Assembly (NCBI GenBank): GCA_029582155.1
Contig: CM055909.1
Location: forward strand, 43,026,967-43,090,966
Direction: 5' to 3'
Length of the DNA stretch: 64,000 nt
From: Panopea generosa
Lineage: Eukaryota > Mollusca > Bivalvia > Adapedonta > Hiatellidae
Part shown: piece after piece, positions 1 through 64,000 of the stretch
How positions within the stretch are numbered: position 1 is the first letter of the stretch
Layout: every line of letters begins with the position of its first letter
Program-made: the position numbers and the translations under genes
The notes under the pieces: generated by a model
The model's input: the letters and a program-made list of their open reading frames with translations, nothing else
Told to the model about the DNA's origin: nothing
The model's database searches: none

Positions 1-19
1 TTTGCGTATTATCCTTTAC

Positions 20-2811
20 CGATTTGTACAAATATGTCATGACTTCTTTGCGGTGTAGCCATTCACTGTGCAGATATGTCATGACTTCATTGAGGTGAAG
101 CCATTCACTGTGCGGTGATATGTCATGACTTCATTGCAGTGTAGCCATTAACTGTGCAGATATTTCATGACTTCATTGCGGTGTAGCCATTCACTGTGCA
201 GATATGTCATGACTTCATTGCGGTGTAGCCATTCACTGTGCAGTGATATGTACAGATATGTCATGACTCCTTTGCAGTGTAGCCATTCACTGTGCAATGA
301 TAAGTACAGATATGTCATGACTTCTTTTTCGGTGTAGCCATTCACTGTGCAATGCTATGTACAGATATGTCATCACTTCAATGCGATGTAGCCATTGACT
401 GTGAAGTGTTATGAACAGATATGCCATAACTTCATTGTGGTGAAGCCATTCACTGTGCAGTTATGTCATAACGTCTTTGCGGTGTAGCCATTCACCGTGC
501 AGTGATATGTTCATATATGCCATGACTTCATTGCGGTGTAGCCATTCACTGTGCAATGATATGTACAGATATGTCATGATTTCATTCCGGTGTAGCCATT
601 CAATATGCAGTGATATGTACAGATATGTCATGACTTCATTGCGGTGTAGACATTCACTGTGCATATATGTCATGACTTTATTGCGGTGCATTCATTCACA
701 GTGCAGTGATATGTACAGATATGCAATGACTTCATTACGGTGTAGCAATTCAATGTGCAATAATATTATGTACAGATATGTCATAACTTCATTGCGTTGT
801 AAACATTCACTGTGCTGTGATATATACAGATATGTCATGACTTCATTGCGGTGTAGCCATTCACTGTGCAATGATAAGCACAGAAATGTCATGACTTCAT
901 TGCGGTGTAGCCATTCACTGTTCAGTGATATGTACAGATATGTCATGACTTCATTGCGGTGTAGCCATTCACTGTGCAATGATATGTACAGATATGTCAT
1001 GACTTCATTGCGGTGTAGCCATTCACTGTGCAATGATAAGCACAGAAATGTCATGACTTCATTGCGGTGTAGCCATTCACTGTTCAGTGATATGTACAGA
1101 TATGTCATGACTTCATTGCGGTGTAGCCATTCACTTTGCAATGATATGTACAGATATGTCATGATTTCATTGCGTTGTAGCCATTCACTGTGAAGTGATA
1201 TGTACAGATATGTCATGACTTCACTGCGGTGTAGCCATTCACTGTGCAGTGATAAGTACAGATATGTCATGATTCCATTGCGGTGTAGCCATTCACTGTG
1301 CACTGATAAGTACAGACATGTCAAGACTTCATTGCTGTGTAGCCATTCACTGTGCAATGATATGTACAGATATGACATGACGTCATTGCGGTGTAGCCAT
1401 TCACTGTGCAGGTGATATGTACAGATTTGTCATGACTTCATTGCAGTGTAGCCATTCACTGTTCAGTGATATGTACAGATATGTCATGATTTCATTGCGG
1501 TGTAGCCATTCACTGTGCAATGATAAGTACAGATATGTCATGACTTCATTGCGGTGTAGCCATTCACTGTGCAATGATATGTACAGATATGTCATGATTT
1601 TATTGCGGTGTGACCATTCACTGTGCAATGATATGTACAGATATGTCATGATTTCATTGCGGTTTAGCCATTCACTGTTCAGTGATATGTACCGATATGT
1701 CATGACTTCATTGCGGTGTAGCCATTCACTGTTCAGTGAAATGTACAGATATGTCATGACTTCATTGCGATGTAGCCATTCACTGTGCAATGATATGTAC
1801 ATATATGTCATGACTTCATTGCGGTGTAGCCATTCACTCTGCAGATATGTCATGACTTCATTGCGGTGTAGCCATTCACTCTGCAGATAAGTCATGACTT
1901 CATTGCGGTGAAGCCATTCACTGTGCAGTGATATGTACAGATATGTCGTGACTTCATTGCGGTGTAACCATTCAATGTGCAATAATATGTACAGATATAT
2001 GATGACTTCATTGCGGGGTAGCCGTTCACTGTGCATATATGTCATGACTTCATTGCTGTGTGACCATTCACTGTGCAGTTATATGTACAGATATGTCATG
2101 ATTTCATGGCGGTGTAGCCATTCACTGTGCAATGATAAGTACAGATATATCATGACTTCATTGCGGTGTAGCCATTCACTGTGCAATGATGTGTACAGAT
2201 ATGTCATGATTTCATTGCGGTTTCAACATTCACCGTTCAGTGATATATACAGATATGCCATGACTTCATTGCGGTGTAGCCATTCACTGTTCAGTGATAT
2301 GTACATATATGTCATGACTTCATTGCGATGTAGCCATTCACCGTGCAATGATATGAACATATATGTCATGACTTCATTACGGTGTAACCATTCACTCTGC
2401 AGATATGTCATGACTTCATTGCGATGTAGCCATTCACTGTGCAGTGATATGTACAGATATGTCATGACTTTATTGCGGTGTAGCCTTTCAATGTGCAATA
2501 ATATGTACAGATATATCATGACTTTATTGCGGTGTAGCCATTCACTGTGCAGATATGTCATGACTTCATTGCGATGTGACCATTCACTGTGCAGTGATAT
2601 GTACAGATATGTCATGATTTCATTGCGATGTACCCATTTACTGTGCAATGATAAGTACAGATATGTCATGACTTCATTGCGGTGTAGCCATTTATTGTGC
2701 AATGATATGTACAGATATGTTATGATTTCATTGCGGTATAGCCATTCACTGCGTAATGATATGTACAGATATGTCATGATTTCATTGCGGTGTGACCATT
2801 CACTGCGCACT
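20..2811. repeat. 54-bp minisatellite array 1
   Basis: Tandem array of a roughly 54-bp unit containing TGTACA and GTCATGAC (both palindromes), then CTTCATTGCGGTGTAGCC. Shorter units of about 39 bp lack the stretch around TGTACA. It is the longest of five such arrays and lies left of unit 1. Because 54 is a multiple of 3, long ORFs appear on both strands. I do not treat these as genes. Confidence 0.95.
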
Positions 2812-3248
2812 GAGTTCAAGATATCAAGATTTTTTAGTTTCTCCGGAGAGGTTTAGTGAAACAGAAGTATTGGCTAACTAGATGCTATCATTTATTTTTC
2901 AGCTTTCCTTATTTGGGGTAACACACGTTTTTTGCAAGGAGATTGATAAAAAGTGTAGATTTTCATTCCTTATAGTTTTTTTAGAAGTTATTTTTCTATA
3001 TCTGTTTATAGAAGAAATCACTAAAATGTGACCTGTGGTAAATATATAGCCTAGAAGTGGAAATAAATAAATCGGTTAATAATATAAAGCTGGACTTTAA
3101 ATAATCTGTTGAATACTAGTCCCCTTGTTTTATTTCAGTGTATGTTTAGGTTTGGGCTAAATAACATAGGCAGATATAAATATGACAATCTCGTGAATCT
3201 TGGAATCGTGAACATGTAATACATGCGGGTATAAGTTCAATGCTGCCA

Positions 3249-3415
3249 GGACCGGATAGCTCAGTCCGACCGTTAATCCAGAGTCGTGAGTTCGAATTCC
3301 GCCTCCACAAAGACTCTGTTATGGTTGACCGTGAACTTTGTTCTACGGTCATGAATCTCACAACACTGAATATGTGAGAAGTAGTAACTGCCTTGCAGAG
3401 ATAAGATGTATATAG
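3249..3415 (+). repeat. tRNA-derived SINE (type 1), unit 1 copy
   Basis: Shows a tRNA-like promoter: an A-box-like GATAGCTCAGT and a B-box-like GAGTTCGAATTCCG about 35 bases later, followed by a non-tRNA body shared with 14801, 31871 and 41069. It cannot fold as a complete tRNA. Such RNA polymerase III promoters are the mark of SINEs. Ends are approximate. Confidence 0.65.
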
Positions 3416-3621
3416 TGTTCTAGGAAAGATGCATAGTTGTGCTGACCGCTGTTATATAACTGATATATGTTGGAGTGAACGTCCAGTAAATGAAGTTTCT
3501 TTCTTGTGCATTTATAATCTTATAGCACTCGATCAAAGATAAATGTTTTACGGCACATCGGCACCTAAAGAGAAGATTGATTGAAAAGACTGATTGATTG
3601 AATATTCAACGTCATCTTTAT

Positions 3622-3882
3622 GCTATCGATGGCTAAAAGACAATCAGTTAACCAAGCCACTCTTTCTTGTGATCAAAGAAGGTTACCCAGTGCTCGAACT
3701 CGAGCACATTCATCTGCGTAAGTAACTGATAACGTTCCCACCTGAATCAGCGGTGAGAGACGAATATTAATGGGACACAGTATCATATTTCAATCATCAC
3801 GGAGACTGTTTCCGAGTGGGGATTCGAACTCATGACCCTAAGTGTGATAGCCAGTCGCATTTCTCACTGAGTTGACCGAGAA
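3622..3882 (-). repeat. tRNA-derived SINE (type 2), reverse orientation
   Basis: Read on the minus strand it starts with an A-box-like GTCAACTCAGTGAG, then a B-box GAGTTCGAATCCC, then a body with ATTCGTCTCTCACCGCTGATTC and TGCTCGAGTTCGAGCACTGG, ending TTAGCCATCGATAGC. The same element occurs at 45347-45612 (plus strand, with a better A box) and at 41804-42080. Position and orientation match the copy in unit 5, so it was inserted before duplication. Confidence 0.7.
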
Positions 3883-4347
3883 GACGATACACAAAGATCC
3901 AAACAAAGTATCTGTTGTCATAGTTTGGCCATTTCATTACAAATAACCCTGAAACTTTGCTTAATTATTCTATGCGTCTAATAAATACATTGAACGATCC
4001 AGAATTATCATAAAATAACAATAATAAGACAATACTGAGCAGTTTTCATCAATTTAGCACAGTTTTGAATCATTTTTCGTGTAGTAGAGTACTTCGTAAT
4101 CGCATAAATATTTTATATTATTAACAGAAAACAGTAGATAATTTGGTTTGAACTTTTCTTGTTGACAAAAAATCACTTTTAGAAATAAAAGCTCATGCTT
4201 CGTCATATATATCTAAATATGAAACACACACACACACACACACACATACACACATACACACATACTCACAAAAACAAACAAAAATGAAAATATATGGACA
4301 ACCAGAGACACAGACACCGCACGCACGCACGCACACATACACATACT

Positions 4348-4381
<34 letters not shown>

Positions 4382-5485
4382 CATACATACATACATACAT
4401 ACATACATACATGCATGCGTAGCCCAGTCATGTGTTGAAAATGGTGTTAAACCCAATTAAAATACCATTGCAGACAATGAGGGTGTAACAGGGTGCACAA
4501 TATAATGTAATTAGTTAATTTAAAAAATACAAAAATAAAATAAAAGTTTCTATAACATTTCTTTTATTTATATCATCCTTGAATTATATAAGAACACCTG
4601 CTCGTCGTTATAAATAAGAGTCGACTGTATTGTTCTATTGGTGTTGCTATAATTCACAAAGAAAATGTTAAAACAATAATGACAAAACAATATACGTCCA
4701 CTTACTTGATAGCAAATACATGTAGTATAATTCCTTTGTAATAGTAAGCATTTAACGTCGGTGTTTATTTTCAACTTTAAAGGTACTACCCATGTTCAAT
4801 AATGAATACAGATGGAAGATTATAATTTTTCAACTCGTTTGTCTTTTTTGTTGATATAAACATTGTTATTTTGTTTCGATTGAAAAAAAGTTATCACACC
4901 TTAAACAAATCATGCTCGAGGTCGTCCAAAGTAGAACCATTATTAGGCATCAGCAGATAAAGTAACTTGCTAAATTACACCACCCATAGCCGTAGTGGGG
5001 GGGGGGGTTATATTGTGTTGTTGTTGTTGTTGTTGTTGTTTGTTGTTGTTCTTGTTGTTGTTGTTGTTTTAATATGAATGTCCTCAAACAAGTACGTAAG
5101 AAGATGAACATGGCCTTCCGTACCATTGTGACATATTTAAGCGCATGCGCACACGACTTGCAATACACGTGTCGAGAACATCTGGTTATATTGACGCCTT
5201 TTTAAGTAATATGATTGAGAAATTTGAATATGCGGTCTTAATTTACAGTAAGCTTAACAGATGGACATAACATTACTGTCAATACAAATATGTTCATAAA
5301 TATGTATGTCAGCTACTGCAGATTATATTCTATACAGAGAGCAGACACGTAGGAAATACTATCTATTGATATCGGTTAAGTATCTTAATTCAATATAAGT
5401 GTGGACTTTGAAATATTGTAGATCTACTTTTTTTATTTTAATAAATATTGGTGTAATTTAAATTACAATGGGATGTTAACAATAA

Positions 5486-5830
5486 TAGCCCAGTTGTTAA
5501 AATGATTGTTAAAACTAACATGATCTTCAGTAAACAGTTTGTTTTGAAGCCTTAACAAATTGTTGAATTTGCTGATGTCTTGGAAAATTTTCACGATACT
5601 CTTGGATTTCTAGCTATCCGAACAAGTAAAAAAGGAGGATTGAACGCAGTCTTGGATTTTGTTTAATCTGTATTTGTTAATTTTTACTCAAATTTAACAA
5701 AAACGATTGAAGGTATGTTAACAAAATGTTAAACTTAACATTTTTTTAACAACAGCAAATATACTTACAAATATTACAACATCAAACATCTTTGTTAAAT
5801 ATTAACGTTTTTTAACAACTGAGCCACTAT
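5486..5830. mobile_element. Inverted-repeat element rich in GTTAA, unit 1 copy
   Basis: Begins TAGCCCAGTTGTTAAAA and ends TTTTAACAACTGAGCCACTA, which are imperfect inverted repeats of each other. The interior is full of TGTTAA/TTAACA words on both strands. No coding capacity. Homologous elements sit at the same relative place in units 2 (16937-17340) and 4 (34103-34506). It is a MITE-like non-autonomous element; its family is not known to me. Confidence 0.6.
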
Positions 5831-5925
5831 ATGTTGCAACGCATGTCGTTCAGTGCCGGTTTAAACCCATGTCAGTCAAATATTACAATGATAAAGTATG
5901 TCCACTGAAATTAAATCACCTTATG

Positions 5926-6358
5926 CTATGGAGCGATGTAAAAATCAATGGGAAAGTACCCGCGTCATTTTTGGAGATACATTTCTGAATATAACATGAG
6001 AATACATGAAAAAAAGACGAACGCCGTGTCTGTATAGAGATTTACCATCGATATAAATTGGTAATGAAACACTCGTATTTTATGTTTAAGGTTCAACAGC
6101 GTATTTTGCTCTATTGAAAAAGGTATGGTATAGAACGGTACAATTTACAAAAATACGCCATTGCTTTATTTGAAAAATGAAACGAATGTTTGCATGACCA
6201 CTTGGTAGTACCGATGGTTCATTTCTATGAAGAAATGGTGTTTGTCTTTGTTAGCGGGGTGAATTTTCATGAAATATTATGAAAGCTATTGACAAAAAAT
6301 GTTACCTCCTAATTGTTCACCACTCCATAGCATAATGTCACGAGGGTTCGCCAACGTG
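5926..6358. mobile_element. Inverted-repeat element (TATGCTATGGAG type), unit 1 copy
   Basis: The left arm has TTATGCTATGGAGCGATGT, and the right arm has the inverse (CACTCCATAGCATAATGTCACG). In unit 1 the outer left arm (CACGGTGGCTAACCCACGTGA in units 2 and 4) is missing, so this copy is truncated. No ORF. It is a MITE-like element fixed in the spacer before the units duplicated. Confidence 0.6.
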
Positions 6359-8689
6359 ATAATAACATTTTAAAAACAAGGAAATGTATCTCCAACAGGA
6401 GGATTGCAAGGACACGGTTACCAAGTCAGCTTGTAGTGGACAATATAGAACAATGAAAACAAAACTCATTAAACTAGCTTCAATTTCTGTTGAATTTGAC
6501 CAGACGGATGTGTTACAGTTTTGTCGGATTTTTAATAAATATATTCAAATAATCACGACAAAAAAGAAACTGCAGGCATATTTGTATAAAAAACTGTTAA
6601 CTTAACACCACATTAATGGGAATTTCCGACGTATAGCGTGTGTTATGTAATTCATTTAAGGTAATAATTCAATAGCAATCGTATCAAAATCCATTCTACT
6701 TCTATAACCCATTGTGCCTTCTATGAAAACTTCTAAAATATCAAGGATATCGAACATACAAGATTGTAGATGGTGTGGAGGTGAACATCTAACAGAGCTT
6801 TGAACATCTCGACCCTGGACAATATGGCATATCTGTACATATAATGGCAATCGTATCAAAATGTTATTCTACTTCTATAACCTATTGCGCCTGCTATGAA
6901 AACCTCTAAAATGTAAAGGATATCGAACATACAAGATTTTAGACGGGATGGGGTGGTACATCTAACAGAGCTTTGGACACCATGACCCTAGACAACATGC
7001 TAGTGTTTCTTTTTGTATTCATTTAGTTAGAATTCATTGCACATATCCCTGTATCTATAATATACCATCCTCCGCTGGGAAGTAAGTAACATATGAATTT
7101 GGTTAAACTCTGTTTCAGATATTTCGACCCAGTGGATGAAATACAATTAGAAATTACAGAACGGAACATATATTTTATTTCATATTTGTACATAATACAT
7201 CGTCATTATAACATATTTACAACTCATATTATCACGTCAACTATATCGTTAATACGTACATTATTAGTGCAGTCATATTTCATTACCATTTATATCAATT
7301 TTTTATTAATGTTTTGAATATAAATGTCAAAATAATACAAGGAATACAGAAGAAAGGATGAACACATTTATAATACATTTATATGATTATTATTTATCTT
7401 TGCAAAAAAATATATTTAAAATGTTATTTCTTAATTTCAGAGAACGCTTTATATAATGGGCAAATCCGGAAAAAAAGTTTTGTCATTTGATTTAAGCAAT
7501 GCATTAAGCTTTATGAAATATTTTGCGGTGGAAATCCTTCTTTTATATAGCACAAAGAACAAAATTCAACTGTGCAGTGAGACCCATAATGATGCACATA
7601 CTGATAACCACTGCAGTGCGTATTTAGTGGGGGGGGGGGGGGGGGTAAATAAAAAGCCCTTTTAGGACACATTATCAGAAACTTCATTGGCGATCCGCTT
7701 GAAGTAGGTTTCTCAAGTAAAGTACAATTCAATATTACCGGAAATACATCCATCATGTTTATCTGTAGAGCATGATAAACTGACTGTTTAACGACAAATT
7801 ACATCAAGTGACTAATACGTGAATGCGATGGGTATGTAGCGGTGCATTCATGGTTTTAATGAATATTCGACAATTATGTTTCAAAGATGCATTACCTATG
7901 TAAATGATGGAAAGTTTATTGAATCACAAAGAGGAAGATTCTATTTGAAGATAATGGTTGTTTCCGTCCTTGTAGTTTACCTAATTTATGAGAAAATTAT
8001 CGGCGATATAGGTGAGGCCTCTTTCAAAACACAACTGCAAATTACATATCTTCTACTTTGATGTCATTATTGCTAAAACAATACATATAATATTACAAAC
8101 AGAGATAAAGGTGAGGATTGTCGTCTGCAATTTCTAATTCCAAAATAACCTTCAACATCCGGATGTGAAAAATAAAGTCAATTGTGATATCAAATGAGGT
8201 TCGTCATTCGGGTTAACATTGAGATAATAATAACAGGTTGCAGAATATGCATTTTGTATAAGGAGATTCCTACAAAACTCACATTGAGATAATGTGTATT
8301 TGATATATCATAAGTTTATTTAAAGAACAGATTTCAACAGCAAGATATATCGTTAAATGCACGATTTCGACAGTAAATTAAGTAACTTTGAACCAGAATT
8401 CGATAGTTCAAAATTCGCGATGGTTCGAAAAATAAACACGGTCCGGTGGATTCCAAACAAACGCGAAATCACTGTAGTACTCCGTTTATGGCTTCATTTA
8501 ATGGTCACTAAACGTTGGTATTTTCTTTTCCTCGTTACAATCACTGCTTCGTACGAATCGTTTTATCATTTATCTATTTTCAATGCAGACATTTCAGTTT
8601 TCAAAGCATATTAGACACGTTCACATACATAATGTATTCCACATTTCACGGATGAAATTAATTTACAGGATGTACATTGTGATGTGATG
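6359..8689. other. Spacer of unit 1, right part (A-type block), no supportable gene
   Basis: Short ORFs here (for example near 7093 and 7876) match short ORFs in the same place in unit 3. They carry frameshifts, lack any recognisable domain and are AT-rich, so I do not call genes. The block 7450-8060, with a G run at 7628-7645, defines the A type: it is nearly identical to 24950-25560 and is absent from units 2 and 4. Sequence near 6650-6960 contains a diverged internal duplication (ATCGTATCAAAATG, CCATTG). Confidence 0.6.
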
Positions 8690-8830
8690 CTAAGAGCGAG
8701 GATCACTGGTAAAGCATCTGTTCCAAGATCGGTGGGGGCGGCTTCGATCCTTCCTCCGCTACGGCTGTGTGTGGTTTCCTTAAGCAAGATACTCTTGCTG
8801 TATATCCTAAAGTATGTGTTCTACCCAGGC
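8690..8830 (+). repeat. tRNA-like SINE (type 3), unit 1 copy
   Basis: Has a tRNA-like head with ACTGGTAAAGCATCTG and a B-box-like GGCTTCGATCCTTCC, followed by GGCTGTGTGTGGTTTCCTTA. Copies occur at 19850 (unit 2) and 26180 (unit 3). None is found before the CACGTG array of unit 4. Identification as a SINE is by promoter form only. Confidence 0.5.
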
Positions 8831-8924
8831 AGACTTAGCGACTTTTAAATAATACTCCACTGTGTTTGCGTTGCCATAAAATATTTAATGTACACGTTAC
8901 TTTAAATCAAAATTTACCTTTCTC

Positions 8925-9930
8925 ATATTTGTCACAATATACCACCACGTGGTTAATACATATCATATCTGTCACAATATAACACCACGTGGCTAATACA
9001 TATCTTATGTATCACAATATACCACCACGTGGCTAATACATCTCATATTTCTCACAATATACCACCACGTGAATAATACCTATCATATATATGACAATAA
9101 TCCACCATGTGGCTAATACATATCATATTTGTCACAATATACCGCCACGTGATTAATACATTTCACATATATAACAATATACCACCACGTGGCTAATACA
9201 TATCATATTTGTCACAATATACCACCACGTGGCTAATACATATCATATTTGACACAATACACCACCACGTAGTTAATACATATCATATGTATCACAATAT
9301 ACCACCACCTGGTAAGTACATATCACATGTATCACAATATATCACCACGTGATTAATACCTATCATATTTGTCACAATATACCACCACGTGGTTAGTACA
9401 TATCATATGTGTCACAATATACCACCACGTGGTTAATATATATCATATGTGTCACAATATACCACCATGTGGTTAATATCTAATATGCTCCTTTGAACAT
9501 CAAATATTGTGACTTTATTTTACGATAACTCTGCATATACTATCGATGTACATGTGATTTTAAATAAAGATATACCTTTGTCATATTTGTCACAATATAC
9601 CACCACGTGGTTAATACATATCATATGTGTCACAATATACCACCACGTGGTTAATACATATCATATTTGTCACAGTATAACACCACGTGGTAAATACATA
9701 TCTTATGTATCGAAATATACCACCACGTGGTTAATACATATCATATGTGTCAAAATATACAACCACGTAGATAATACATATCATATGTGTCACAATATAC
9801 CTCCACGTGGTTAGTACATATCATATTTGTCACAATATACCACCATATGCACAATATACCACCACGTAGTTAGTTCATATCATATCTGTCACAATATACC
9901 ACCACGTGGTTAATACCTATCAAGCTCCTT
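8925..9930. repeat. 40-bp minisatellite with CACGTG E-boxes, array 1
   Basis: Tandem units of 40 bp: CCACCACGTGGTTAATAC followed by ATATCATATNTGTCACAATATA. The array is broken once, near 9490-9570, by an AT-rich stretch. Most units keep the palindrome CACGTG; I count 16 by eye. It begins about 235 bp beyond the 3' end of lectin copy 1. CACGTG is the core site for bHLH factors such as USF, MYC and CLOCK. Any regulatory role here is inference. Confidence 0.9.
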
Positions 9931-10086
9931 CTAACAGCAATATTGAGACTTTATTGTACGTTAAATCTGCATATACTATCAATGTCTAACAATAAATAAC
10001 AATGATGAATTTTAAGTTTTACATAATTTGTTGTGTTTTTACTTGTTATTATATTACAGCAGGAGTAACGTATACTATACACTAAC

Positions 10087-10092
10087 TTTATT
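10087..10092 (-). terminator. Poly(A) signal of lectin copy 1
   Basis: AATAAA on the minus strand, about 75 bases after the stop codon. It is conserved in position in copies 2 and 3. Confidence 0.55.
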
Positions 10093-10164
10093 ATGTACTT
10101 TTAAATAGGCACCGTTTCTTGTTATTAAACGTCATCTATTTTAGTGGGTTGCAGCTTTAAATTA

Positions 10165-11053
10165 CTACACATATTCACAAACAAATGATTATTTATCTGT
10201 ACATAGCCTTCCGTACCATATCCACCCCTTGGAAAACTGATTGACAATACAAGTATCAGATGTTTGAGGTTCGCCAGATACCCAGTTAGAGAAAAGATGA
10301 TTGAGACGCTCCATATGTGTACGTCCACGGCGAGGACGAATCATCGCGTTCTCCATCTATCCATACGTCTGATGTCACGCTCAAACTATTTAAAGTAGAG
10401 GCCACGTCATTTGATTTCTCTTGTGAGTTTATATTCACCAGATGTCCATGGTGTTTTTGACATTCTGTTTCCGCGGCTGATTTTGCCATAGTTGTACTAA
10501 CATACTTCAAACAGAAGCCACTGGGAGTCAGTATATAACCGCTTGAACATGAATTGCCTTCACATACGTCCGACTCTGATTCCATCAACGATTTATTCCG
10601 CGATTCTTGGTTGCATATGGTTGAATTAGATTTGCAGTTCCTTGAACGTGAACGTATTCCATAATGCGTCAGTAGGCTTGTGGAGCATGTCGACCACTCA
10701 GACCATTTTGTACATGGGTGTAGAGCACACATGTCTTTCTTCCTCTCTGTTTCCAATTGTTCAAGGCTATTTTTCAGTGTTTCATTTATAATGCTTTGCA
10801 TTTCTGCTTTTAACGCCGCCGTTTTATCATCCAGCTTCACGGACACAGCATCTTTTATTTCAGTGTCCATATTCATCAGTATTTTTCCAATGAGTCGTAA
10901 CGCAGGCTTACCAGTCAACTTTCCAATATTCTGTAAATATTTGCCGTCCAACTTTCCGTTGTCGTTAACTTTGACGTCACTTATTGGAATACACCGTGAT
11001 GTTTGTAGAATGAAAGAAGCAATGACGAACCGCCTTACTATTATCCAAGCCAT
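10165..11053 (-). pseudogene. TSP1/C-type lectin, copy 1, frameshifted
   Basis: Homologue of the three intact lectin genes of this window, read from ATG at 11053. It is open through signal peptide, neck, thrombospondin domain and the first half of the lectin domain. One extra A in a run at 10292-10295 (GAAAAG where the other copies have GAAAG) then shifts the frame. Translation ends at 10286, just after residue 250, before the NW..GEP loop and the last three cysteines. The downstream part is still readable in the shifted frame and would end one codon earlier than in the other copies, at 10165. The product lacks the ligand-binding half of the lectin fold. It could be a sequencing error, but copy 1 is also the most diverged copy. 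It keeps Cys181 as in copy 3. Confidence 0.85.
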
Positions 11054-11108
11054 TGTTGTCTTGTATTGCAGTCTAAATACAAAAGCGCACTTACCGCTGC
11101 TTTATGGG

Positions 11109-11118
11109 AATATATAAG
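11109..11118 (-). promoter_or_regulatory. TATA-like box of lectin copy 1
   Basis: CTTATATATT on the minus strand, about 56-65 bases before the ATG. It is conserved in copy 2, slightly changed in copy 4 and deleted in copy 3. It would place the start of transcription about 30 bases before the ATG. Confidence 0.45.
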
Positions 11119-12311
11119 TTAGCAGACGGTTTATACAGAAAGGAATTAGTGTTTCCTTGAATAACTTCATAAACTTCTTACCAAAAACACGGGCTAAAAT
11201 GATTTATTAACTTTTTGTTTGTTGTTATTGGATTCTAAAAGCTACAATCGCATGGTTTAATGGTTTTACTCGACCATATTAAAAGGTCAGGACGGTAAAC
11301 GCTCACAGCATAATATAACAACGCAATTCAATGTATCAAGTTTAATATTCCAAAATTGATAAATACTTCGAGATTCCAGTGATGTGATGTGTGTTGTGAT
11401 ATATTATGGGTATACAGAGACTCTGGCAATGGTATATACTTCAGTTGAATTAAATTGGTTGGTCCGCAAAAATTCGCTAACCAATATATTGAATCGGATA
11501 GGAAGCATTTTGTTGGCGAATTACCCAAATTATTCAGTCCAGACAGAGCCCGCTTCCAAAAATATATCATTTACTCTTCTAAATGATGTATTTATAAAAG
11601 TCACAATATGAAATATTAATTTCATATATATCCAATCATTATTTTGTCAACAGTTTAAGTCAGTTAATATCGGAGAAGAAGATTTATATTTTGATAAATA
11701 TATACTTTAAGGCACTCGTGCAGAAAAGAATATTGTTTACATAATTTTATATATAAAAATAAAAGTCTTCAAGGAATGTTTTGAACTTTGATAAACGCCC
11801 TAGATAACATTTCTCCTGTCTTGATCTATTCCTTTGATAGAAAGGCAGAACTTTATAAAAAAAAAAACGTCGTAACAAGCAGTCTGTTCTTAATAATTTT
11901 ATCATCAATTTACTTGGGAAACTTATATATATCTCTGAAAGAGCTAACGTAGATATTGTTGCTCTCAACATAAAAAAAACACGCAAAACCAGCTAATCGA
12001 GACTAATGGGAGACTGGAGTATGTTAAGAGCAAATTCGTGCATAAGTGTGGCGACTATGGTGTTGTGGCCAACACGAAAGCATTTTTTACTGATATGTGC
12101 CAATGTTTACCATTGGCAAATGATAACAAGGCAAATATCATCATTTCTCAGTCAAACAAAGGCCATAACTTCGTCAATTTTGATCTGATATACTAGTAGA
12201 CGCAGACCTTGACTCAGGTTCACCAACCATTAACTTGAGCTTTTTCTTAACTCAAGTCTTTGAAATGCTATGAATTAACTTACATTGATCATTTTGTGTG
12301 TTATCCTTTAT
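11119..12311. other. Conserved 5' flank of lectin copy 1
   Basis: About 1.2 kb shared with 21597-22754, 28250-29411 and 37794-38667. It contains two short plus-strand ORFs, near 11387 and 11760, that are open in some copies and broken in others. I do not call them genes. In this unit the ORF near 11387 is shifted by loss of one C near 11525. The flank ends at the minisatellite leader. Confidence 0.7.
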
Positions 12312-13554
12312 TAATATGTACAGATATGTCATGACTTCATTCCCGTGTAGCCATTTACTGTGCAATTATATGTACAGATATGTCATGACTTCATTGAGGT
12401 GTGGCCATTCGCTGTGCAATGATACGTACAGATATGTCATGACTTCATTGCGGTGTAGCCATTCACTGTGCAATGATATGTATAGATATGTCAAGACTTC
12501 ATTGCTGTAAAGCATTTCACTGTGCAGTGATATGTACAGATATATCATGAATTCATTTCGAGAAAGCCATCCACTGTGCAATGATATGTGCAGATATGTC
12601 ATGACTTCATTGCGGTGTAGCCATTCACTGTGCAATGATATGTACAGATATGTCATGACTTCATTGCGGTGTAGCCATTTACTGTACAATGATATGTACA
12701 TATATGCCATAAATGCATTGCTGTGTAGCCATACACTGTGCTATGATATGTAGAGATATGTCATGACTTCATTGCGGTGTAGCCATTTACTGTGCAATAA
12801 TATGTAGAGATATGTCATGACTTCATTGTGGTGAAGCCATTCACTGTGCAATGATACGTACAGATATGTCATAACTTCATTGCGGTGTAGCGATTCACTG
12901 TGCTATGATACGTACATATATGTCATGACTTCATTGCGGTGTAGCCATTTACAGTGCAATGGTATGTACAGATATGTCATGACTTCATTGCGGTGTAGCC
13001 ATTTACTTTGCAATGATATGTACAGATATGTCATGACTTCATTGTGGTGTAGTAATTCACCGTGCAATGATATGTAGAAATATGTCATGACTTCATAGCG
13101 GTGTGGCCATTTACAGTGGAATGATATGTACAGTTATGTCATGACTTCATTGCGATGTAACCATACACTGTGCAATGATATGTAGAAATATGTCATGACT
13201 TCATAGCGGTGTAGCCATTTACAGTGGAATGATATGTACAGATATGTCATGACTTCATTGCGGTGAAGCCATTTACTGTGCAATGATATGTACAGATATG
13301 TCATGACTTCATTGTGGTATAGCCATTCACTATGCAATGATATTGACAGTTATGTCATGACTTCATTGCGGTGTAGCCATTCACTGTGTAATAATATGTA
13401 GAGATATGTCATGACTTCATTCCGGTGTAGCCATTTACAGTGCAATGATATGTACAGATATGTCATGACTTCATTGCGGTGTAGCCATTCACTGTGCTAT
13501 GATATGTACAGATATGTCATGACTTCATTGCAGTGTAGTCATTCACTGTGCAAT
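12312..13554. repeat. 54-bp minisatellite array 2
   Basis: Same 54-bp family as array 1, about 23 units. It starts right after a conserved TTATCCTTTATTAATATG leader that ends the lectin 5' flank, and it ends at GTGCAATGAGTTCAAG. Its last units are almost the same as those of array 5 (38668-39804), including GTAGAAATATGTCATG variants. Confidence 0.95.
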
Positions 13555-13747
13555 GAGTTCAAGTTATTATTTATAGATATCAAGATTTTTGAGTAGAGGA
13601 AAATCTCTTAAGATGTTTTGCGTAACAGAGATATTAGCTAACTTGATGGCAATGGTAATGCTATCATTTATAAACTAACACACTTTAATTGTTACGAGAA
13701 GAGACATCAATAGCGTAGATTTTTCTTTATCAGTATAAAATACTAAA
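13555..13747. other. Start of unit 2 spacer
   Basis: Sequence right of the minisatellite, shared with 30612-30815 and 39805-40010. AT-rich; nothing recognised. Confidence 0.6.
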
Positions 13748-14232
13748 TGTTGCAACCCTTACTGTAATAAAATCCTTAGTGAAACAATTATTACACTTAG
13801 TGCAATACAATCAATGTTTTACAATTGTTACACTAAGTGTAATAGTATCCATTTGGGTTTTGTTACACTAAAGTTTGAGGTGTCAACCCTAAGAGTAACA
13901 ATGGTTACAGTAAACGTAGTTATTTTTATCAAATAAAAATTATTTATTTCCGCTTTGAAAAAGGGGTATATATTGTTACCCTTGTTCGTCCGTCCGCACA
14001 CACGAATGGGTAGTGAAGTGTCTATGGTTCAGGGTTAATAATTTTCTTTGGACGGTTAAAAGCAATAAAAAAAATATGTGGATGTTTCTAGACACTTAAA
14101 ACAACTTTTATATGACTTCAACCCTTAGTGTAACAAAATGGATTTGATGTGGAAATGATCTGGTGAAGAAAATCTGATACAAGGAATAGTTATATTTTTG
14201 TTACACTAAGGGTTATTTATGACTGCAACCAT
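13748..14232. mobile_element. TTACACT-rich inverted-repeat element, unit 2 copy
   Basis: Bounded by GCAACCCTTACTGTAAT on the left and TTACACTAAGGGTTA...CTGCAACC on the right, which are inverted copies. In between, the word ACCCTTAGTGTAAC or its complement recurs several times, including the near-palindrome TTACACTAAGTGTAA. The interior also has TTACCCTTGTTCGTCCGTCCG. No ORF. Copies sit at 30815-31295 and 40012-40492. It is probably a non-autonomous DNA element with sub-terminal repeats. Confidence 0.55.
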
Positions 14233-14800
14233 TAATGACATTGACCTTGACCCGAAAGTCGTGAAACGCAAACGCATCCAGAGTATCACTGTTCTGGACA
14301 TCAGTGTAAATTACATTAAAGGGGAGATAATGCTGCTTAGCGTTGACAAAATATTCTGTAACTAAAGTTTTTGTTGAACAAAGAGTTGCAGCAGACGTGT
14401 GATATATATATATATATAACATAGAAGAGGGGGGAAATAAATTGGTATATATTATAAAGCATTCTTTAATTTGCTTTTTGCGAGTAGAGATATAAAAAGT
14501 GTAGATTTTCATTCCTTGTGGGTTTTTTTAGAAGTTATTTTCTATATGAGTATATAGAAGAAATCACTAAAATGTGACCTGTGGTAAATATATAACCTAG
14601 AAGTGGAAATAAATAAATCGGTCTATAATATAAAGCTGGACTTTAAATAATCTATTAAGTTTGATATTAGTCCCCTTGTTTTATTACAGTGTATGTTTAG
14701 GTTTGGGCTAAATGACATAGGCAGATATAAATATGACAATCTCGTGAATCTTGGAATCGTGAACATGTAATACATGCGGGCGTAAGTTCAATGCTGTCGG

Positions 14801-14970
14801 GACCGGATAGCTCAGTACTACCGTCAGTCTAGAGTCGTGAGTTCGAATCCCGCCTGTACAATGTCTATGTTATGGTTGGCCATGAACTTTGTTCTACGGT
14901 CACGAATCTTCCACTACTGAATATGTGAGAAGTAGTCAGTGCCTTGCAGAGATAAGATGTATATAGTATT
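14801..14970 (+). repeat. tRNA-derived SINE (type 1), unit 2 copy
   Basis: GATAGCTCAGTACTACC (A-box-like), then GAGTTCGAATCCCGCC (B-box). Its body has TTATGGTTGGCCATGAAC and GCCTTGCAGAGATAAG. Same element and place as in units 1, 4 and 5. Confidence 0.65.
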
Positions 14971-15257
14971 GGTTATCTGCCTAACGTATTCTAGGGAAGA
15001 TGCATAGGTGCGCTGACCGCTGTTATATTACTGATACATGGGGATGGGTGGATCAGGCACAAACCAAACAAACAGTGAGTCAGTTATAAACTGGAATACA
15101 ATTATAACAGGATATAATCAATCATGTTAACATATACATTAGGTATACAAACTATCTTGTGAAATATTAAAATAGTTTAACCACTCTGTCCGTATCACTT
15201 GACATTTCTTCTCCAATTTTGAGTTTGTATGGGGTTTTTTCAAGAAAATAATTAAAG

Positions 15258-15335
15258 AAGGATGTGATTCAAACTCATGACCCCAAGAGTGATAGCCAGA
15301 CGCACCTCCCACTGAGTTTACCGAGAAGATGATAC
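15258..15335 (-). repeat. Fragment of type 2 SINE, unit 2
   Basis: Only the tRNA-like head remains on the minus strand: CTCGGTAAACTCAGTGGGAG, then GGTCATGAGTTTGAATC. The body present at 3622-3790 in unit 1 is deleted here and in unit 4. Confidence 0.55.
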
Positions 15336-16082
15336 ACAAGGATCCAAATAAACTCTCCTGTCATATTTTGGCCATTTCATTACAAATAACCCTGAATCTT
15401 GGCTTACTTATTCAAGGCATCTAAAATGCATCTAAAACAATACATCGAACGATCCAGAATTATCATAACATAACAATAATAAGACGATATTGAGTAAAAT
15501 ATGCATATAACATCGGTCTAGCAAATGATGAGATTCGCGGTAAATCGCAATTTTCCTCATTTCAGCATAGTTTTGAATAATTTTACGTGTAGTAGAGCAT
15601 TTATACAACAGTTACTTAGTAATCGCATAAATATTTATGTTATTAAGAGAAAAAGTTGATAATTTGGTTTGAACTTTGCTTGTTGATAAAAAATCGCTTT
15701 TAGAAATAAAAGCTCACGCCTTGTCATATATAGCTAAATATGAAATACATAATTTAATATAGAATCGACTTTAGCTAACGTTTGCAAACATTTAACCGAA
15801 TTGAACGCAGCCCTTTTATGTGCTTAAAATGGTGTAAAGACCCAATTTTAAAAGTATCACTGCAGACACTAACGTTTTCAAACCAATTTCGGCACATTCA
15901 ATACCGATAATGGATTTAACATTTTTCATTTTTTTGTATTTTTGTTGATGTAAACATACTTTCGGTTGAGAAAAAAGTTATCACACCTTAGACAATTAAG
16001 GTTGATGTCGTCCTGAGTAGAACCAGTACTAAACATATGAGGCTAAATGATACCACACATAGTCGTAGAGGAGGCTCTATTG

Positions 16083-16083
<1 letters not shown>

Positions 16084-16170
<87 letters not shown>
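16084..16170. repeat. (TTG)n microsatellite, unit 2
   Basis: About 29 perfect TTG repeats. The matching site is only about 30 bases long in unit 4 (33141-33171) and is interrupted in unit 1 (5018-5068). Repeat length differs greatly between otherwise similar units. Confidence 0.95.
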
Positions 16171-16172
<2 letters not shown>

Positions 16173-16218
16173 CACATCAGGATTTACGTATAATGTACAA
16201 CGATTACGTATCATGAAC

Positions 16219-16411
16219 GTATTGATTTCAAACTATCTGAAATAGAGACCACGTCGTTTTCCTATTCTTTAAAGTTGATATTCACCAGATGTCCTTGATC
16301 TTTTTGACATTCTGCTTCAGCAGCTGACTTCGTCATCTGTATACTATCATACTTCAAACAGAAACCACCGGAAGTCAATTTATAGCGGCCTGGGCATGCG
16401 CTACCTTCACA
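16219..16411 (-). pseudogene. Relic C-type lectin fragment, unit 2
   Basis: Read on the minus strand, this encodes a diverged piece matching residues of about 164-227 of the intact lectins. It starts at CEG.AC, then GGFCLKYDS, TKSAAEAECQ and GHLVNIN, then an in-frame stop (TTTAAAGAATAG) where the intact genes read SQEKSND. It keeps the cysteine that copies 2 and 4 have lost. Upstream and downstream parts are missing; a GTCCGTCC-type repeat follows from 16435. The same fragment with the same stop is in unit 4, so it died before those units separated. It shows that an older lectin lineage existed here. Confidence 0.8.
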
Positions 16412-16434
16412 GTAAAGCATAACAGTATACGTTT

Positions 16435-16890
16435 ATTTTTTTTATTTTTATGCCCGCAAAAAAATTGGGGTGGCATATATATTTTGCAGCCACTGTCCGT
16501 CCGTCTGTCTGTCAGTCAGTACTTCCGTCCAGTATTTCGTGTCCGGCCTGTATCTTTGTCATGCTTAGATGGATTTTGTTAATACTTGCCACAAATGATC
16601 AACATAACATGACGACTTGTCGCGTGTAAGACCTACACCCGTACCTCAAAGTTAAAGGTCACAATTCGAGTTTGGTTGACAACACTTTGAGTCTGTTAGA
16701 TTTCGTGTCCGGTCTGTAACTTTGTCATGCATAGATGGATTTTGTTAATACTTGCCACAAATGATCAACATAACATGAGGACTTGTCGCGTGTAAGACCG
16801 TCACCCGTACCTCAATGGTTAAGGTCACAATTTGAGTTTGTTTGACAACACGTTGAGTTTGTGTGAGATTTCATGTCCGAAAATTATTTT
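16435..16890. repeat. Dispersed mollusc-type repeat with about 135-bp internal units, unit 2 copy
   Basis: Starts with a T-rich stretch, TGCCCGCAAAAAAATTGGGG and a GTCCGTCCGTCTGTCTGTC block. Two direct units then follow, with TTTGTCATGC.TAGATGG, ACTTGCCACAAATGATC and GACTTGTCGCGTGTAAGACC. Unit 4 has three such units (33425-34055), so copy number changed after duplication. The form resembles bivalve non-autonomous elements with tandem cores (pearl or Helentron types). That assignment is inference. Confidence 0.6.
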
Positions 16891-16936
16891 AAAAAATATT
16901 AGTGTTATTCAAATAACAATGGGATATTAACAATAA

Positions 16937-17340
16937 TAGCCCAGTTGTTCAAATGATTGTTAAAATTAACATGATCTTGAGTTAACAATTTGTTTTAAAG
17001 CCATAACAAATTGTTAACTAACATTTTGTTCAACTTGCTGTTTTCATGGAAATTTATGTTTTCATGATACATTCGTGGATTTCTAGCTATCCGAACAAGT
17101 AAAAAAGAAGGAATGAACGCTGTCTTTGATTTTGTTAAATCTGTGTTATTTCTTTATTTAAATGTAACACAAAAAATGAAGATATGAACAATTTAACAAT
17201 ATTTAAAAAAGATGTTAAACTTAAACATGTTTTAACAACAACAAACATGCTTACAAAATGCTACGAAAGTATTAAACAAATCAATTATCATCGAAAATCT
17301 TTGTTAAATATTAACATTTTTTAAACAACTGAGCCGCTAT
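16937..17340. mobile_element. Inverted-repeat element rich in GTTAA, unit 2 copy
   Basis: Same ends as 5486-5830: TAGCCCAGTTGTT and AACAACTGAGCC. It is longer inside, with extra AACAAATTGTTAACTAAC. Confidence 0.6.
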
Positions 17341-17435
17341 ATGTTGCAACGCATGTCGTTCAGTGCCGGTTTAAACATATGTCAGTCAGATATCATAATT
17401 ATAAAATATGTCAACTGAAATTAATTCAATTTAAT

Positions 17436-17882
17436 CACGGTGGCTAACCCACGTGACCTAATGCTTTCGAGCGGTGTAAAAAATCAAAGTAAAGGTACCC
17501 GCGTCATTTTTGGAGATAAATTTCTGAATATTACATGAAAATACACGAAACAAAGACGAACGCCGTCTCTGTCTAGAGATGAACCATTGATATAAATTGG
17601 TTATGAAACACTTGTATTTTATGTTTAAGGTTCAACTGCGTATTTTACTCTATTGAAAAGATTATGGTATTTACAAAAATAGGCCATTGCTCTATTTGAA
17701 AAAAAAAATTTTTTTGCATGACCACTTGATAGTACCGATAGTTCATTTCAATGAAGAGATGGTGTTAGTCTTTGTAAGCCGGGTGAATTTTCATATAATA
17801 TTATGAAAGCTATTTACAAAAAATGTTACCTCCTATTTCTTCACCACTCCATAGCATTATGTCACATGGGTTCACCACCGTG
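17436..17882. mobile_element. Inverted-repeat element (TATGCTATGGAG type), unit 2 copy, full length
   Basis: The left end CACGGTGGCTAACCCACGTG and the right end, read inverted as CACGGTGGTGAACCCATGTG, match. The match continues into CCTAATGCTTTCGAGCGGTG against CATAATGCTATGGAGTGGTG. The terminal inverted repeats are therefore about 45 bp. AT-rich flanks (TTAAT and ATAATA). No ORF. Confidence 0.7.
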
Positions 17883-19844
17883 ATAATAACATTTTAAAAA
17901 CAAGGAAATGTATCTCCAACAGGAGCATTGCAAGCACATGGTTACTAGGTCTGCTGTTGTGGTCAATATCGAACAATGAAAACAAAACTCATTAAACTAG
18001 CTTCAACTTCTGTTGGTTTTTCACCAGACGATTGTATTACAGTTTTGTCGGATTTTTAATAAATTAATTCAAATAATCACGACAAAAAAGAAACTGCAGG
18101 CCTATTTGTATGAAGAACTGTTACCTTAACACCACATTAATGGGAATTTCCGACGGATAGCATATGTTATGTAATTCATTTAAGGTAATAATTCAATGAC
18201 AATCGTATCAAAATGTCATTCTACTTCTATAACCCCTTGCGCCTGATATGAAAATCTCTAAAATTAAAGGATATCGAAAATACAAGATTGTAAAAGGCGG
18301 GGTGAAATCTAACAGGGCTTTCAACATCTCGGTCCTGGACAACATGCTTGTGTTTCTTTTTGTATTCATTTTGTTAGAATTCAGTTCACATATACATGTA
18401 TCTATAATATACCATTCTCCATTAGGAAGTAAGTAACATATGAATTTGGTTAAACTCTATTTCAAATATTTCGACCCAGTGGATGAAATACAAAATTGCA
18501 AGAAATTACAGAACGGAACATATATTTTATTTCATATTTGTACACAAATACATCGTCATTATAACATATTTACAACTCATATTATCACGTCAACTATAGC
18601 GTTAATAAGTACATTATTAGTGCAGTCATATTTCATTACCATATATATCAAATATTTATTGATGTTTGTTAAAGATAAATGTCAAAATAATATAAGAAAT
18701 TCATTTCAAGAAGAAGAAGTGGATGAACACATTTATTACACATTTAAATGATAATTATTATTTCATTGTCAAATATATATTTAAATTTCACATTAAACAT
18801 TTTATTTCTTAATTTCAGAGAACGTTTTTATAATATCGTTTTTTTGACATCTGGCTGAATTGATAAAAAATATGTACACTTGATCTATGGAATGTCAGCT
18901 TTCGTTAAAGCTTTGTTTTTAGTATAGTAACGCAGTTTCTTGTTAACAGCGCCCCTAGTGGTACGTGTATTATTGACAATAATCGCTGGGGGTCATTATA
19001 AGAGGCTCAATATCAATTAAAAAATGGTTTTACTAACAGTTTTAAAATACTGATTTTATTTTCTGTGATAATATTGTTACTAAATTACACATAAAACGCA
19101 AACTTTATCTAATCATTAAGCCGGGGTTGATTAAAACGCGGGTGCGGGTTTAAAAACAACACATTTTGTGAATATTCGCCCAGGTCTCTTTAAAGCACAA
19201 CTGCAAACAACATATCTTATACTATGATGGGATAATAGCAGGTTGCAGAATACACATTTTGTACACGAATATTTCTACAAAACGCACATACAGTTATGGG
19301 TATTTGATATATCATGTATGTATTTAAAGAACATATTTCAACAGTGAGATATATCTAAAATGCACGATTTCGACAGTAAAATATGTTCCTTTTAACCAAA
19401 ATTATATGGTTCGAAATTCGCGATGGTTCAAAACACCAAGACCATGTTGATTTCGAATGAAAGCAAAATCACTGTTGACTATGAACCAAATCTTTTGGGA
19501 GGATGTCACATACGTACGGACAGCGGTGATACTATATGCCCCCTTCCCCCTTGAAATGCGGGGTGTAGCACAACTAATACCCTCTTATAAACAGACTCAT
19601 TAAAAAGAAAATATAGTACATGTCCAACCGGAAGGGTACAGCATTGAAATGACACAACTATTGAAACGCAAACCAGCATGGTATTTCCTTTTTCCTGGTT
19701 ACATTTTCTGCTTCCAGTGGATCAGGTTATCATATATTGTTTCACTACAGAACCTTCTTCAAAGCATATTAGACACGTTCACATACGTAATGTATTCCAC
19801 ATTTCACGGATGAAATTAATTGACAGGAAGCACATTGTGATGTG
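17883..19844. other. Spacer of unit 2, right part (B-type block), no supportable gene
   Basis: Short ORFs near 18248 and 18440 recur in other units with frame changes and have no recognisable domain. The block 18830-19190, with TTGACATCTGGCTGAATTG and AGCGCCCCTAGTGG, defines the B type. It is shared with 36010-36370 and absent in units 1 and 3. Confidence 0.6.
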
Positions 19845-19990
19845 ATGCTAAGAGCGAGGTACACTGGTAGAGCATCTGTTCCAAGATCGGTGGTGGCGGC
19901 TTCGATCCTTCCTCCGCCACGGCTGTGTGTGATTTCCTTAAGCAACATACTCTTGCTGTGTATCCTAAGGTTTGTGTTCTACCAAAAACG
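19845..19990 (+). repeat. tRNA-like SINE (type 3), unit 2 copy
   Basis: ACTGGTAGAGCATCTG and GGCTTCGATCCTTCC, followed by CCACGGCTGTGTGTGATTTC. Same element as at 8690 and 26180. Confidence 0.5.
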
Positions 19991-20074
19991 ACTAAGCGTT
20001 TTTTAAATTATACTCCGCTGTGTTTGCGTTGCCATAAAACATCTCAATATACATGTGTCTTTAAATAAAAATCT

Positions 20075-20405
20075 ACGTTTGTCATATGTGTCACAATATA
20101 CTACCACGTGGTTAATACATGTCATATTTGTCACAATATACCACCACGTCGTTAATACCTATCATATATATCACAATATACCACCACGTGGTTAATAAAT
20201 GTCATATGTATCACAATATACCGCCACGGGGTTAATATCTATCATACGTATCACAATATACCACCACGTGGTTAATACCTATCATATGTATCACAATATA
20301 CCACCACGTGGTTAATACCTATCATATATATCACAATATACCTCCACGTGGTTAATACCTATCATATGTATCACGATATACAACAACGTGGCTAATACCT
20401 ATCAT
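20075..20405. repeat. 40-bp minisatellite with CACGTG E-boxes, array 2
   Basis: About eight 40-bp units. Five keep CACGTG by my count. It begins about 235 bp past the 3' end of lectin copy 2. Confidence 0.9.
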
Positions 20406-20573
20406 GCTCCTTTTAATAGTAAACATTGTGACTTTATTGTACGTTAAATCTGTTTATACTTTCAATGTCTAACAATAAATAACGATGATGAATTTTTACA
20501 TAATTTGTTGTGTTTTTACTTGTTATTATATTACAGCAGGAGTAACGTATATTATACACCAACTTTATTATGT

Positions 20574-20579
20574 ACTTTT
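20574..20579 (-). terminator. Poly(A) signal of lectin copy 2
   Basis: AATAAA on the minus strand, about 60 bases after the stop. Confidence 0.55.
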
Positions 20580-20638
20580 TAATAGGCTCTGTTTCTTGTT
20601 ATTAAACATCATCTATTTTAGTGGGTTGTAGCTTTAAA

Positions 20639-21529
20639 TTAGTACACATATTCACAAACAAATGTGTATTTAGTTACACATGGCCTTCCGAACCATATCC
20701 ACCCCTTGGAAAACTGATTGACAATACAATTATCAGATGTTTGAGGTTCGCCAGATACCCAGTTAGAGAAAGATGATTGAGACGCTCCATATGTGTACGT
20801 CCACGGTGAGGACGAATCATCGCGTTCTCCATCTATCCATACGTCCACTGTCACGCTCAAACTATTTAAAGTAGAAGCCACATCATTTGATTTCTCTTGT
20901 GAGTTTATATTCACCAGATGTCCATGGTGTTTTTGACATTCTGTTTCCGCGGCTGATTTTGCCATAGTTGTACTAACATACTTCAAATAGAAGCCACTGG
21001 GAGTCAGTATATAACCGCTTAAACATGGATTGCCTTCACATACGTCCGACTCTGATTCCTTCAACGATATATTCCGCGATTCTTGGTTGCAAATGTTTGA
21101 ATTAGATGTACAGTTCCTTGAACGTGACCGTATTCCATAACGAGCCGCTAGGGTTGTAGAGCATGTTGACCACTCAGACCATTCTGTACATGGGTGTAGA
21201 GCACACATGTCTTTCTTCCTCTCTGTTTCCAATTGTTCAAGGCTGTTGTTCAGCGTTTCATTTATAATGCTTTGCATTTCTGCTTTTAACGCCGCCATTT
21301 TAGCATCCAGCTTCACGGACGCAGCATCTTTTATTTCAGTGTCCATATTCATCAGTATTTTCCCAATGAGTCGTAATGCAGGCTTATCCGTCAACTTTCC
21401 AATATTCTGTAAATATCTAGCGTCCAACTTTCCGTTTTCGTCAACTTTGGCGTCACTTATTGGAATACACCGGGATGTTTGTAGAAAGAAAGAAGCAATG
21501 ACGACCCGCCTAAGTATTATCCAAGCCAT
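20639..21529 (-). CDS. Secreted TSP1/C-type lectin protein, copy 2
   Basis: Single-exon ORF of 296 residues. Residues 1-21 form a signal peptide (MAWIILRRVV then IASFFLQTSRC). Residues 30-105 are charged and helical, with heptad-like LKAEMQSIINETLNNSLEQL, probably an oligomerising neck. Residues 109-169 form a thrombospondin type-1 domain with WSEWSTC (117-123) and RSRSRNC, six cysteines in group-2 order. Residues 171-296 form a C-type lectin domain: AETEC (C198), WIDG (231-234), SNWVSGEPQ (255-263), then C268, C284 and C292. The usual EPN or QPD sugar motif is EPQ, and the WND motif is WIW, so calcium-dependent sugar binding is doubtful. Residue 181, cysteine in copies 1 and 3, is tyrosine here. 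N-glycosylation sites include NET and NCT. Such proteins are usually secreted recognition molecules of innate immunity. The family is clear, the ligand is not. Confidence 0.88.
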   Translation of the reverse strand: MAWIILRRVVIASFFLQTSRCIPISDAKVDENGKLDARYLQNIGKLTDKPALRLIGKILMNMDTEIKDAASVKLDAKMAALKAEMQSIINETLNNSLEQLETERKKDMCALHPCTEWSEWSTCSTTLAARYGIRSRSRNCTSNSNICNQESRNISLKESESDVCEGNPCLSGYILTPSGFYLKYVSTTMAKSAAETECQKHHGHLVNINSQEKSNDVASTLNSLSVTVDVWIDGERDDSSSPWTYTYGASQSSFSNWVSGEPQTSDNCIVNQFSKGWIWFGRPCVTKYTFVCEYVY

Positions 21530-21584
21530 TGTTGTCTTGTATTGCAGTCAAAATACAAAAGTGCACTTACCGCTGCTTTATGGG

Positions 21585-21594
21585 AATATATAAG
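21585..21594 (-). promoter_or_regulatory. TATA-like box of lectin copy 2
   Basis: CTTATATATT on the minus strand, about 56 bases before the ATG. A perfect splice-donor-like GGTAAGTG lies between it and the ATG. The following 20-odd bases are too short to be an intron. Confidence 0.45.
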
Positions 21595-21596
21595 TC

Positions 21597-22754
21597 AGCA
21601 GACGGTTTATACAGAAAGGAATTAGTGTTTTCTTGAATAACTTCATAAACTTCTTACCAAAAACACGGGCTAAACTGATTTATTAACTTTCTGTTTGATG
21701 TTATTGGATTCTAAAAGCTACAATCGCATGGTTTAATGGTTTTACTCGGCCATATTAAAACGTCAGGACGGTAAACGCTCACAGCATAATATAACAACGC
21801 AATTTAATGTATCAAGTTTAATATTCAAAAATTAATAAATACTTCGAGATTCCAGTGATGTGATGTGTGTTGTGATATATTCTGGGTATACAGAGACTCT
21901 GGAAATGGTATCAACTTCAGTTGAATTAAATTGGTTGGTCCGCAAAAATTTGCTGACCAATATATTGAATCGGATAGAAAGCATTTTGTGGGCGAATTAC
22001 CCCAAATTATTCAGTCCAGACAGAGCCCGCTTCCAAAAATATATCGTATACTCTTCTAGATGATGTATTTATAAAAGTCACAATATGAAATATTACTTTC
22101 ATATATCCAATCATTATTTTGTCAACAGTTTAAGTCAGTTAATATCGAAACAGAAGATTTATATTTTGATCAATATATACGTTAAGGCACTCGTGCAGAA
22201 AAGATATTGTTAACATAATTTTATACATAAAAATAAAAGTCTTCAAGGTATGTTAACTTTGATAAACGCCCTAGATAACATTTCTCCTGTCTTGATCTAT
22301 TCCTTTGATAGAAAGGCAGAACTATGTAAAAATGTCGTAACAAGCAGTCTGTTCTTAACCATTTTATCATCAATTTACTTGGGAAACTATATATATATCT
22401 CTGAAAGAGCTAACGTAGATATTGTTGCTCTCAACATAAAAAACCCACGCAAAACCAGCAAATCGAGACTAATAGGAGACTTGAGTATGTTGAGAGCAAA
22501 TGCGTACATAAGTGTGGCGACTATGGTGTTTTGGCCAAAACGAAAGCACTATTTACTGATTTGTGCAATTGGCAAATAATAACAAGGCAAATATCATCAA
22601 TTCTCAGTCAAACAAAGGCCATAACTCAGTCAATTATTGTCTGATATACTAGTAGACGCAGACCTTGCCTCAGTTTTTTGATCTTATTCTTAACTCAAGC
22701 CTTTGAAATGCTATAAATTAACTTACATTGATCATTTTGTGTGTTATTCTTTAT
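21597..22754. other. Conserved 5' flank of lectin copy 2
   Basis: Contains two short plus-strand ORFs, about 66 codons from ATG at 21863 and 109 codons at 22250-22579. They are open here but not in all units, and the differences between copies are mostly amino-acid changing. I regard them as non-coding. No domain recognised. Confidence 0.65.
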
Positions 22755-24067
22755 TAATATGTACAGATATATCATGACTTCATTGCGGTGTAGCCATTTA
22801 CTGAGCAATGATATGTACAGATATGTCATGACTTCATTGTGGTGTAGCCATTTATTGTGCAATGGTATGTACCGATATGTCATGACTTCATTGAGGTGTG
22901 GCCATTCGCTATGCAATGATACGTACATAAATGCCATGACTTCATTGCGGTGTAACCATCCACTGTGCAATGATATGTACAGATATGTCATGACTTCATT
23001 GCGGTGTAGCCATTCATTGTCCAATGATATGTACAGATATGTCATAAATTCATTGCTTTGTAGCCATTTACTGTGCAATGATATGTGGAGATAGGTCATG
23101 ACTTCATTGCAGTGTAGCCATTTACTGTGCAATGATATGTACAGATATGTCATGACTTCATTGAGGTGTAGCCATTCATTGTCCAATGATATGTACAAAT
23201 ATGTCATAAATACATTGCTTTGTAGCCATTTACTGTGCAATGGTATGTGGAGATAGGTCATGACTTCATTGCAGTGTAGCCATTTACTGTGCAATGATAT
23301 GTACAGATATGTCATGACTTCATTGCGGTGTAGCCATTTACTGTACAATGATATGTACAGATGTGTCATGACTTCATTGTGGTGTGGCCATTCGCTATGC
23401 AATGATACGTACATATATGTCATGACTTCATTGCGGTGTAGCCATTCACTGTGCAATGATACGTACATATATGTCATGACTTCATTGTGGTGTAGCCATT
23501 TATTGTGCAATGGTATGTACCGATATGTTATGACTTCATTGTGATGTGGCCATTTGCTATGCAATGATATGTACATATATGTCATGACTTCATTGTGGTG
23601 TAGCCATTCACTGTGCAATGATACGTACATATATGTCATGACTTCATTGCGGTGTAGCCATTCACTGTGCAATGATGTTTATAGATATGTCATGACTTCA
23701 TTTCGATATAGCCATCCACTGTGCTATGATATGTACAGATATGTCATGACTTCATTGCGGTGTAGCCATTCACTTTGCTATGATATGTACAGATATGTCA
23801 TGACTTCATTGCGATATAGCCATCCACTGTGCTATGATATGTACATATATGTCATGACTTCATTGCGGTGTAGTCATTCACTGTGCTATGATATGTACAG
23901 ATATGTCATGACTTCATTGTGGTGTATCCATTCACTTTACTATGATATGTACAGATATGTCATCACTTCATTGCGGTGTAGCCATTCACTGTGCAATGAT
24001 ATGTACAGATATTTCATGACTTCATTCCGGTGTAGCCATTCACTGTCCAATGATATGTACAGATATA
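22755..24067. repeat. 54-bp minisatellite array 3
   Basis: Same 54-bp family, about 24 units. Its right end is abnormal: instead of the usual GAGTTCAAG flank, the last unit breaks off at GTACAGATATATATTACAAG and joins mid-spacer sequence. This is a deletion junction. Confidence 0.95.
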
Positions 24068-26179
24068 TATTACAAGCACACGGTTACTAGGTCAGCTTTT
24101 ATGGTTAATATCGAACAGTGAAAACAAAACTCATTAAACTAGCTTCAACTTCTGTTGGTTTTTCACCAGACGACTGTATTACAGTTTTGTCGGATTTTTA
24201 ATAAATGAATTCAAATAATATCACGACAAAAAAGAAACTGCAGGCTTATTTGTATAAAGAACTGTTACCTTTACGCAACATTAATGGGAATTTCCGACGC
24301 ATAGCATATGTTATGTAATTCATTTAAGGTAATAATTCAATGGCAATCGTATCAAAATGTCATTCTACTTCTATAACCCATTGCGCCTGATATGAAAATC
24401 TCTAAAATTAAAGGATATCGAAAATACAAGATTGTAAATGGCGGGGTGTAGATCTAACAGGGCTTTAAACATCTCGGTCCTGGACAACATGCTTGTGTTT
24501 CTTTTTGTATTCATTTTGTTAGAATTCAGTTCACATATCCATGTATCCATAATAAACCATCCTCCGCTAGGAAGTAAGTAACATATGAATTTGGTTAAAA
24601 TCTATTTCAAATATTTCGACCCAGTGGATGAAATACAAAATTGCAAGAAATTACAGAACGGAACATATATTTTATTACATATTTGTAAATAAATACATCG
24701 TCATTATAACATATTTACAACTCATATTATCACGTCAACTATATCGTTAATACGTACATTATTAGTGCAGTCAGATTCCATTACCATTTATATCAATTTT
24801 TTATTAATGTTTTGAATATAAATGTCAAAATAATACAAGGAATACAGAAGAAAGGATGAACACATTTATAAAACATTTATATGATTATTATTTATTCTTT
24901 GCAAAAAAATATATTTAAAATGTTATTTCTTAATTTCAGAGAACGCTTTATATAATAGGCAAATCCGAAAAAAAAGTTTTGTCATTTGATTTAAGCAATG
25001 CATTAAGCTTTATGAAATATTTTGCGGTGGAAATCCTTCTTTTATATAGCACAAAGCACAAAATTCAACTGTGCAGTGAGACCCATAATGATGCACATAC
25101 TGATAACCACAGCAGTGCGTATTTAGGGGGTGTGGGGGGGGGGGGGGGGGTAAATAAAAAGCCCTTTCAGGACACATTATCAGAAACTTCATTGGCGATC
25201 CGCTTGAAGTAGGTTTCTCAAGTAAAGTATAATTCAATATTACCGGAAAACATCCATCATGTTTATCTGTAGAGCATAATAAATTGACTGTTTAACTACA
25301 GCTTACATCAAGTGACTGTTACGTGAATGCGATGGGTATGTAGCGGTGCATTCATGGTTTTAACGAATATTAGACAAGTATGTTTCAAAGACGCATTACC
25401 TATGTAAATGATGGAAAGTTTATTGAATCACAAAGAGGAAGATTCTATTTGAAGATAATGGTTGTTTCCGTCCTTGTAGTTTACCTAATTTATGAGAAAA
25501 TTATCGGCGATATAGGTGAGGCCTCTTTCAAAACACAACTGCAAATTGCATATCTTATACTTTGATGTCATTATCGCTAAAACAATACATATAATATTAC
25601 AAACAAAGATAAAAGTGAGGATTGTCGTCTGCAATTTCTAATTCCAAAACAATCTTCAACATCCGGATGTGAAAAATAAAGTCAATTGTGATATCAAATG
25701 AGGTTTGTCATTCGGGTTAACATTGAGATAATAATAACAGGTTGCAGAATATGCATATTGTATAAGGAGATTCCTACAAAACTCATATTGAGATAATGTG
25801 TATTTGATATATCATAAGTTTATTTAAAGAACAGATTTCAACAGCAAGATATATCATTAATTGCACGATTTCGACAGTAAATTATGTAACTTTGAACCAG
25901 AATTCGATAGTTCGAAATTCGCGATGGTTCGAAAAAAACACGGTGGATTCCAAACAAACGCGAAATCACTGTAGTATTTCGTTGATGCCTTCATTTAATG
26001 GTCACTAAACGTTAGTATTTTCTTTTCTTCGTTACAATCACTGCTTCGTATGAATCATGTTATCATTTATTTATTTTCAATCCAGACATTTCAGTCTTCA
26101 AAGCATTTAAGGCACGTTCACATGCATAATGTGTTCCACATTTCATGGATGCAATTAAATAAGAAAATTCACATTGTGA
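24068..26179. other. Spacer of unit 3 (A-type block), no supportable gene
   Basis: Begins at the deletion junction and then follows unit 1 from about 6390 to 8690. It includes a G run at 25127-25150. Short ORFs near 24979 and 25380 mirror those of unit 1 and carry no recognised domain. Confidence 0.6.
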
Positions 26180-26310
26180 TGTGATGCTAAGAGCGAGGTC
26201 GACTGGTAGAGCATATGTTCCAAGATCAATGGTGGCGACTTCGATCCTTCCTCCGCCACGGCTGTGTGTGATTTCCTTAAAAAGATACTCTTGCTGTATA
26301 TCCTAAGGTT
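26180..26310 (+). repeat. tRNA-like SINE (type 3), unit 3 copy, 3' part replaced
   Basis: GAGCGAGGTCGACTGGTAGAGC head and a CTTCGATCCTTCC B-box-like motif. After TATCCTAAGGTTAATACC it runs straight into the CACGTG array. The roughly 80-90 bp between SINE and array in units 1 and 2 are absent. Confidence 0.5.
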
Positions 26311-27065
26311 AATACCTATCATATTTGTAACAATAAACCACCTATCATATGTGTCACAAAAACCACCACGTGGTTAATACATATCATATTTGTCACACTA
26401 TACCATCACGTGGTTAATACAAATCATATGTGTCACAATATACCAACACGTGGTTAATACATATCATATGTGTCACAATATACCAACACGTGGTTAATAC
26501 ATATAATATGTATCAAAATATACCACCACGTGGTTAATATCTATCATATATTTACAATACATCACCACGTGGTTAATATATATCATATGTGTCACAATAT
26601 ACCATCACATGGCTACCACCTGTCATATGTGTCACAATATACCACCACGTTGTTAACACATATCATATGTGTCACAATATACCACCACGTGGTTAATACC
26701 CATCATATGTATCACAATATACCAACACGTGGTTAATACCTATCATATGTGTCACAATTTACCATCACGTGGCTACCACCTATCATATGTGTCACAATAT
26801 ACCACCACATGGTTAATACCTATCATATGTATCACAATATACCTCCACGTGGTTAATACATGTCATATGTATCACAATATACCGCAACGAGGTTAATACA
26901 TATCATATGTATCACAATATACAACCACGTGGTTAATACATATCATATGTGTCACAATATACAACCATGTGGATAATATATATCATATGTATCACAATAT
27001 ACCACCACGTTGTTAATATCTATCATATGTATCACAATATACAACAACGTGGCTAATACATATCA
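26305..27065. repeat. 40-bp minisatellite with CACGTG E-boxes, array 3
   Basis: About 18 units of 40 bp. I count 11 intact CACGTG sites. Variants such as ATCACGTGGCTACC recur at intervals of about 160 bp (26607 and 26767), suggesting block duplication of several units at once. Confidence 0.9.
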
Positions 27066-27230
27066 TGCTCCTTTTAATAGCAAACATTGTGACTTTATTG
27101 TACGTTAAATCTGTTTATACTTTCAATGTCTAACAATAAATAACAATGATGAATTTTAAGTTTTACATAATTTGTTGTGTTTTTACTTGTTATTATATAA
27201 CAGCAGGAGTAACGTATACTATACACTAAC

Positions 27231-27236
27231 TTTATT
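27231..27236 (-). terminator. Poly(A) signal of lectin copy 3
   Basis: AATAAA on the minus strand, about 70 bases after the stop, aligned with that of copies 1 and 2. Confidence 0.55.
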
Positions 27237-27305
27237 ATGTACTTTTTAATAGGCTCTGTTTCTTGTTATTAAACGTCATCTATTTTAGTGGGTTGTAGCT
27301 TTAAA

Positions 27306-28196
27306 TTAGTACACATATTCACAAACAAATGAGTATTTATCTGTACATAGCCTTCCGTACCATATCCACCCATTGGAAAACTGATTGACAATACAATTAT
27401 CAGCTGTTTGAGGTTCGCCAGATATCCAGTTAGAGAAAGATGATTGAGACGCTCCATATGTGTACGTCCACGGCGAGGACGAATCATCGCGTTCTCCATC
27501 TATCCATACGTCCACTGTCACGCTCAAACTATTTAAAGTAGAGGCCACATCATTTGATTTCTCTTGTGAGTTTATATTCACCAGATGTCCATGGTGTTTT
27601 TGACATTCTGTTTCCGCGGCTGATTTTGCCATAGTTGTACTTACATACTTTAAACAGAAGCCACTGGGAGTCAGTATATAACCGCTTGAACATGAATTGC
27701 CTTCACATACGTCCGACTCTGATTCCTTCAACGATTTATTCCGCGATTCTTGGTTGCAAATGTTTGAATTAGATGTACAGTTCCTTGAGCGTGAGCGTAT
27801 TCCATAACGAGCCGCTAGGGTTGTAGAGCATGTCGACCACATAGACCATTCTGTACATGGGTGTAGAGCACACATGTCTTTCTTCCTTTCTGTTTCCAAT
27901 TGTTCAAGGCTGTTGTTCAGCGTTTCATTTATAATGCTTTGCATTTCTGCTTTTAACGCCGTCACTGTATCATCCAGCTTCACGGACACAGCATCTTTTA
28001 TTTCAGTGTCCATATTCATCAGTATTTTCCCAATGAGTCGTAATGCAGGCTTATCCGTCAACTTTCCAATATTCTGTAAATATCTAGCGTCAAATTTTCC
28101 GTTTTCGTCAACTTTGGCGTCACTTATTGGAATACACCGTGATGTTTGTAGAAAGAAAGAAGCAATGACGACCCGCCTAAGTATTATCCAAGCCAT
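27306..28196 (-). CDS. Secreted TSP1/C-type lectin protein, copy 3
   Basis: Intact 296-residue ORF with the same domain order as copy 2. Differences: DTVTAL in the neck where copy 2 has AKMAAL; EWSMWSTC instead of EWSEWSTC; NKSLKE, NSCSSGY and GFCLKY, so Cys181 is present and the lectin domain can form its N-terminal disulphide. The loop reads SNWISGEPQTADNC, followed by GWIWYGRLCTDKYSF. The EPQ and WIW changes are shared with copy 2. Copy 3 resembles copy 1 around residues 150-185 and copy 4 around residues 75-120, a mosaic pattern. Its 5' flank has lost the TATA-like box present in the other copies, so it may be expressed differently or not at all. Confidence 0.88.
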   Translation of the reverse strand: MAWIILRRVVIASFFLQTSRCIPISDAKVDENGKFDARYLQNIGKLTDKPALRLIGKILMNMDTEIKDAVSVKLDDTVTALKAEMQSIINETLNNSLEQLETERKKDMCALHPCTEWSMWSTCSTTLAARYGIRSRSRNCTSNSNICNQESRNKSLKESESDVCEGNSCSSGYILTPSGFCLKYVSTTMAKSAAETECQKHHGHLVNINSQEKSNDVASTLNSLSVTVDVWIDGERDDSSSPWTYTYGASQSSFSNWISGEPQTADNCIVNQFSNGWIWYGRLCTDKYSFVCEYVY

Positions 28197-28249
28197 TGTT
28201 GTCTTGTATTGCAGTCTAAATACAAAAGCGCACTTACCGCTGCTTTATG

Positions 28250-29411
28250 GGAACAGACGGTTTATACAGAAAGGAATTAGTGTTTTCTTGAATAACTTCA
28301 TAAACTTCTTACCAAAAACACGGGCTAAACTGATTTATTAACTTTCTGTTTGTTGTTATTGGATTCTAAAAGCTACAATCGCATGGTTTAATGGTTTTAC
28401 TCGGCCATATTAAAACGTCAGGACGGTAAACACTCACAGCATAATATAACAACGCAATTCAATGTATCAAGTTTAATATCCAAACATTGATAAATACTTC
28501 GAGATTCCAGTGATGTGATGTGTGTTGTGATATATTCTGGGTATACAGAGAATCTGGAAATGGTATCAACTTCAGTTGAATTAAATTGGTTGGTCCGCAA
28601 AGATTTGCTGACCAAAACCTTGAATCGGATAGGAAGCATTTTGTGGGCGAATTACCCCAAATTATTCAGTCCAGACAAAGCCCGCTTCCAAAAATATATC
28701 GTTTACTCTTCTAGATGATGTATTTATTTATTTCATCTCTATCCAATCATTATTTTGTCAACAGTTTAAGTCAGTTAATATCGAAACAGAAGATATATAT
28801 TTTGATAAATATATACTTTAAGGCACTCGTGCAGAAAAGATATTGTTTACATAATTTTATATATAAAAATAAAAGTCTTCAAGGAATGTTAACTTTGATA
28901 AACGCCCTAGATAACATTTCTTCTGTCTTTATCTATTCCTTTGATAGAAAGGCAGAACTATATAAAAACGTCGTAACAAGCAGTCTGTTCTTAATCATTT
29001 TATCATCAATTTACTTGGGAAACTTATATATATCTCTGAAAGAGCTAACGTAGATATTGTTGCTCTCAATATAAAAACCCACGCAAAACCAGCAAATCGA
29101 GACTAATAGGAGACTTGAGTATGTTAAGAGCAAATGCGTGCATTAGTGTTGCGACTATGGTGTTTTGGCCAAAACGAAAGCACTTTTTACTGATTTGTGT
29201 CACTATTTACCATTGGCAAATGATAACAAGGTAAAGATCATCATTTCTCACTCAAACAAAGGCCATAACTCAGTAAATTATTGTCTGATATACTAGTAGC
29301 CGCAGACCTTGCCTCAGTTTCACTAACCATCAAATTGAACTGATTCTTAACTCAAGCCTTTGAAATGCTATAAATTAACTTACATTGATCATTTTGTGTG
29401 TTATTCTTTAT
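28250..29411. other. Conserved 5' flank of lectin copy 3, TATA region deleted
   Basis: Relative to copies 2 and 4, twelve bases with the TATA-like box are missing at about 28253: GGGAACAGACGG here, against GGGAACATATAAGTCAGCAG in copy 4. The deletion ends lie at a short CA repeat, as in slippage. The rest follows copy 2. Confidence 0.7.
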
Positions 29412-30611
29412 TAATATGTACAGATATGTCATGACTTCATTGCGGTGTAGCCATTTACTGTGCAATGATATGTACAGATATGTCATGACTTCATTGTTGT
29501 GTAGCCATTTACTGTGCAATGGTATGTACAGATATGTCATGACTTCATTGCGGTGTGACCATTCGCTGTGCAATGATACGTACATATATTTCATCACTTC
29601 ATTGCGGTGTAGCCATTCACTGTGCAATGATATGTATAGATATGTCATGACTTCATTTCGATATAGCCATCAACTGTGCAGTGATATGTACAGATATGTC
29701 ACAGATATGTCATGACTTCATTGCGGTGTAGCCATTCACTGTCCAATGGTATGTACAGATATGTTATCAATTCATTGCTGTGTGGCCATTGACTGTGCAA
29801 TGATATGTGGAGATATGTCATGACTTCATTGCGGTGTAGCCATTTACTGCGCAATGATATGTACAGATATGTCATGACTTCATTGCGGTGTAGCCATTTA
29901 CTGTACAATGATATGTACAGATATGTCATTACATCATTGTGGTGTGGCCATTCGCTATGCAATGATACGTACATATGTGTCATGACTTCATTGCGGTGTA
30001 GCCATCCACTGTGCAATGATATGTACAGATATGTCATGACTTCATTGCGGTGTAGTCATTCACTGTCCAATGATATGTACAGATATGTCATAAATTCATT
30101 GCTGTGTAGCCATTCACTGTGCAATGCTATGTACAGATATGTCATAACTTCATTGCAGTTCAACCATTCGTTGTGCAATGATATGTATAGATATATCATG
30201 ACTTCATTACGGTGTAGCCATTCACTTTGCTATGATATGTACAAATATGTCATGACTTCATTGCGGTGTAGCCATCCACTGTGCTATGATATGTACAGAT
30301 ATGTCATGACTTCATTGCGGTGTAGCCATTCACTATGGTATGATATGTACAGATATGTCATGACTTCATTGCGGTATAGCCATTCACTGTGCTATGATAT
30401 GTACAGATATGTCATGATTTGATTGCGTCGTAGCCATTCACTATGCAATGATATGTATAGGTATGTCATGACTTCATTTCGATATAGCCATCCACTGTGC
30501 AATGATGTGTACAGATATGTCATGACTTCATTGCTGTGTAGCCATTCACTGTGCAATGATATGTACAGATATGTCATAACTTCATTGCAGTTCAGTCATT
30601 CGTTGTGCCAT
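29412..30611. repeat. 54-bp minisatellite array 4
   Basis: Same 54-bp family, about 22 units. It begins after TTATTCTTTATTAATATG and ends at TGTGCCATGAGTTCAA. It lies between the 5' flank of lectin copy 3 and the spacer of unit 4. Near 29700 a partial unit is repeated (TGTCACAGATATGTC), a local slippage event. Confidence 0.95.
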
Positions 30612-30814
30612 GAGTTCAATTTATTATTTATAGAGATTTTTAAGTAGAGGAAAATCTCTTAAGATGTTTTGCGAAACAGAGATATTAGCTAACTAGATGG
30701 CAATGGTAATGTTATTATTTGTAAATTAACACACTTTAATTGTTACGAGAAGAGACATCAATAGCGTAGATTTTTCTTTAACAGTATATATAAAAAATAC
30801 TAAAATACTAAATG

Positions 30815-31295
30815 TGGCAACCCTTAGTGTAATAAAACCCTTAGTGTAACAATTATTACACTTAGTGCAATACAATCAATGTTTTACAATTGTTACACTA
30901 AGTGTTATAATATCCATTTGTGTTTTGTTACACTAAAGTTGGAGGTGTCAACCCTTAGAGTAACAATGGTTACACTAAGCGTAGTTATTTTTATCAAATA
31001 AAAATGTATTTATTTCCGCTTTGAAAAAGGGGTATATATTGTTACCCTTGTTTGTCCATCCGCAAACATGAATGGGTAGTTAAGTGTCAATGGGACAGGG
31101 TAAATAATTTTCTTTCAACGGTTAAAAGCAATTGAAAAAAATATGTGGATGTTTCTAGACACTTAAAACAACTTTTATGTGACTTCAACCCTTGGTGTAA
31201 CAAAATGGATTTGATGTGGAAATGATCTGGTGAAGAAAATCTAATACAAGGAATAGTTATATTTTTGTTACACTAAGGGTTATTTATGACCGCAA
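30815..31295. mobile_element. TTACACT-rich inverted-repeat element, unit 4 copy
   Basis: Same element as 13748-14232. This copy keeps more exact CCCTTAGTGTAA words (for example near 30826 and 30838), so it is closer to the original. Confidence 0.55.
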
Positions 31296-31870
31296 CCATT
31301 AATGACATTGACCTTGACCCGAAAGTCGTGAAACGCAAACGCATCCAGAGTATCACTGTTCTGGACATCAGTGTAAATTACATTAAAGGGGAGATAATGC
31401 TGGTTAGCGTTGACAAAATATTCTGTAACTAAAGTTTTTGTTGAACAAAGAGTTGCAGCAGACGTGTGATATATATATATATATATATAACATAGAAGAG
31501 GGGGAAAATAAATTGGTATATATTTTAAAGCATTCTTTAATTTGCTTTTTGCGAGTAGAGATATAAAAGGTGTAGATTTTCATTCCTTGTGGTTTTTTTA
31601 GAAGTTATTTTCTATATGAGTATATAGAAGAAATCACTAAAATGTGACCTGTGGTAAATATATAACCTAGAAGTGGAAATAAATAAATCGGTATATAATA
31701 TAAAGCTGGACTTTAAATAATCTATTAAGTTGGATATTAGTCCCCTTGTTTTATTACAGTGTATGTTTAGGTTTGGGCTAAATGACATAGGCAGATATAA
31801 ATATGACAATCTCGTGAATCTTGGAATCGTGAACATGTAATACATGCGGGCGTAAGTTCAATGCTGTCGG

Positions 31871-32040
31871 GACCGGATAACTCAGTACTACCGTCAGTCT
31901 AGATTCGTGAGTTCGAATCCCGCCTGTACAATGTCTATGTTATGGTTGGCCATGAACTTTGTTCTACGGTCACGAATCTTCCACTACTGAATATGTGAGA
32001 AGTAGTCAGTGCCTTGCAGAGATAAGATGTATATAGTATT
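31871..32040 (+). repeat. tRNA-derived SINE (type 1), unit 4 copy
   Basis: Same as 14801-14970, with A box changed to GATAACTCAG and B box GAGTTCGAATCCC kept. Confidence 0.65.
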
Positions 32041-32329
32041 GGTTATCTGCCTAACGTATTCTAGGGAAGATGCATAGGTGCGCTGACCGCTGTTATATTA
32101 CTGATACATGGGGGTGGGTGGATCAGGCACAAACCAAACAAACAGTGAGTCAGTTATAAAACTGGAATACAATTATAACAGGATATAATCAATCATGTTA
32201 ACATATACATTAGGTATACAAACTATCTTGTGAAATATTAAAATAGTTTAACCACTCTGTCCGTATCACTTGACATTTCTTCACCAATTTTCAGTTTGTA
32301 TGGGTTTTTTTTTTCAAGAAAATAATTAA

Positions 32330-32400
32330 AGAATGATGTGATTCAAACTCATGACCCCAAGAGTGATAGCCAGACGCACCTCCCACTGAGAAGATGATAC
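32330..32400 (-). repeat. Fragment of type 2 SINE, unit 4
   Basis: Same remnant as in unit 2, with a further loss of the A-box bases (CCCACTGAGAAG instead of CCCACTGAGTTTACCGAG). Confidence 0.5.
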
Positions 32401-33218
32401 ACAAGGATCCAAATAAACTCTCCTGTCATATTTTGGCCATTTTATTTCAAATAACCCTGAAACTTGGCTTACTTATTCAATGCATCTAAAATGCATCTAA
32501 AACAATACATCGAACGATCCAGAATTATCATAACATAACAATAATAAGACGATATTGAGTAAAATATGCATATAACATCGGTCTAGCAAATGATGAGGTT
32601 CGCGGTAAATCGCAATTTTCATCATTTCAGCATAGTTTTGAATAATTTTACGTGTAGTAGAGCATTTATACAACAGTTACTTAGAAATCGCATAAATATT
32701 TATTAAGAGAAAAAGTTGATAATTTGGTTTGAACTTTGCTTGTTGACAAAAAATCGCTTTTAGAAATAAAAGCTCACGCCTTGTCATATATAGCTAAATA
32801 TGAAATACATAATTTAATATAGAATCGACTTTAGCTAACGTTTGCAAACATTTAACCGAATTGAACGCAGCCCTTTTATGTGCTAAAAATGGTGTAAAGA
32901 CCCAATTTTAAAAGTATCACTGCAGACACTAACGTTTTCAAACCAATTTCGGCACATTCAATACAGATGATGGATTTAACATTTTTCATTTTTTTGTATT
33001 TTTGTTGATGTAAACATACTTTCGGTTGAGAAAAAAGTTATCACACCTTAGACAATTAAGGTCGATGTCGTCCTGAGTAGAACCAGTACTAAACATATGA
33101 GGCTAAATGATACCACACATAGTCGTAGAGGAGGCTCTATTGTGTTGTTGTTGTTTTTGTTGTTGTTGTTTTCACATCAGGATTTACGTATAATGTATAA
33201 CTATTACGTATCATGAAC

Positions 33219-33411
33219 GTATTGATTTCAAACTATCTGAAATAGAGACCACGTCGTTTTCCTATTCTTTAAAGTTTATATTCACCAGGTGTCCTTGATC
33301 TTTTTGACATTCTGCTTCAGCAGCTGACTTTGTCATCTATATACTATCATACTTCAAACAGAAACCACCGGAAGTCAATTTATAGCGGCCTGGGCATGCG
33401 TTACCTTCACA
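33219..33411 (-). pseudogene. Relic C-type lectin fragment, unit 4
   Basis: Counterpart of 16219-16411 with the same limits and the same in-frame stop after HLVNINFKE. Small differences include GCGTTACC against GCGCTACC. It codes for no usable protein. It marks a dead lectin lineage carried along with the duplicated unit. Confidence 0.8.
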
Positions 33412-33424
33412 GTAAAGCATTACA

Positions 33425-34055
33425 GTATCCGTTTATTTTTTTTATTTTTATGCCTGCAAAAAAATTGGGGTGGCATATATATTTTGCAGCCACTGTCCGT
33501 CCGTCTGTCTGTCAGTCAGTACTTCCGTCCAGTATTTCGTGTCCGGCCTGTATCTTTGTCATGCTTAGATGGATTTTGTTAATACTTGCCACAAATGATC
33601 AACATAACATGACGACTTGTCGCGTGTAAGACCTACACCCGTACCTCAAAGGTAAAGGTCACAATTCGAGTTTGGTTGACAACACTTTGAGTCTGTTAGA
33701 TTTCGTGTCCGGTCTGTAACTTTGTCATGCATAGATGGATTTTGTTAATACTTGCCACAAATGATCAACATAACATGACGACTTGTCGCGTGTAAGACCT
33801 ACACCCGTACCTCAAAGGTAAAGGTCACAATTCGAGTTTGGTTGACAACACTTTGAGTCTGTTAGATTTCGTTTCCGGTCTGTAACTTTGTCATGCATAG
33901 ATGAATTTTGTTAATACTTGCCACAAATGATCAACATAACATGACGACTTGTCGCGTGTAAGACCGTCACCCGTACCTCAATGGTTAAGGTCACAATTTG
34001 AGTTTGTTTGACAACACTTTGAGTTTGTGTGAGATTTCATGTCCGAAAATTATTT
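33425..34055. repeat. Dispersed mollusc-type repeat with about 135-bp internal units, unit 4 copy
   Basis: As at 16435-16890, but with three internal units (near 33540, 33700 and 33865). One extra unit has been gained here or lost in unit 2. Confidence 0.6.
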
Positions 34056-34102
34056 TAAAAAATATTAGTGTTATTCAAATAACAATGGGATATTAACAAT
34101 AA

Positions 34103-34506
34103 TAGCCCAGTTGTTCAAATGATTGTTAAAATTAACATGATCTTGAGTTAACAATTTGTTTTAAAGCCATAACAAATTGTTAACTAACATTTTGTTCAAC
34201 TTGCTGTTTTCATGGAAATTTATGTTTTCATGATACATTCGTGGATTTCTATCTATCCGAGCAAGTAAAAAAGAAGGAATGAACGCTGTCTTTGATTTTG
34301 TTAAATCTGTGTTATTTTTTTATTTAAATGTAACACAAAAAAATGAAGATATGAACAATTTAACAACATTCAAAAAAATGTTGAACTTTAACATTTTTTA
34401 ACAACAGCAAACATGCTTACAATATGCTACGAAAGTATTAAACAAATCAATTATCATCGAAAATCTTTGTTAAATATTAACATTATTTAAACAACTGAGC
34501 CGCTAT
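34103..34506. mobile_element. Inverted-repeat element rich in GTTAA, unit 4 copy
   Basis: Same ends and interior as 16937-17340. Confidence 0.6.
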
Positions 34507-34600
34507 ATGTTGTAACGCATGTCGTTCAGTGCCGGTTTAAACATATGTCAGTCAGATATCATAATTATAAATATGTCAACTGAAAAGAAATCAATTTAAT

Positions 34601-35049
34601 CACGGTGGCTAACCCACGTGACCTAATGCTTTGGAGCGGTGTAAAAAATCAAAGTAAAAGTACCCGCGTCATTTTTGGAGATAAATTTCTGAATATTACA
34701 TGAAAATACACGAAACGTAGACGAACGCCGTCTCTGTATAGAGATTTACCATCGATATAAATTGGTTATGAAATACTCGCATTTTTTGTTTAAGGTTCAA
34801 CAGCGTATTTTGCTCTGCTGAAAAGATTATGGTATAGAACGGTACAATTTACAAAAATAGGCCATTGCTCTATTTGGGGAAAAAAAGAATGTTTGCATGA
34901 CCACTTGATAGTACCGATGGTTCATTTCTATGTTGTCTTTGTTAGCCGGGTGACTTTTCATGAAATATTATGAAAGCTATTGACAATAAATGTTACCTCC
35001 TATTTCTTCACCACTCCATAGCATTATGTCACGTGGGTTCGCCAACGTG
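34601..35049. mobile_element. Inverted-repeat element (TATGCTATGGAG type), unit 4 copy
   Basis: CACGGTGGCTAACCCACGTG at the left. The right arm, read inverted, starts CACGTTGGCGAACCCACGTG. Full length, as in unit 2. Confidence 0.7.
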
Positions 35050-36384
35050 ATAATAACATTTTAAAAATAAGGAAATGTATCTCCAACAGGAGCATTGCAA
35101 GGACACGGTTACTAGGTCAGCTGTTGTGGTCAAAGCAGAACAATGAAAACAAAACTCATTATAGCTTCGACTTCTGTTGAATTTCTGTTGAATTTGACCA
35201 GACGGCTGTGTTACAGTTTTGTCGGATTTTTAATAAATAAATTCAAATCATCACGACAAAAAAGAAACTGCAGGCCTATTTGTATAAAGAACTGTAACCT
35301 TAACACAACATTAATGGGAATTTCCGACGTATAGCATATGTTATGTAATTCATTTATGGTTATAATTCAATGGCAATCGTATCAAAATGTCATTTACTTC
35401 TATAACCCATTGTGCCTTATATGAAAACTTCTCAAATATCAAGGATATCGAACATACAATATTGTACACCGGATGGGGGTGTACATCTAACAGAGCTTTA
35501 GACATCTCGGCCCTGGACAACATTCTAGTGTTTCTTTTCGTATTCATTTTGTTAGAATTCAGTACACATATCCATGTATCTATAATATACCATCCTCCGC
35601 TGGGAAATAAGTAACACATGAATTTGGTTAAACTCTATTCAATAATTTCGATCCAGTGGATGAAATACAAAATTACAAGAAATTACAGAACGGAACTTAA
35701 TATATTTTATTTCATATTAAATTTTTGTACATCAATACATCGTCATTATAACATATTTACAACTCAAAATATCACGTCATCTATATCGTTAATAGGTACA
35801 TCATCAGTACCGTCAAATTTCATTACCATATATATCAAATATTTATTAATGTTTTAAATATATATGTCAAAATGATATAAGAAATTCTTTTCAAGAAGAA
35901 GAAGTGGATGAACATATTTATTAAACATTTAAATGATAATTATTATTTCATTGTCAAATATATATTTAAATTTCACATTAAACATTCAAATTTTTATTTC
36001 TTAATTTCAGAGAACGTTTTATATAATATTGGATTTTTGACATCTGGTTTAATTGATAAAAAATATGTACACTTGATCTATGAAATTTCAGCTTTCGTTA
36101 AAGCTTTGTTTTTAGTATAGTAACGCAGTTTTTTGTTAACAGCGCCCCTAGTGGTTTTCGCTGTTTTTCATTATAAAAGGTTCATTATTAATTGAAAAAT
36201 GTTTTTACTAACAGTTTTAAATTACTTATTTCATTTTCTGTGATAATATTGTAACTTTAATACACACAAAAAGCAAAATTTATCTAATCATTTCGCCGGA
36301 GTTGATTAAAACGCGGGTGCGGGTTTAAAAAAACAAATTTTGTGAATATTCGCGCAGGTCTCTTTAAAACACAACTGCAAATAA
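35050..36384. other. Spacer of unit 4, right part (B-type block), no supportable gene
   Basis: Follows unit 2 (17883-19200). Short ORFs near 35387 and 35618 differ in frame from their counterparts. The stretch equivalent to 19200-20075 of unit 2 (type 3 SINE) is absent. Confidence 0.6.
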
Positions 36385-36612
36385 CACCCCGACGTGGCTA
36401 ATACATGTCCTATTTGTCACAATATACCACTACGTGGCTTATACATGCCATATGTGTCACAATATACCACCACGTTGCTGATACATGTCATATGTGTCAT
36501 AATATACCACCACCTGGTTAATATATATCATGTGTATCACAATAGACCACCACGTGGTTAATATCTATCATATGTGTCACAATATACCACCACGTGGTTA
36601 ATACCTATCAAG
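36385..36612. repeat. 40-bp minisatellite with CACGTG E-boxes, array 4 (short)
   Basis: Only about six units. By my count two retain CACGTG (near 36550 and 36590); the rest are GACGTGG, TACGTGG, CACGTTG or CACCTGG. Confidence 0.85.
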
Positions 36613-36738
36613 CTCCTTTAAACAGCAAACATTGTGACTTTATTGTACGTTAAATCTGCATATACTATCAATGTCTAACAATAAATAACGATGATGAATT
36701 TTAAGTTTTACATAATTTGTTGTGTTTTTACCTGTTAT

Positions 36739-36744
36739 TTTATT
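36739..36744 (-). terminator. Candidate poly(A) signal of lectin copy 4
   Basis: AATAAA on the minus strand, about 95 bases after the stop. The signal used by copies 1-3 sits in a stretch deleted here (TACACTACTTTTCAATAGG). A one-base change in TTATTTTATTACAG creates this replacement further downstream. Confidence 0.4.
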
Positions 36745-36837
36745 ACAGCAGGAGTTACGTCTAATATACACTACTTTTCAATAGGCACTGTTTCTTGTTA
36801 TTAAACGTCATCTATTTTAGTGGGTTGTAGCTTTAAA

Positions 36838-37728
36838 TTAATACACATATTCACAAACAAATGTGTATTTAGTTGTACATGACCTTCCGTACCATATCCA
36901 CCCATTGGAAAACTGATTGACAATACAAGTATCAGAAGATCCAGGCTCGCCAGATTTCCAGTTAGAGAAAGATGATTGAGACGCTCCATATGTGTACGTC
37001 CACGGTGAGGACGAGTCATCGCGTTCTCCATCTATCCATACGTCCAATGCCACGCTCAAACTATTTAAAGTAGAGGCCACGTCATTTGATTTCTCTTGGG
37101 AGTTTATATTCACCAGATGTCCATGGTGTTTTTGACATTCTGTTTCCGCGGCTGATTTTGCCATAGTTGTACTAACATACTTCAAATAGAAGCCACTGGG
37201 AGTCAGTATATAACCACTTGAACATGGATTGCCTTCACATACGTCCGATTCTGATTCCTTCAACGATATATTCCGCGATTCTTGGTTGCAAATGTTTGAA
37301 TTAGATGTACAGTTCCTTGAACGTGAGCGTATTCCATAACGAGCCACTAGGGTGGTAGAGCATGTCGACCACATAGACCATTCTGTACATGGGTGTAGAG
37401 CACACATGTCTTTCTTCCTCTCTGTTTCCAATTGTTCAAGGCTATTGTTCAGCGTTTCATTTATAATGCTTTGCATTTCTGCTTTTAACGCCGTCACTGT
37501 ATCATCCAGCTTCACGGACGCAGCATCTTTTATTTCAGTGTCCATATTCATCAGTATTTTCCCAATGAGTCGTAATGCAGGCTTATCTGCCAACTTTCCA
37601 ATATTCTGTAAATATCTAGCGTCCAACTTTCCGTTTTCGTCAACTTTGGCGTCACTTATTGGAATACACCGTGATGTTTGTAGAAAGAAAGAAGCAATGA
37701 CGACCCGCCTAAGTATTATCCAAGCCAT
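36838..37728 (-). CDS. Secreted TSP1/C-type lectin protein, copy 4
   Basis: Intact 296-residue ORF with signal peptide, neck, TSP1 and C-type lectin domain. It shares NISLKE, NPC and GFYLKY (Tyr181) with copy 2, and DTVTAL and EWSMWSTC with copy 3. Its binding loop is the most different: SNWKSGEPGSSDTC, so EPG replaces EPQ, with a Lys before SGEP. Then comes GWIWYGRSCTTKYTF. Substitutions are concentrated in the segment that in other C-type lectins contacts ligand and calcium, while the scaffold is nearly unchanged. Loss of Cys181 leaves an odd number of cysteines after signal removal, which could allow an inter-chain bond or destabilise the fold. Confidence 0.88.
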   Translation of the reverse strand: MAWIILRRVVIASFFLQTSRCIPISDAKVDENGKLDARYLQNIGKLADKPALRLIGKILMNMDTEIKDAASVKLDDTVTALKAEMQSIINETLNNSLEQLETERKKDMCALHPCTEWSMWSTCSTTLVARYGIRSRSRNCTSNSNICNQESRNISLKESESDVCEGNPCSSGYILTPSGFYLKYVSTTMAKSAAETECQKHHGHLVNINSQEKSNDVASTLNSLSVALDVWIDGERDDSSSPWTYTYGASQSSFSNWKSGEPGSSDTCIVNQFSNGWIWYGRSCTTKYTFVCEYVY

Positions 37729-37785
37729 TGTTGTCTTGTATTGAAGTCTAAATACAAAAGTGCACTTACCGCTGCTTTATGGGAA

Positions 37786-37793
37786 CATATAAG
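37786..37793 (-). promoter_or_regulatory. TATA-like box of lectin copy 4
   Basis: CTTATATG on the minus strand, one base changed from CTTATATA of copies 1 and 2, about 58 bases before the ATG. Confidence 0.4.
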
Positions 37794-38667
37794 TCAGCAG
37801 ACGGTTTATACAGAAAGGAATTAGTGTTTTCTTGAATAACTTCATAAACTTCTTACCAAAAACACGGGCTAAACTGATTTATTAACTTTCTGTTTGTTGT
37901 TATTGGATTCTTAAAGCTACATTCGCATGGTGTAATGGTTTTACTCGGCCATATTGAAAGGTCAGGACGGTAAACGCTCACAGCATAATATAACAACGCA
38001 ATTCAATGTATCAAGTTTAATATCCCAAAATTGATAAATACTTCGAGATTCCAGTGATGTGATGTGTGTTGTGATATATTCTGGGTATACAGAGACTCTG
38101 GCAATGGTATCAACTTCAGTTGAATTTATTTGGTTGGTCCGCAAAGATTTGCTGACCAATATATTGAATCGGATAGGAAGCATTTTGTGGGCGAATTACC
38201 CCAAATTATTCAGTCCAGACAAAGCCCGCTTCCAAAAATATATCGTATACTCTTCTAGATGATGTATTCATTTATTTCATCTCTATCCAATCATTATTTT
38301 GTCAACAGTTTAAGTCAGTTAATATCGAAACAGAAGATTTATATTCTGAAAGTACGTACTTTAAGGCACTCGTGCAGAAAAGATAGTGTTTACATAATTT
38401 TATATATAAAAATAAAAGTCTTCAAGGAATGTTAACTTTGATAAACGCCCTAGATAACATTTCTTCTGTCTTGATCTATTCCTTTGATAGAAAGGCAGAA
38501 CTATATAAAAACGTCGTAACAAGCAGTCTGTTCTTAATCATTTTATCATCAATTTACTTGGGAAACTTATATATATCTCTGAAAGAGCTTACGTAGATAT
38601 TGTTGCTCTCAACATAAAAAAACACGCAAAACCAGCTAATCGAGACTAATAGGAGTCTGGAGTATGT
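37794..38667. other. Conserved 5' flank of lectin copy 4, truncated at right
   Basis: Follows the flanks of copies 2 and 3 until AGGAGTCTGGAGTATGTTA, then breaks into minisatellite. About 250 bp present in the other flanks are gone. Contains the same short non-coding ORFs (near 38062). Confidence 0.65.
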
Positions 38668-39804
38668 TATGATATATACAGATATGCCATAAATTCATTG
38701 CTGTGTAGCCATTCACTGTGCTATGATATGTAGAAATATGTCATGATTTCATTGCGGTGTCGCCATTTACTGTGCAATGATATGTACAGATATGTCATAA
38801 CTTCATTGTGGTGTAGACATTTAACGTGCAATGATACGTACAGATATGTCATGATTTCATTGCGGTGTAGCCATTCACTGTGCAATGATACGTACAGATA
38901 TTTCATGACTTCATTGCGGTGTAGCCATTCACTGTGCTATGATACGTACAGATATATCATGACTTCATTGCGGTGTAGCCATTTACAGTGCAATGATATT
39001 TACAGATATGTCATGACTTCATTGCGGTGTAGCCATTTACAGTGCAATGATATGTACAGATATGTCATGACTTCATTGCGGTGTAGCCATTCACTGTGCT
39101 ATGATATGTACATATATGTCATGACTTCATTGTGGTGTAGCCATTCACTGTGCAATGATATTTACAGTTATGTCATGACTTCATTGCGGTGTAGCCATTC
39201 ACTGTGCAATGATATGTAGAGATATGTCATGACTTCATTGCGGTGTAGCCATTTACAGTGCAAAGGTATGTACAGATATGTCATGACTTCATTGCAGTGT
39301 AGCCATTTACTTTGCAATGATATGTACAGATATGTCATGACTTCATAGTGGTATAGTCATTCACTGTGCAATGATATGTACAGTTATGTCATGACTTCAT
39401 TGCGATGTAGCCATTCACTGTGCAATGATATGTAGAAATATGTCATGACTTCATTGTGGTGTAGCCATTTACAGTGGAATGATATGTACAGATATGTCAT
39501 GACTTCATTGCGGTGTAGCCATTTACTGTGCAATGATATGTACAGATATGTCATGACTTCATTGTTGTGTAGCCATTCACTGTGCAATGATATTTACAGT
39601 TATGTCATGACTTCATTGCGGTGTAGCCATTCACTGTGCAATGATATGTAGAGATATGTCATGACTTCATTGCGGTGTAGCCATTTACAGTGCAATGATA
39701 TGTACAGATTTGTCATGACTTCATTGCGGTGTAGCCATTCAGTGTGCTATGATATGTACAGATATGTCATGACTTCATTGCAGTGTAGTCATTCACTGTG
39801 CAAT
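38668..39804. repeat. 54-bp minisatellite array 5
   Basis: Same 54-bp family, about 21 units. Its left junction is unlike the others: the lectin 5' flank is cut at GGAGTATGTTA, and the array starts directly with TGATATATACAG. About 250 bp of flank plus the usual leader are therefore missing. Its right end matches array 2. Confidence 0.95.
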
Positions 39805-40011
39805 GAGTTCAAGTTATTATTTATAGATATCAAGATTTTTGAGTAGAGGAAAATCTCTTCAGATGTTTTGCGAAACAGTGATATTAGCTAACTAGATGGC
39901 AATGGTAATGCTATTATTTATAAATTAACACACTTTAATTGTTACGAGAAGAGACATCAATAGCGTAGATTTTTCTTTATCAGTATATATAAAAATACTA
40001 AAATACTAAAT

Positions 40012-40492
40012 GTTGCAACCCTAAGTGTAATAAAATCCTTAGTGAAACAATTATTACACTTAGTGCAATACAATCAATGTTTTACAATTGTTACACTAAG
40101 TGTAATAATATCCATTTGGGTTTTGTTACACTAAAGTTTGAGGTGTCAACCCTTAGAGTAACAATGGTTACAGTAAACGTAGTTATTTTTATCAAATAAA
40201 AATTATTTATTTCCGCTTTGAAAATAGGGGTATATATTGTTACCCTTGTTCGTCCGTCCGCATACACGAATAGGTAGTGAAGTGTCTATGGTTCAGGGTT
40301 AATAATTTTCTTTGGACGGTTAAAAGTAATAAAAAAAATATGTGGATGTTTCTAGACACTTAAAACAACTTCTATATGACTTCAACCCTTGGTGTAACAA
40401 AATGGATTTGATGTGGAAATGATCTGGTGAAAAAATCTGATACAAGGAATAGTTATATTTTTGTTACACTAAGGGTTATTTAAGACTGCAAC
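40012..40492. mobile_element. TTACACT-rich inverted-repeat element, unit 5 copy
   Basis: Same element as 13748-14232, with ends GCAACCCTAAGTGTAAT and TTACACTAAGGGTTA...CTGCAACC. Confidence 0.55.
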
Positions 40493-41068
40493 CATTAATG
40501 ACATTGACTTTGACCCGAAAGTCGTGAAACGCAAACGCATCCAGAGTATCACTGTTCCGGTCATCAGTGTAAATTACATTAGAGGGGAGATAATGCTGGT
40601 TAGCGTTGACAAAATATTCTGTAACTAAAGTTTTTGTTGAACAAAGAGTTGCAGCAGACGTGTGATATATATATATATACATAACATAGAAGAGGGGGGA
40701 AATAAATTGGTATATATTATAAAGCATTCTTTAATTTGCTTTTTGCGAGTAGAGATATAAAAAGTGTAGATTTTCATTCCTTGTGTTTTTTTAAGAAGTT
40801 ATTTTCTATATGAGTATATAGAAGAAATCACTAAAATGTGACCTGTGGTAAATATATATATAACCTAGAAGTGGAAATAAATAAATCGGTATATATTATA
40901 AAGCTGGACTTTAAATAATCTATTAAGTTGAATATTAGTCCCCTTGTTTTATTACAGTGTATGTTTAGGTTTGGGCTAAATAACATAGGCAGTTATAAAT
41001 ATGACAATCTCGTGAAGCTTGGAATCGTGAACATGTAATACATGCGGGTGTAAGTTCAATGCTGTCGG

Positions 41069-41236
41069 GACCGGATAGCTCAGTACTACCGTCAATCTAG
41101 AGTCGTGAGTTCGAATCCCGTCTGTACAATGTCTATGTTATGGTTGGCCATGAACTTTGTTCTACGGTCACGAATCTTCCACCACTTAATATGTGAGAAA
41201 TAGTCAGTGTCTTGCAGATAAGATGTATATAGTATT
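41069..41236 (+). repeat. tRNA-derived SINE (type 1), unit 5 copy
   Basis: GATAGCTCAGTACTACC and GAGTTCGAATCCCG, same body as the other copies. A local G-rich stretch (GGGGGAGGTGGGGG) follows near 41312. Confidence 0.65.
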
Positions 41237-41803
41237 GGTTATCTGCCTAACGTATTCTAGGGAAGATGCATAGGTGCGCTGACCGCTGTTATATGACTGA
41301 TATATGTTAGGGATGGGGGAGGTGGGGGTGGGGGAGGGGGATCAGGCACAAACCAAACAAACAATGAGTCAGTTATAAAACTGGAATACAATTATAACAG
41401 GATATAATCAATCATGTTAACATATACATAAGGTATACAAACTATCTTGTGAAATATTAAAATAGTTTAACCACTCTGTCCGTATCACTTGTCATATTTT
41501 TCTCCTATTTTGAGTTTTTATGGGTTTTTTTCAAGAAACCATTTAAAGAATGATGTGTATATGTTTAACGTCAATGCATTATGTTGATCACGTGATGAGT
41601 AAGTGCACACGAGAGGGTCCCATAAAATGTTCTCGATTCATTTAAGTTTACATCGCGTGAACGTCCTGCAAATGAAGTTTCTTTCTTGTGCATTTATAAT
41701 ATTATAGCACACGATCAAAGATAAATGTTTTACGGCACATCAGCGCCTAAAGAGAAGATTGATTGAAAAGACTGATTGATTGAATATTCAACATCATCTT
41801 TAT

Positions 41804-42080
41804 GCTATCGATGGCTAAAAGAATATCAATTAAACATGCCACTCTCTTCTGTGATCCTATAAGGTTACTCAGTACTCGAGCACATTCATCTCCGCATGTA
41901 TCTGCCCCCCCCCCCCCCACCCCCCCCCCCCCCCCCTCCACTGAATCAGCGGTGAGAGACGAATATAAATGGGACACAATGTCGTATTTCAATCACCACG
42001 GATACTGTTTCCGGTGGGGATTCGAACTCATAAATCCTAGAGTGATAGTCAGACGCACAACACACTGAGCTTACCCAGAA
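41804..42080 (-). repeat. tRNA-derived SINE (type 2), unit 5 copy, with C-run expansion
   Basis: Minus-strand SINE equivalent to 3622-3882 (GGGATTCGAACTCATA as inverted B box; CGGTGAGAGACGAATA in the body). A run of C, broken by one A, sits at 41904-41937 inside it. The tract is not in the unit 1 copy. Confidence 0.65.
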
Positions 42081-42438
42081 GGTTACACAAGGAACCTAAC
42101 AAAGTGTCTCCTGCCATTTCCTGGCCATTTCATTACAAATAACCCTGAAGCTTGGCTTACTTATTAAATGCGTCTCAAAATATTAACTTGTCGATTCAGA
42201 ATTACGATAACAGCAAAAATAACGAGACGTGACATGATAAACTTGTATATAATACTTGATAGTAAGAATGTAAAACCGGTGCATGCAGACCCTATATGTC
42301 TATGTTCCTCGTCTTAACAATGCGAATGAATGTTGACACATTCCGATTATTTTTTTTTCGTTCTATTTCTCAAAAAGATACAATACGAGCAGAAAGCAAT
42401 AAACAAATAAGAATGCAAAAAAAACCAAAGAACATGGA

Positions 42439-43040
42439 TATAAGCATTTGACAATAAGAATGTGAAACATACAAAAAGAAAATAAACATTTAACAATAAA
42501 AATGTGAAACATACAACAAGAATATAGACACTTAACAATAAAAATGTGAAACATACACGAAAATAAACATTTAACAATTAAAATGTGAAACATACAACAA
42601 GAATATAAACACTTAATAATAAAAATGTGAAACATACACGAAAATAAACATTTAACAATTAAAATGTGAAACATACAACAAGAATATAAACACTTAACAA
42701 TAAAAATGTGAAACATACACGAAAATAAACATTTAACAATAAAAATGAGAAACATACAACAAGAATATAAACACTTAACAATAAAAATGTGAAACATCCA
42801 CGAAAATAAACATTTAACAATAAAAATGTGAAACATACAACAAGAATATAAACACTTAACAATAAAAATGTGAAACATCCACGAAAATAAACATTTAACA
42901 ATAAAAATGTGAAACATACAACAAGAATATAAACACTTAACAATAAAAATGTGAAACATACAACAAGAATATAAACATTTAACAATAAAAATGTGAAACA
43001 TCAACAAGAAAATAAATACATGAATTTAACAACAAGAATA
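42439..43040. repeat. Minisatellite with alternating 39- and 42-bp units
   Basis: Units share TTAACAATAAAAATGTGAAA. One form continues CATACACGAAAATAAACA and the other CATACAACAAGAATATAAAC. The two forms mostly alternate, giving an 81-bp higher-order repeat of about seven copies. The units are multiples of three, so a 214-codon minus-strand ORF appears; it has no start context or domain and is not called. Confidence 0.9.
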
Positions 43041-44700
43041 TATGTCTGTTATACGTTTTGTTTAAATTTATGCCCGAAGTTTAACAATACGAATGTAAAA
43101 CGAATTACATAAACATAAAATTTAGTTTAAACAATATTTTGTATAAGTACATATATTAAGCATATATTTAACAATTAAGCATAAAGGCATACGTTTAACG
43201 ACTTCTGTGGAAAGGATACAGAAACAAGCGCTAGAAGCTTGTATAAACCTGCTTCCATAACAGTTATTTAACATTTCATATAAGCTCTATCATATTGTTC
43301 CGTAATACTTTCAATTTGGCCAAATATGCAAATATTGATAAAAGAAATAATGGTTTATTCAGAATATTTCAAATAAAATAAGAGAGTATTGGCTGAAGAG
43401 ACTGAGGAAAGAAAAAGACTCCATTGATTGTATCGTCTTCTATCGGCTCATTCTGATACAGGGGATAGGTGTTTTGTAAGTTAATGTTTATCAATTCAGA
43501 TGTTGTTGTTGTTGTTGTTGTTGTTTAGCGTCGCTTTCAACAATTGTTCAGTCATATCGCGACGGTATCTACTTGAAACAGTATTCTGAGCGCTGTCACA
43601 ATGGAGTATCCTGCTGCAGACACATGGTATGATACCCCGCCCAGTCACATTATACTGACACCAGGGTGACCAGATCTAGAACCGTCCTCTAAATGGTGAG
43701 CGTCAAGCGAGGAAGCTTCTAGTACAATTTTAATGTATTTTGTATGACACTAGACGACGCTGCGGTCTGTTTATCAATTCAATCCATTCATTTATCATGA
43801 GAAGGATCATAAAGCTATTAGTTCATGTATGTAAGTTGTCCGTCCAGTCCAGATGTGTTTCATGTAAAACCATAGTTTATAACAATCTGATCACCTCGGC
43901 CTTTATGCTACGCAATAGTGTATTATACGGAGGATACGGAAATACCCGATGTTTCACGATTGTGATAATAGGTGGTTAAAGAGGCAATATCGCCGATATT
44001 TTATCGATCTAAGCAGTGAAAATGCGTATTTATATCAAACAGCATGTATTATGGATATTCTGTTCAATAACTTGTAAAGATGAATTGTAGTTTGTCTCTG
44101 TATTGTAAAAGTCTTCAATTTGGTTGACCAAATACTGAATAGCGGCCAGCATCGGTTTATGCTAAAACATTGACGAATACAACGGTAAATGTCGAGCTGT
44201 GTATTCACGAATTTCTCATTAAAAAAAAAATAATAATAATACAAGGACGGAATCAACAAGGACCTTCCTCTTTGTGATTCAATAAACTTTCCATCATTTC
44301 CTAAACTGAAAGTTATAGGCGATGCATCTTTAAGGATGTCATTTGTAACCGCATTTACGATACTGTGTAATATTGTTTTGTTTATAAAATTATCTTAAAA
44401 ACTTGGAACGATACGTAGATTCTATCATATTATTGACAGTATATTAGGTTGTAACCGGTGTTTACGCTTCTCCAATTTGAATCAGCAGCTGTGAAAAGCT
44501 ATCACAATCGCAAAAAAAAAAAACTCTATCAAATAAACTCGAATTTCCGCCAATTTTCATATAACTTGATTTTCTTTGAACATTTTTGCGTTTCTAATTA
44601 CTGTACTTCCTTAGGTTGAATACGAGAAGGTAACATGTTTATCATATATCAGACACCTGCTACCCTCCCAACCCACACAAATGTAAATGTGCCTATTTTC
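43041..44700. other. Intergenic region, dispersed repeat at about 43500-43740
   Basis: (TTG)n at 43503-43524 leads into TTTAGCGTCGCTTTCAACAA and GTGACCAGATCTAGAACCG, which look like part of a dispersed repeat. Nothing else is supportable; a 79-codon ORF near 43740 has no recognisable feature. Confidence 0.4.
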
Positions 44701-45049
44701 TCACCAACATATACTTAAAAACTTAAAAAACAGGTGATATGGTTTTAGACTGGTTCCAGTTAAATTGTATATACTATATAATAGATAAATAACAATCCAA
44801 AATTAAGTTAGTTTTTTAAGTATTTAGGTATATCATGTGAATAAGTGAAATAGAGCCTTACCGTTATTTCCAAAGCTTTAATTAAGTTCTGAAAAAAAGT
44901 CAAGTCAGTTTTGACTGGTTATTTAAATATTATTTATTCAGTGCCTGTGAAACCAAATGCAATTTAACTGGAGCCAGTCTAAAAACATGATTACCCGAAT
45001 TGTTTACTTATATTTAGATTTTTAAGTACAAACTTTAACATGTTGGTGA
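44701..45049. mobile_element. Foldback element with long imperfect inverted arms
   Basis: The left arm TCACCAACATATACTTAAAA continues to GGTTTTAGACTGGTTCCAGT and TAAATTG. The right arm is its inverse: CAATTTAACTGGAGCCAGTC, ending CATGTTGGTGA. Arms are roughly 65-90 bp with indels, around a centre of about 190 bp. No ORF. Looks like a MITE. Confidence 0.65.
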
Positions 45050-45346
45050 AACAAAAGCCCGCAGATCAACTGGCGATGTTGTCCAACCTTGCTTCGAACC
45101 CATCACTTACAAGTACGCTGAGCGTCTGCGTGCATTGACGCGAGACTGTTTCTATCCGTCATAATAGAAGCATACCCATAAAGTCTATTATCGTCTCCAT
45201 TTGTTGCCATATTCATGATAACTTAACAGAAATAGTTATAAATGCTTATATACGTTGTCGGTAATACTGTAGCTGTTTACACTTAAATCCTTGGTCACTT
45301 TTATTGATATCTCATATGCATATACATGGGCCCATCTCGTTTAACC

Positions 45347-45612
45347 GGGCCCCATTAGCTCAGTCGGTAACGCATGTGAGTATTAATTCAGGGGTCGTGA
45401 ATTCGAATCCCTGCCTGGCAACAGTCCCTGTTATGAATGATATACGATATTGCGTCTGATATCATTCGTCTCTCACTGTTGATCCAAGTGGAAAAGTTAT
45501 CAGATACTTGCAGTGACGGGGTGTGCTCGAGCACTGGTTAACCTCAAGTTTCAGGATCCCAGGAAACTGTGGTTAGGTTAACTGATCGTCTATTAGTCCT
45601 CGATGGCATCGA
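45347..45612 (+). repeat. tRNA-derived SINE (type 2), best-preserved copy
   Basis: A box TTAGCTCAGTCGG is a full match to the tRNA A-box consensus. The B box is GAATTCGAATCCC. Then CATTCGTCTCTCACTG, TGCTCGAGCACTGGTTAACC and AGGTTAACTGATCGTC follow. The end CCTCGATGGCATCG matches the end of the cluster copies. Useful as the reference for this family in the window. Confidence 0.75.
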
Positions 45613-45869
45613 AGAGTGTTGTCATGGTGATACGTCTACGAAAATCAAAAACAAAATTTGGACAGTTGAAGAGAACCACATCATTGAAATATTTTTTGGA
45701 GGTACTCTCACAAATTACATTAATCACGTTCCGCATTCCATGCACTTTACTCATTTGAAAGAAAGAACGAGTTAAATAATAAACAACTTCATACCTGAAT
45801 CGAGACGGTTGTTTCTCTTCTTGGAATACGCTCACCGTTGAAAGATTTCCACGTTCATTCAAATATATT

Positions 45870-46232
45870 TTATTTATGTACTTATATACATTTTGGTGGA
45901 TTTGAAATACCAAGTTATTCGTATTTCATTTATCTATGATAATGCGATGTACTATTATACCTTTTGGTGGATTTGAGATACCAAGTTATTCGTATTTTAT
46001 TTATCTATGATAACGCGATGTACTTATATACCTTTTGGTGGATTTGAAATACAAAGTTATTCGTATTTTATTTATCTATGATAACGCGATGTACTTATAT
46101 ACCTTTTGGTGGATTTGAAGTACCAAGTTATTCGTATTTTATTTATCTATGATAACGCGGTGTATTTATATACCTTTTGGTGGATTTGAGATTCCAAGTA
46201 ATCCGTATTTTATTTATGACAACGCGATACTT
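45870..46232. repeat. 71-bp tandem repeat, about five units
   Basis: TTTTGGTGGATTTGA recurs at 45891, 45962, 46033, 46104 and 46175, an exact 71-base period, with TATCTATGATAACGCGATG between. Confidence 0.9.
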
Positions 46233-46724
46233 AAAAATTGATTTCTTTATTTTACCCATTTATAGCGGTTACCCCTGACATGCTGGCTTTATTCAGAAAG
46301 GGGTATTCACTGCGGTGACACAATCTGTAAATGTTTTCATTTTTATCAGGGTGTATCTGTTTAGCAGAAACAAATCCGTGAAAGTCAATTTGTATCTTCA
46401 AAGATGTTTTTCTCACTTATTCAAAACTAGCGCGACACCATTAGTTTCATGGCATACGAAACCATTGCAATAGTTCTCGCAAGGGAGACAAGTCTATAAT
46501 GACGTCTCCGATTATCGGAGTTGTTTCCCCTGACAACGATTGACGTATTAAAGAATTAATCACTGACATGCATGTCACTACCCTAATGCATGTACCCGGT
46601 AAGTGATGCGATTAGGAGACAGTCTTTGTCGCATGTTTTTCCAGGCAAAACGTACTGTGCAGACATGATATTTGAAAGATATATTTTAACAATAAACATT
46701 TTTTCTCACAAGATGCTGTTAAAC
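46233..46724. other. Intergenic, nothing recognised
   Basis: AT-rich. The only structure noted is a 7-bp inverted repeat CTCCGATTATCGGAG near 46505. Confidence 0.4.
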
Positions 46725-47090
46725 AAAGAGATGTAAGCTCGCCATTACTTTTCCTCTTTTTTTCTATAGTCAATTAAAACGTTTTAAAGGCATGTCATTC
46801 ACAGTAAGACCCAACATTAAAGAAGGGAAACTTACATTTTATTGTTTGTTTACATCTGCATTGCAAAAATTCATTAGAATGTTTTTTTTTTGAATTTTGA
46901 ATTCTAAATCATGACAATGCTTTCAAAAGGTTTCCATTACACCAATAATGCCACTCAAATAACTAATTGAGCAATAAAATAAGGGACGTGCATTTTTATA
47001 ACAAAAAGAAACACAGATTATTTATCACCGCCATTATGCGGAAGCATTTCTTGTTTGTAATGGTTGCGTTATGCCTTTAAAGGGCAGTAG
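46725..47090. repeat. Diverged direct repeat, left copy
   Basis: Matches 48757-49240 in order: AGATGTAA..C.CCATT, TTCTATAGT.AAT.AAA, GTCATTCA, CATGACAATGCT.TCAAAA, GTGCATTTTTA against ATGCATTTTTA, and CACCGCCATTATGCGG against ACCACCATTATGCGAC. Heavily diverged, so old. The copies flank about 1.7 kb. Confidence 0.55.
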
Positions 47091-47804
47091 ATGTTTAGCC
47101 TAAAAATGCAAAATCAAAGTACTTAAAAGTTCTGATAGTCGGTATTTACTAAATATACATAAGCCTTCCTAATTGCAGCGTTTATTTTATGCAACATTTT
47201 TAAAATATGACATAATACAATGTCCACAATATATGTTTATTGTTTGATTTGTTTATGTTTGCTTATATTAAATACATGAAAAATGAAAGTCGGGGAATAA
47301 AAAGTAGTCCCTGTCGCGTATGCTCATTTTGGCGGTGATCAATACTGCAAAGCTTAATCACGACGTCATACGCAGGGCTATGCGTTTGGAATGAAGACCG
47401 GCTAAAGATTAATGATTCACTAGGAATTGACAAATATCAAAATAATATAAGCTCAGTTTTATAATCAATATATATTGTATTTGAATTACTTGCTTATTTC
47501 TGGCAGTATACTATTATATAGCAAGCAATAGGACACTACTTCTATTACAGTTTTGTTTTGTTTTTTGCATCAAATTCCGTTGCTTCCGAAGACTGTTCTA
47601 GCACTACTCTATTGTATCGTAAGTAACAGCTCTTTTGCATATTTTCCCTTTCCTTTTCAAAACGACGACCGCTGCTACAGACGCGACCACTGCCAGCACA
47701 GCTCTGAAAACAAAAAAAAATGTAACAAAAATATATTCAACAGCATAAACGGCGACATGATTAATATTACATACAAAACGAAGCACATACGTGCAAGTGG
47801 ATCG
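47091..47804. other. Intergenic, nothing recognised
   Basis: AT-rich; short ORFs near 47553 have no feature that supports a gene. Confidence 0.4.
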
Positions 47805-47900
47805 GTGCTGTAGCCGATATGGTATTGACCACTCAGGCTAGAGGTCACTGGTTCGAATCAAGACCCGAATGTAGAAGTGAAATTGGGGAAATCGAATAAT
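47805..47900 (+). repeat. tRNA-like SINE fragment
   Basis: GTGCTGTAGCCGATATGGTATTG head and GGTCACTGGTTCGAATCAAG B box. Confidence 0.45.
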
Positions 47901-47999
47901 CTGAATAGAAAGATAATGAATGAATACACAGTTATGTTAAACTCTCCATACGATAATATACGTTATTGAATATTAATAAATTTTATTGGACAAGCATGA

Positions 48000-48515
48000 T
48001 TTTTAGCTCTACTGGCCAAATGCGAGTTTTTGAACCAGCGTGATTCGACCACAAAAAGCCCCGCCACAGGGCTTATAAGCATTCTTTAAGCGAAATATTA
48101 AAAAAAAAAATTCTCTGAAAGTTCAAGGCCTAGATCTTAGATATTTGTCATGTAGCATTGCATGGATGTCCTCTAAAAGATTTGTTGAAGCCGGCTCCCT
48201 GGGGCAAATTATGGGCAGTTACAGAATCACTGTTTTACATAGAGTTATATAGGGAAAATGTTATAGACGCGATCGCACCTTCAGTTTTCATTGAATCTTA
48301 ACCAAACTTGCATAGCAGTTATATAACCACAATATCTCGGACGAGTTCTTGAACCAGCGTGATTCGATCACAAATTCCCCCACCATAGGGCTTAAAAGCA
48401 CAATTTAAGTGAAATTTTAAACAATATTTTCTCTGAAAATTCAAGGCCTAGACCTTAGATATTTTATGTGTAGCATTGCATGGTGGTCTCCTAAGAGACT
48501 TGTTGGAGAGGAACT
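48000..48515. repeat. Dispersed repeat with two direct sub-units
   Basis: TTGAACCAGCGTGATTCGA (48034 and 48349), CAGGGCTTATAAGCA, AATTCAAGGCCTAGA and GTAGCATTGCATGG occur twice, about 315 bases apart. A short ORF overlapping the second sub-unit on the minus strand is not called. Confidence 0.6.
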
Positions 48516-48756
48516 TTTTCTCGGAAACGTTCATCCGTCCAGTCGTTGCCAGAAGAGCGATTCCGGCCCTCTTGAGCATCTTGTTTATTTCTAATTTCGA
48601 ATAAATTGACTCCAGTGAGAGGTCGATCACATCTTTTACTGCGTATCTAACGTTTTTGGAAACAGATAAGCTGATTGGCACTATCAGGCACATATTTCAT
48701 GTTTCAAATAATACGAGTTAAGTAACATTGAAATATTAAGAAGCATCAACGATCAA

Positions 48757-49240
48757 GATGTAAACCCACCATTTATTGTTGTTCTTTATTCTATAGTAAA
48801 TAATAAAAGTTTTAAGGTTTGTCATTCATAGAGAGACACAAATGAAACAAGTGAAACACACAATTTACTGTTTTTCAACCTCAGCACTACCAACATATGA
48901 TCAGAAAAGTATGCGTCATGTGTCATATAAGATTTTTTTCTGTTCAGTGTGTGCAGTGTTGACAAAGTGAAAGTAGCCTATCGCAACCATGTATTCATTC
49001 CCCGATTTCCAATCATCAATGCTTTTTTTAAATTCACTATTCAAACATGACAATGCTCTCAAAATGTTCAAAATACATCAATAAAGCTATTCAAATAAAA
49101 AAATGAACAGTTAAATAAGGAAAATGCATTTTTAAAGAAGAAGAATCAACGGTTATTAATAACCACCATTATGCGACTACCCCACAGAAGCACTTTCTTT
49201 TACAACGGTGATACTATGCCTCAAGCATATGTCTCGCTTT
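48757..49240. repeat. Diverged direct repeat, right copy
   Basis: Counterpart of 46725-47090, about 100 bases longer through an insertion near 48900-49000. Confidence 0.55.
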
Positions 49241-49325
49241 TGGGTCCGAGTGGTCTAATGCGCCGTCTCAAGACTACTTACTTCTCACCACTAAGGTTAT
49301 AGGTTCGAGTTTCGCTCGATTATAT
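49235..49325 (+). repeat. Leu/Ser-tRNA-like SINE head
   Basis: GTCCGAGTGGTCTAATGCGC (A-box region of tRNA-Leu/Ser type) and GGTTATAGGTTCGAGTTTCG (B box). The ends do not pair as an acceptor stem, so it is not a tRNA gene. Confidence 0.5.
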
Positions 49326-49529
49326 AAAAAAACAATTCTTTAAAACCGAAATCTAAACATGTGTGTAATATATACTTTTTTGAATGGGGTTTAACGCCAT
49401 TTTCAACATATTTCAGGTTATATATGGCATATCAAGTTTTACAGGTGGAGGACGACCTCACACTGAGTCAGACTGAGTAGGACCACCGTCCGTCCGCAAG
49501 TAATTTGAAACTTTCTCACATAAAGTTTT

Positions 49530-49615
49530 TAGAGCGAGCGGGACTCGAATTTACGACCTTAGCGATGAGAGGTAAGTAATCTTTAGACGGCGACTTAGAC
49601 TCCATATTTAAAGTA
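49530..49615 (-). repeat. Leu/Ser-tRNA-like SINE head, inverted partner
   Basis: The minus strand reads GTCTAAAGATTACTTACCTC, then GGTCGTAAATTCGAGTCCCG. It is the same type as 49235-49325, in opposite orientation about 210 bases away. Confidence 0.5.
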
Positions 49616-51224
49616 TATGTGTGACACATATATAAACTAGCATAATACGTACATTATCGATATGGCCGCCACCACCCCCGATGACAGATTGCTGCTTGGT
49701 TTTGGTGTCGATGTTGAAATCGGTTGACCTTGGGGGCACGCGCGTTTACCTCTTAATTCAAAATACTGAAGAAAGAAAAGAGAAATGTATATACATGTAG
49801 TACGTTACTGGGAGTATTTGTTTAATTGAACTTTAAAATTGTTTAACCTTTGAGTACATCTTAATTCAAAATATCTGAAAAAAGAAAAGTTTATCGGAAT
49901 AACTGACAGCATACCGTTTATCAGTTTAAACTTATTTATTTTACATCGATTGTGAAACAAGCTCTAGTAACTTAGGCAAATGGGTTCGATGCTCTACCAC
50001 TGAACTATATTCCAGATATACTGGACTATTTCAGACATTTCTCAAGAGTTATCCGATAACTGCCCCTGTGCAGTTTGATGATAGTGTAGATGAATCCTTA
50101 GAATTACTTCCCTTAGACCGCGATAAAACATACAGGTATCGTTCCGCTCTGACACTATAAGTAAGTATGCGTGACGTGTTATATATGCCCTCGGGTACAA
50201 TTTGATAAGGTCTTATATATGTCCTTGTTTTGATAAGGGCGTTTTTGTGATTTTGATGTGTACTATAAAAAAGAAATTATTGAATTGACTTAAACGCTAA
50301 AATCATTTGATAAAGTTTAATGTGTAAAAATATAACATAGATTAATGATTTTAATGATTTTTTTACAAATTATGATATACTTTGATATAGTTTATTTTAT
50401 TATAGATAAAGATTGATTATTTTGTGTTACTATAAATAGATAAAATTATTACGGTTAATTGATTATATAAACTTATAAAAGAGACACAATGACAATGAGA
50501 CATAATGTCTTTATTTTTTAAACTTATTTATTTTTCTTCGATTGTGAAACAAGTTCTTACAATTTAGGCAAATCACACTCGAAGTCTTCATGGGTATGAC
50601 CAGTACTAAGTATATGCGGAAAAGGTGTCTTACTCAAGGACACCACACATAGCCGTAGCAGACGATTGAATCCACGACCCTCCGATCATTTGTTCGGTGC
50701 TTTATCACTGGACTAAGCGCTCCACTATTCACAGAGAAAAGTGCCGGATGGGGATTCGAATTCACGACCCGAAGGTTGATAGTTAGACCCATTTCTTTCT
50801 GAGTTAACGGGACAAGTGCACTGATATTCAAATGATACTTTAAACTTTATGTTGTTGTTTCTAAAAGAAAATTATTACGGTTATATAATTATATAAAATT
50901 TTGTTTGAAACGGACATCTGTATATTAGCGTTTAATATTGAATTGGTCACATGAACACTTCGCATGCAATCTTTTGATATAATAAGTAATTAGTAGATTG
51001 CTATTTTAAACATCAGGATCTCTAAAATCAACAAAAAATTCGTTTTATATGCGAATTCTCAGCACGTTGGCGTTGAATTTTATTTTGTGTTTGCTGTTTA
51101 AACAATGTGTATGTGGATAGTTTATATTAATTTATTAAATCTTGATTGCGAAGAAAGTTTAAAGCTCAAAACTTATAAGAATCGCTCTCGAGTCTGCTTT
51201 CTGGGTAGAACCAGCTCTGAGTAG
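49616..51224. other. Intergenic with SINE remnant at 50735-50822
   Basis: The minus strand at 50735-50822 has GTTAACTCAGAAAG and GTCGTGAATTCGAATCCCC, a type 2 SINE head. Otherwise AT-rich; no gene. Confidence 0.45.
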
Positions 51225-51315
51225 TTATTAGAGAGGCATCGGGTCCCGTTGGGGGTCGAGCCCGTAACCTTTGGTGTGAGCAGTAAACACTCTATCCGCC
51301 TCATTGCCGCCCTAT
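51225..51315 (-). repeat. tRNA-like remnant
   Basis: The minus strand reads GGCAATGAGGCGGATAGAG, then GGTTACGGGCTCGACCCCC, similar to A- and B-box spacing. Confidence 0.35.
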
Positions 51316-51338
51316 AGATGCAAAGTGTTGGTTGTAAA

Positions 51339-51522
51339 TACAGTCAAACCTGTCTTAAGCAGCCAGCCAACGGAAGGAGCAAAATTGACCTTTAAAGACA
51401 GATTGTTGCTAAGTACAAGTTAATTGACACTGAAAGCATAGATATGGTAAATATAAAAAATATGGTTCCTAAAGACGGGTGGCTTCTTAATAGAGGTGAC
51501 CATCGACACAGGTTTGACTGTA
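51339..51522. mobile_element. MITE with TACAGTCAAACCTGT inverted ends
   Basis: Left end TACAGTCAAACCTGTCTTAA; right end ACAGGTTTGACTGTA. They form a 15-bp terminal inverted repeat around 154 bases without coding capacity. Confidence 0.75.
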
Positions 51523-52413
51523 ACAGAAAATAGATTGTTCATTGTATGTATGTGTTTAACATCATACACATACATGTATAGGCGCTGTTGCATTTGTATG
51601 GTACGCCTATCATTATTTACACCGTTTCGGTTTTATGATGTGACGACCTTGGAGCGGGAGAGAGCGAGGTCGAGTGCACATTGCATTACCATGTTGAAGC
51701 TCCACGATGGAAGTGGTTTAAGTTCCCATCAAGAAATACATGAATATACGATGTTATAGCTTTCTTCTTGATCAGTTTCACGTGTTATAATTGAATGAAT
51801 GATTACCATACAAATTAATAACTCTTGTTAGGTCAGGTCTATTAATCCTCAATGAAAAAGCAGGGAAGTATATGCCTGTCCCACAGTCCATTGCAATTGA
51901 ACGCTTACTAAACTGTGACGTCATTCAAATTTTCAGTTGAAACAACTGACCAATCAACGTGCTCCAACGTGGCTTTCCCTCAACAATCGGGAGAGTTGTG
52001 TCCGTTGCACAGACTGTTTAAACTAAGTTCAACGGCGGTGACCCCGGTTGGCAATTCTTCTGTATGTATGTACTGTACTTATGTTGACAGTATGACTATG
52101 TATGTGTCGTGCGTATGCTGCTGTGACGACTGCATCTTTCGAATGACGCGTTCCCTGTTGGATATATATCTTTCGTTCTATTTTGTTCTTGTCATGCATG
52201 TTATGAAAAATACTTACAAAGTTTGTCGAATCCTGCTGGCGCTGCCCAGTGGCTATAAACGTTTCGTAATTGAACATGTGCTTGTCACATATCAACGCTA
52301 TGTACGCTGTTCTGCAAATAGAGATGCATTGAGCACACCAGTGTATCAGTGCATACAATATAGTGCAAGCTTTTATACATCTTAGCTGATATACTTTGTA
52401 TAAAAGTATACAC

Positions 52414-52414
<1 letters not shown>
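51523..52414. other. Intergenic, no supportable gene
   Basis: ORFs near 51915 (156 codons) and 52029 overlap on opposite strands and have no recognisable domain; the second runs into a (TTA)n tract. I do not call either. Confidence 0.4.
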
Positions 52415-52472
<58 letters not shown>

Positions 52473-53035
52473 CCACATTTATATAGCACTTTTATCATAA
52501 AATACAAACGTTCAAAAGTGCTTAACAAACCAATATACGTATACATATGAACAATCTATAAAAAAGCATCGTATGAATAAAATATTACAAATGATAGAAA
52601 AAAAAACACTAAAACTTCATACACATATCTATAAAAAAGCATCAGGAGGTATTAAAAAAAGTAAAAAATGGTAAAAGCAACTCTAAGCAGAACTTAAATG
52701 ATGCCAACAGAGTTAAATAATACAGAAAGTGACCAAAAACATAAACTGTTCTTTAAGATATCCAAACATTTCAATGCTAAAAACTGTTAAGAGAAAAATC
52801 ACAATTAAGTTCCATATATCTCAATAAAAAAAATGTGTCTTCAGGGCTCTTTTAAAAGAAGCAAACGTATCACAGTCTCTTATTCCTCCTGGAAGAGAAT
52901 TCCATAGCTTCGAAGCAGCAGTAACAAAACTTCTATCACCATACATTGCGGTCCAACTTCTTGGAAATATTAGTGTTGATACTTGCTTGCTGTCGTTACA
53001 TGTAATGCATGAATAATTGACAATAAACACCGTAC
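52415..53035 (-). mobile_element. LINE 3' end (5'-truncated)
   Basis: On the minus strand, coding sequence is followed by an untranslated tail containing AGTGCTATATAAATGTGG and then a (TAA)n run (52415-52472). That tail form is common in CR1/L2-like and related LINEs of marine animals. 5' truncation near 53035 is typical of incomplete reverse transcription. Confidence 0.7.
52821..53030 (-). pseudogene. C-terminal fragment of a LINE ORF2 (reverse transcriptase protein)
   Basis: The 69-codon fragment has YGDRSFVTAASKLWNSLP, then IRDCDTFASFKRALKTHFFY, and a stop. This RSF..A.KLWN.LP.....T..SFK..LK..L pattern is the usual C-terminus of non-LTR retrotransposon proteins. The endonuclease and polymerase domains are missing. 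Not a host gene. Confidence 0.8.
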
Positions 53036-53094
53036 TATATAGTCGTTATTCTACATACCGGAATTTAGTTCACGAACACCACTCCCTCCGCACT

Positions 53095-53845
53095 GCACTG
53101 CACTACAACACAACCACACCCCACCCATACCCACACCCATACCCTCACTTACACCACACCACACAAGTACCGCACTACACCGAACCGAACCGAACCACAC
53201 CACAACCACACCCAACCCACACTCACAACCATACCCTCACTTACACCACATCACACCCGCACCGCGCCGAATCGCACCGCACCACACCAGCAACACACCA
53301 CACCACAGCACAACCACACCCATACCTCACTCACACCACACCACACCACACCACACCACACCCCACCACACCCACACCCATACCTCACTCACACCACACC
53401 ACACCACACCACACCACACCACACAAGCACTGCATCACACCACACCACAACACAACACAACACAACACAACACAACACACCACACCACACCACACCACAC
53501 CACACCCCACCACACCCACACCCATACCTCACTCACACCACACCACACCACACCACACCACACCACACCACACCACACAAGCACTGCATCACACCACACC
53601 ACAACACAACACAACACAACACAACACAACACAACACAACACAACACAACACAACACAACACAACACAACACAACACAACACAACACAACACAACACACC
53701 ACACCACACCACATCACAACACAACACAACACAACACAACACAACACAACACAACACAACACAACACAACACAATCACACCACACCACACAAGCACTGCA
53801 CCATACCGAACCGAACCCCACCAGCACCACACCACACAATTTACA
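53095..53845. repeat. Pentanucleotide array (ACCAC)n / (ACAAC)n
   Basis: About 750 bases of CACAC CACAC-type and ACAAC-type pentamers with strong strand bias, all C and A on the plus strand. Larger blocks are themselves repeated, for example CACAAGCACTGCATCACACC near 53423 and 53576. ORFs on both strands are by-products. Confidence 0.95.
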
Positions 53846-56182
53846 ATTATCACTTCATATAATATCATGCACATGTATAGAGAAACTATGCTATTTTCCT
53901 ACATTTTAAGCCATTTTATGTAAATGTATCATGGCTTCAACAGTGAAGGCACTCTTGCAACTAGAAAAATATTTACACACATTACTCAGAGTGTACTAGA
54001 CAAGTATCAGAATAAATATCTTTGTGTGGCAGGAATGTCTTCTTAATAAAAACATGTTGGCTGCTTTTAAAAAGAATCCAATTGTTAGGTCTTATAAAAG
54101 AGGTGGCAAATAGATTTAATGAATGTATATGTTTGAGTTTGTACGAAATAGGCTTGTTTATTGATGTAAAGATGCAAAATTTCAGTGAAACAACATATTT
54201 AATTTAAAAAAATATATAAAAACAACTGCGCACAGGGTACTAAATAGACTGGTGATACCAAATCCCGACCAGGTTCCAACTGACACGGCCAAAGTCTGGA
54301 TGCAGGGAAAAGGCAAACGCGGTGTGCTTAATAGTAATTTTGATGTTTAAATGTTCTAATCTCAATCAATATGCATTTCGATTTTCATATTTAAAAAAAT
54401 GTCTTGAAACTTTCCTTATATATTTTCTAACATACTTAATGTTATGTCATTTACTACTGTGATCATATATCTTTTAAAATAATTTGTGTATATATAATTT
54501 AAAAAAAAACAATTAAAAACAAAACTTGTGCATGTTCGGAGATATGTCTGATTCTTGCAACGTGTTGAAAATATGCCACACCAGTAAACTCACCTTGTTT
54601 TTCAATCGTGTTTTTAAAGAAAATAATTTCTGTTGTTTCATGTAAAATAAACAACTGTAGCTGCTTGATTTTGTTATTATTTCCGGTGTTATGGGTTCAG
54701 TATATTTACATAAACTCAGGAGGAATCGTTGTCCAAAAACAGCTATAAATCTTAAAATAATATCAGTTTCAAGACCTCAATTAAGGCATTTTTATTTTTT
54801 TTTTAATATTTTCTTATTGAATAGGCAAAGGGTAATGCATAATGATTCCAATTAGTGCATTAAAACGCCACAATCAATTAACACACACCGCAGTTGCATT
54901 TTCCTTGCAGTCGTAAAGTGGTCGGGTCAGCCGGTACATATGGCCGGGTTTTAGTATCAATTGCGGTTTGTACATTCCCATAATGCACTGTTTTGAAAAG
55001 CAATAGCGACCACCTTGTATCAGCCTCCTTGTGTCGAAAGCCGTGTTTTTAACACGTGATCGTGACGTGCCCAGAGTCAATTTCTTAACTGGCCCTTATA
55101 TAGGGTTCGGTCGCTCATGCGACCTAACCAAAAACTGATGTAATGCAAAAAAATAGAACAAAATGGGGAGGTGCGGAAACATGAGCATTTCCCTTCATTT
55201 TTACAGTCTTTGAAGTCATTCTATGAATAAAACATATGTATTTTAAAAGAATAAAGTCTATTTAATACAATTATACCAAGCTTTACTGAATATTAAGTAT
55301 TTAAATAAAATGGAATTTTACATTATTGAGGCTTTGTTACCCTATCCTTTAATAACAAAACCAAGTAGATGATGAAGAAGAAGAAATAGAAAGAGAAGGA
55401 GGAAAAAGAAAAAATTAAGAAGAAGAAAGAGAAGAAGAACAAAAAGAACAAGAAGAACAAGAAGCAGCAGCAGAAGAAGAACAAGAAGAAGAAGAAAAAG
55501 GAAATTTATAATAGGAGAAATAACAAATCTAGATATTATTTTCAATGATAATAATGATAATAGCATTTATTACATCATTTTTTGTGGGAGGTTTAAAAAG
55601 TGAAATCATTTGAAACTCGTATCTTCCAGCCAGGTTCGCACGCACGTATTTTGAGTGGAAGTATAGGTTATACAAGTACTCTTCGCACGCATGTTTAAAA
55701 CTCATATTTATTAAATCAACTGCGGAAATATAAACGCATTTTTAAAAAAAAAAAAAAAAAGAAAGCCAATTTTCAGAAATTCACTGTGTTCATATTTAAA
55801 TTTTATCAAATGTTTTGAGCAATGTTTGTACACTATTCTAAAAAAAAACAATAGACGTTGATTTGGTTCAAATGGAGCGTGGCGTAAAGAATCCTTGTGA
55901 AGACTGACGCCCAGGATGGTAACATTGCAAGTGACTGGTAGAAAATTAAAATGGACATTGGCGGTTATAAAGTGAAAAATTCACCATACAGAATACAGCC
56001 GCTCCCTACTCCACACAATGGCTTAGTGTTTTAGAACTGCTCTTTGTGATGCTATTGCATGTAAAAAGGTTAGTGAACAGATCGCTTCTTTTACATACAT
56101 GCGCGCAGAATGATGACATTGCTAGTGAATGTTCCAGTAGTAAGCTGAACGGTCGTTACGATTTGTAGTTTTATTGTGTTAA
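53846..56182. other. Intergenic; purine tract at 55366-55500
   Basis: AT-rich, with a stretch of GAAGAAGAA-type purines at 55366-55500 and an A run near 55743. No gene or recognised element. Confidence 0.45.
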
Positions 56183-58241
56183 AGGGACACACGGCAATGT
56201 TGACTTCAATTGTACTCATGTTCACATAATTTGAAAAATATTGTTTTCGAATTTAGATGTATAAACATATTGAAATGCTAATGTATAAACATATGGAAAT
56301 GTTAATGTATAAACATATGGAAATGTTAATGTATAAACATATGGAAATGCTTATGTATAAACATATGGAATGTGAATGTATAAACATATGGAATGTGAAT
56401 GTATAAACATATGAGAATGTTAATCAATAAACATATGGCAAAGTTAAAGTATAAACATATGGAAATGTTTAAGTATAAACATATGGAAATGTTAAAGTAT
56501 AAACATATGAGAATGTTATTCTATGAACATATGGAAATGTGAATGTATAAACATATGAGAATGTTAATCTATGAACATATGGAAATGTGAATGTATAAAC
56601 GTATGAGAATGTTAATCAATAAACATATGGCAAAGTTAAAGTATAAACATATGGAAATGTTAATGTATAAACATATGGAAATGTTAATCTATGAACATAT
56701 GGAAATGTGAATGTATAAACGTATGAGAATGTTAATCAATAAACATATGGCAAAGTTAAAGTATAAACATATGGAAATGTTAATGTATAAACATATGAAA
56801 ATGTTAATCTATGAACATATGGAAATGTGAATTTATAAACATATGAGAATGTTAATCAATAAACATATGGCAAAGTTTAAGTATAAACATATGGAAATGT
56901 TTATGTATAAACATATGGAAATGTTAATCTATGAACATATGGAAATGTGAATTTATAAACATATGAGAATGTTAATCAATAAACATATGGCAAAGTTAAA
57001 GTATAAACATATGGAAATGTTAAAGTATAAACATATGGAAATATGAATATATAAACATATGAAAATGTTAATCTATGAACATATTGAAATGTGAATGTAT
57101 AAACAAATGGTAGTGTTAATGTATACATTTTGGAAATGTGAATGTATAAACCTATGGACATGTGAATGTATAAACATATGGAAATGTGAATGTATAAACA
57201 TATGAAAATGTGAATGTATAAATATATGGAAATGTTAATGTATAAACAGATAGAAATGTTAATATATGAACATATGGAAATGTGAAAGTATAAACATATG
57301 GAAATGTTAATGTATAAACATATAAAAATGTTAATCTATAAACATATGGAAATGTGAATGTTTAAACATATGGAAATGTGAATGTATAAACATATGGAAA
57401 TGTGAATGCATAAACATATGGACTTGTGAATGTAAAACATATGGAAATGGGAATATACAAACATATTGAAATGGGAATGTATAAACATATGGAAATGTTA
57501 ATGTATAAACATATGGAAATGTAAATGCATAAACAGATAGAAATGTTAATCTATGAACATATGGAAATGTGAATGTATAAACATATGGAAATGGAAATGT
57601 ATAAACATATGGAAATAGGAATATATAAACATATGGAAATGTGAATGTATAAATATATGGAAATGTTAATGTATAAACATATGGAAATGTTAATGTATAA
57701 ATATATAAAAATGTTAATCTATGAACATATGGAAACGTGAATGTATAAACATATGCTACGTGAATAAACATATGGAAAAGTGAATGTATAAACATATGGA
57801 ATGTGAATATATAAACATATAGAAATGTTATTCTATGAACATATGGAAATTTTAATGTATGAACATATGGAAATGTGAACGTATAAACATATGGAAATGT
57901 GAATTTATAAACATATAGAAATGTTAATGAATAAACATATTGAAATGTTTATCTATGAACATATCGAAATTTGAATGTATGAACATATGGAAATGTGAAT
58001 GTATAAACATATGGAAATTTGAATGTATAAACAAATGGAAATATTAATTTCAATATATTATTATTTGAAACTTCATATTTAACAAAATATTAACATTGAA
58101 ACGCTAGTTTTGAAAATAAAAATAAGTGAAATATCTTTTAACTTGTAAAATAGTTTTAGAATAATTTATCATACAGATAAAGTCTATGTAATTTAAATGT
58201 TAGTATCAAGTGAAAAGTTATCAAATTTGCCGAATGTCCCT
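56183..58241. mobile_element. TTAA-flanked inverted-repeat element containing a minisatellite
   Basis: Left end TTAA-AGGGACACACGGCAA; right end, read inverted, TTAA-AGGGACATTCGGCAAAT. Flanking TTAA at 56179-56182 and 58242-58245 fits a TTAA target-site duplication as made by piggyBac-type elements. No transposase. Nearly all of the interior is a 24-bp minisatellite. Confidence 0.7.
56258..58050. repeat. 24-bp minisatellite (CATATG units)
   Basis: Roughly 75 units of TATAAACATATGGAAATGTTAATG or variants with GTGAATG, TCTATGAAC and GGCAAAGTTAAAG. The palindrome CATATG recurs in most units. Variants recur in larger blocks near 56540-57000, showing higher-order duplication. Minus-strand ORFs of FPYVYTLT-type octapeptides are a by-product. 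Confidence 0.95.
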
Positions 58242-59256
58242 TTAACACTTAATTCCACTATCATACGCTCTGCAAGTCGTAAAGTAGTTCGGCATTTTAC
58301 GTATGAGAGCCGAGTTATACGGAAAACACCGAGCGATCAATCGGAAGTGATATAACACTAGGTTGATATCAAAAGGATATACTCGTGCATTGTAAATCAT
58401 GCGATAAATGAGAATAAATTGTTCCAACCTGATAGGTGTAAGGCCACTGCCTACAGAAGTGTACACAAGCTGAAGATGTTTTTGCGTGTCACTGGAGAGG
58501 AATCGTGCCGTGTTGTGGTATCCGATACTAAAGTGAACATCTTGCGGGAACGCTGGCTTCACGCCACAAATCTTGCCAAAAGAAAACGTGCACGCCTTCG
58601 ATTCAGATTATGTTTAGAATGAACGTAATTTTATAATTTTAGAGGATTGGTTAAATGATAGGTTTGTAACATAAGATTTAAAAAGTTCAAGCACAAAGTG
58701 TATTGAATGAATACAGGCTTTGTAAAGTTAGCAGAATTAATTTTTTTCAGTCTGCCAGCAGAATAGAAGAACAGCAGATTTTTTTTTCATTCTGCACGCA
58801 GAATATATTTTTGTCCACCTGATCTTTATATTCCAAAGTCGTTCGAGTTAGCAGAATGAAAATTTTGGGATGCCGCTTGTATTAAGCAGCCACATTTTCT
58901 ATTTCCTTTTGCTATGCTTTCAGAGCAAATTAAGCTGTATTAAAAAACATCCTCTCTAAAAGGGTCATTTTGCTACTTTCCTTGACTGACTGCTTAAGAC
59001 AGGTTTTATTATACATCTGACAAACTTTTAACAATCTCCATTAAGATAAATTCACAGTATAACGCAACATTTTGACAAGATGTGGAGGAGGTAAACACAC
59101 ACTCATATCACTCTTGTAACAATTGTTTGCAATTCAGTTGAAAAAAATATTATAATGATGTATATATGACTATTGTAGCTATAGTATCCACATAACTCTA
59201 ATCGATATATATTTAGAATGAATCTTCCATTTTGAATTTTGCAAATTACTTACGTA
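58242..59256. other. Intergenic, nothing recognised
   Basis: Contains opposite overlapping short ORFs near 58242-58622 and T-rich runs; no domain recognised. Confidence 0.4.
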
Positions 59257-59570
59257 CAGTGCTCCAGATAACGTTTTTGATAAGAGGGTATTTTATCCCC
59301 AAAATTGAAAAGATGGGGGTATTCATATCTAAGCCTTTCCGAGGTGAGGGTATGAAACATTCAGTCGTAAGATACATTAAAAATCATTAAAAATGTATTT
59401 TAAACAACGTTTTTCATATTTAAGTTCAGAAAATATGTATTGGAGGAGTAACTTTACGCCAAACTGTTAAAAGTAAGGGGTAAATTTACCTCCATTTTTT
59501 GAAAATTAAGGGGTATTTAGCTAAAGCATATGAGAGTAAAATACCATCAAAATGACCTTGTCAGGGCCAC
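59257..59570. mobile_element. Small inverted-repeat element (CAGTGCTCC / GGCCACTG)
   Basis: Left end CAGTGCTCCAGATAACG; right end TCAGGGCCACTG. Inside, GGGTATTTTATCCCC and GGGTATTTAG motifs recur. Similar to hAT-type ends, but a clean 8-bp duplication is not evident. Confidence 0.45.
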
Positions 59571-60099
59571 TGTGCGTATGAATATTAGTATTTTGGCCTT
59601 CAACCTTTGAACTCCAACTATTATTACCCCAAAAAATCAACTATATTAACATACTGGCAGATATATTATACACACGTGGCGACAATCCTTTCAAACTTTT
59701 TCATACTGGACCAACAAAACCATTCAAATCACCAATACGTCATATATTATCATAAAGATAAGAGGGAACTCGTTCTCAGCGAAATAAACAGATACAGGGT
59801 ACTCCGTGACCGAGTGGTCGAAAAAGCTATGTACATGTATATCGTTTAATGATTCAGATTCATTCTGAAGTCTTACTCCATCAATAAAAAAACTGGATAT
59901 GCCACATACGAGGGTCATTCAATATATAATGCAACAATCGCATTAATAATATATTAGGAAAATAAATGTAAATACCGTATCATAATCTCTCAAAGTAATG
60001 TCCCCTGTGGTCAATGACTGATGTCTATCGCTTCGGCAGATCTTCAATTCCCATTGCAAGGCAACCGCGCTCATATACCCTCCTATACTCTCACCTACT

Positions 60100-60352
60100 C
60101 GGCCATGGCAATTTCAATCTTCTCTAGGTCAGCGAATCGAATTTTTCTAATATTTCCCCAAGTCTTGGAAATAAGTTATAATCACAGGGGCTAATGTCAG
60201 GAGAATATGGAGGATGGTCTACTTTTCCCATTCATATTCCGCAAAAAGTGACGTCACATCCTGTTAAGCGTGCGTTGTCGCGAAGTAAGATTGAATCGAC
60301 TCGTAATAGTTTTAGGCGCTTTTTTACGTATTGGCTAGTCGTAGGCATATTT
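60100..60352 (-). pseudogene. Mariner transposase, C-terminal catalytic remnant
   Basis: The minus strand reads LLRDNARLTG, then after a stop HPPYSPDISPCDYNLFPRLG. These are the second and third aspartate motifs of a mariner D34D catalytic triad. Here 31 residues separate the two aspartates, so three codons are lost. The first catalytic aspartate lies in the part removed or replaced. Inactive. Confidence 0.75.
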
Positions 60353-62091
60353 AGCTCACCTGTGCCAAAGGCTCTCAGGAGTGCTTTTGTGATCGCCTGG
60401 TGTCCGTCGTCTGTCGTCCGTCATCCGTCATCTGTCGTCTGTCGTCTGTCGTCCGTCATTAACTTTAAGCTTTTAACAGCTTCGCCTCTGAAACCACTGC
60501 ACAAATGTTGATGTAACTTCACAGAAATGTTCCTTGGGTGACCCTCTACCAAGTTTGTTCAAGCCATCTTGATTCGTCAAAAAACATGGCCGCCAAGGGG
60601 CGGGGCAAGTTTAATAAGTAAAGATTTAAAAAATCTTCTTGTCAGAAACTACTGGCTCGATTTTAAAATTATTTCACAGAAATCCTCTACCAAGTTTGTT
60701 CAAGTCATCTTGATTCGTCAAATAGCATGGCCGTCAAGTAATCAAATGTTTATTAAAGTGTGACCACTAACAAACATTTATCCGAGCACTCGAAGGGACT
60801 TTACACTATATGATCAGCGGGGCCTTTGTTCCTACGATCATCGTGCCGGCGCACCGCAGGTGTGAAATACATGTACATCACTCCCGCGAGAAATTTTGAA
60901 CAGGTAATCGATATCGATACATAAATGGTTAATGATGTGTAAAAGGACTCTTTGGGGGCCATGAAAAAACTTCGATATACTGAAAAATTCGATATGTATA
61001 ACTTCGATATATTTGCGGTTTTTCCATTTAGATTTAGAAGGAAAAAAGTTGGGACTTGAGAAAAAGTTCGATATACCGAGAAATTCGATATATTGAAGTT
61101 CGATATATGGAAGTTATACTGTAACTTCACAGAAATGTTCCTTGGGTGACCCTCTACCAAGTTTGTTCAAGCCATCTTGATTCGTCAAAAAACATGGCCG
61201 CCAAGGGGCTGGGCAAGTTTAATTAGTAAAATCTTTAAAAATCTGCTTGTCAGAAACTACTAACTTGATCTTAAAATTATTTCACAGAAATGTTCCTTGG
61301 AGGACCCTTCACCAAGTTTGTTCAAACTGTTGTGATTCGTCAAAAAACATGGCGGCCAGGGGGTGGGGTTAGTTTGCTATATAAGCTATTGTAAAAATCT
61401 TCTTGTCAGAAACCACTGGGCCAATTTTTATATAAATTCACAGGAATATTTCTTGGTTAACCCTCTACCAAGTTTGTTCAAGTCATCTTGATTCGTCAAA
61501 AAGCATGGCCGCCAAGGGGCGGAGCAAGTTTACTATATAAGCTATAGTAAAAACTTTAAAAAATCTTCTTGTCAGAAACTGCTAGCTCGATTTTAAAATA
61601 ATTTCACAGAAATGTTCCTTGGGTGACCCTCTAACAAGTTTGTTCAGGCCATCGTGATTCTTTAAAAAACATGGCCGCCAGGGGGCGAGGCAAGTTTAAT
61701 TAGAAAAAGCTTAAAAATCTTCTTGTCAGAAACTACTGGCTCGATTTTAATGAATGAATGAATGAATGGTGTTTTACGGCACGTCGACCCTTCACCAAGT
61801 TTGTTTAAACCGTAATTCGTAAAAAAAACACTAAAAACTGCAAAAACCTTCTTGTCAGAATCTACTGACCTAATTTCGATGTAATTCCACTGACATTTAC
61901 GAAGGATGAACCTCTAACAAGTTTGAACTCTTCTACGTATCTGTTACATCTTCAAAACAAATCAAAATTTTAAATACTCGCCCACCTCGTTTTTCTGGAA
62001 TTTTAAGTGTACATGTATTATTATAATCTACTTAAGTTGGATGATTCAAGGTCAGTCAGGTGAGCGATATAGGGCCATCTTGGCCCTCTTG
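60353..62091. mobile_element. Helentron/pearl-like non-autonomous element nested in mariner
   Basis: Starts AGCTCACCTGTGCC...GGCTCTCAGG, followed by a GTCGTCTGTCGTCCGTC block. It then holds about seven tandem units with TTGTTCAAGCCATCTTGATT, CATGGCCGCCAAGGGGC and TCTTCTTGTCAGAAACTACT. The end is CAGGTGAGCGATATAGGGCC-ATC-TTGGCCCTCTTG, a hairpin near the 3' terminus. A tandem core, 3' hairpin and insertion between T residues fit Helentron-type elements; that family name is inference. Confidence 0.6.
60765..61118. repeat. Insertion rich in TTCGATAT inside the Helentron-like element
   Basis: Breaks the tandem core between GTTTATTAAAGTG and TAACTTCACAG. Contains GTTCGATATA and ATTCGATATATTGAAG several times plus a GC-richer start (GTGCCGGCGCACCGC). 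Probably a third layer of insertion. Confidence 0.5.
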
Positions 62092-62099
62092 TTTAATGT

Positions 62100-62400
62100 T
62101 CTCCTTGTAGTATGTGCTGTTGGCCGTTTGACCAACTGGAATCTAGAGATTTGTCAGAACTCCACAAATACCATACGCATATCGTCAGTTGCACCAGAAA
62201 GAACTTTGCCGGTCTCGTTGAGTTTGGGGTGTGCCACCCGACCGATCGTCGCTTCGTTGATCTCTGGTTCACACACTAATGTCTAATTCCTCTGTTATTT
62301 CTTCAAATGTCAATATTCTGTCTGAACGTAAAAGTTCCATCACTTTTTCGGTATTGAAAGTATCCGTTGCGGTCACATTTCGCCTATTTCAGAATTTTTA
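62100..62400 (-). pseudogene. Mariner transposase, N-terminal remnant
   Basis: The minus strand reads TEKVMELLRSDRILTFEEIT then EELDIS, which matches the helix-turn-helix region of mariner transposases. A stop follows and frames are broken beyond it. Confidence 0.65.
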
Positions 62401-62500
62401 GTAGTTGACTCATTAGCATGTCAAGTTGCACCGCAGTACTATAGATCTAAGAAGTTTTAGAGATAATTAATAGGTTACATTATATATTGAATGACCCTCG

Positions 62501-62884
62501 TATAACCTGAAATGTGTTGAAAATGATGTTTAACCCCATTAAAAAAAAAAAAGAGTTAAGTAAAGAAGATACTAAGGTTGTTCCCAACCGCCATCATAAT
62601 TACTCTGCCGGAGCACATACTGTTTGAGCACTTCCTGTTTCCGGTAAGTGTAGTATGCTTCTACCTACAACGGATCTCAGGGATTATAATGAGGTGCGCT
62701 GGGATTCAAACAAACACGTCTATCAGAGAGCTTGCCTATACAACACAACCTGTATACACAATGTTTTGTATACGAGTATATAATGTTATTGTCCGTAAGG
62801 TTTTACCTGGCACTTAGTAATCTTCGCCAATATATTCGGGCGTTGAACCGCCTTTTCCGTACAGCTAGCTATTCGTGAACTACA
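62501..62884. other. Intergenic, nothing recognised
   Basis: No gene or element recognised. Confidence 0.4.
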
Positions 62885-63062
62885 ACTTCACGTGCGATAT
62901 AAAAAGAGGATCTTACATGAGTGCTTATTTATTATTGAATTTATTAAACGAGTTGGAAAAAATAAATTACGCGAGACTCTGCCGTGCATTATGTCATTTT
63001 CCCAACGAGTTTATTAAATTCAATATTAAACGAGCATGACTGTAAGATTCGTTTTATCACAT
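62885..63062. mobile_element. Foldback element
   Basis: Left arm ATATAAAAAGAGGATCTTAC then ATTGAATTTATTAAACGAGTT. The right arm is its inverse: CGAGTTTATTAAATTCAAT then GTAAGATTCGTTTTAT. The loop is GC-richer (CGAGACTCTGCCGTGC). Arms about 70 bp, imperfect. Confidence 0.6.
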
Positions 63063-63507
63063 ATACCATTTATTTAACAGATCAAAAATTATGTCATTAT
63101 TACATTCATGCACCGTAAACTACGTGAAAATGCCGATTTAATAATGTATCGGTATCGATTTTAACAGTAATATCGCTGTTAACGTTCGGTTACCGATAAT
63201 TCATTTACGGATTTACACGGAATATTCATGATTGCCAGGTAAATCCCAACGCACACTATATATGTGTATGTTTATTGTGAAATATGATATTATTTAAACA
63301 AATTATACATACTGCTACATCTTTACATCCAGTTCCGTCTGTAAAGTTAAAACACGGGTTCCACGAGTACGTCATTTCGTGTGTGTCCGAGACGTTCGCA
63401 AATCTGTTACGAAAGTAATAACTTTTTACGATTTATGTTGGAGGTTTCACATTGTTGAAATACACATCTTACTTTTCTCGGAAGATGACATAACTACATT
63501 GTCTCGT
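63063..63507. other. Intergenic, nothing recognised
   Basis: A short ORF near 63379 has no support. Confidence 0.35.
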
Positions 63508-63596
63508 TGGGGCCATCGCGGCATATTCCTTAAATTCGCCGGGAAGTCGAAACAACGAAACGTAACCTAATTTAATAAATAGGTCGCGATGGCCCT
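63508..63596. mobile_element. Short foldback with GGGCCATCGCG arms
   Basis: GGGGCCATCGCGGCATATT at the left and the inverse (AATAGGTCGCGATGGCCCT) at the right, with a centre of about 50 bases. Possibly a very small MITE. Confidence 0.5.
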
Positions 63597-64000
63597 ATCC
63601 TAACACCGTACATGGCATTTTGTGGTGCGTCTTTTTTTAAACGTTTCACTTATATATAAATTTACATCAAGAATGTGTATGAATCAAATATATAGCACAT
63701 GGCAAATTTTCTAATTCGACCATGCCGATATGGCAACATAATATTGAGCTTTGATACAATTGATGTAATGGAAAGTTATTGTATATTGGATATTGTAAAT
63801 GATTTTAATTATCTAGGTGTTTTTTTTTTAATTATACGGGTACATTTACATTGAATCAACAATATCTTTGTGGTAAAGCGTTAAAAGCATGACTACTGTC
63901 AGTACAGCTGGTATGACCTTGTACAAAAAAACGATTGGTTACAATCAGTAAAACTCTGAAGAAACTTGTAATAATAACAATGGCGGAGGGGGGGGGGGGG
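63597..64000. other. Intergenic, ends in a G run
   Basis: AT-rich; the last 12 bases are G, so the window may end at a hard-to-sequence tract. Confidence 0.5.

Follow-up and report, generated by a model that had tools for sequence, protein, structure and literature searches.

A tandem cluster of C-type lectin-like genes with minisatellite arrays in the bivalve Panopea generosa

The stretch of Panopea generosa contig CM055909.1 analysed here (64,000 nt; hereafter the window) carries a tandem cluster of four full head-to-tail units (~12.3, 10.4, 6.7 and 9.3 kb) and a partial fifth one (Table 1). Every full unit contains a single minus-strand lectin gene; relative to this gene, a 54-bp minisatellite lies 5′ and a 40-bp CACGTG minisatellite 3′. 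We consider it likely that a lectin unit has been duplicated, with later exchange and losses, and that the minisatellites are mainly passengers; this assessment includes the reading of the protein given below. The first-pass annotation had described an expanded lectin gene family in units of 6.7−12.3 kb, to be checked by a dot-plot for a 7−12 kb periodicity. The unit lengths are borne out, and self-comparison with the arrays masked recovers the head-to-tail unit. In this comparison the gene blocks are 92.0−94.7% identical over 2.1−2.4 kb in all six pairs (94.1−96.2%, likewise in six of six, in global alignments with gaps ignored), and spacer matches reach 95.8% over 2.5 kb. Together with the lectin domain detected by profile, the tandem units and their homology support the expanded family. 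The four single-exon genes do lie in one orientation, on the minus strand, but only three of them are intact, one being a pseudogene. A TATA-like motif lies 82 bases upstream of the ATG (70 in g3) and AATAAA signals lie downstream of the stop in all four copies.

Table 1. Features of the lectin gene cluster (positions within the window)
Feature	Positions	Strand	Remarks
54-bp array A1	~20..2835	.	~50 copies (56 units by wrap-around alignment)
Spacer S1	2836..8922	.	~7201-8600 90-98.5% like S3 (200-base tiles); remainder largely 70-95% like S2/S4, some unaligned
Possible second lectin domain relic (S1)	5087..5185	-	C-terminal part; weak, E 0.037 (tblastn)
40-bp CACGTG array E1	8923..9904	.	
Lectin pseudogene g1	10168..11053	-	frame open for ~252-254 codons, then frameshift and premature stop in the remainder
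54-bp array A2	12314..13556	.	~23 copies
Spacer S2	13557..20081	.	left 4 kb 88-100% like S4 (200-base tiles)
Diverged lectin domain relic in S2	16229..16411	-	61% aa identity to g4, 1 in-frame stop
40-bp array E2	20082..20405	.	~8 copies
Lectin gene g2	20639..21529	-	intact, 296 aa, single ORF
54-bp array A3	22757..24066	.	~24 copies
Spacer S3 (short)	24067..26313	.	beside A3, ~4.4 kb missing compared with S2 (3.6 kb compared with S1); beside E3, ~0.1 kb missing
40-bp array E3	26314..27066	.	~18 copies
Lectin gene g3	27306..28196	-	intact, 296 aa
54-bp array A4	29414..30613	.	~22 copies
Spacer S4	30614..36391	.	lacks ~0.87 kb relative to S2 beside E4
Diverged lectin domain relic in S4	33229..33411	-	copy of the S2 relic; 62% aa identity to g4, 2 in-frame stops
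40-bp array E4	36392..36604	.	~5 copies
Lectin gene g4	36838..37728	-	intact, 296 aa
54-bp array A5	38669..39806	.	~21 copies; adjoining gene-side flank 265-288 bp shorter than in G2 and G3
Partial fifth unit	39807..42252	.	spacer S5 only, gene absent; homology to the unit stops about here

Profile searches leave little doubt about the lectin domain. The C-type lectin domain (PF00059) was matched by the three full ORFs with E-values of 6e−12 to 1e−10 and by the broken copy with 5e−6; the intact proteins score 42.8−46.7 bits against a cut-off of 22.6 and cover profile positions 5−106 of 107. A sequence search of the PDB returned 29 matches up to E = 0.01, the best of them to the type II antifreeze protein of the sea raven, whose fold is that of C-type lectins. 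Thus, the lectin domain proposed for the 296-residue ORFs is upheld by Pfam, except that only three ORFs have this length. The other half of the proposed TSP1/C-type lectin architecture is less secure: with a reporting limit of E up to 0.001 for the four proteins, TSP1 (PF00090) was found in one of them (20639−21529; E = 6e−4), and its 20.4 bits fall below the Pfam cut-off of 21.6. A stretch of the form WSxWSxCS..RxRxC resembles the TSP1 motif and may therefore work as a TSP1 domain. The N-terminus, read by eye, is hydrophobic, and the encoded protein is probably secreted, containing a TSP1-like stretch as well as a C-type lectin-like domain. Calcium-dependent sugar binding by C-type lectins relies on the motifs EPN or QPD, plus WND. 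By eye, these canonical calcium-site motifs are absent from all three intact proteins, which have EPQ or EPG at residues 261−263, their last 42 residues being devoid of WND. Their loss makes sugar binding through the usual calcium site improbable but is no argument against the fold, so that the lectin product, judged from its residues, probably does not bind sugars in this way. A predicted structure computed from four near-identical sequences (mean pLDDT 36.5) was too poor for use.

To look for other genes, we scanned with Pfam 101 of the 141 ORFs of at least 60 codons, a list excluding ORFs mostly in arrays; the other 40, all left of 42.3 kb, consist mostly of copies from other units or of overlapping frames. 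Without the 20639−21529 protein, TSP1 was matched by one of the 101 ORFs (E = 0.0099), and four weak matches beyond lectin and TSP1 (E = 0.0029−0.0094) were taken as chance. Long ORFs inside the 54-bp arrays were rejected as genes, since they result from a period of 18 codons that is open on both strands. A large protein database gave 749 candidates, none at E = 1e−3. Viral contigs yielded 473 pattern matches and zero relatives when searched by protein, and no matches when searched by repeat; Rfam and tRNA scans gave no matches, nor did NCBIfam for two proteins. The Pfam scan also bears on whether a transposable element carries the units, which we regard as very improbable. In favour of such an element, imperfect palindromes occur in spacers (17434−17884), and a few spacer fragments resemble sequence beyond the cluster (45.4−45.6 and 50.5−50.9 kb). 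However, the 101 scanned ORFs include no match to families of transposases, reverse transcriptases or helicases, although shorter decayed pieces would escape, and all units in the window are oriented head to tail.

In the gene block, 41 sites of the 2:2 type are split 16:13:12 over the three trees, next to 131 singletons, whereas a star tree without exchange produced on average 1.2 such 2:2 sites and at most five in 500 simulations. Neighbouring sites with equal tree patterns cluster only mildly (309 of 10000 shuffles reach the observed level). The spacers group in another way than the genes, S4 resembling S2 and S3 resembling part of S1. These patterns suggest that the copies are mosaics and fit unequal crossing over combined with gene conversion. 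The alternation of spacer types, S1 being partly like S3 and S2 like S4, is also what would be expected of alleles of a two-unit locus, had divergent haplotypes (units 1−2 and units 3−4) been joined end to end in the assembly. We consider such an artefact improbable, because gene pairing disagrees with it (coding sequence identity is 0.941 for g1−g3 and 0.959 for g2−g4, against 0.964 for g2−g3), the identity of S2 and S4 drops to 80−95% towards the right of the spacer, and unit lengths are unequal.

Whether the arrays are borders or passengers may be assessed from the ends of the units and of the lost segments. The 54-bp repeat is confirmed, a 32-base part of it occurring 117 times with up to three mismatches, compared to none in 100 shuffles, and the 40-bp array with the E-box core is indeed located 3′ of each of the four genes. 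The arrays flank the genes as claimed, but two-sided framing by the 54-bp array is expected of any tandem unit with one minisatellite and follows from the copying of an array-containing unit. Unit homology continues to ~42252, 2.4 kb beyond the last 54-bp array, and ends in spacer, so that the cluster, where its end can be seen, does not terminate at an array of this kind; the left end is unseen, because the window start adjoins or falls within A1. An unrelated 42/81-bp array starts ~180 bp beyond the end of unit homology. The CACGTG core was rejected as a specially conserved element, its conservation over 54 of the 61 repeat units being 0.83−1.00 against 0.60−1.00 at other positions. The notion that repeats package the gene as a cassette is not borne out by these observations, as the arrays lie within the copied unit, the last copy stops in spacer and the core has no special conservation.

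A more active role of minisatellites, with breaks or exchange beginning there, so that copying, conversion and deletion would affect the gene between two arrays as one cassette, nevertheless finds some backing in the lost segments. In close comparisons (S2−S4, S1−S3 and the six gene-block pairs), four of four non-tandem losses of at least 40 bp stop on one side at the edge of an array: ~3.6−4.4 kb at the left of S3, ~0.1 kb at its right, ~0.87 kb at the right of S4 and 0.27−0.29 kb in G4. S1−S2, S1−S4 and S2−S3, with large unaligned parts and uninterpretable gaps, and S5 were left out of this count. Also excluded were three gaps of at least 40 bp due to copy changes of tandem repeats (in S2−S4 a TGT run of 60 bp and one repeat of 166 bp, in S1−S3 a 172-bp duplication), as well as a 0.8−0.9 kb absence in S1 near A1, where the array-side flank is kept and the loss thus does not end at the array. 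A 56-bp gap separating G1 from the other copies is an artefact of where the block was cut. With random ends and arrays making up 19% of the sequence, four of four has a chance of ~0.011, a post hoc figure from four events. In addition, collinearity between A2 and A5 on the spacer side ends after eight repeats. Against active borders stand the cluster end in spacer, the unremarkable CACGTG core and the fact that gene and spacer relationships also switch within spacers and flanks, and we find this explanation unlikely. An elaborated version, in which paired minisatellites would start deletions and conversions, with the enclosed gene homogenised and reshuffled, its ligand-side loops diversifying and the spacers drifting, is in our view quite doubtful.

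Under the preferred reading of a duplicated unit with passenger minisatellites, the copied unit comprised a single-exon lectin gene, the flanks of this gene, the 54-bp minisatellite on its upstream side, the 40-bp one on its downstream side and a spacer with an older lectin relic. Homology among the copies shows that this unit, of ~9−12 kb, was duplicated head to tail. Unequal crossing over and gene conversion between copies would then explain the mosaic patterns, and lost pieces, visible in the alignments, set the copies apart. The minisatellites would mainly have been copied along, although they may also have served as points of misalignment and breakage.

Pairwise dN/dS among g2, g3 and g4 is 0.29−0.60, which suggests that constraint acts on the lectin protein. 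It is visible in dN/dS only, because the coding sequences of these genes (identity 0.959−0.964) are no better conserved than their 5′ flanks (0.955−0.964). Not all copies are retained, as the broken gene of unit 1 attests. Nonsynonymous codons cluster, with ten in one 30-codon window (18 of 5000 random placements reach that), both this window length and the protein regions compared being our choice; the split of nonsynonymous versus synonymous codons along the protein was not significant (171 of 2000 permutations equal or better). Copies differ most in one half of the lectin domain, the one on the ligand side. The most likely candidate function, as far as sequence can tell, is microbe recognition by many slightly different copies. 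A role in shell matrix, mucus or adhesion instead of immunity is a possibility to which we give less credence: judging by titles, four of the seven papers found to combine C-type lectin, TSP1, mollusc and tandem concern shell, skeleton or adhesion, while tandem copies with amino-acid changes concentrated in the ligand-side lectin half weakly favour recognition.

To our knowledge, the lectin protein described here is unrelated to the Sp185/333 (SpTransformer) protein of sea urchins. The closest described case is, however, that of the Sp185/333 clusters (PMC5103432), where, in the purple sea urchin, repeats flank genes and bound duplications. Common to both are clustered, similar immune-type genes, mosaic genes and deletions inferred beside repeats. 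The genes of P. generosa also have tandem repeats on both sides in all four copies (54-bp 5′ and 40-bp 3′). As to the ends of the duplicated segments, the last copy stops ~2.4 kb past A5, in spacer, but may have been trimmed later, and the left end lies outside the window. Furthermore, Sp185/333 repeats are microsatellites (GA, GAT) rather than 54- and 40-bp minisatellites, Sp185/333 genes have two exons and both orientations rather than a single exon on one strand, and a single Sp185/333 pseudogene is reported, compared with one broken copy in four plus lectin relics in spacers here (PMC5103432). Repeat borders of this kind had been thought undescribed; minisatellites do set this locus apart from Sp185/333, but gene-flanking, duplication-bounding repeats as such have been described there (PMC5103432). 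Among bivalves, the C1q-domain genes have a different domain but are also lectin-like, tandem and, in the described cluster, mostly on one strand, with unequal crossing over invoked; the words minisatellite and repeat are absent from the main text of that study (PMC6835236). Bivalve C-type lectin repertoires involve the same domain family and large expansions; thrombospondin, intron and exon are absent from the main text of their survey, and tandem occurs in the reference list only (PMC10140915).

Unit-specific losses and mosaic copies indicate that the unit has been reshuffled. The cluster thus appears to have been reshuffled and partly lost among copies, much as other invertebrate immune gene clusters. 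At present, the locus adds one more example of tandemly expanded lectin genes with repeat-rich spacers between them. Should the array edges be true breakpoints, it would offer a compact natural case of copy-number change driven by minisatellites in a family of animal lectins.

After masking of the arrays, self-comparison of the window reveals a repeated head-to-tail unit, bearing out the periodicity of 6.7-12.3 kb that the first-pass annotation had proposed for tandem lectin units. Two minisatellites accompany the unit: a 54-bp repeat forms five arrays, and a 40-bp repeat, which has CACGTG at its core, forms four. On the plus strand each unit consists of a 54-bp array, a spacer, a 40-bp array and a minus-strand lectin gene followed by its upstream sequence, which extends to the next 54-bp array over about 1.2 kb (0.94 kb in unit 4). 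Units 1-4 measure approximately 12.3, 10.4, 6.7 and 9.3 kb. Beyond unit 4 come one more 54-bp array, the fifth, and part of a spacer, in which unit homology stops near 42252. The left end of the cluster lies outside the view, because the first 54-bp array is located at or across the window start.

Four single-exon TSP1/C-type lectin genes had been proposed. Three are intact ORFs of 296 codons, whereas the remaining copy, in unit 1 (ending at 11053), is frameshifted after about 252-254 codons and the remainder contains a premature stop. The C-type lectin domain is secure: all three intact proteins score well over its Pfam cut-off. TSP1 falls just under its own cut-off in one of the four proteins and is not reported for the remaining ones at a threshold of E 0.001. 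Compared with the motif set typical of the C-type lectin calcium site, the motifs of the intact proteins are altered (EPQ or EPG) and WND is absent. AATAAA signals and a TATA-like motif are found around all four copies, consistent with a predicted one-exon gene.

Lectin copies, relics and other repeats of the window
Feature	Position	Strand	Basis
Lectin pseudogene	10168-11053	-	
Intact lectin ORF, 296 codons	20639-21529	-	ORF scan
Intact lectin ORF, 296 codons	27306-28196	-	ORF scan
Intact lectin ORF, 296 codons	36838-37728	-	ORF scan
Possible C-terminal lectin piece, unit 1 spacer	5087-5185	-	weak match, E 0.037
Diverged lectin-domain relic, unit 2 spacer	16229-16411	-	protein-to-DNA match, in-frame stops
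Diverged lectin-domain relic, unit 4 spacer	33229-33411	-	protein-to-DNA match, in-frame stops
Spacer palindrome, imperfect, ~450 bp	5918-6338		
Spacer palindrome, imperfect, ~450 bp	17434-17884		
Spacer palindrome, imperfect, ~450 bp	34599-35051		
166-bp tandem repeat, unit 2, ~2 copies	16534-16879		
166-bp tandem repeat, unit 4, ~3 copies	33534-34045		
Minisatellite outside cluster, 42/81 bp, unrelated	42431-43016		tandem repeats
Minisatellite outside cluster, 71 bp, unrelated	45876-46217		tandem repeats
Minisatellite outside cluster, about 5/92 bp, unrelated	53088-53837		tandem repeats
Minisatellite outside cluster, 24 bp, unrelated	56257-58048		tandem repeats

The spacer relics of units 2 and 4 share 61-62% amino-acid identity with the lectin domain (E 6e-17 and 8e-17). 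Judging from these relics, the ancestral unit probably already carried an older second lectin copy. The spacers also hold a 166-bp tandem repeat and imperfect palindromes, possibly an old mobile element; the palindrome of the unit 2 spacer has 49-nt arms (82% complementary) and terminates roughly 40 bp away from the inner boundary of a stretch absent in unit 3. Right of 42.3 kb, no convincing protein family was found among the ORFs scanned against Pfam.

In global alignments that disregard gaps, the six pairs of gene blocks (lectin gene with both flanks) show 94.1-96.2% identity, coding and non-coding sequence alike. Spacer identity between units 2 and 4 is 88-100% over the left 4 kb and 80-95% further right (200-base tiles), and that between units 1 and 3 is 90-98.5% over about 1.4 kb. 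These pairings are interrupted by switches and unalignable stretches, and the gene blocks show no such pairing. Their 41 informative sites split 16, 13 and 12 over the three possible trees; a star tree without exchange yields 1.2 such sites on average and at most 5 (500 simulations). Neighbouring informative sites agree barely above chance (309 of 10000 shuffles). Since no single tree fits these sites, the copies have very probably exchanged sequence, for which unequal crossing over and gene conversion would be the ordinary explanation. That the assembly joined two haplotypes appears improbable.

The minisatellites had been regarded as borders of expandable cassettes. Arrays are indeed present on both sides of the genes, but tandem copying of a unit with one array would leave every gene with an array to its left and to its right, so the framing by itself is no proof of packaging. 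Homology of the last copy runs 2.4 kb beyond the last 54-bp array; thus, the initial duplication either ended elsewhere than at an array of this kind or was later cut. The unrelated 42/81-bp array begins about 180 bp past the end of cluster homology. Between close copies, all four losses of at least 40 bp (tandem copy-number changes excluded) terminate on one side at the edge of an array, with a chance of about 0.011 given that arrays make up 19% of the sequence, in a test picked post hoc. Repeats of the second and fifth 54-bp arrays are collinear for eight units beside the similar spacers and no further, which may reflect exchange within the array or faster array turnover. The CACGTG core of the 40-bp repeat shows no special conservation.

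C-type lectin repertoires are described as expanded in bivalves (PMC10140915), and 62% of the C1q-domain genes of the eastern oyster are tandem copies, ascribed to unequal crossing over (PMC6835236). Among the matches listed from the open-access literature, there was no description of a unit joining a lectin gene to the 54-bp and 40-bp repeats. Despite dN/dS of 0.29-0.60 among the intact Panopea generosa copies, their coding sequence is overall no more similar than the flanks. Eleven of the 26 nonsynonymous variable codons in the three intact genes fall in the last 42 codons, alongside two synonymous ones, a split along the protein that is not significant by permutation (171 of 2000). This distribution suggests that the ligand side of the lectin is diversifying between copies.
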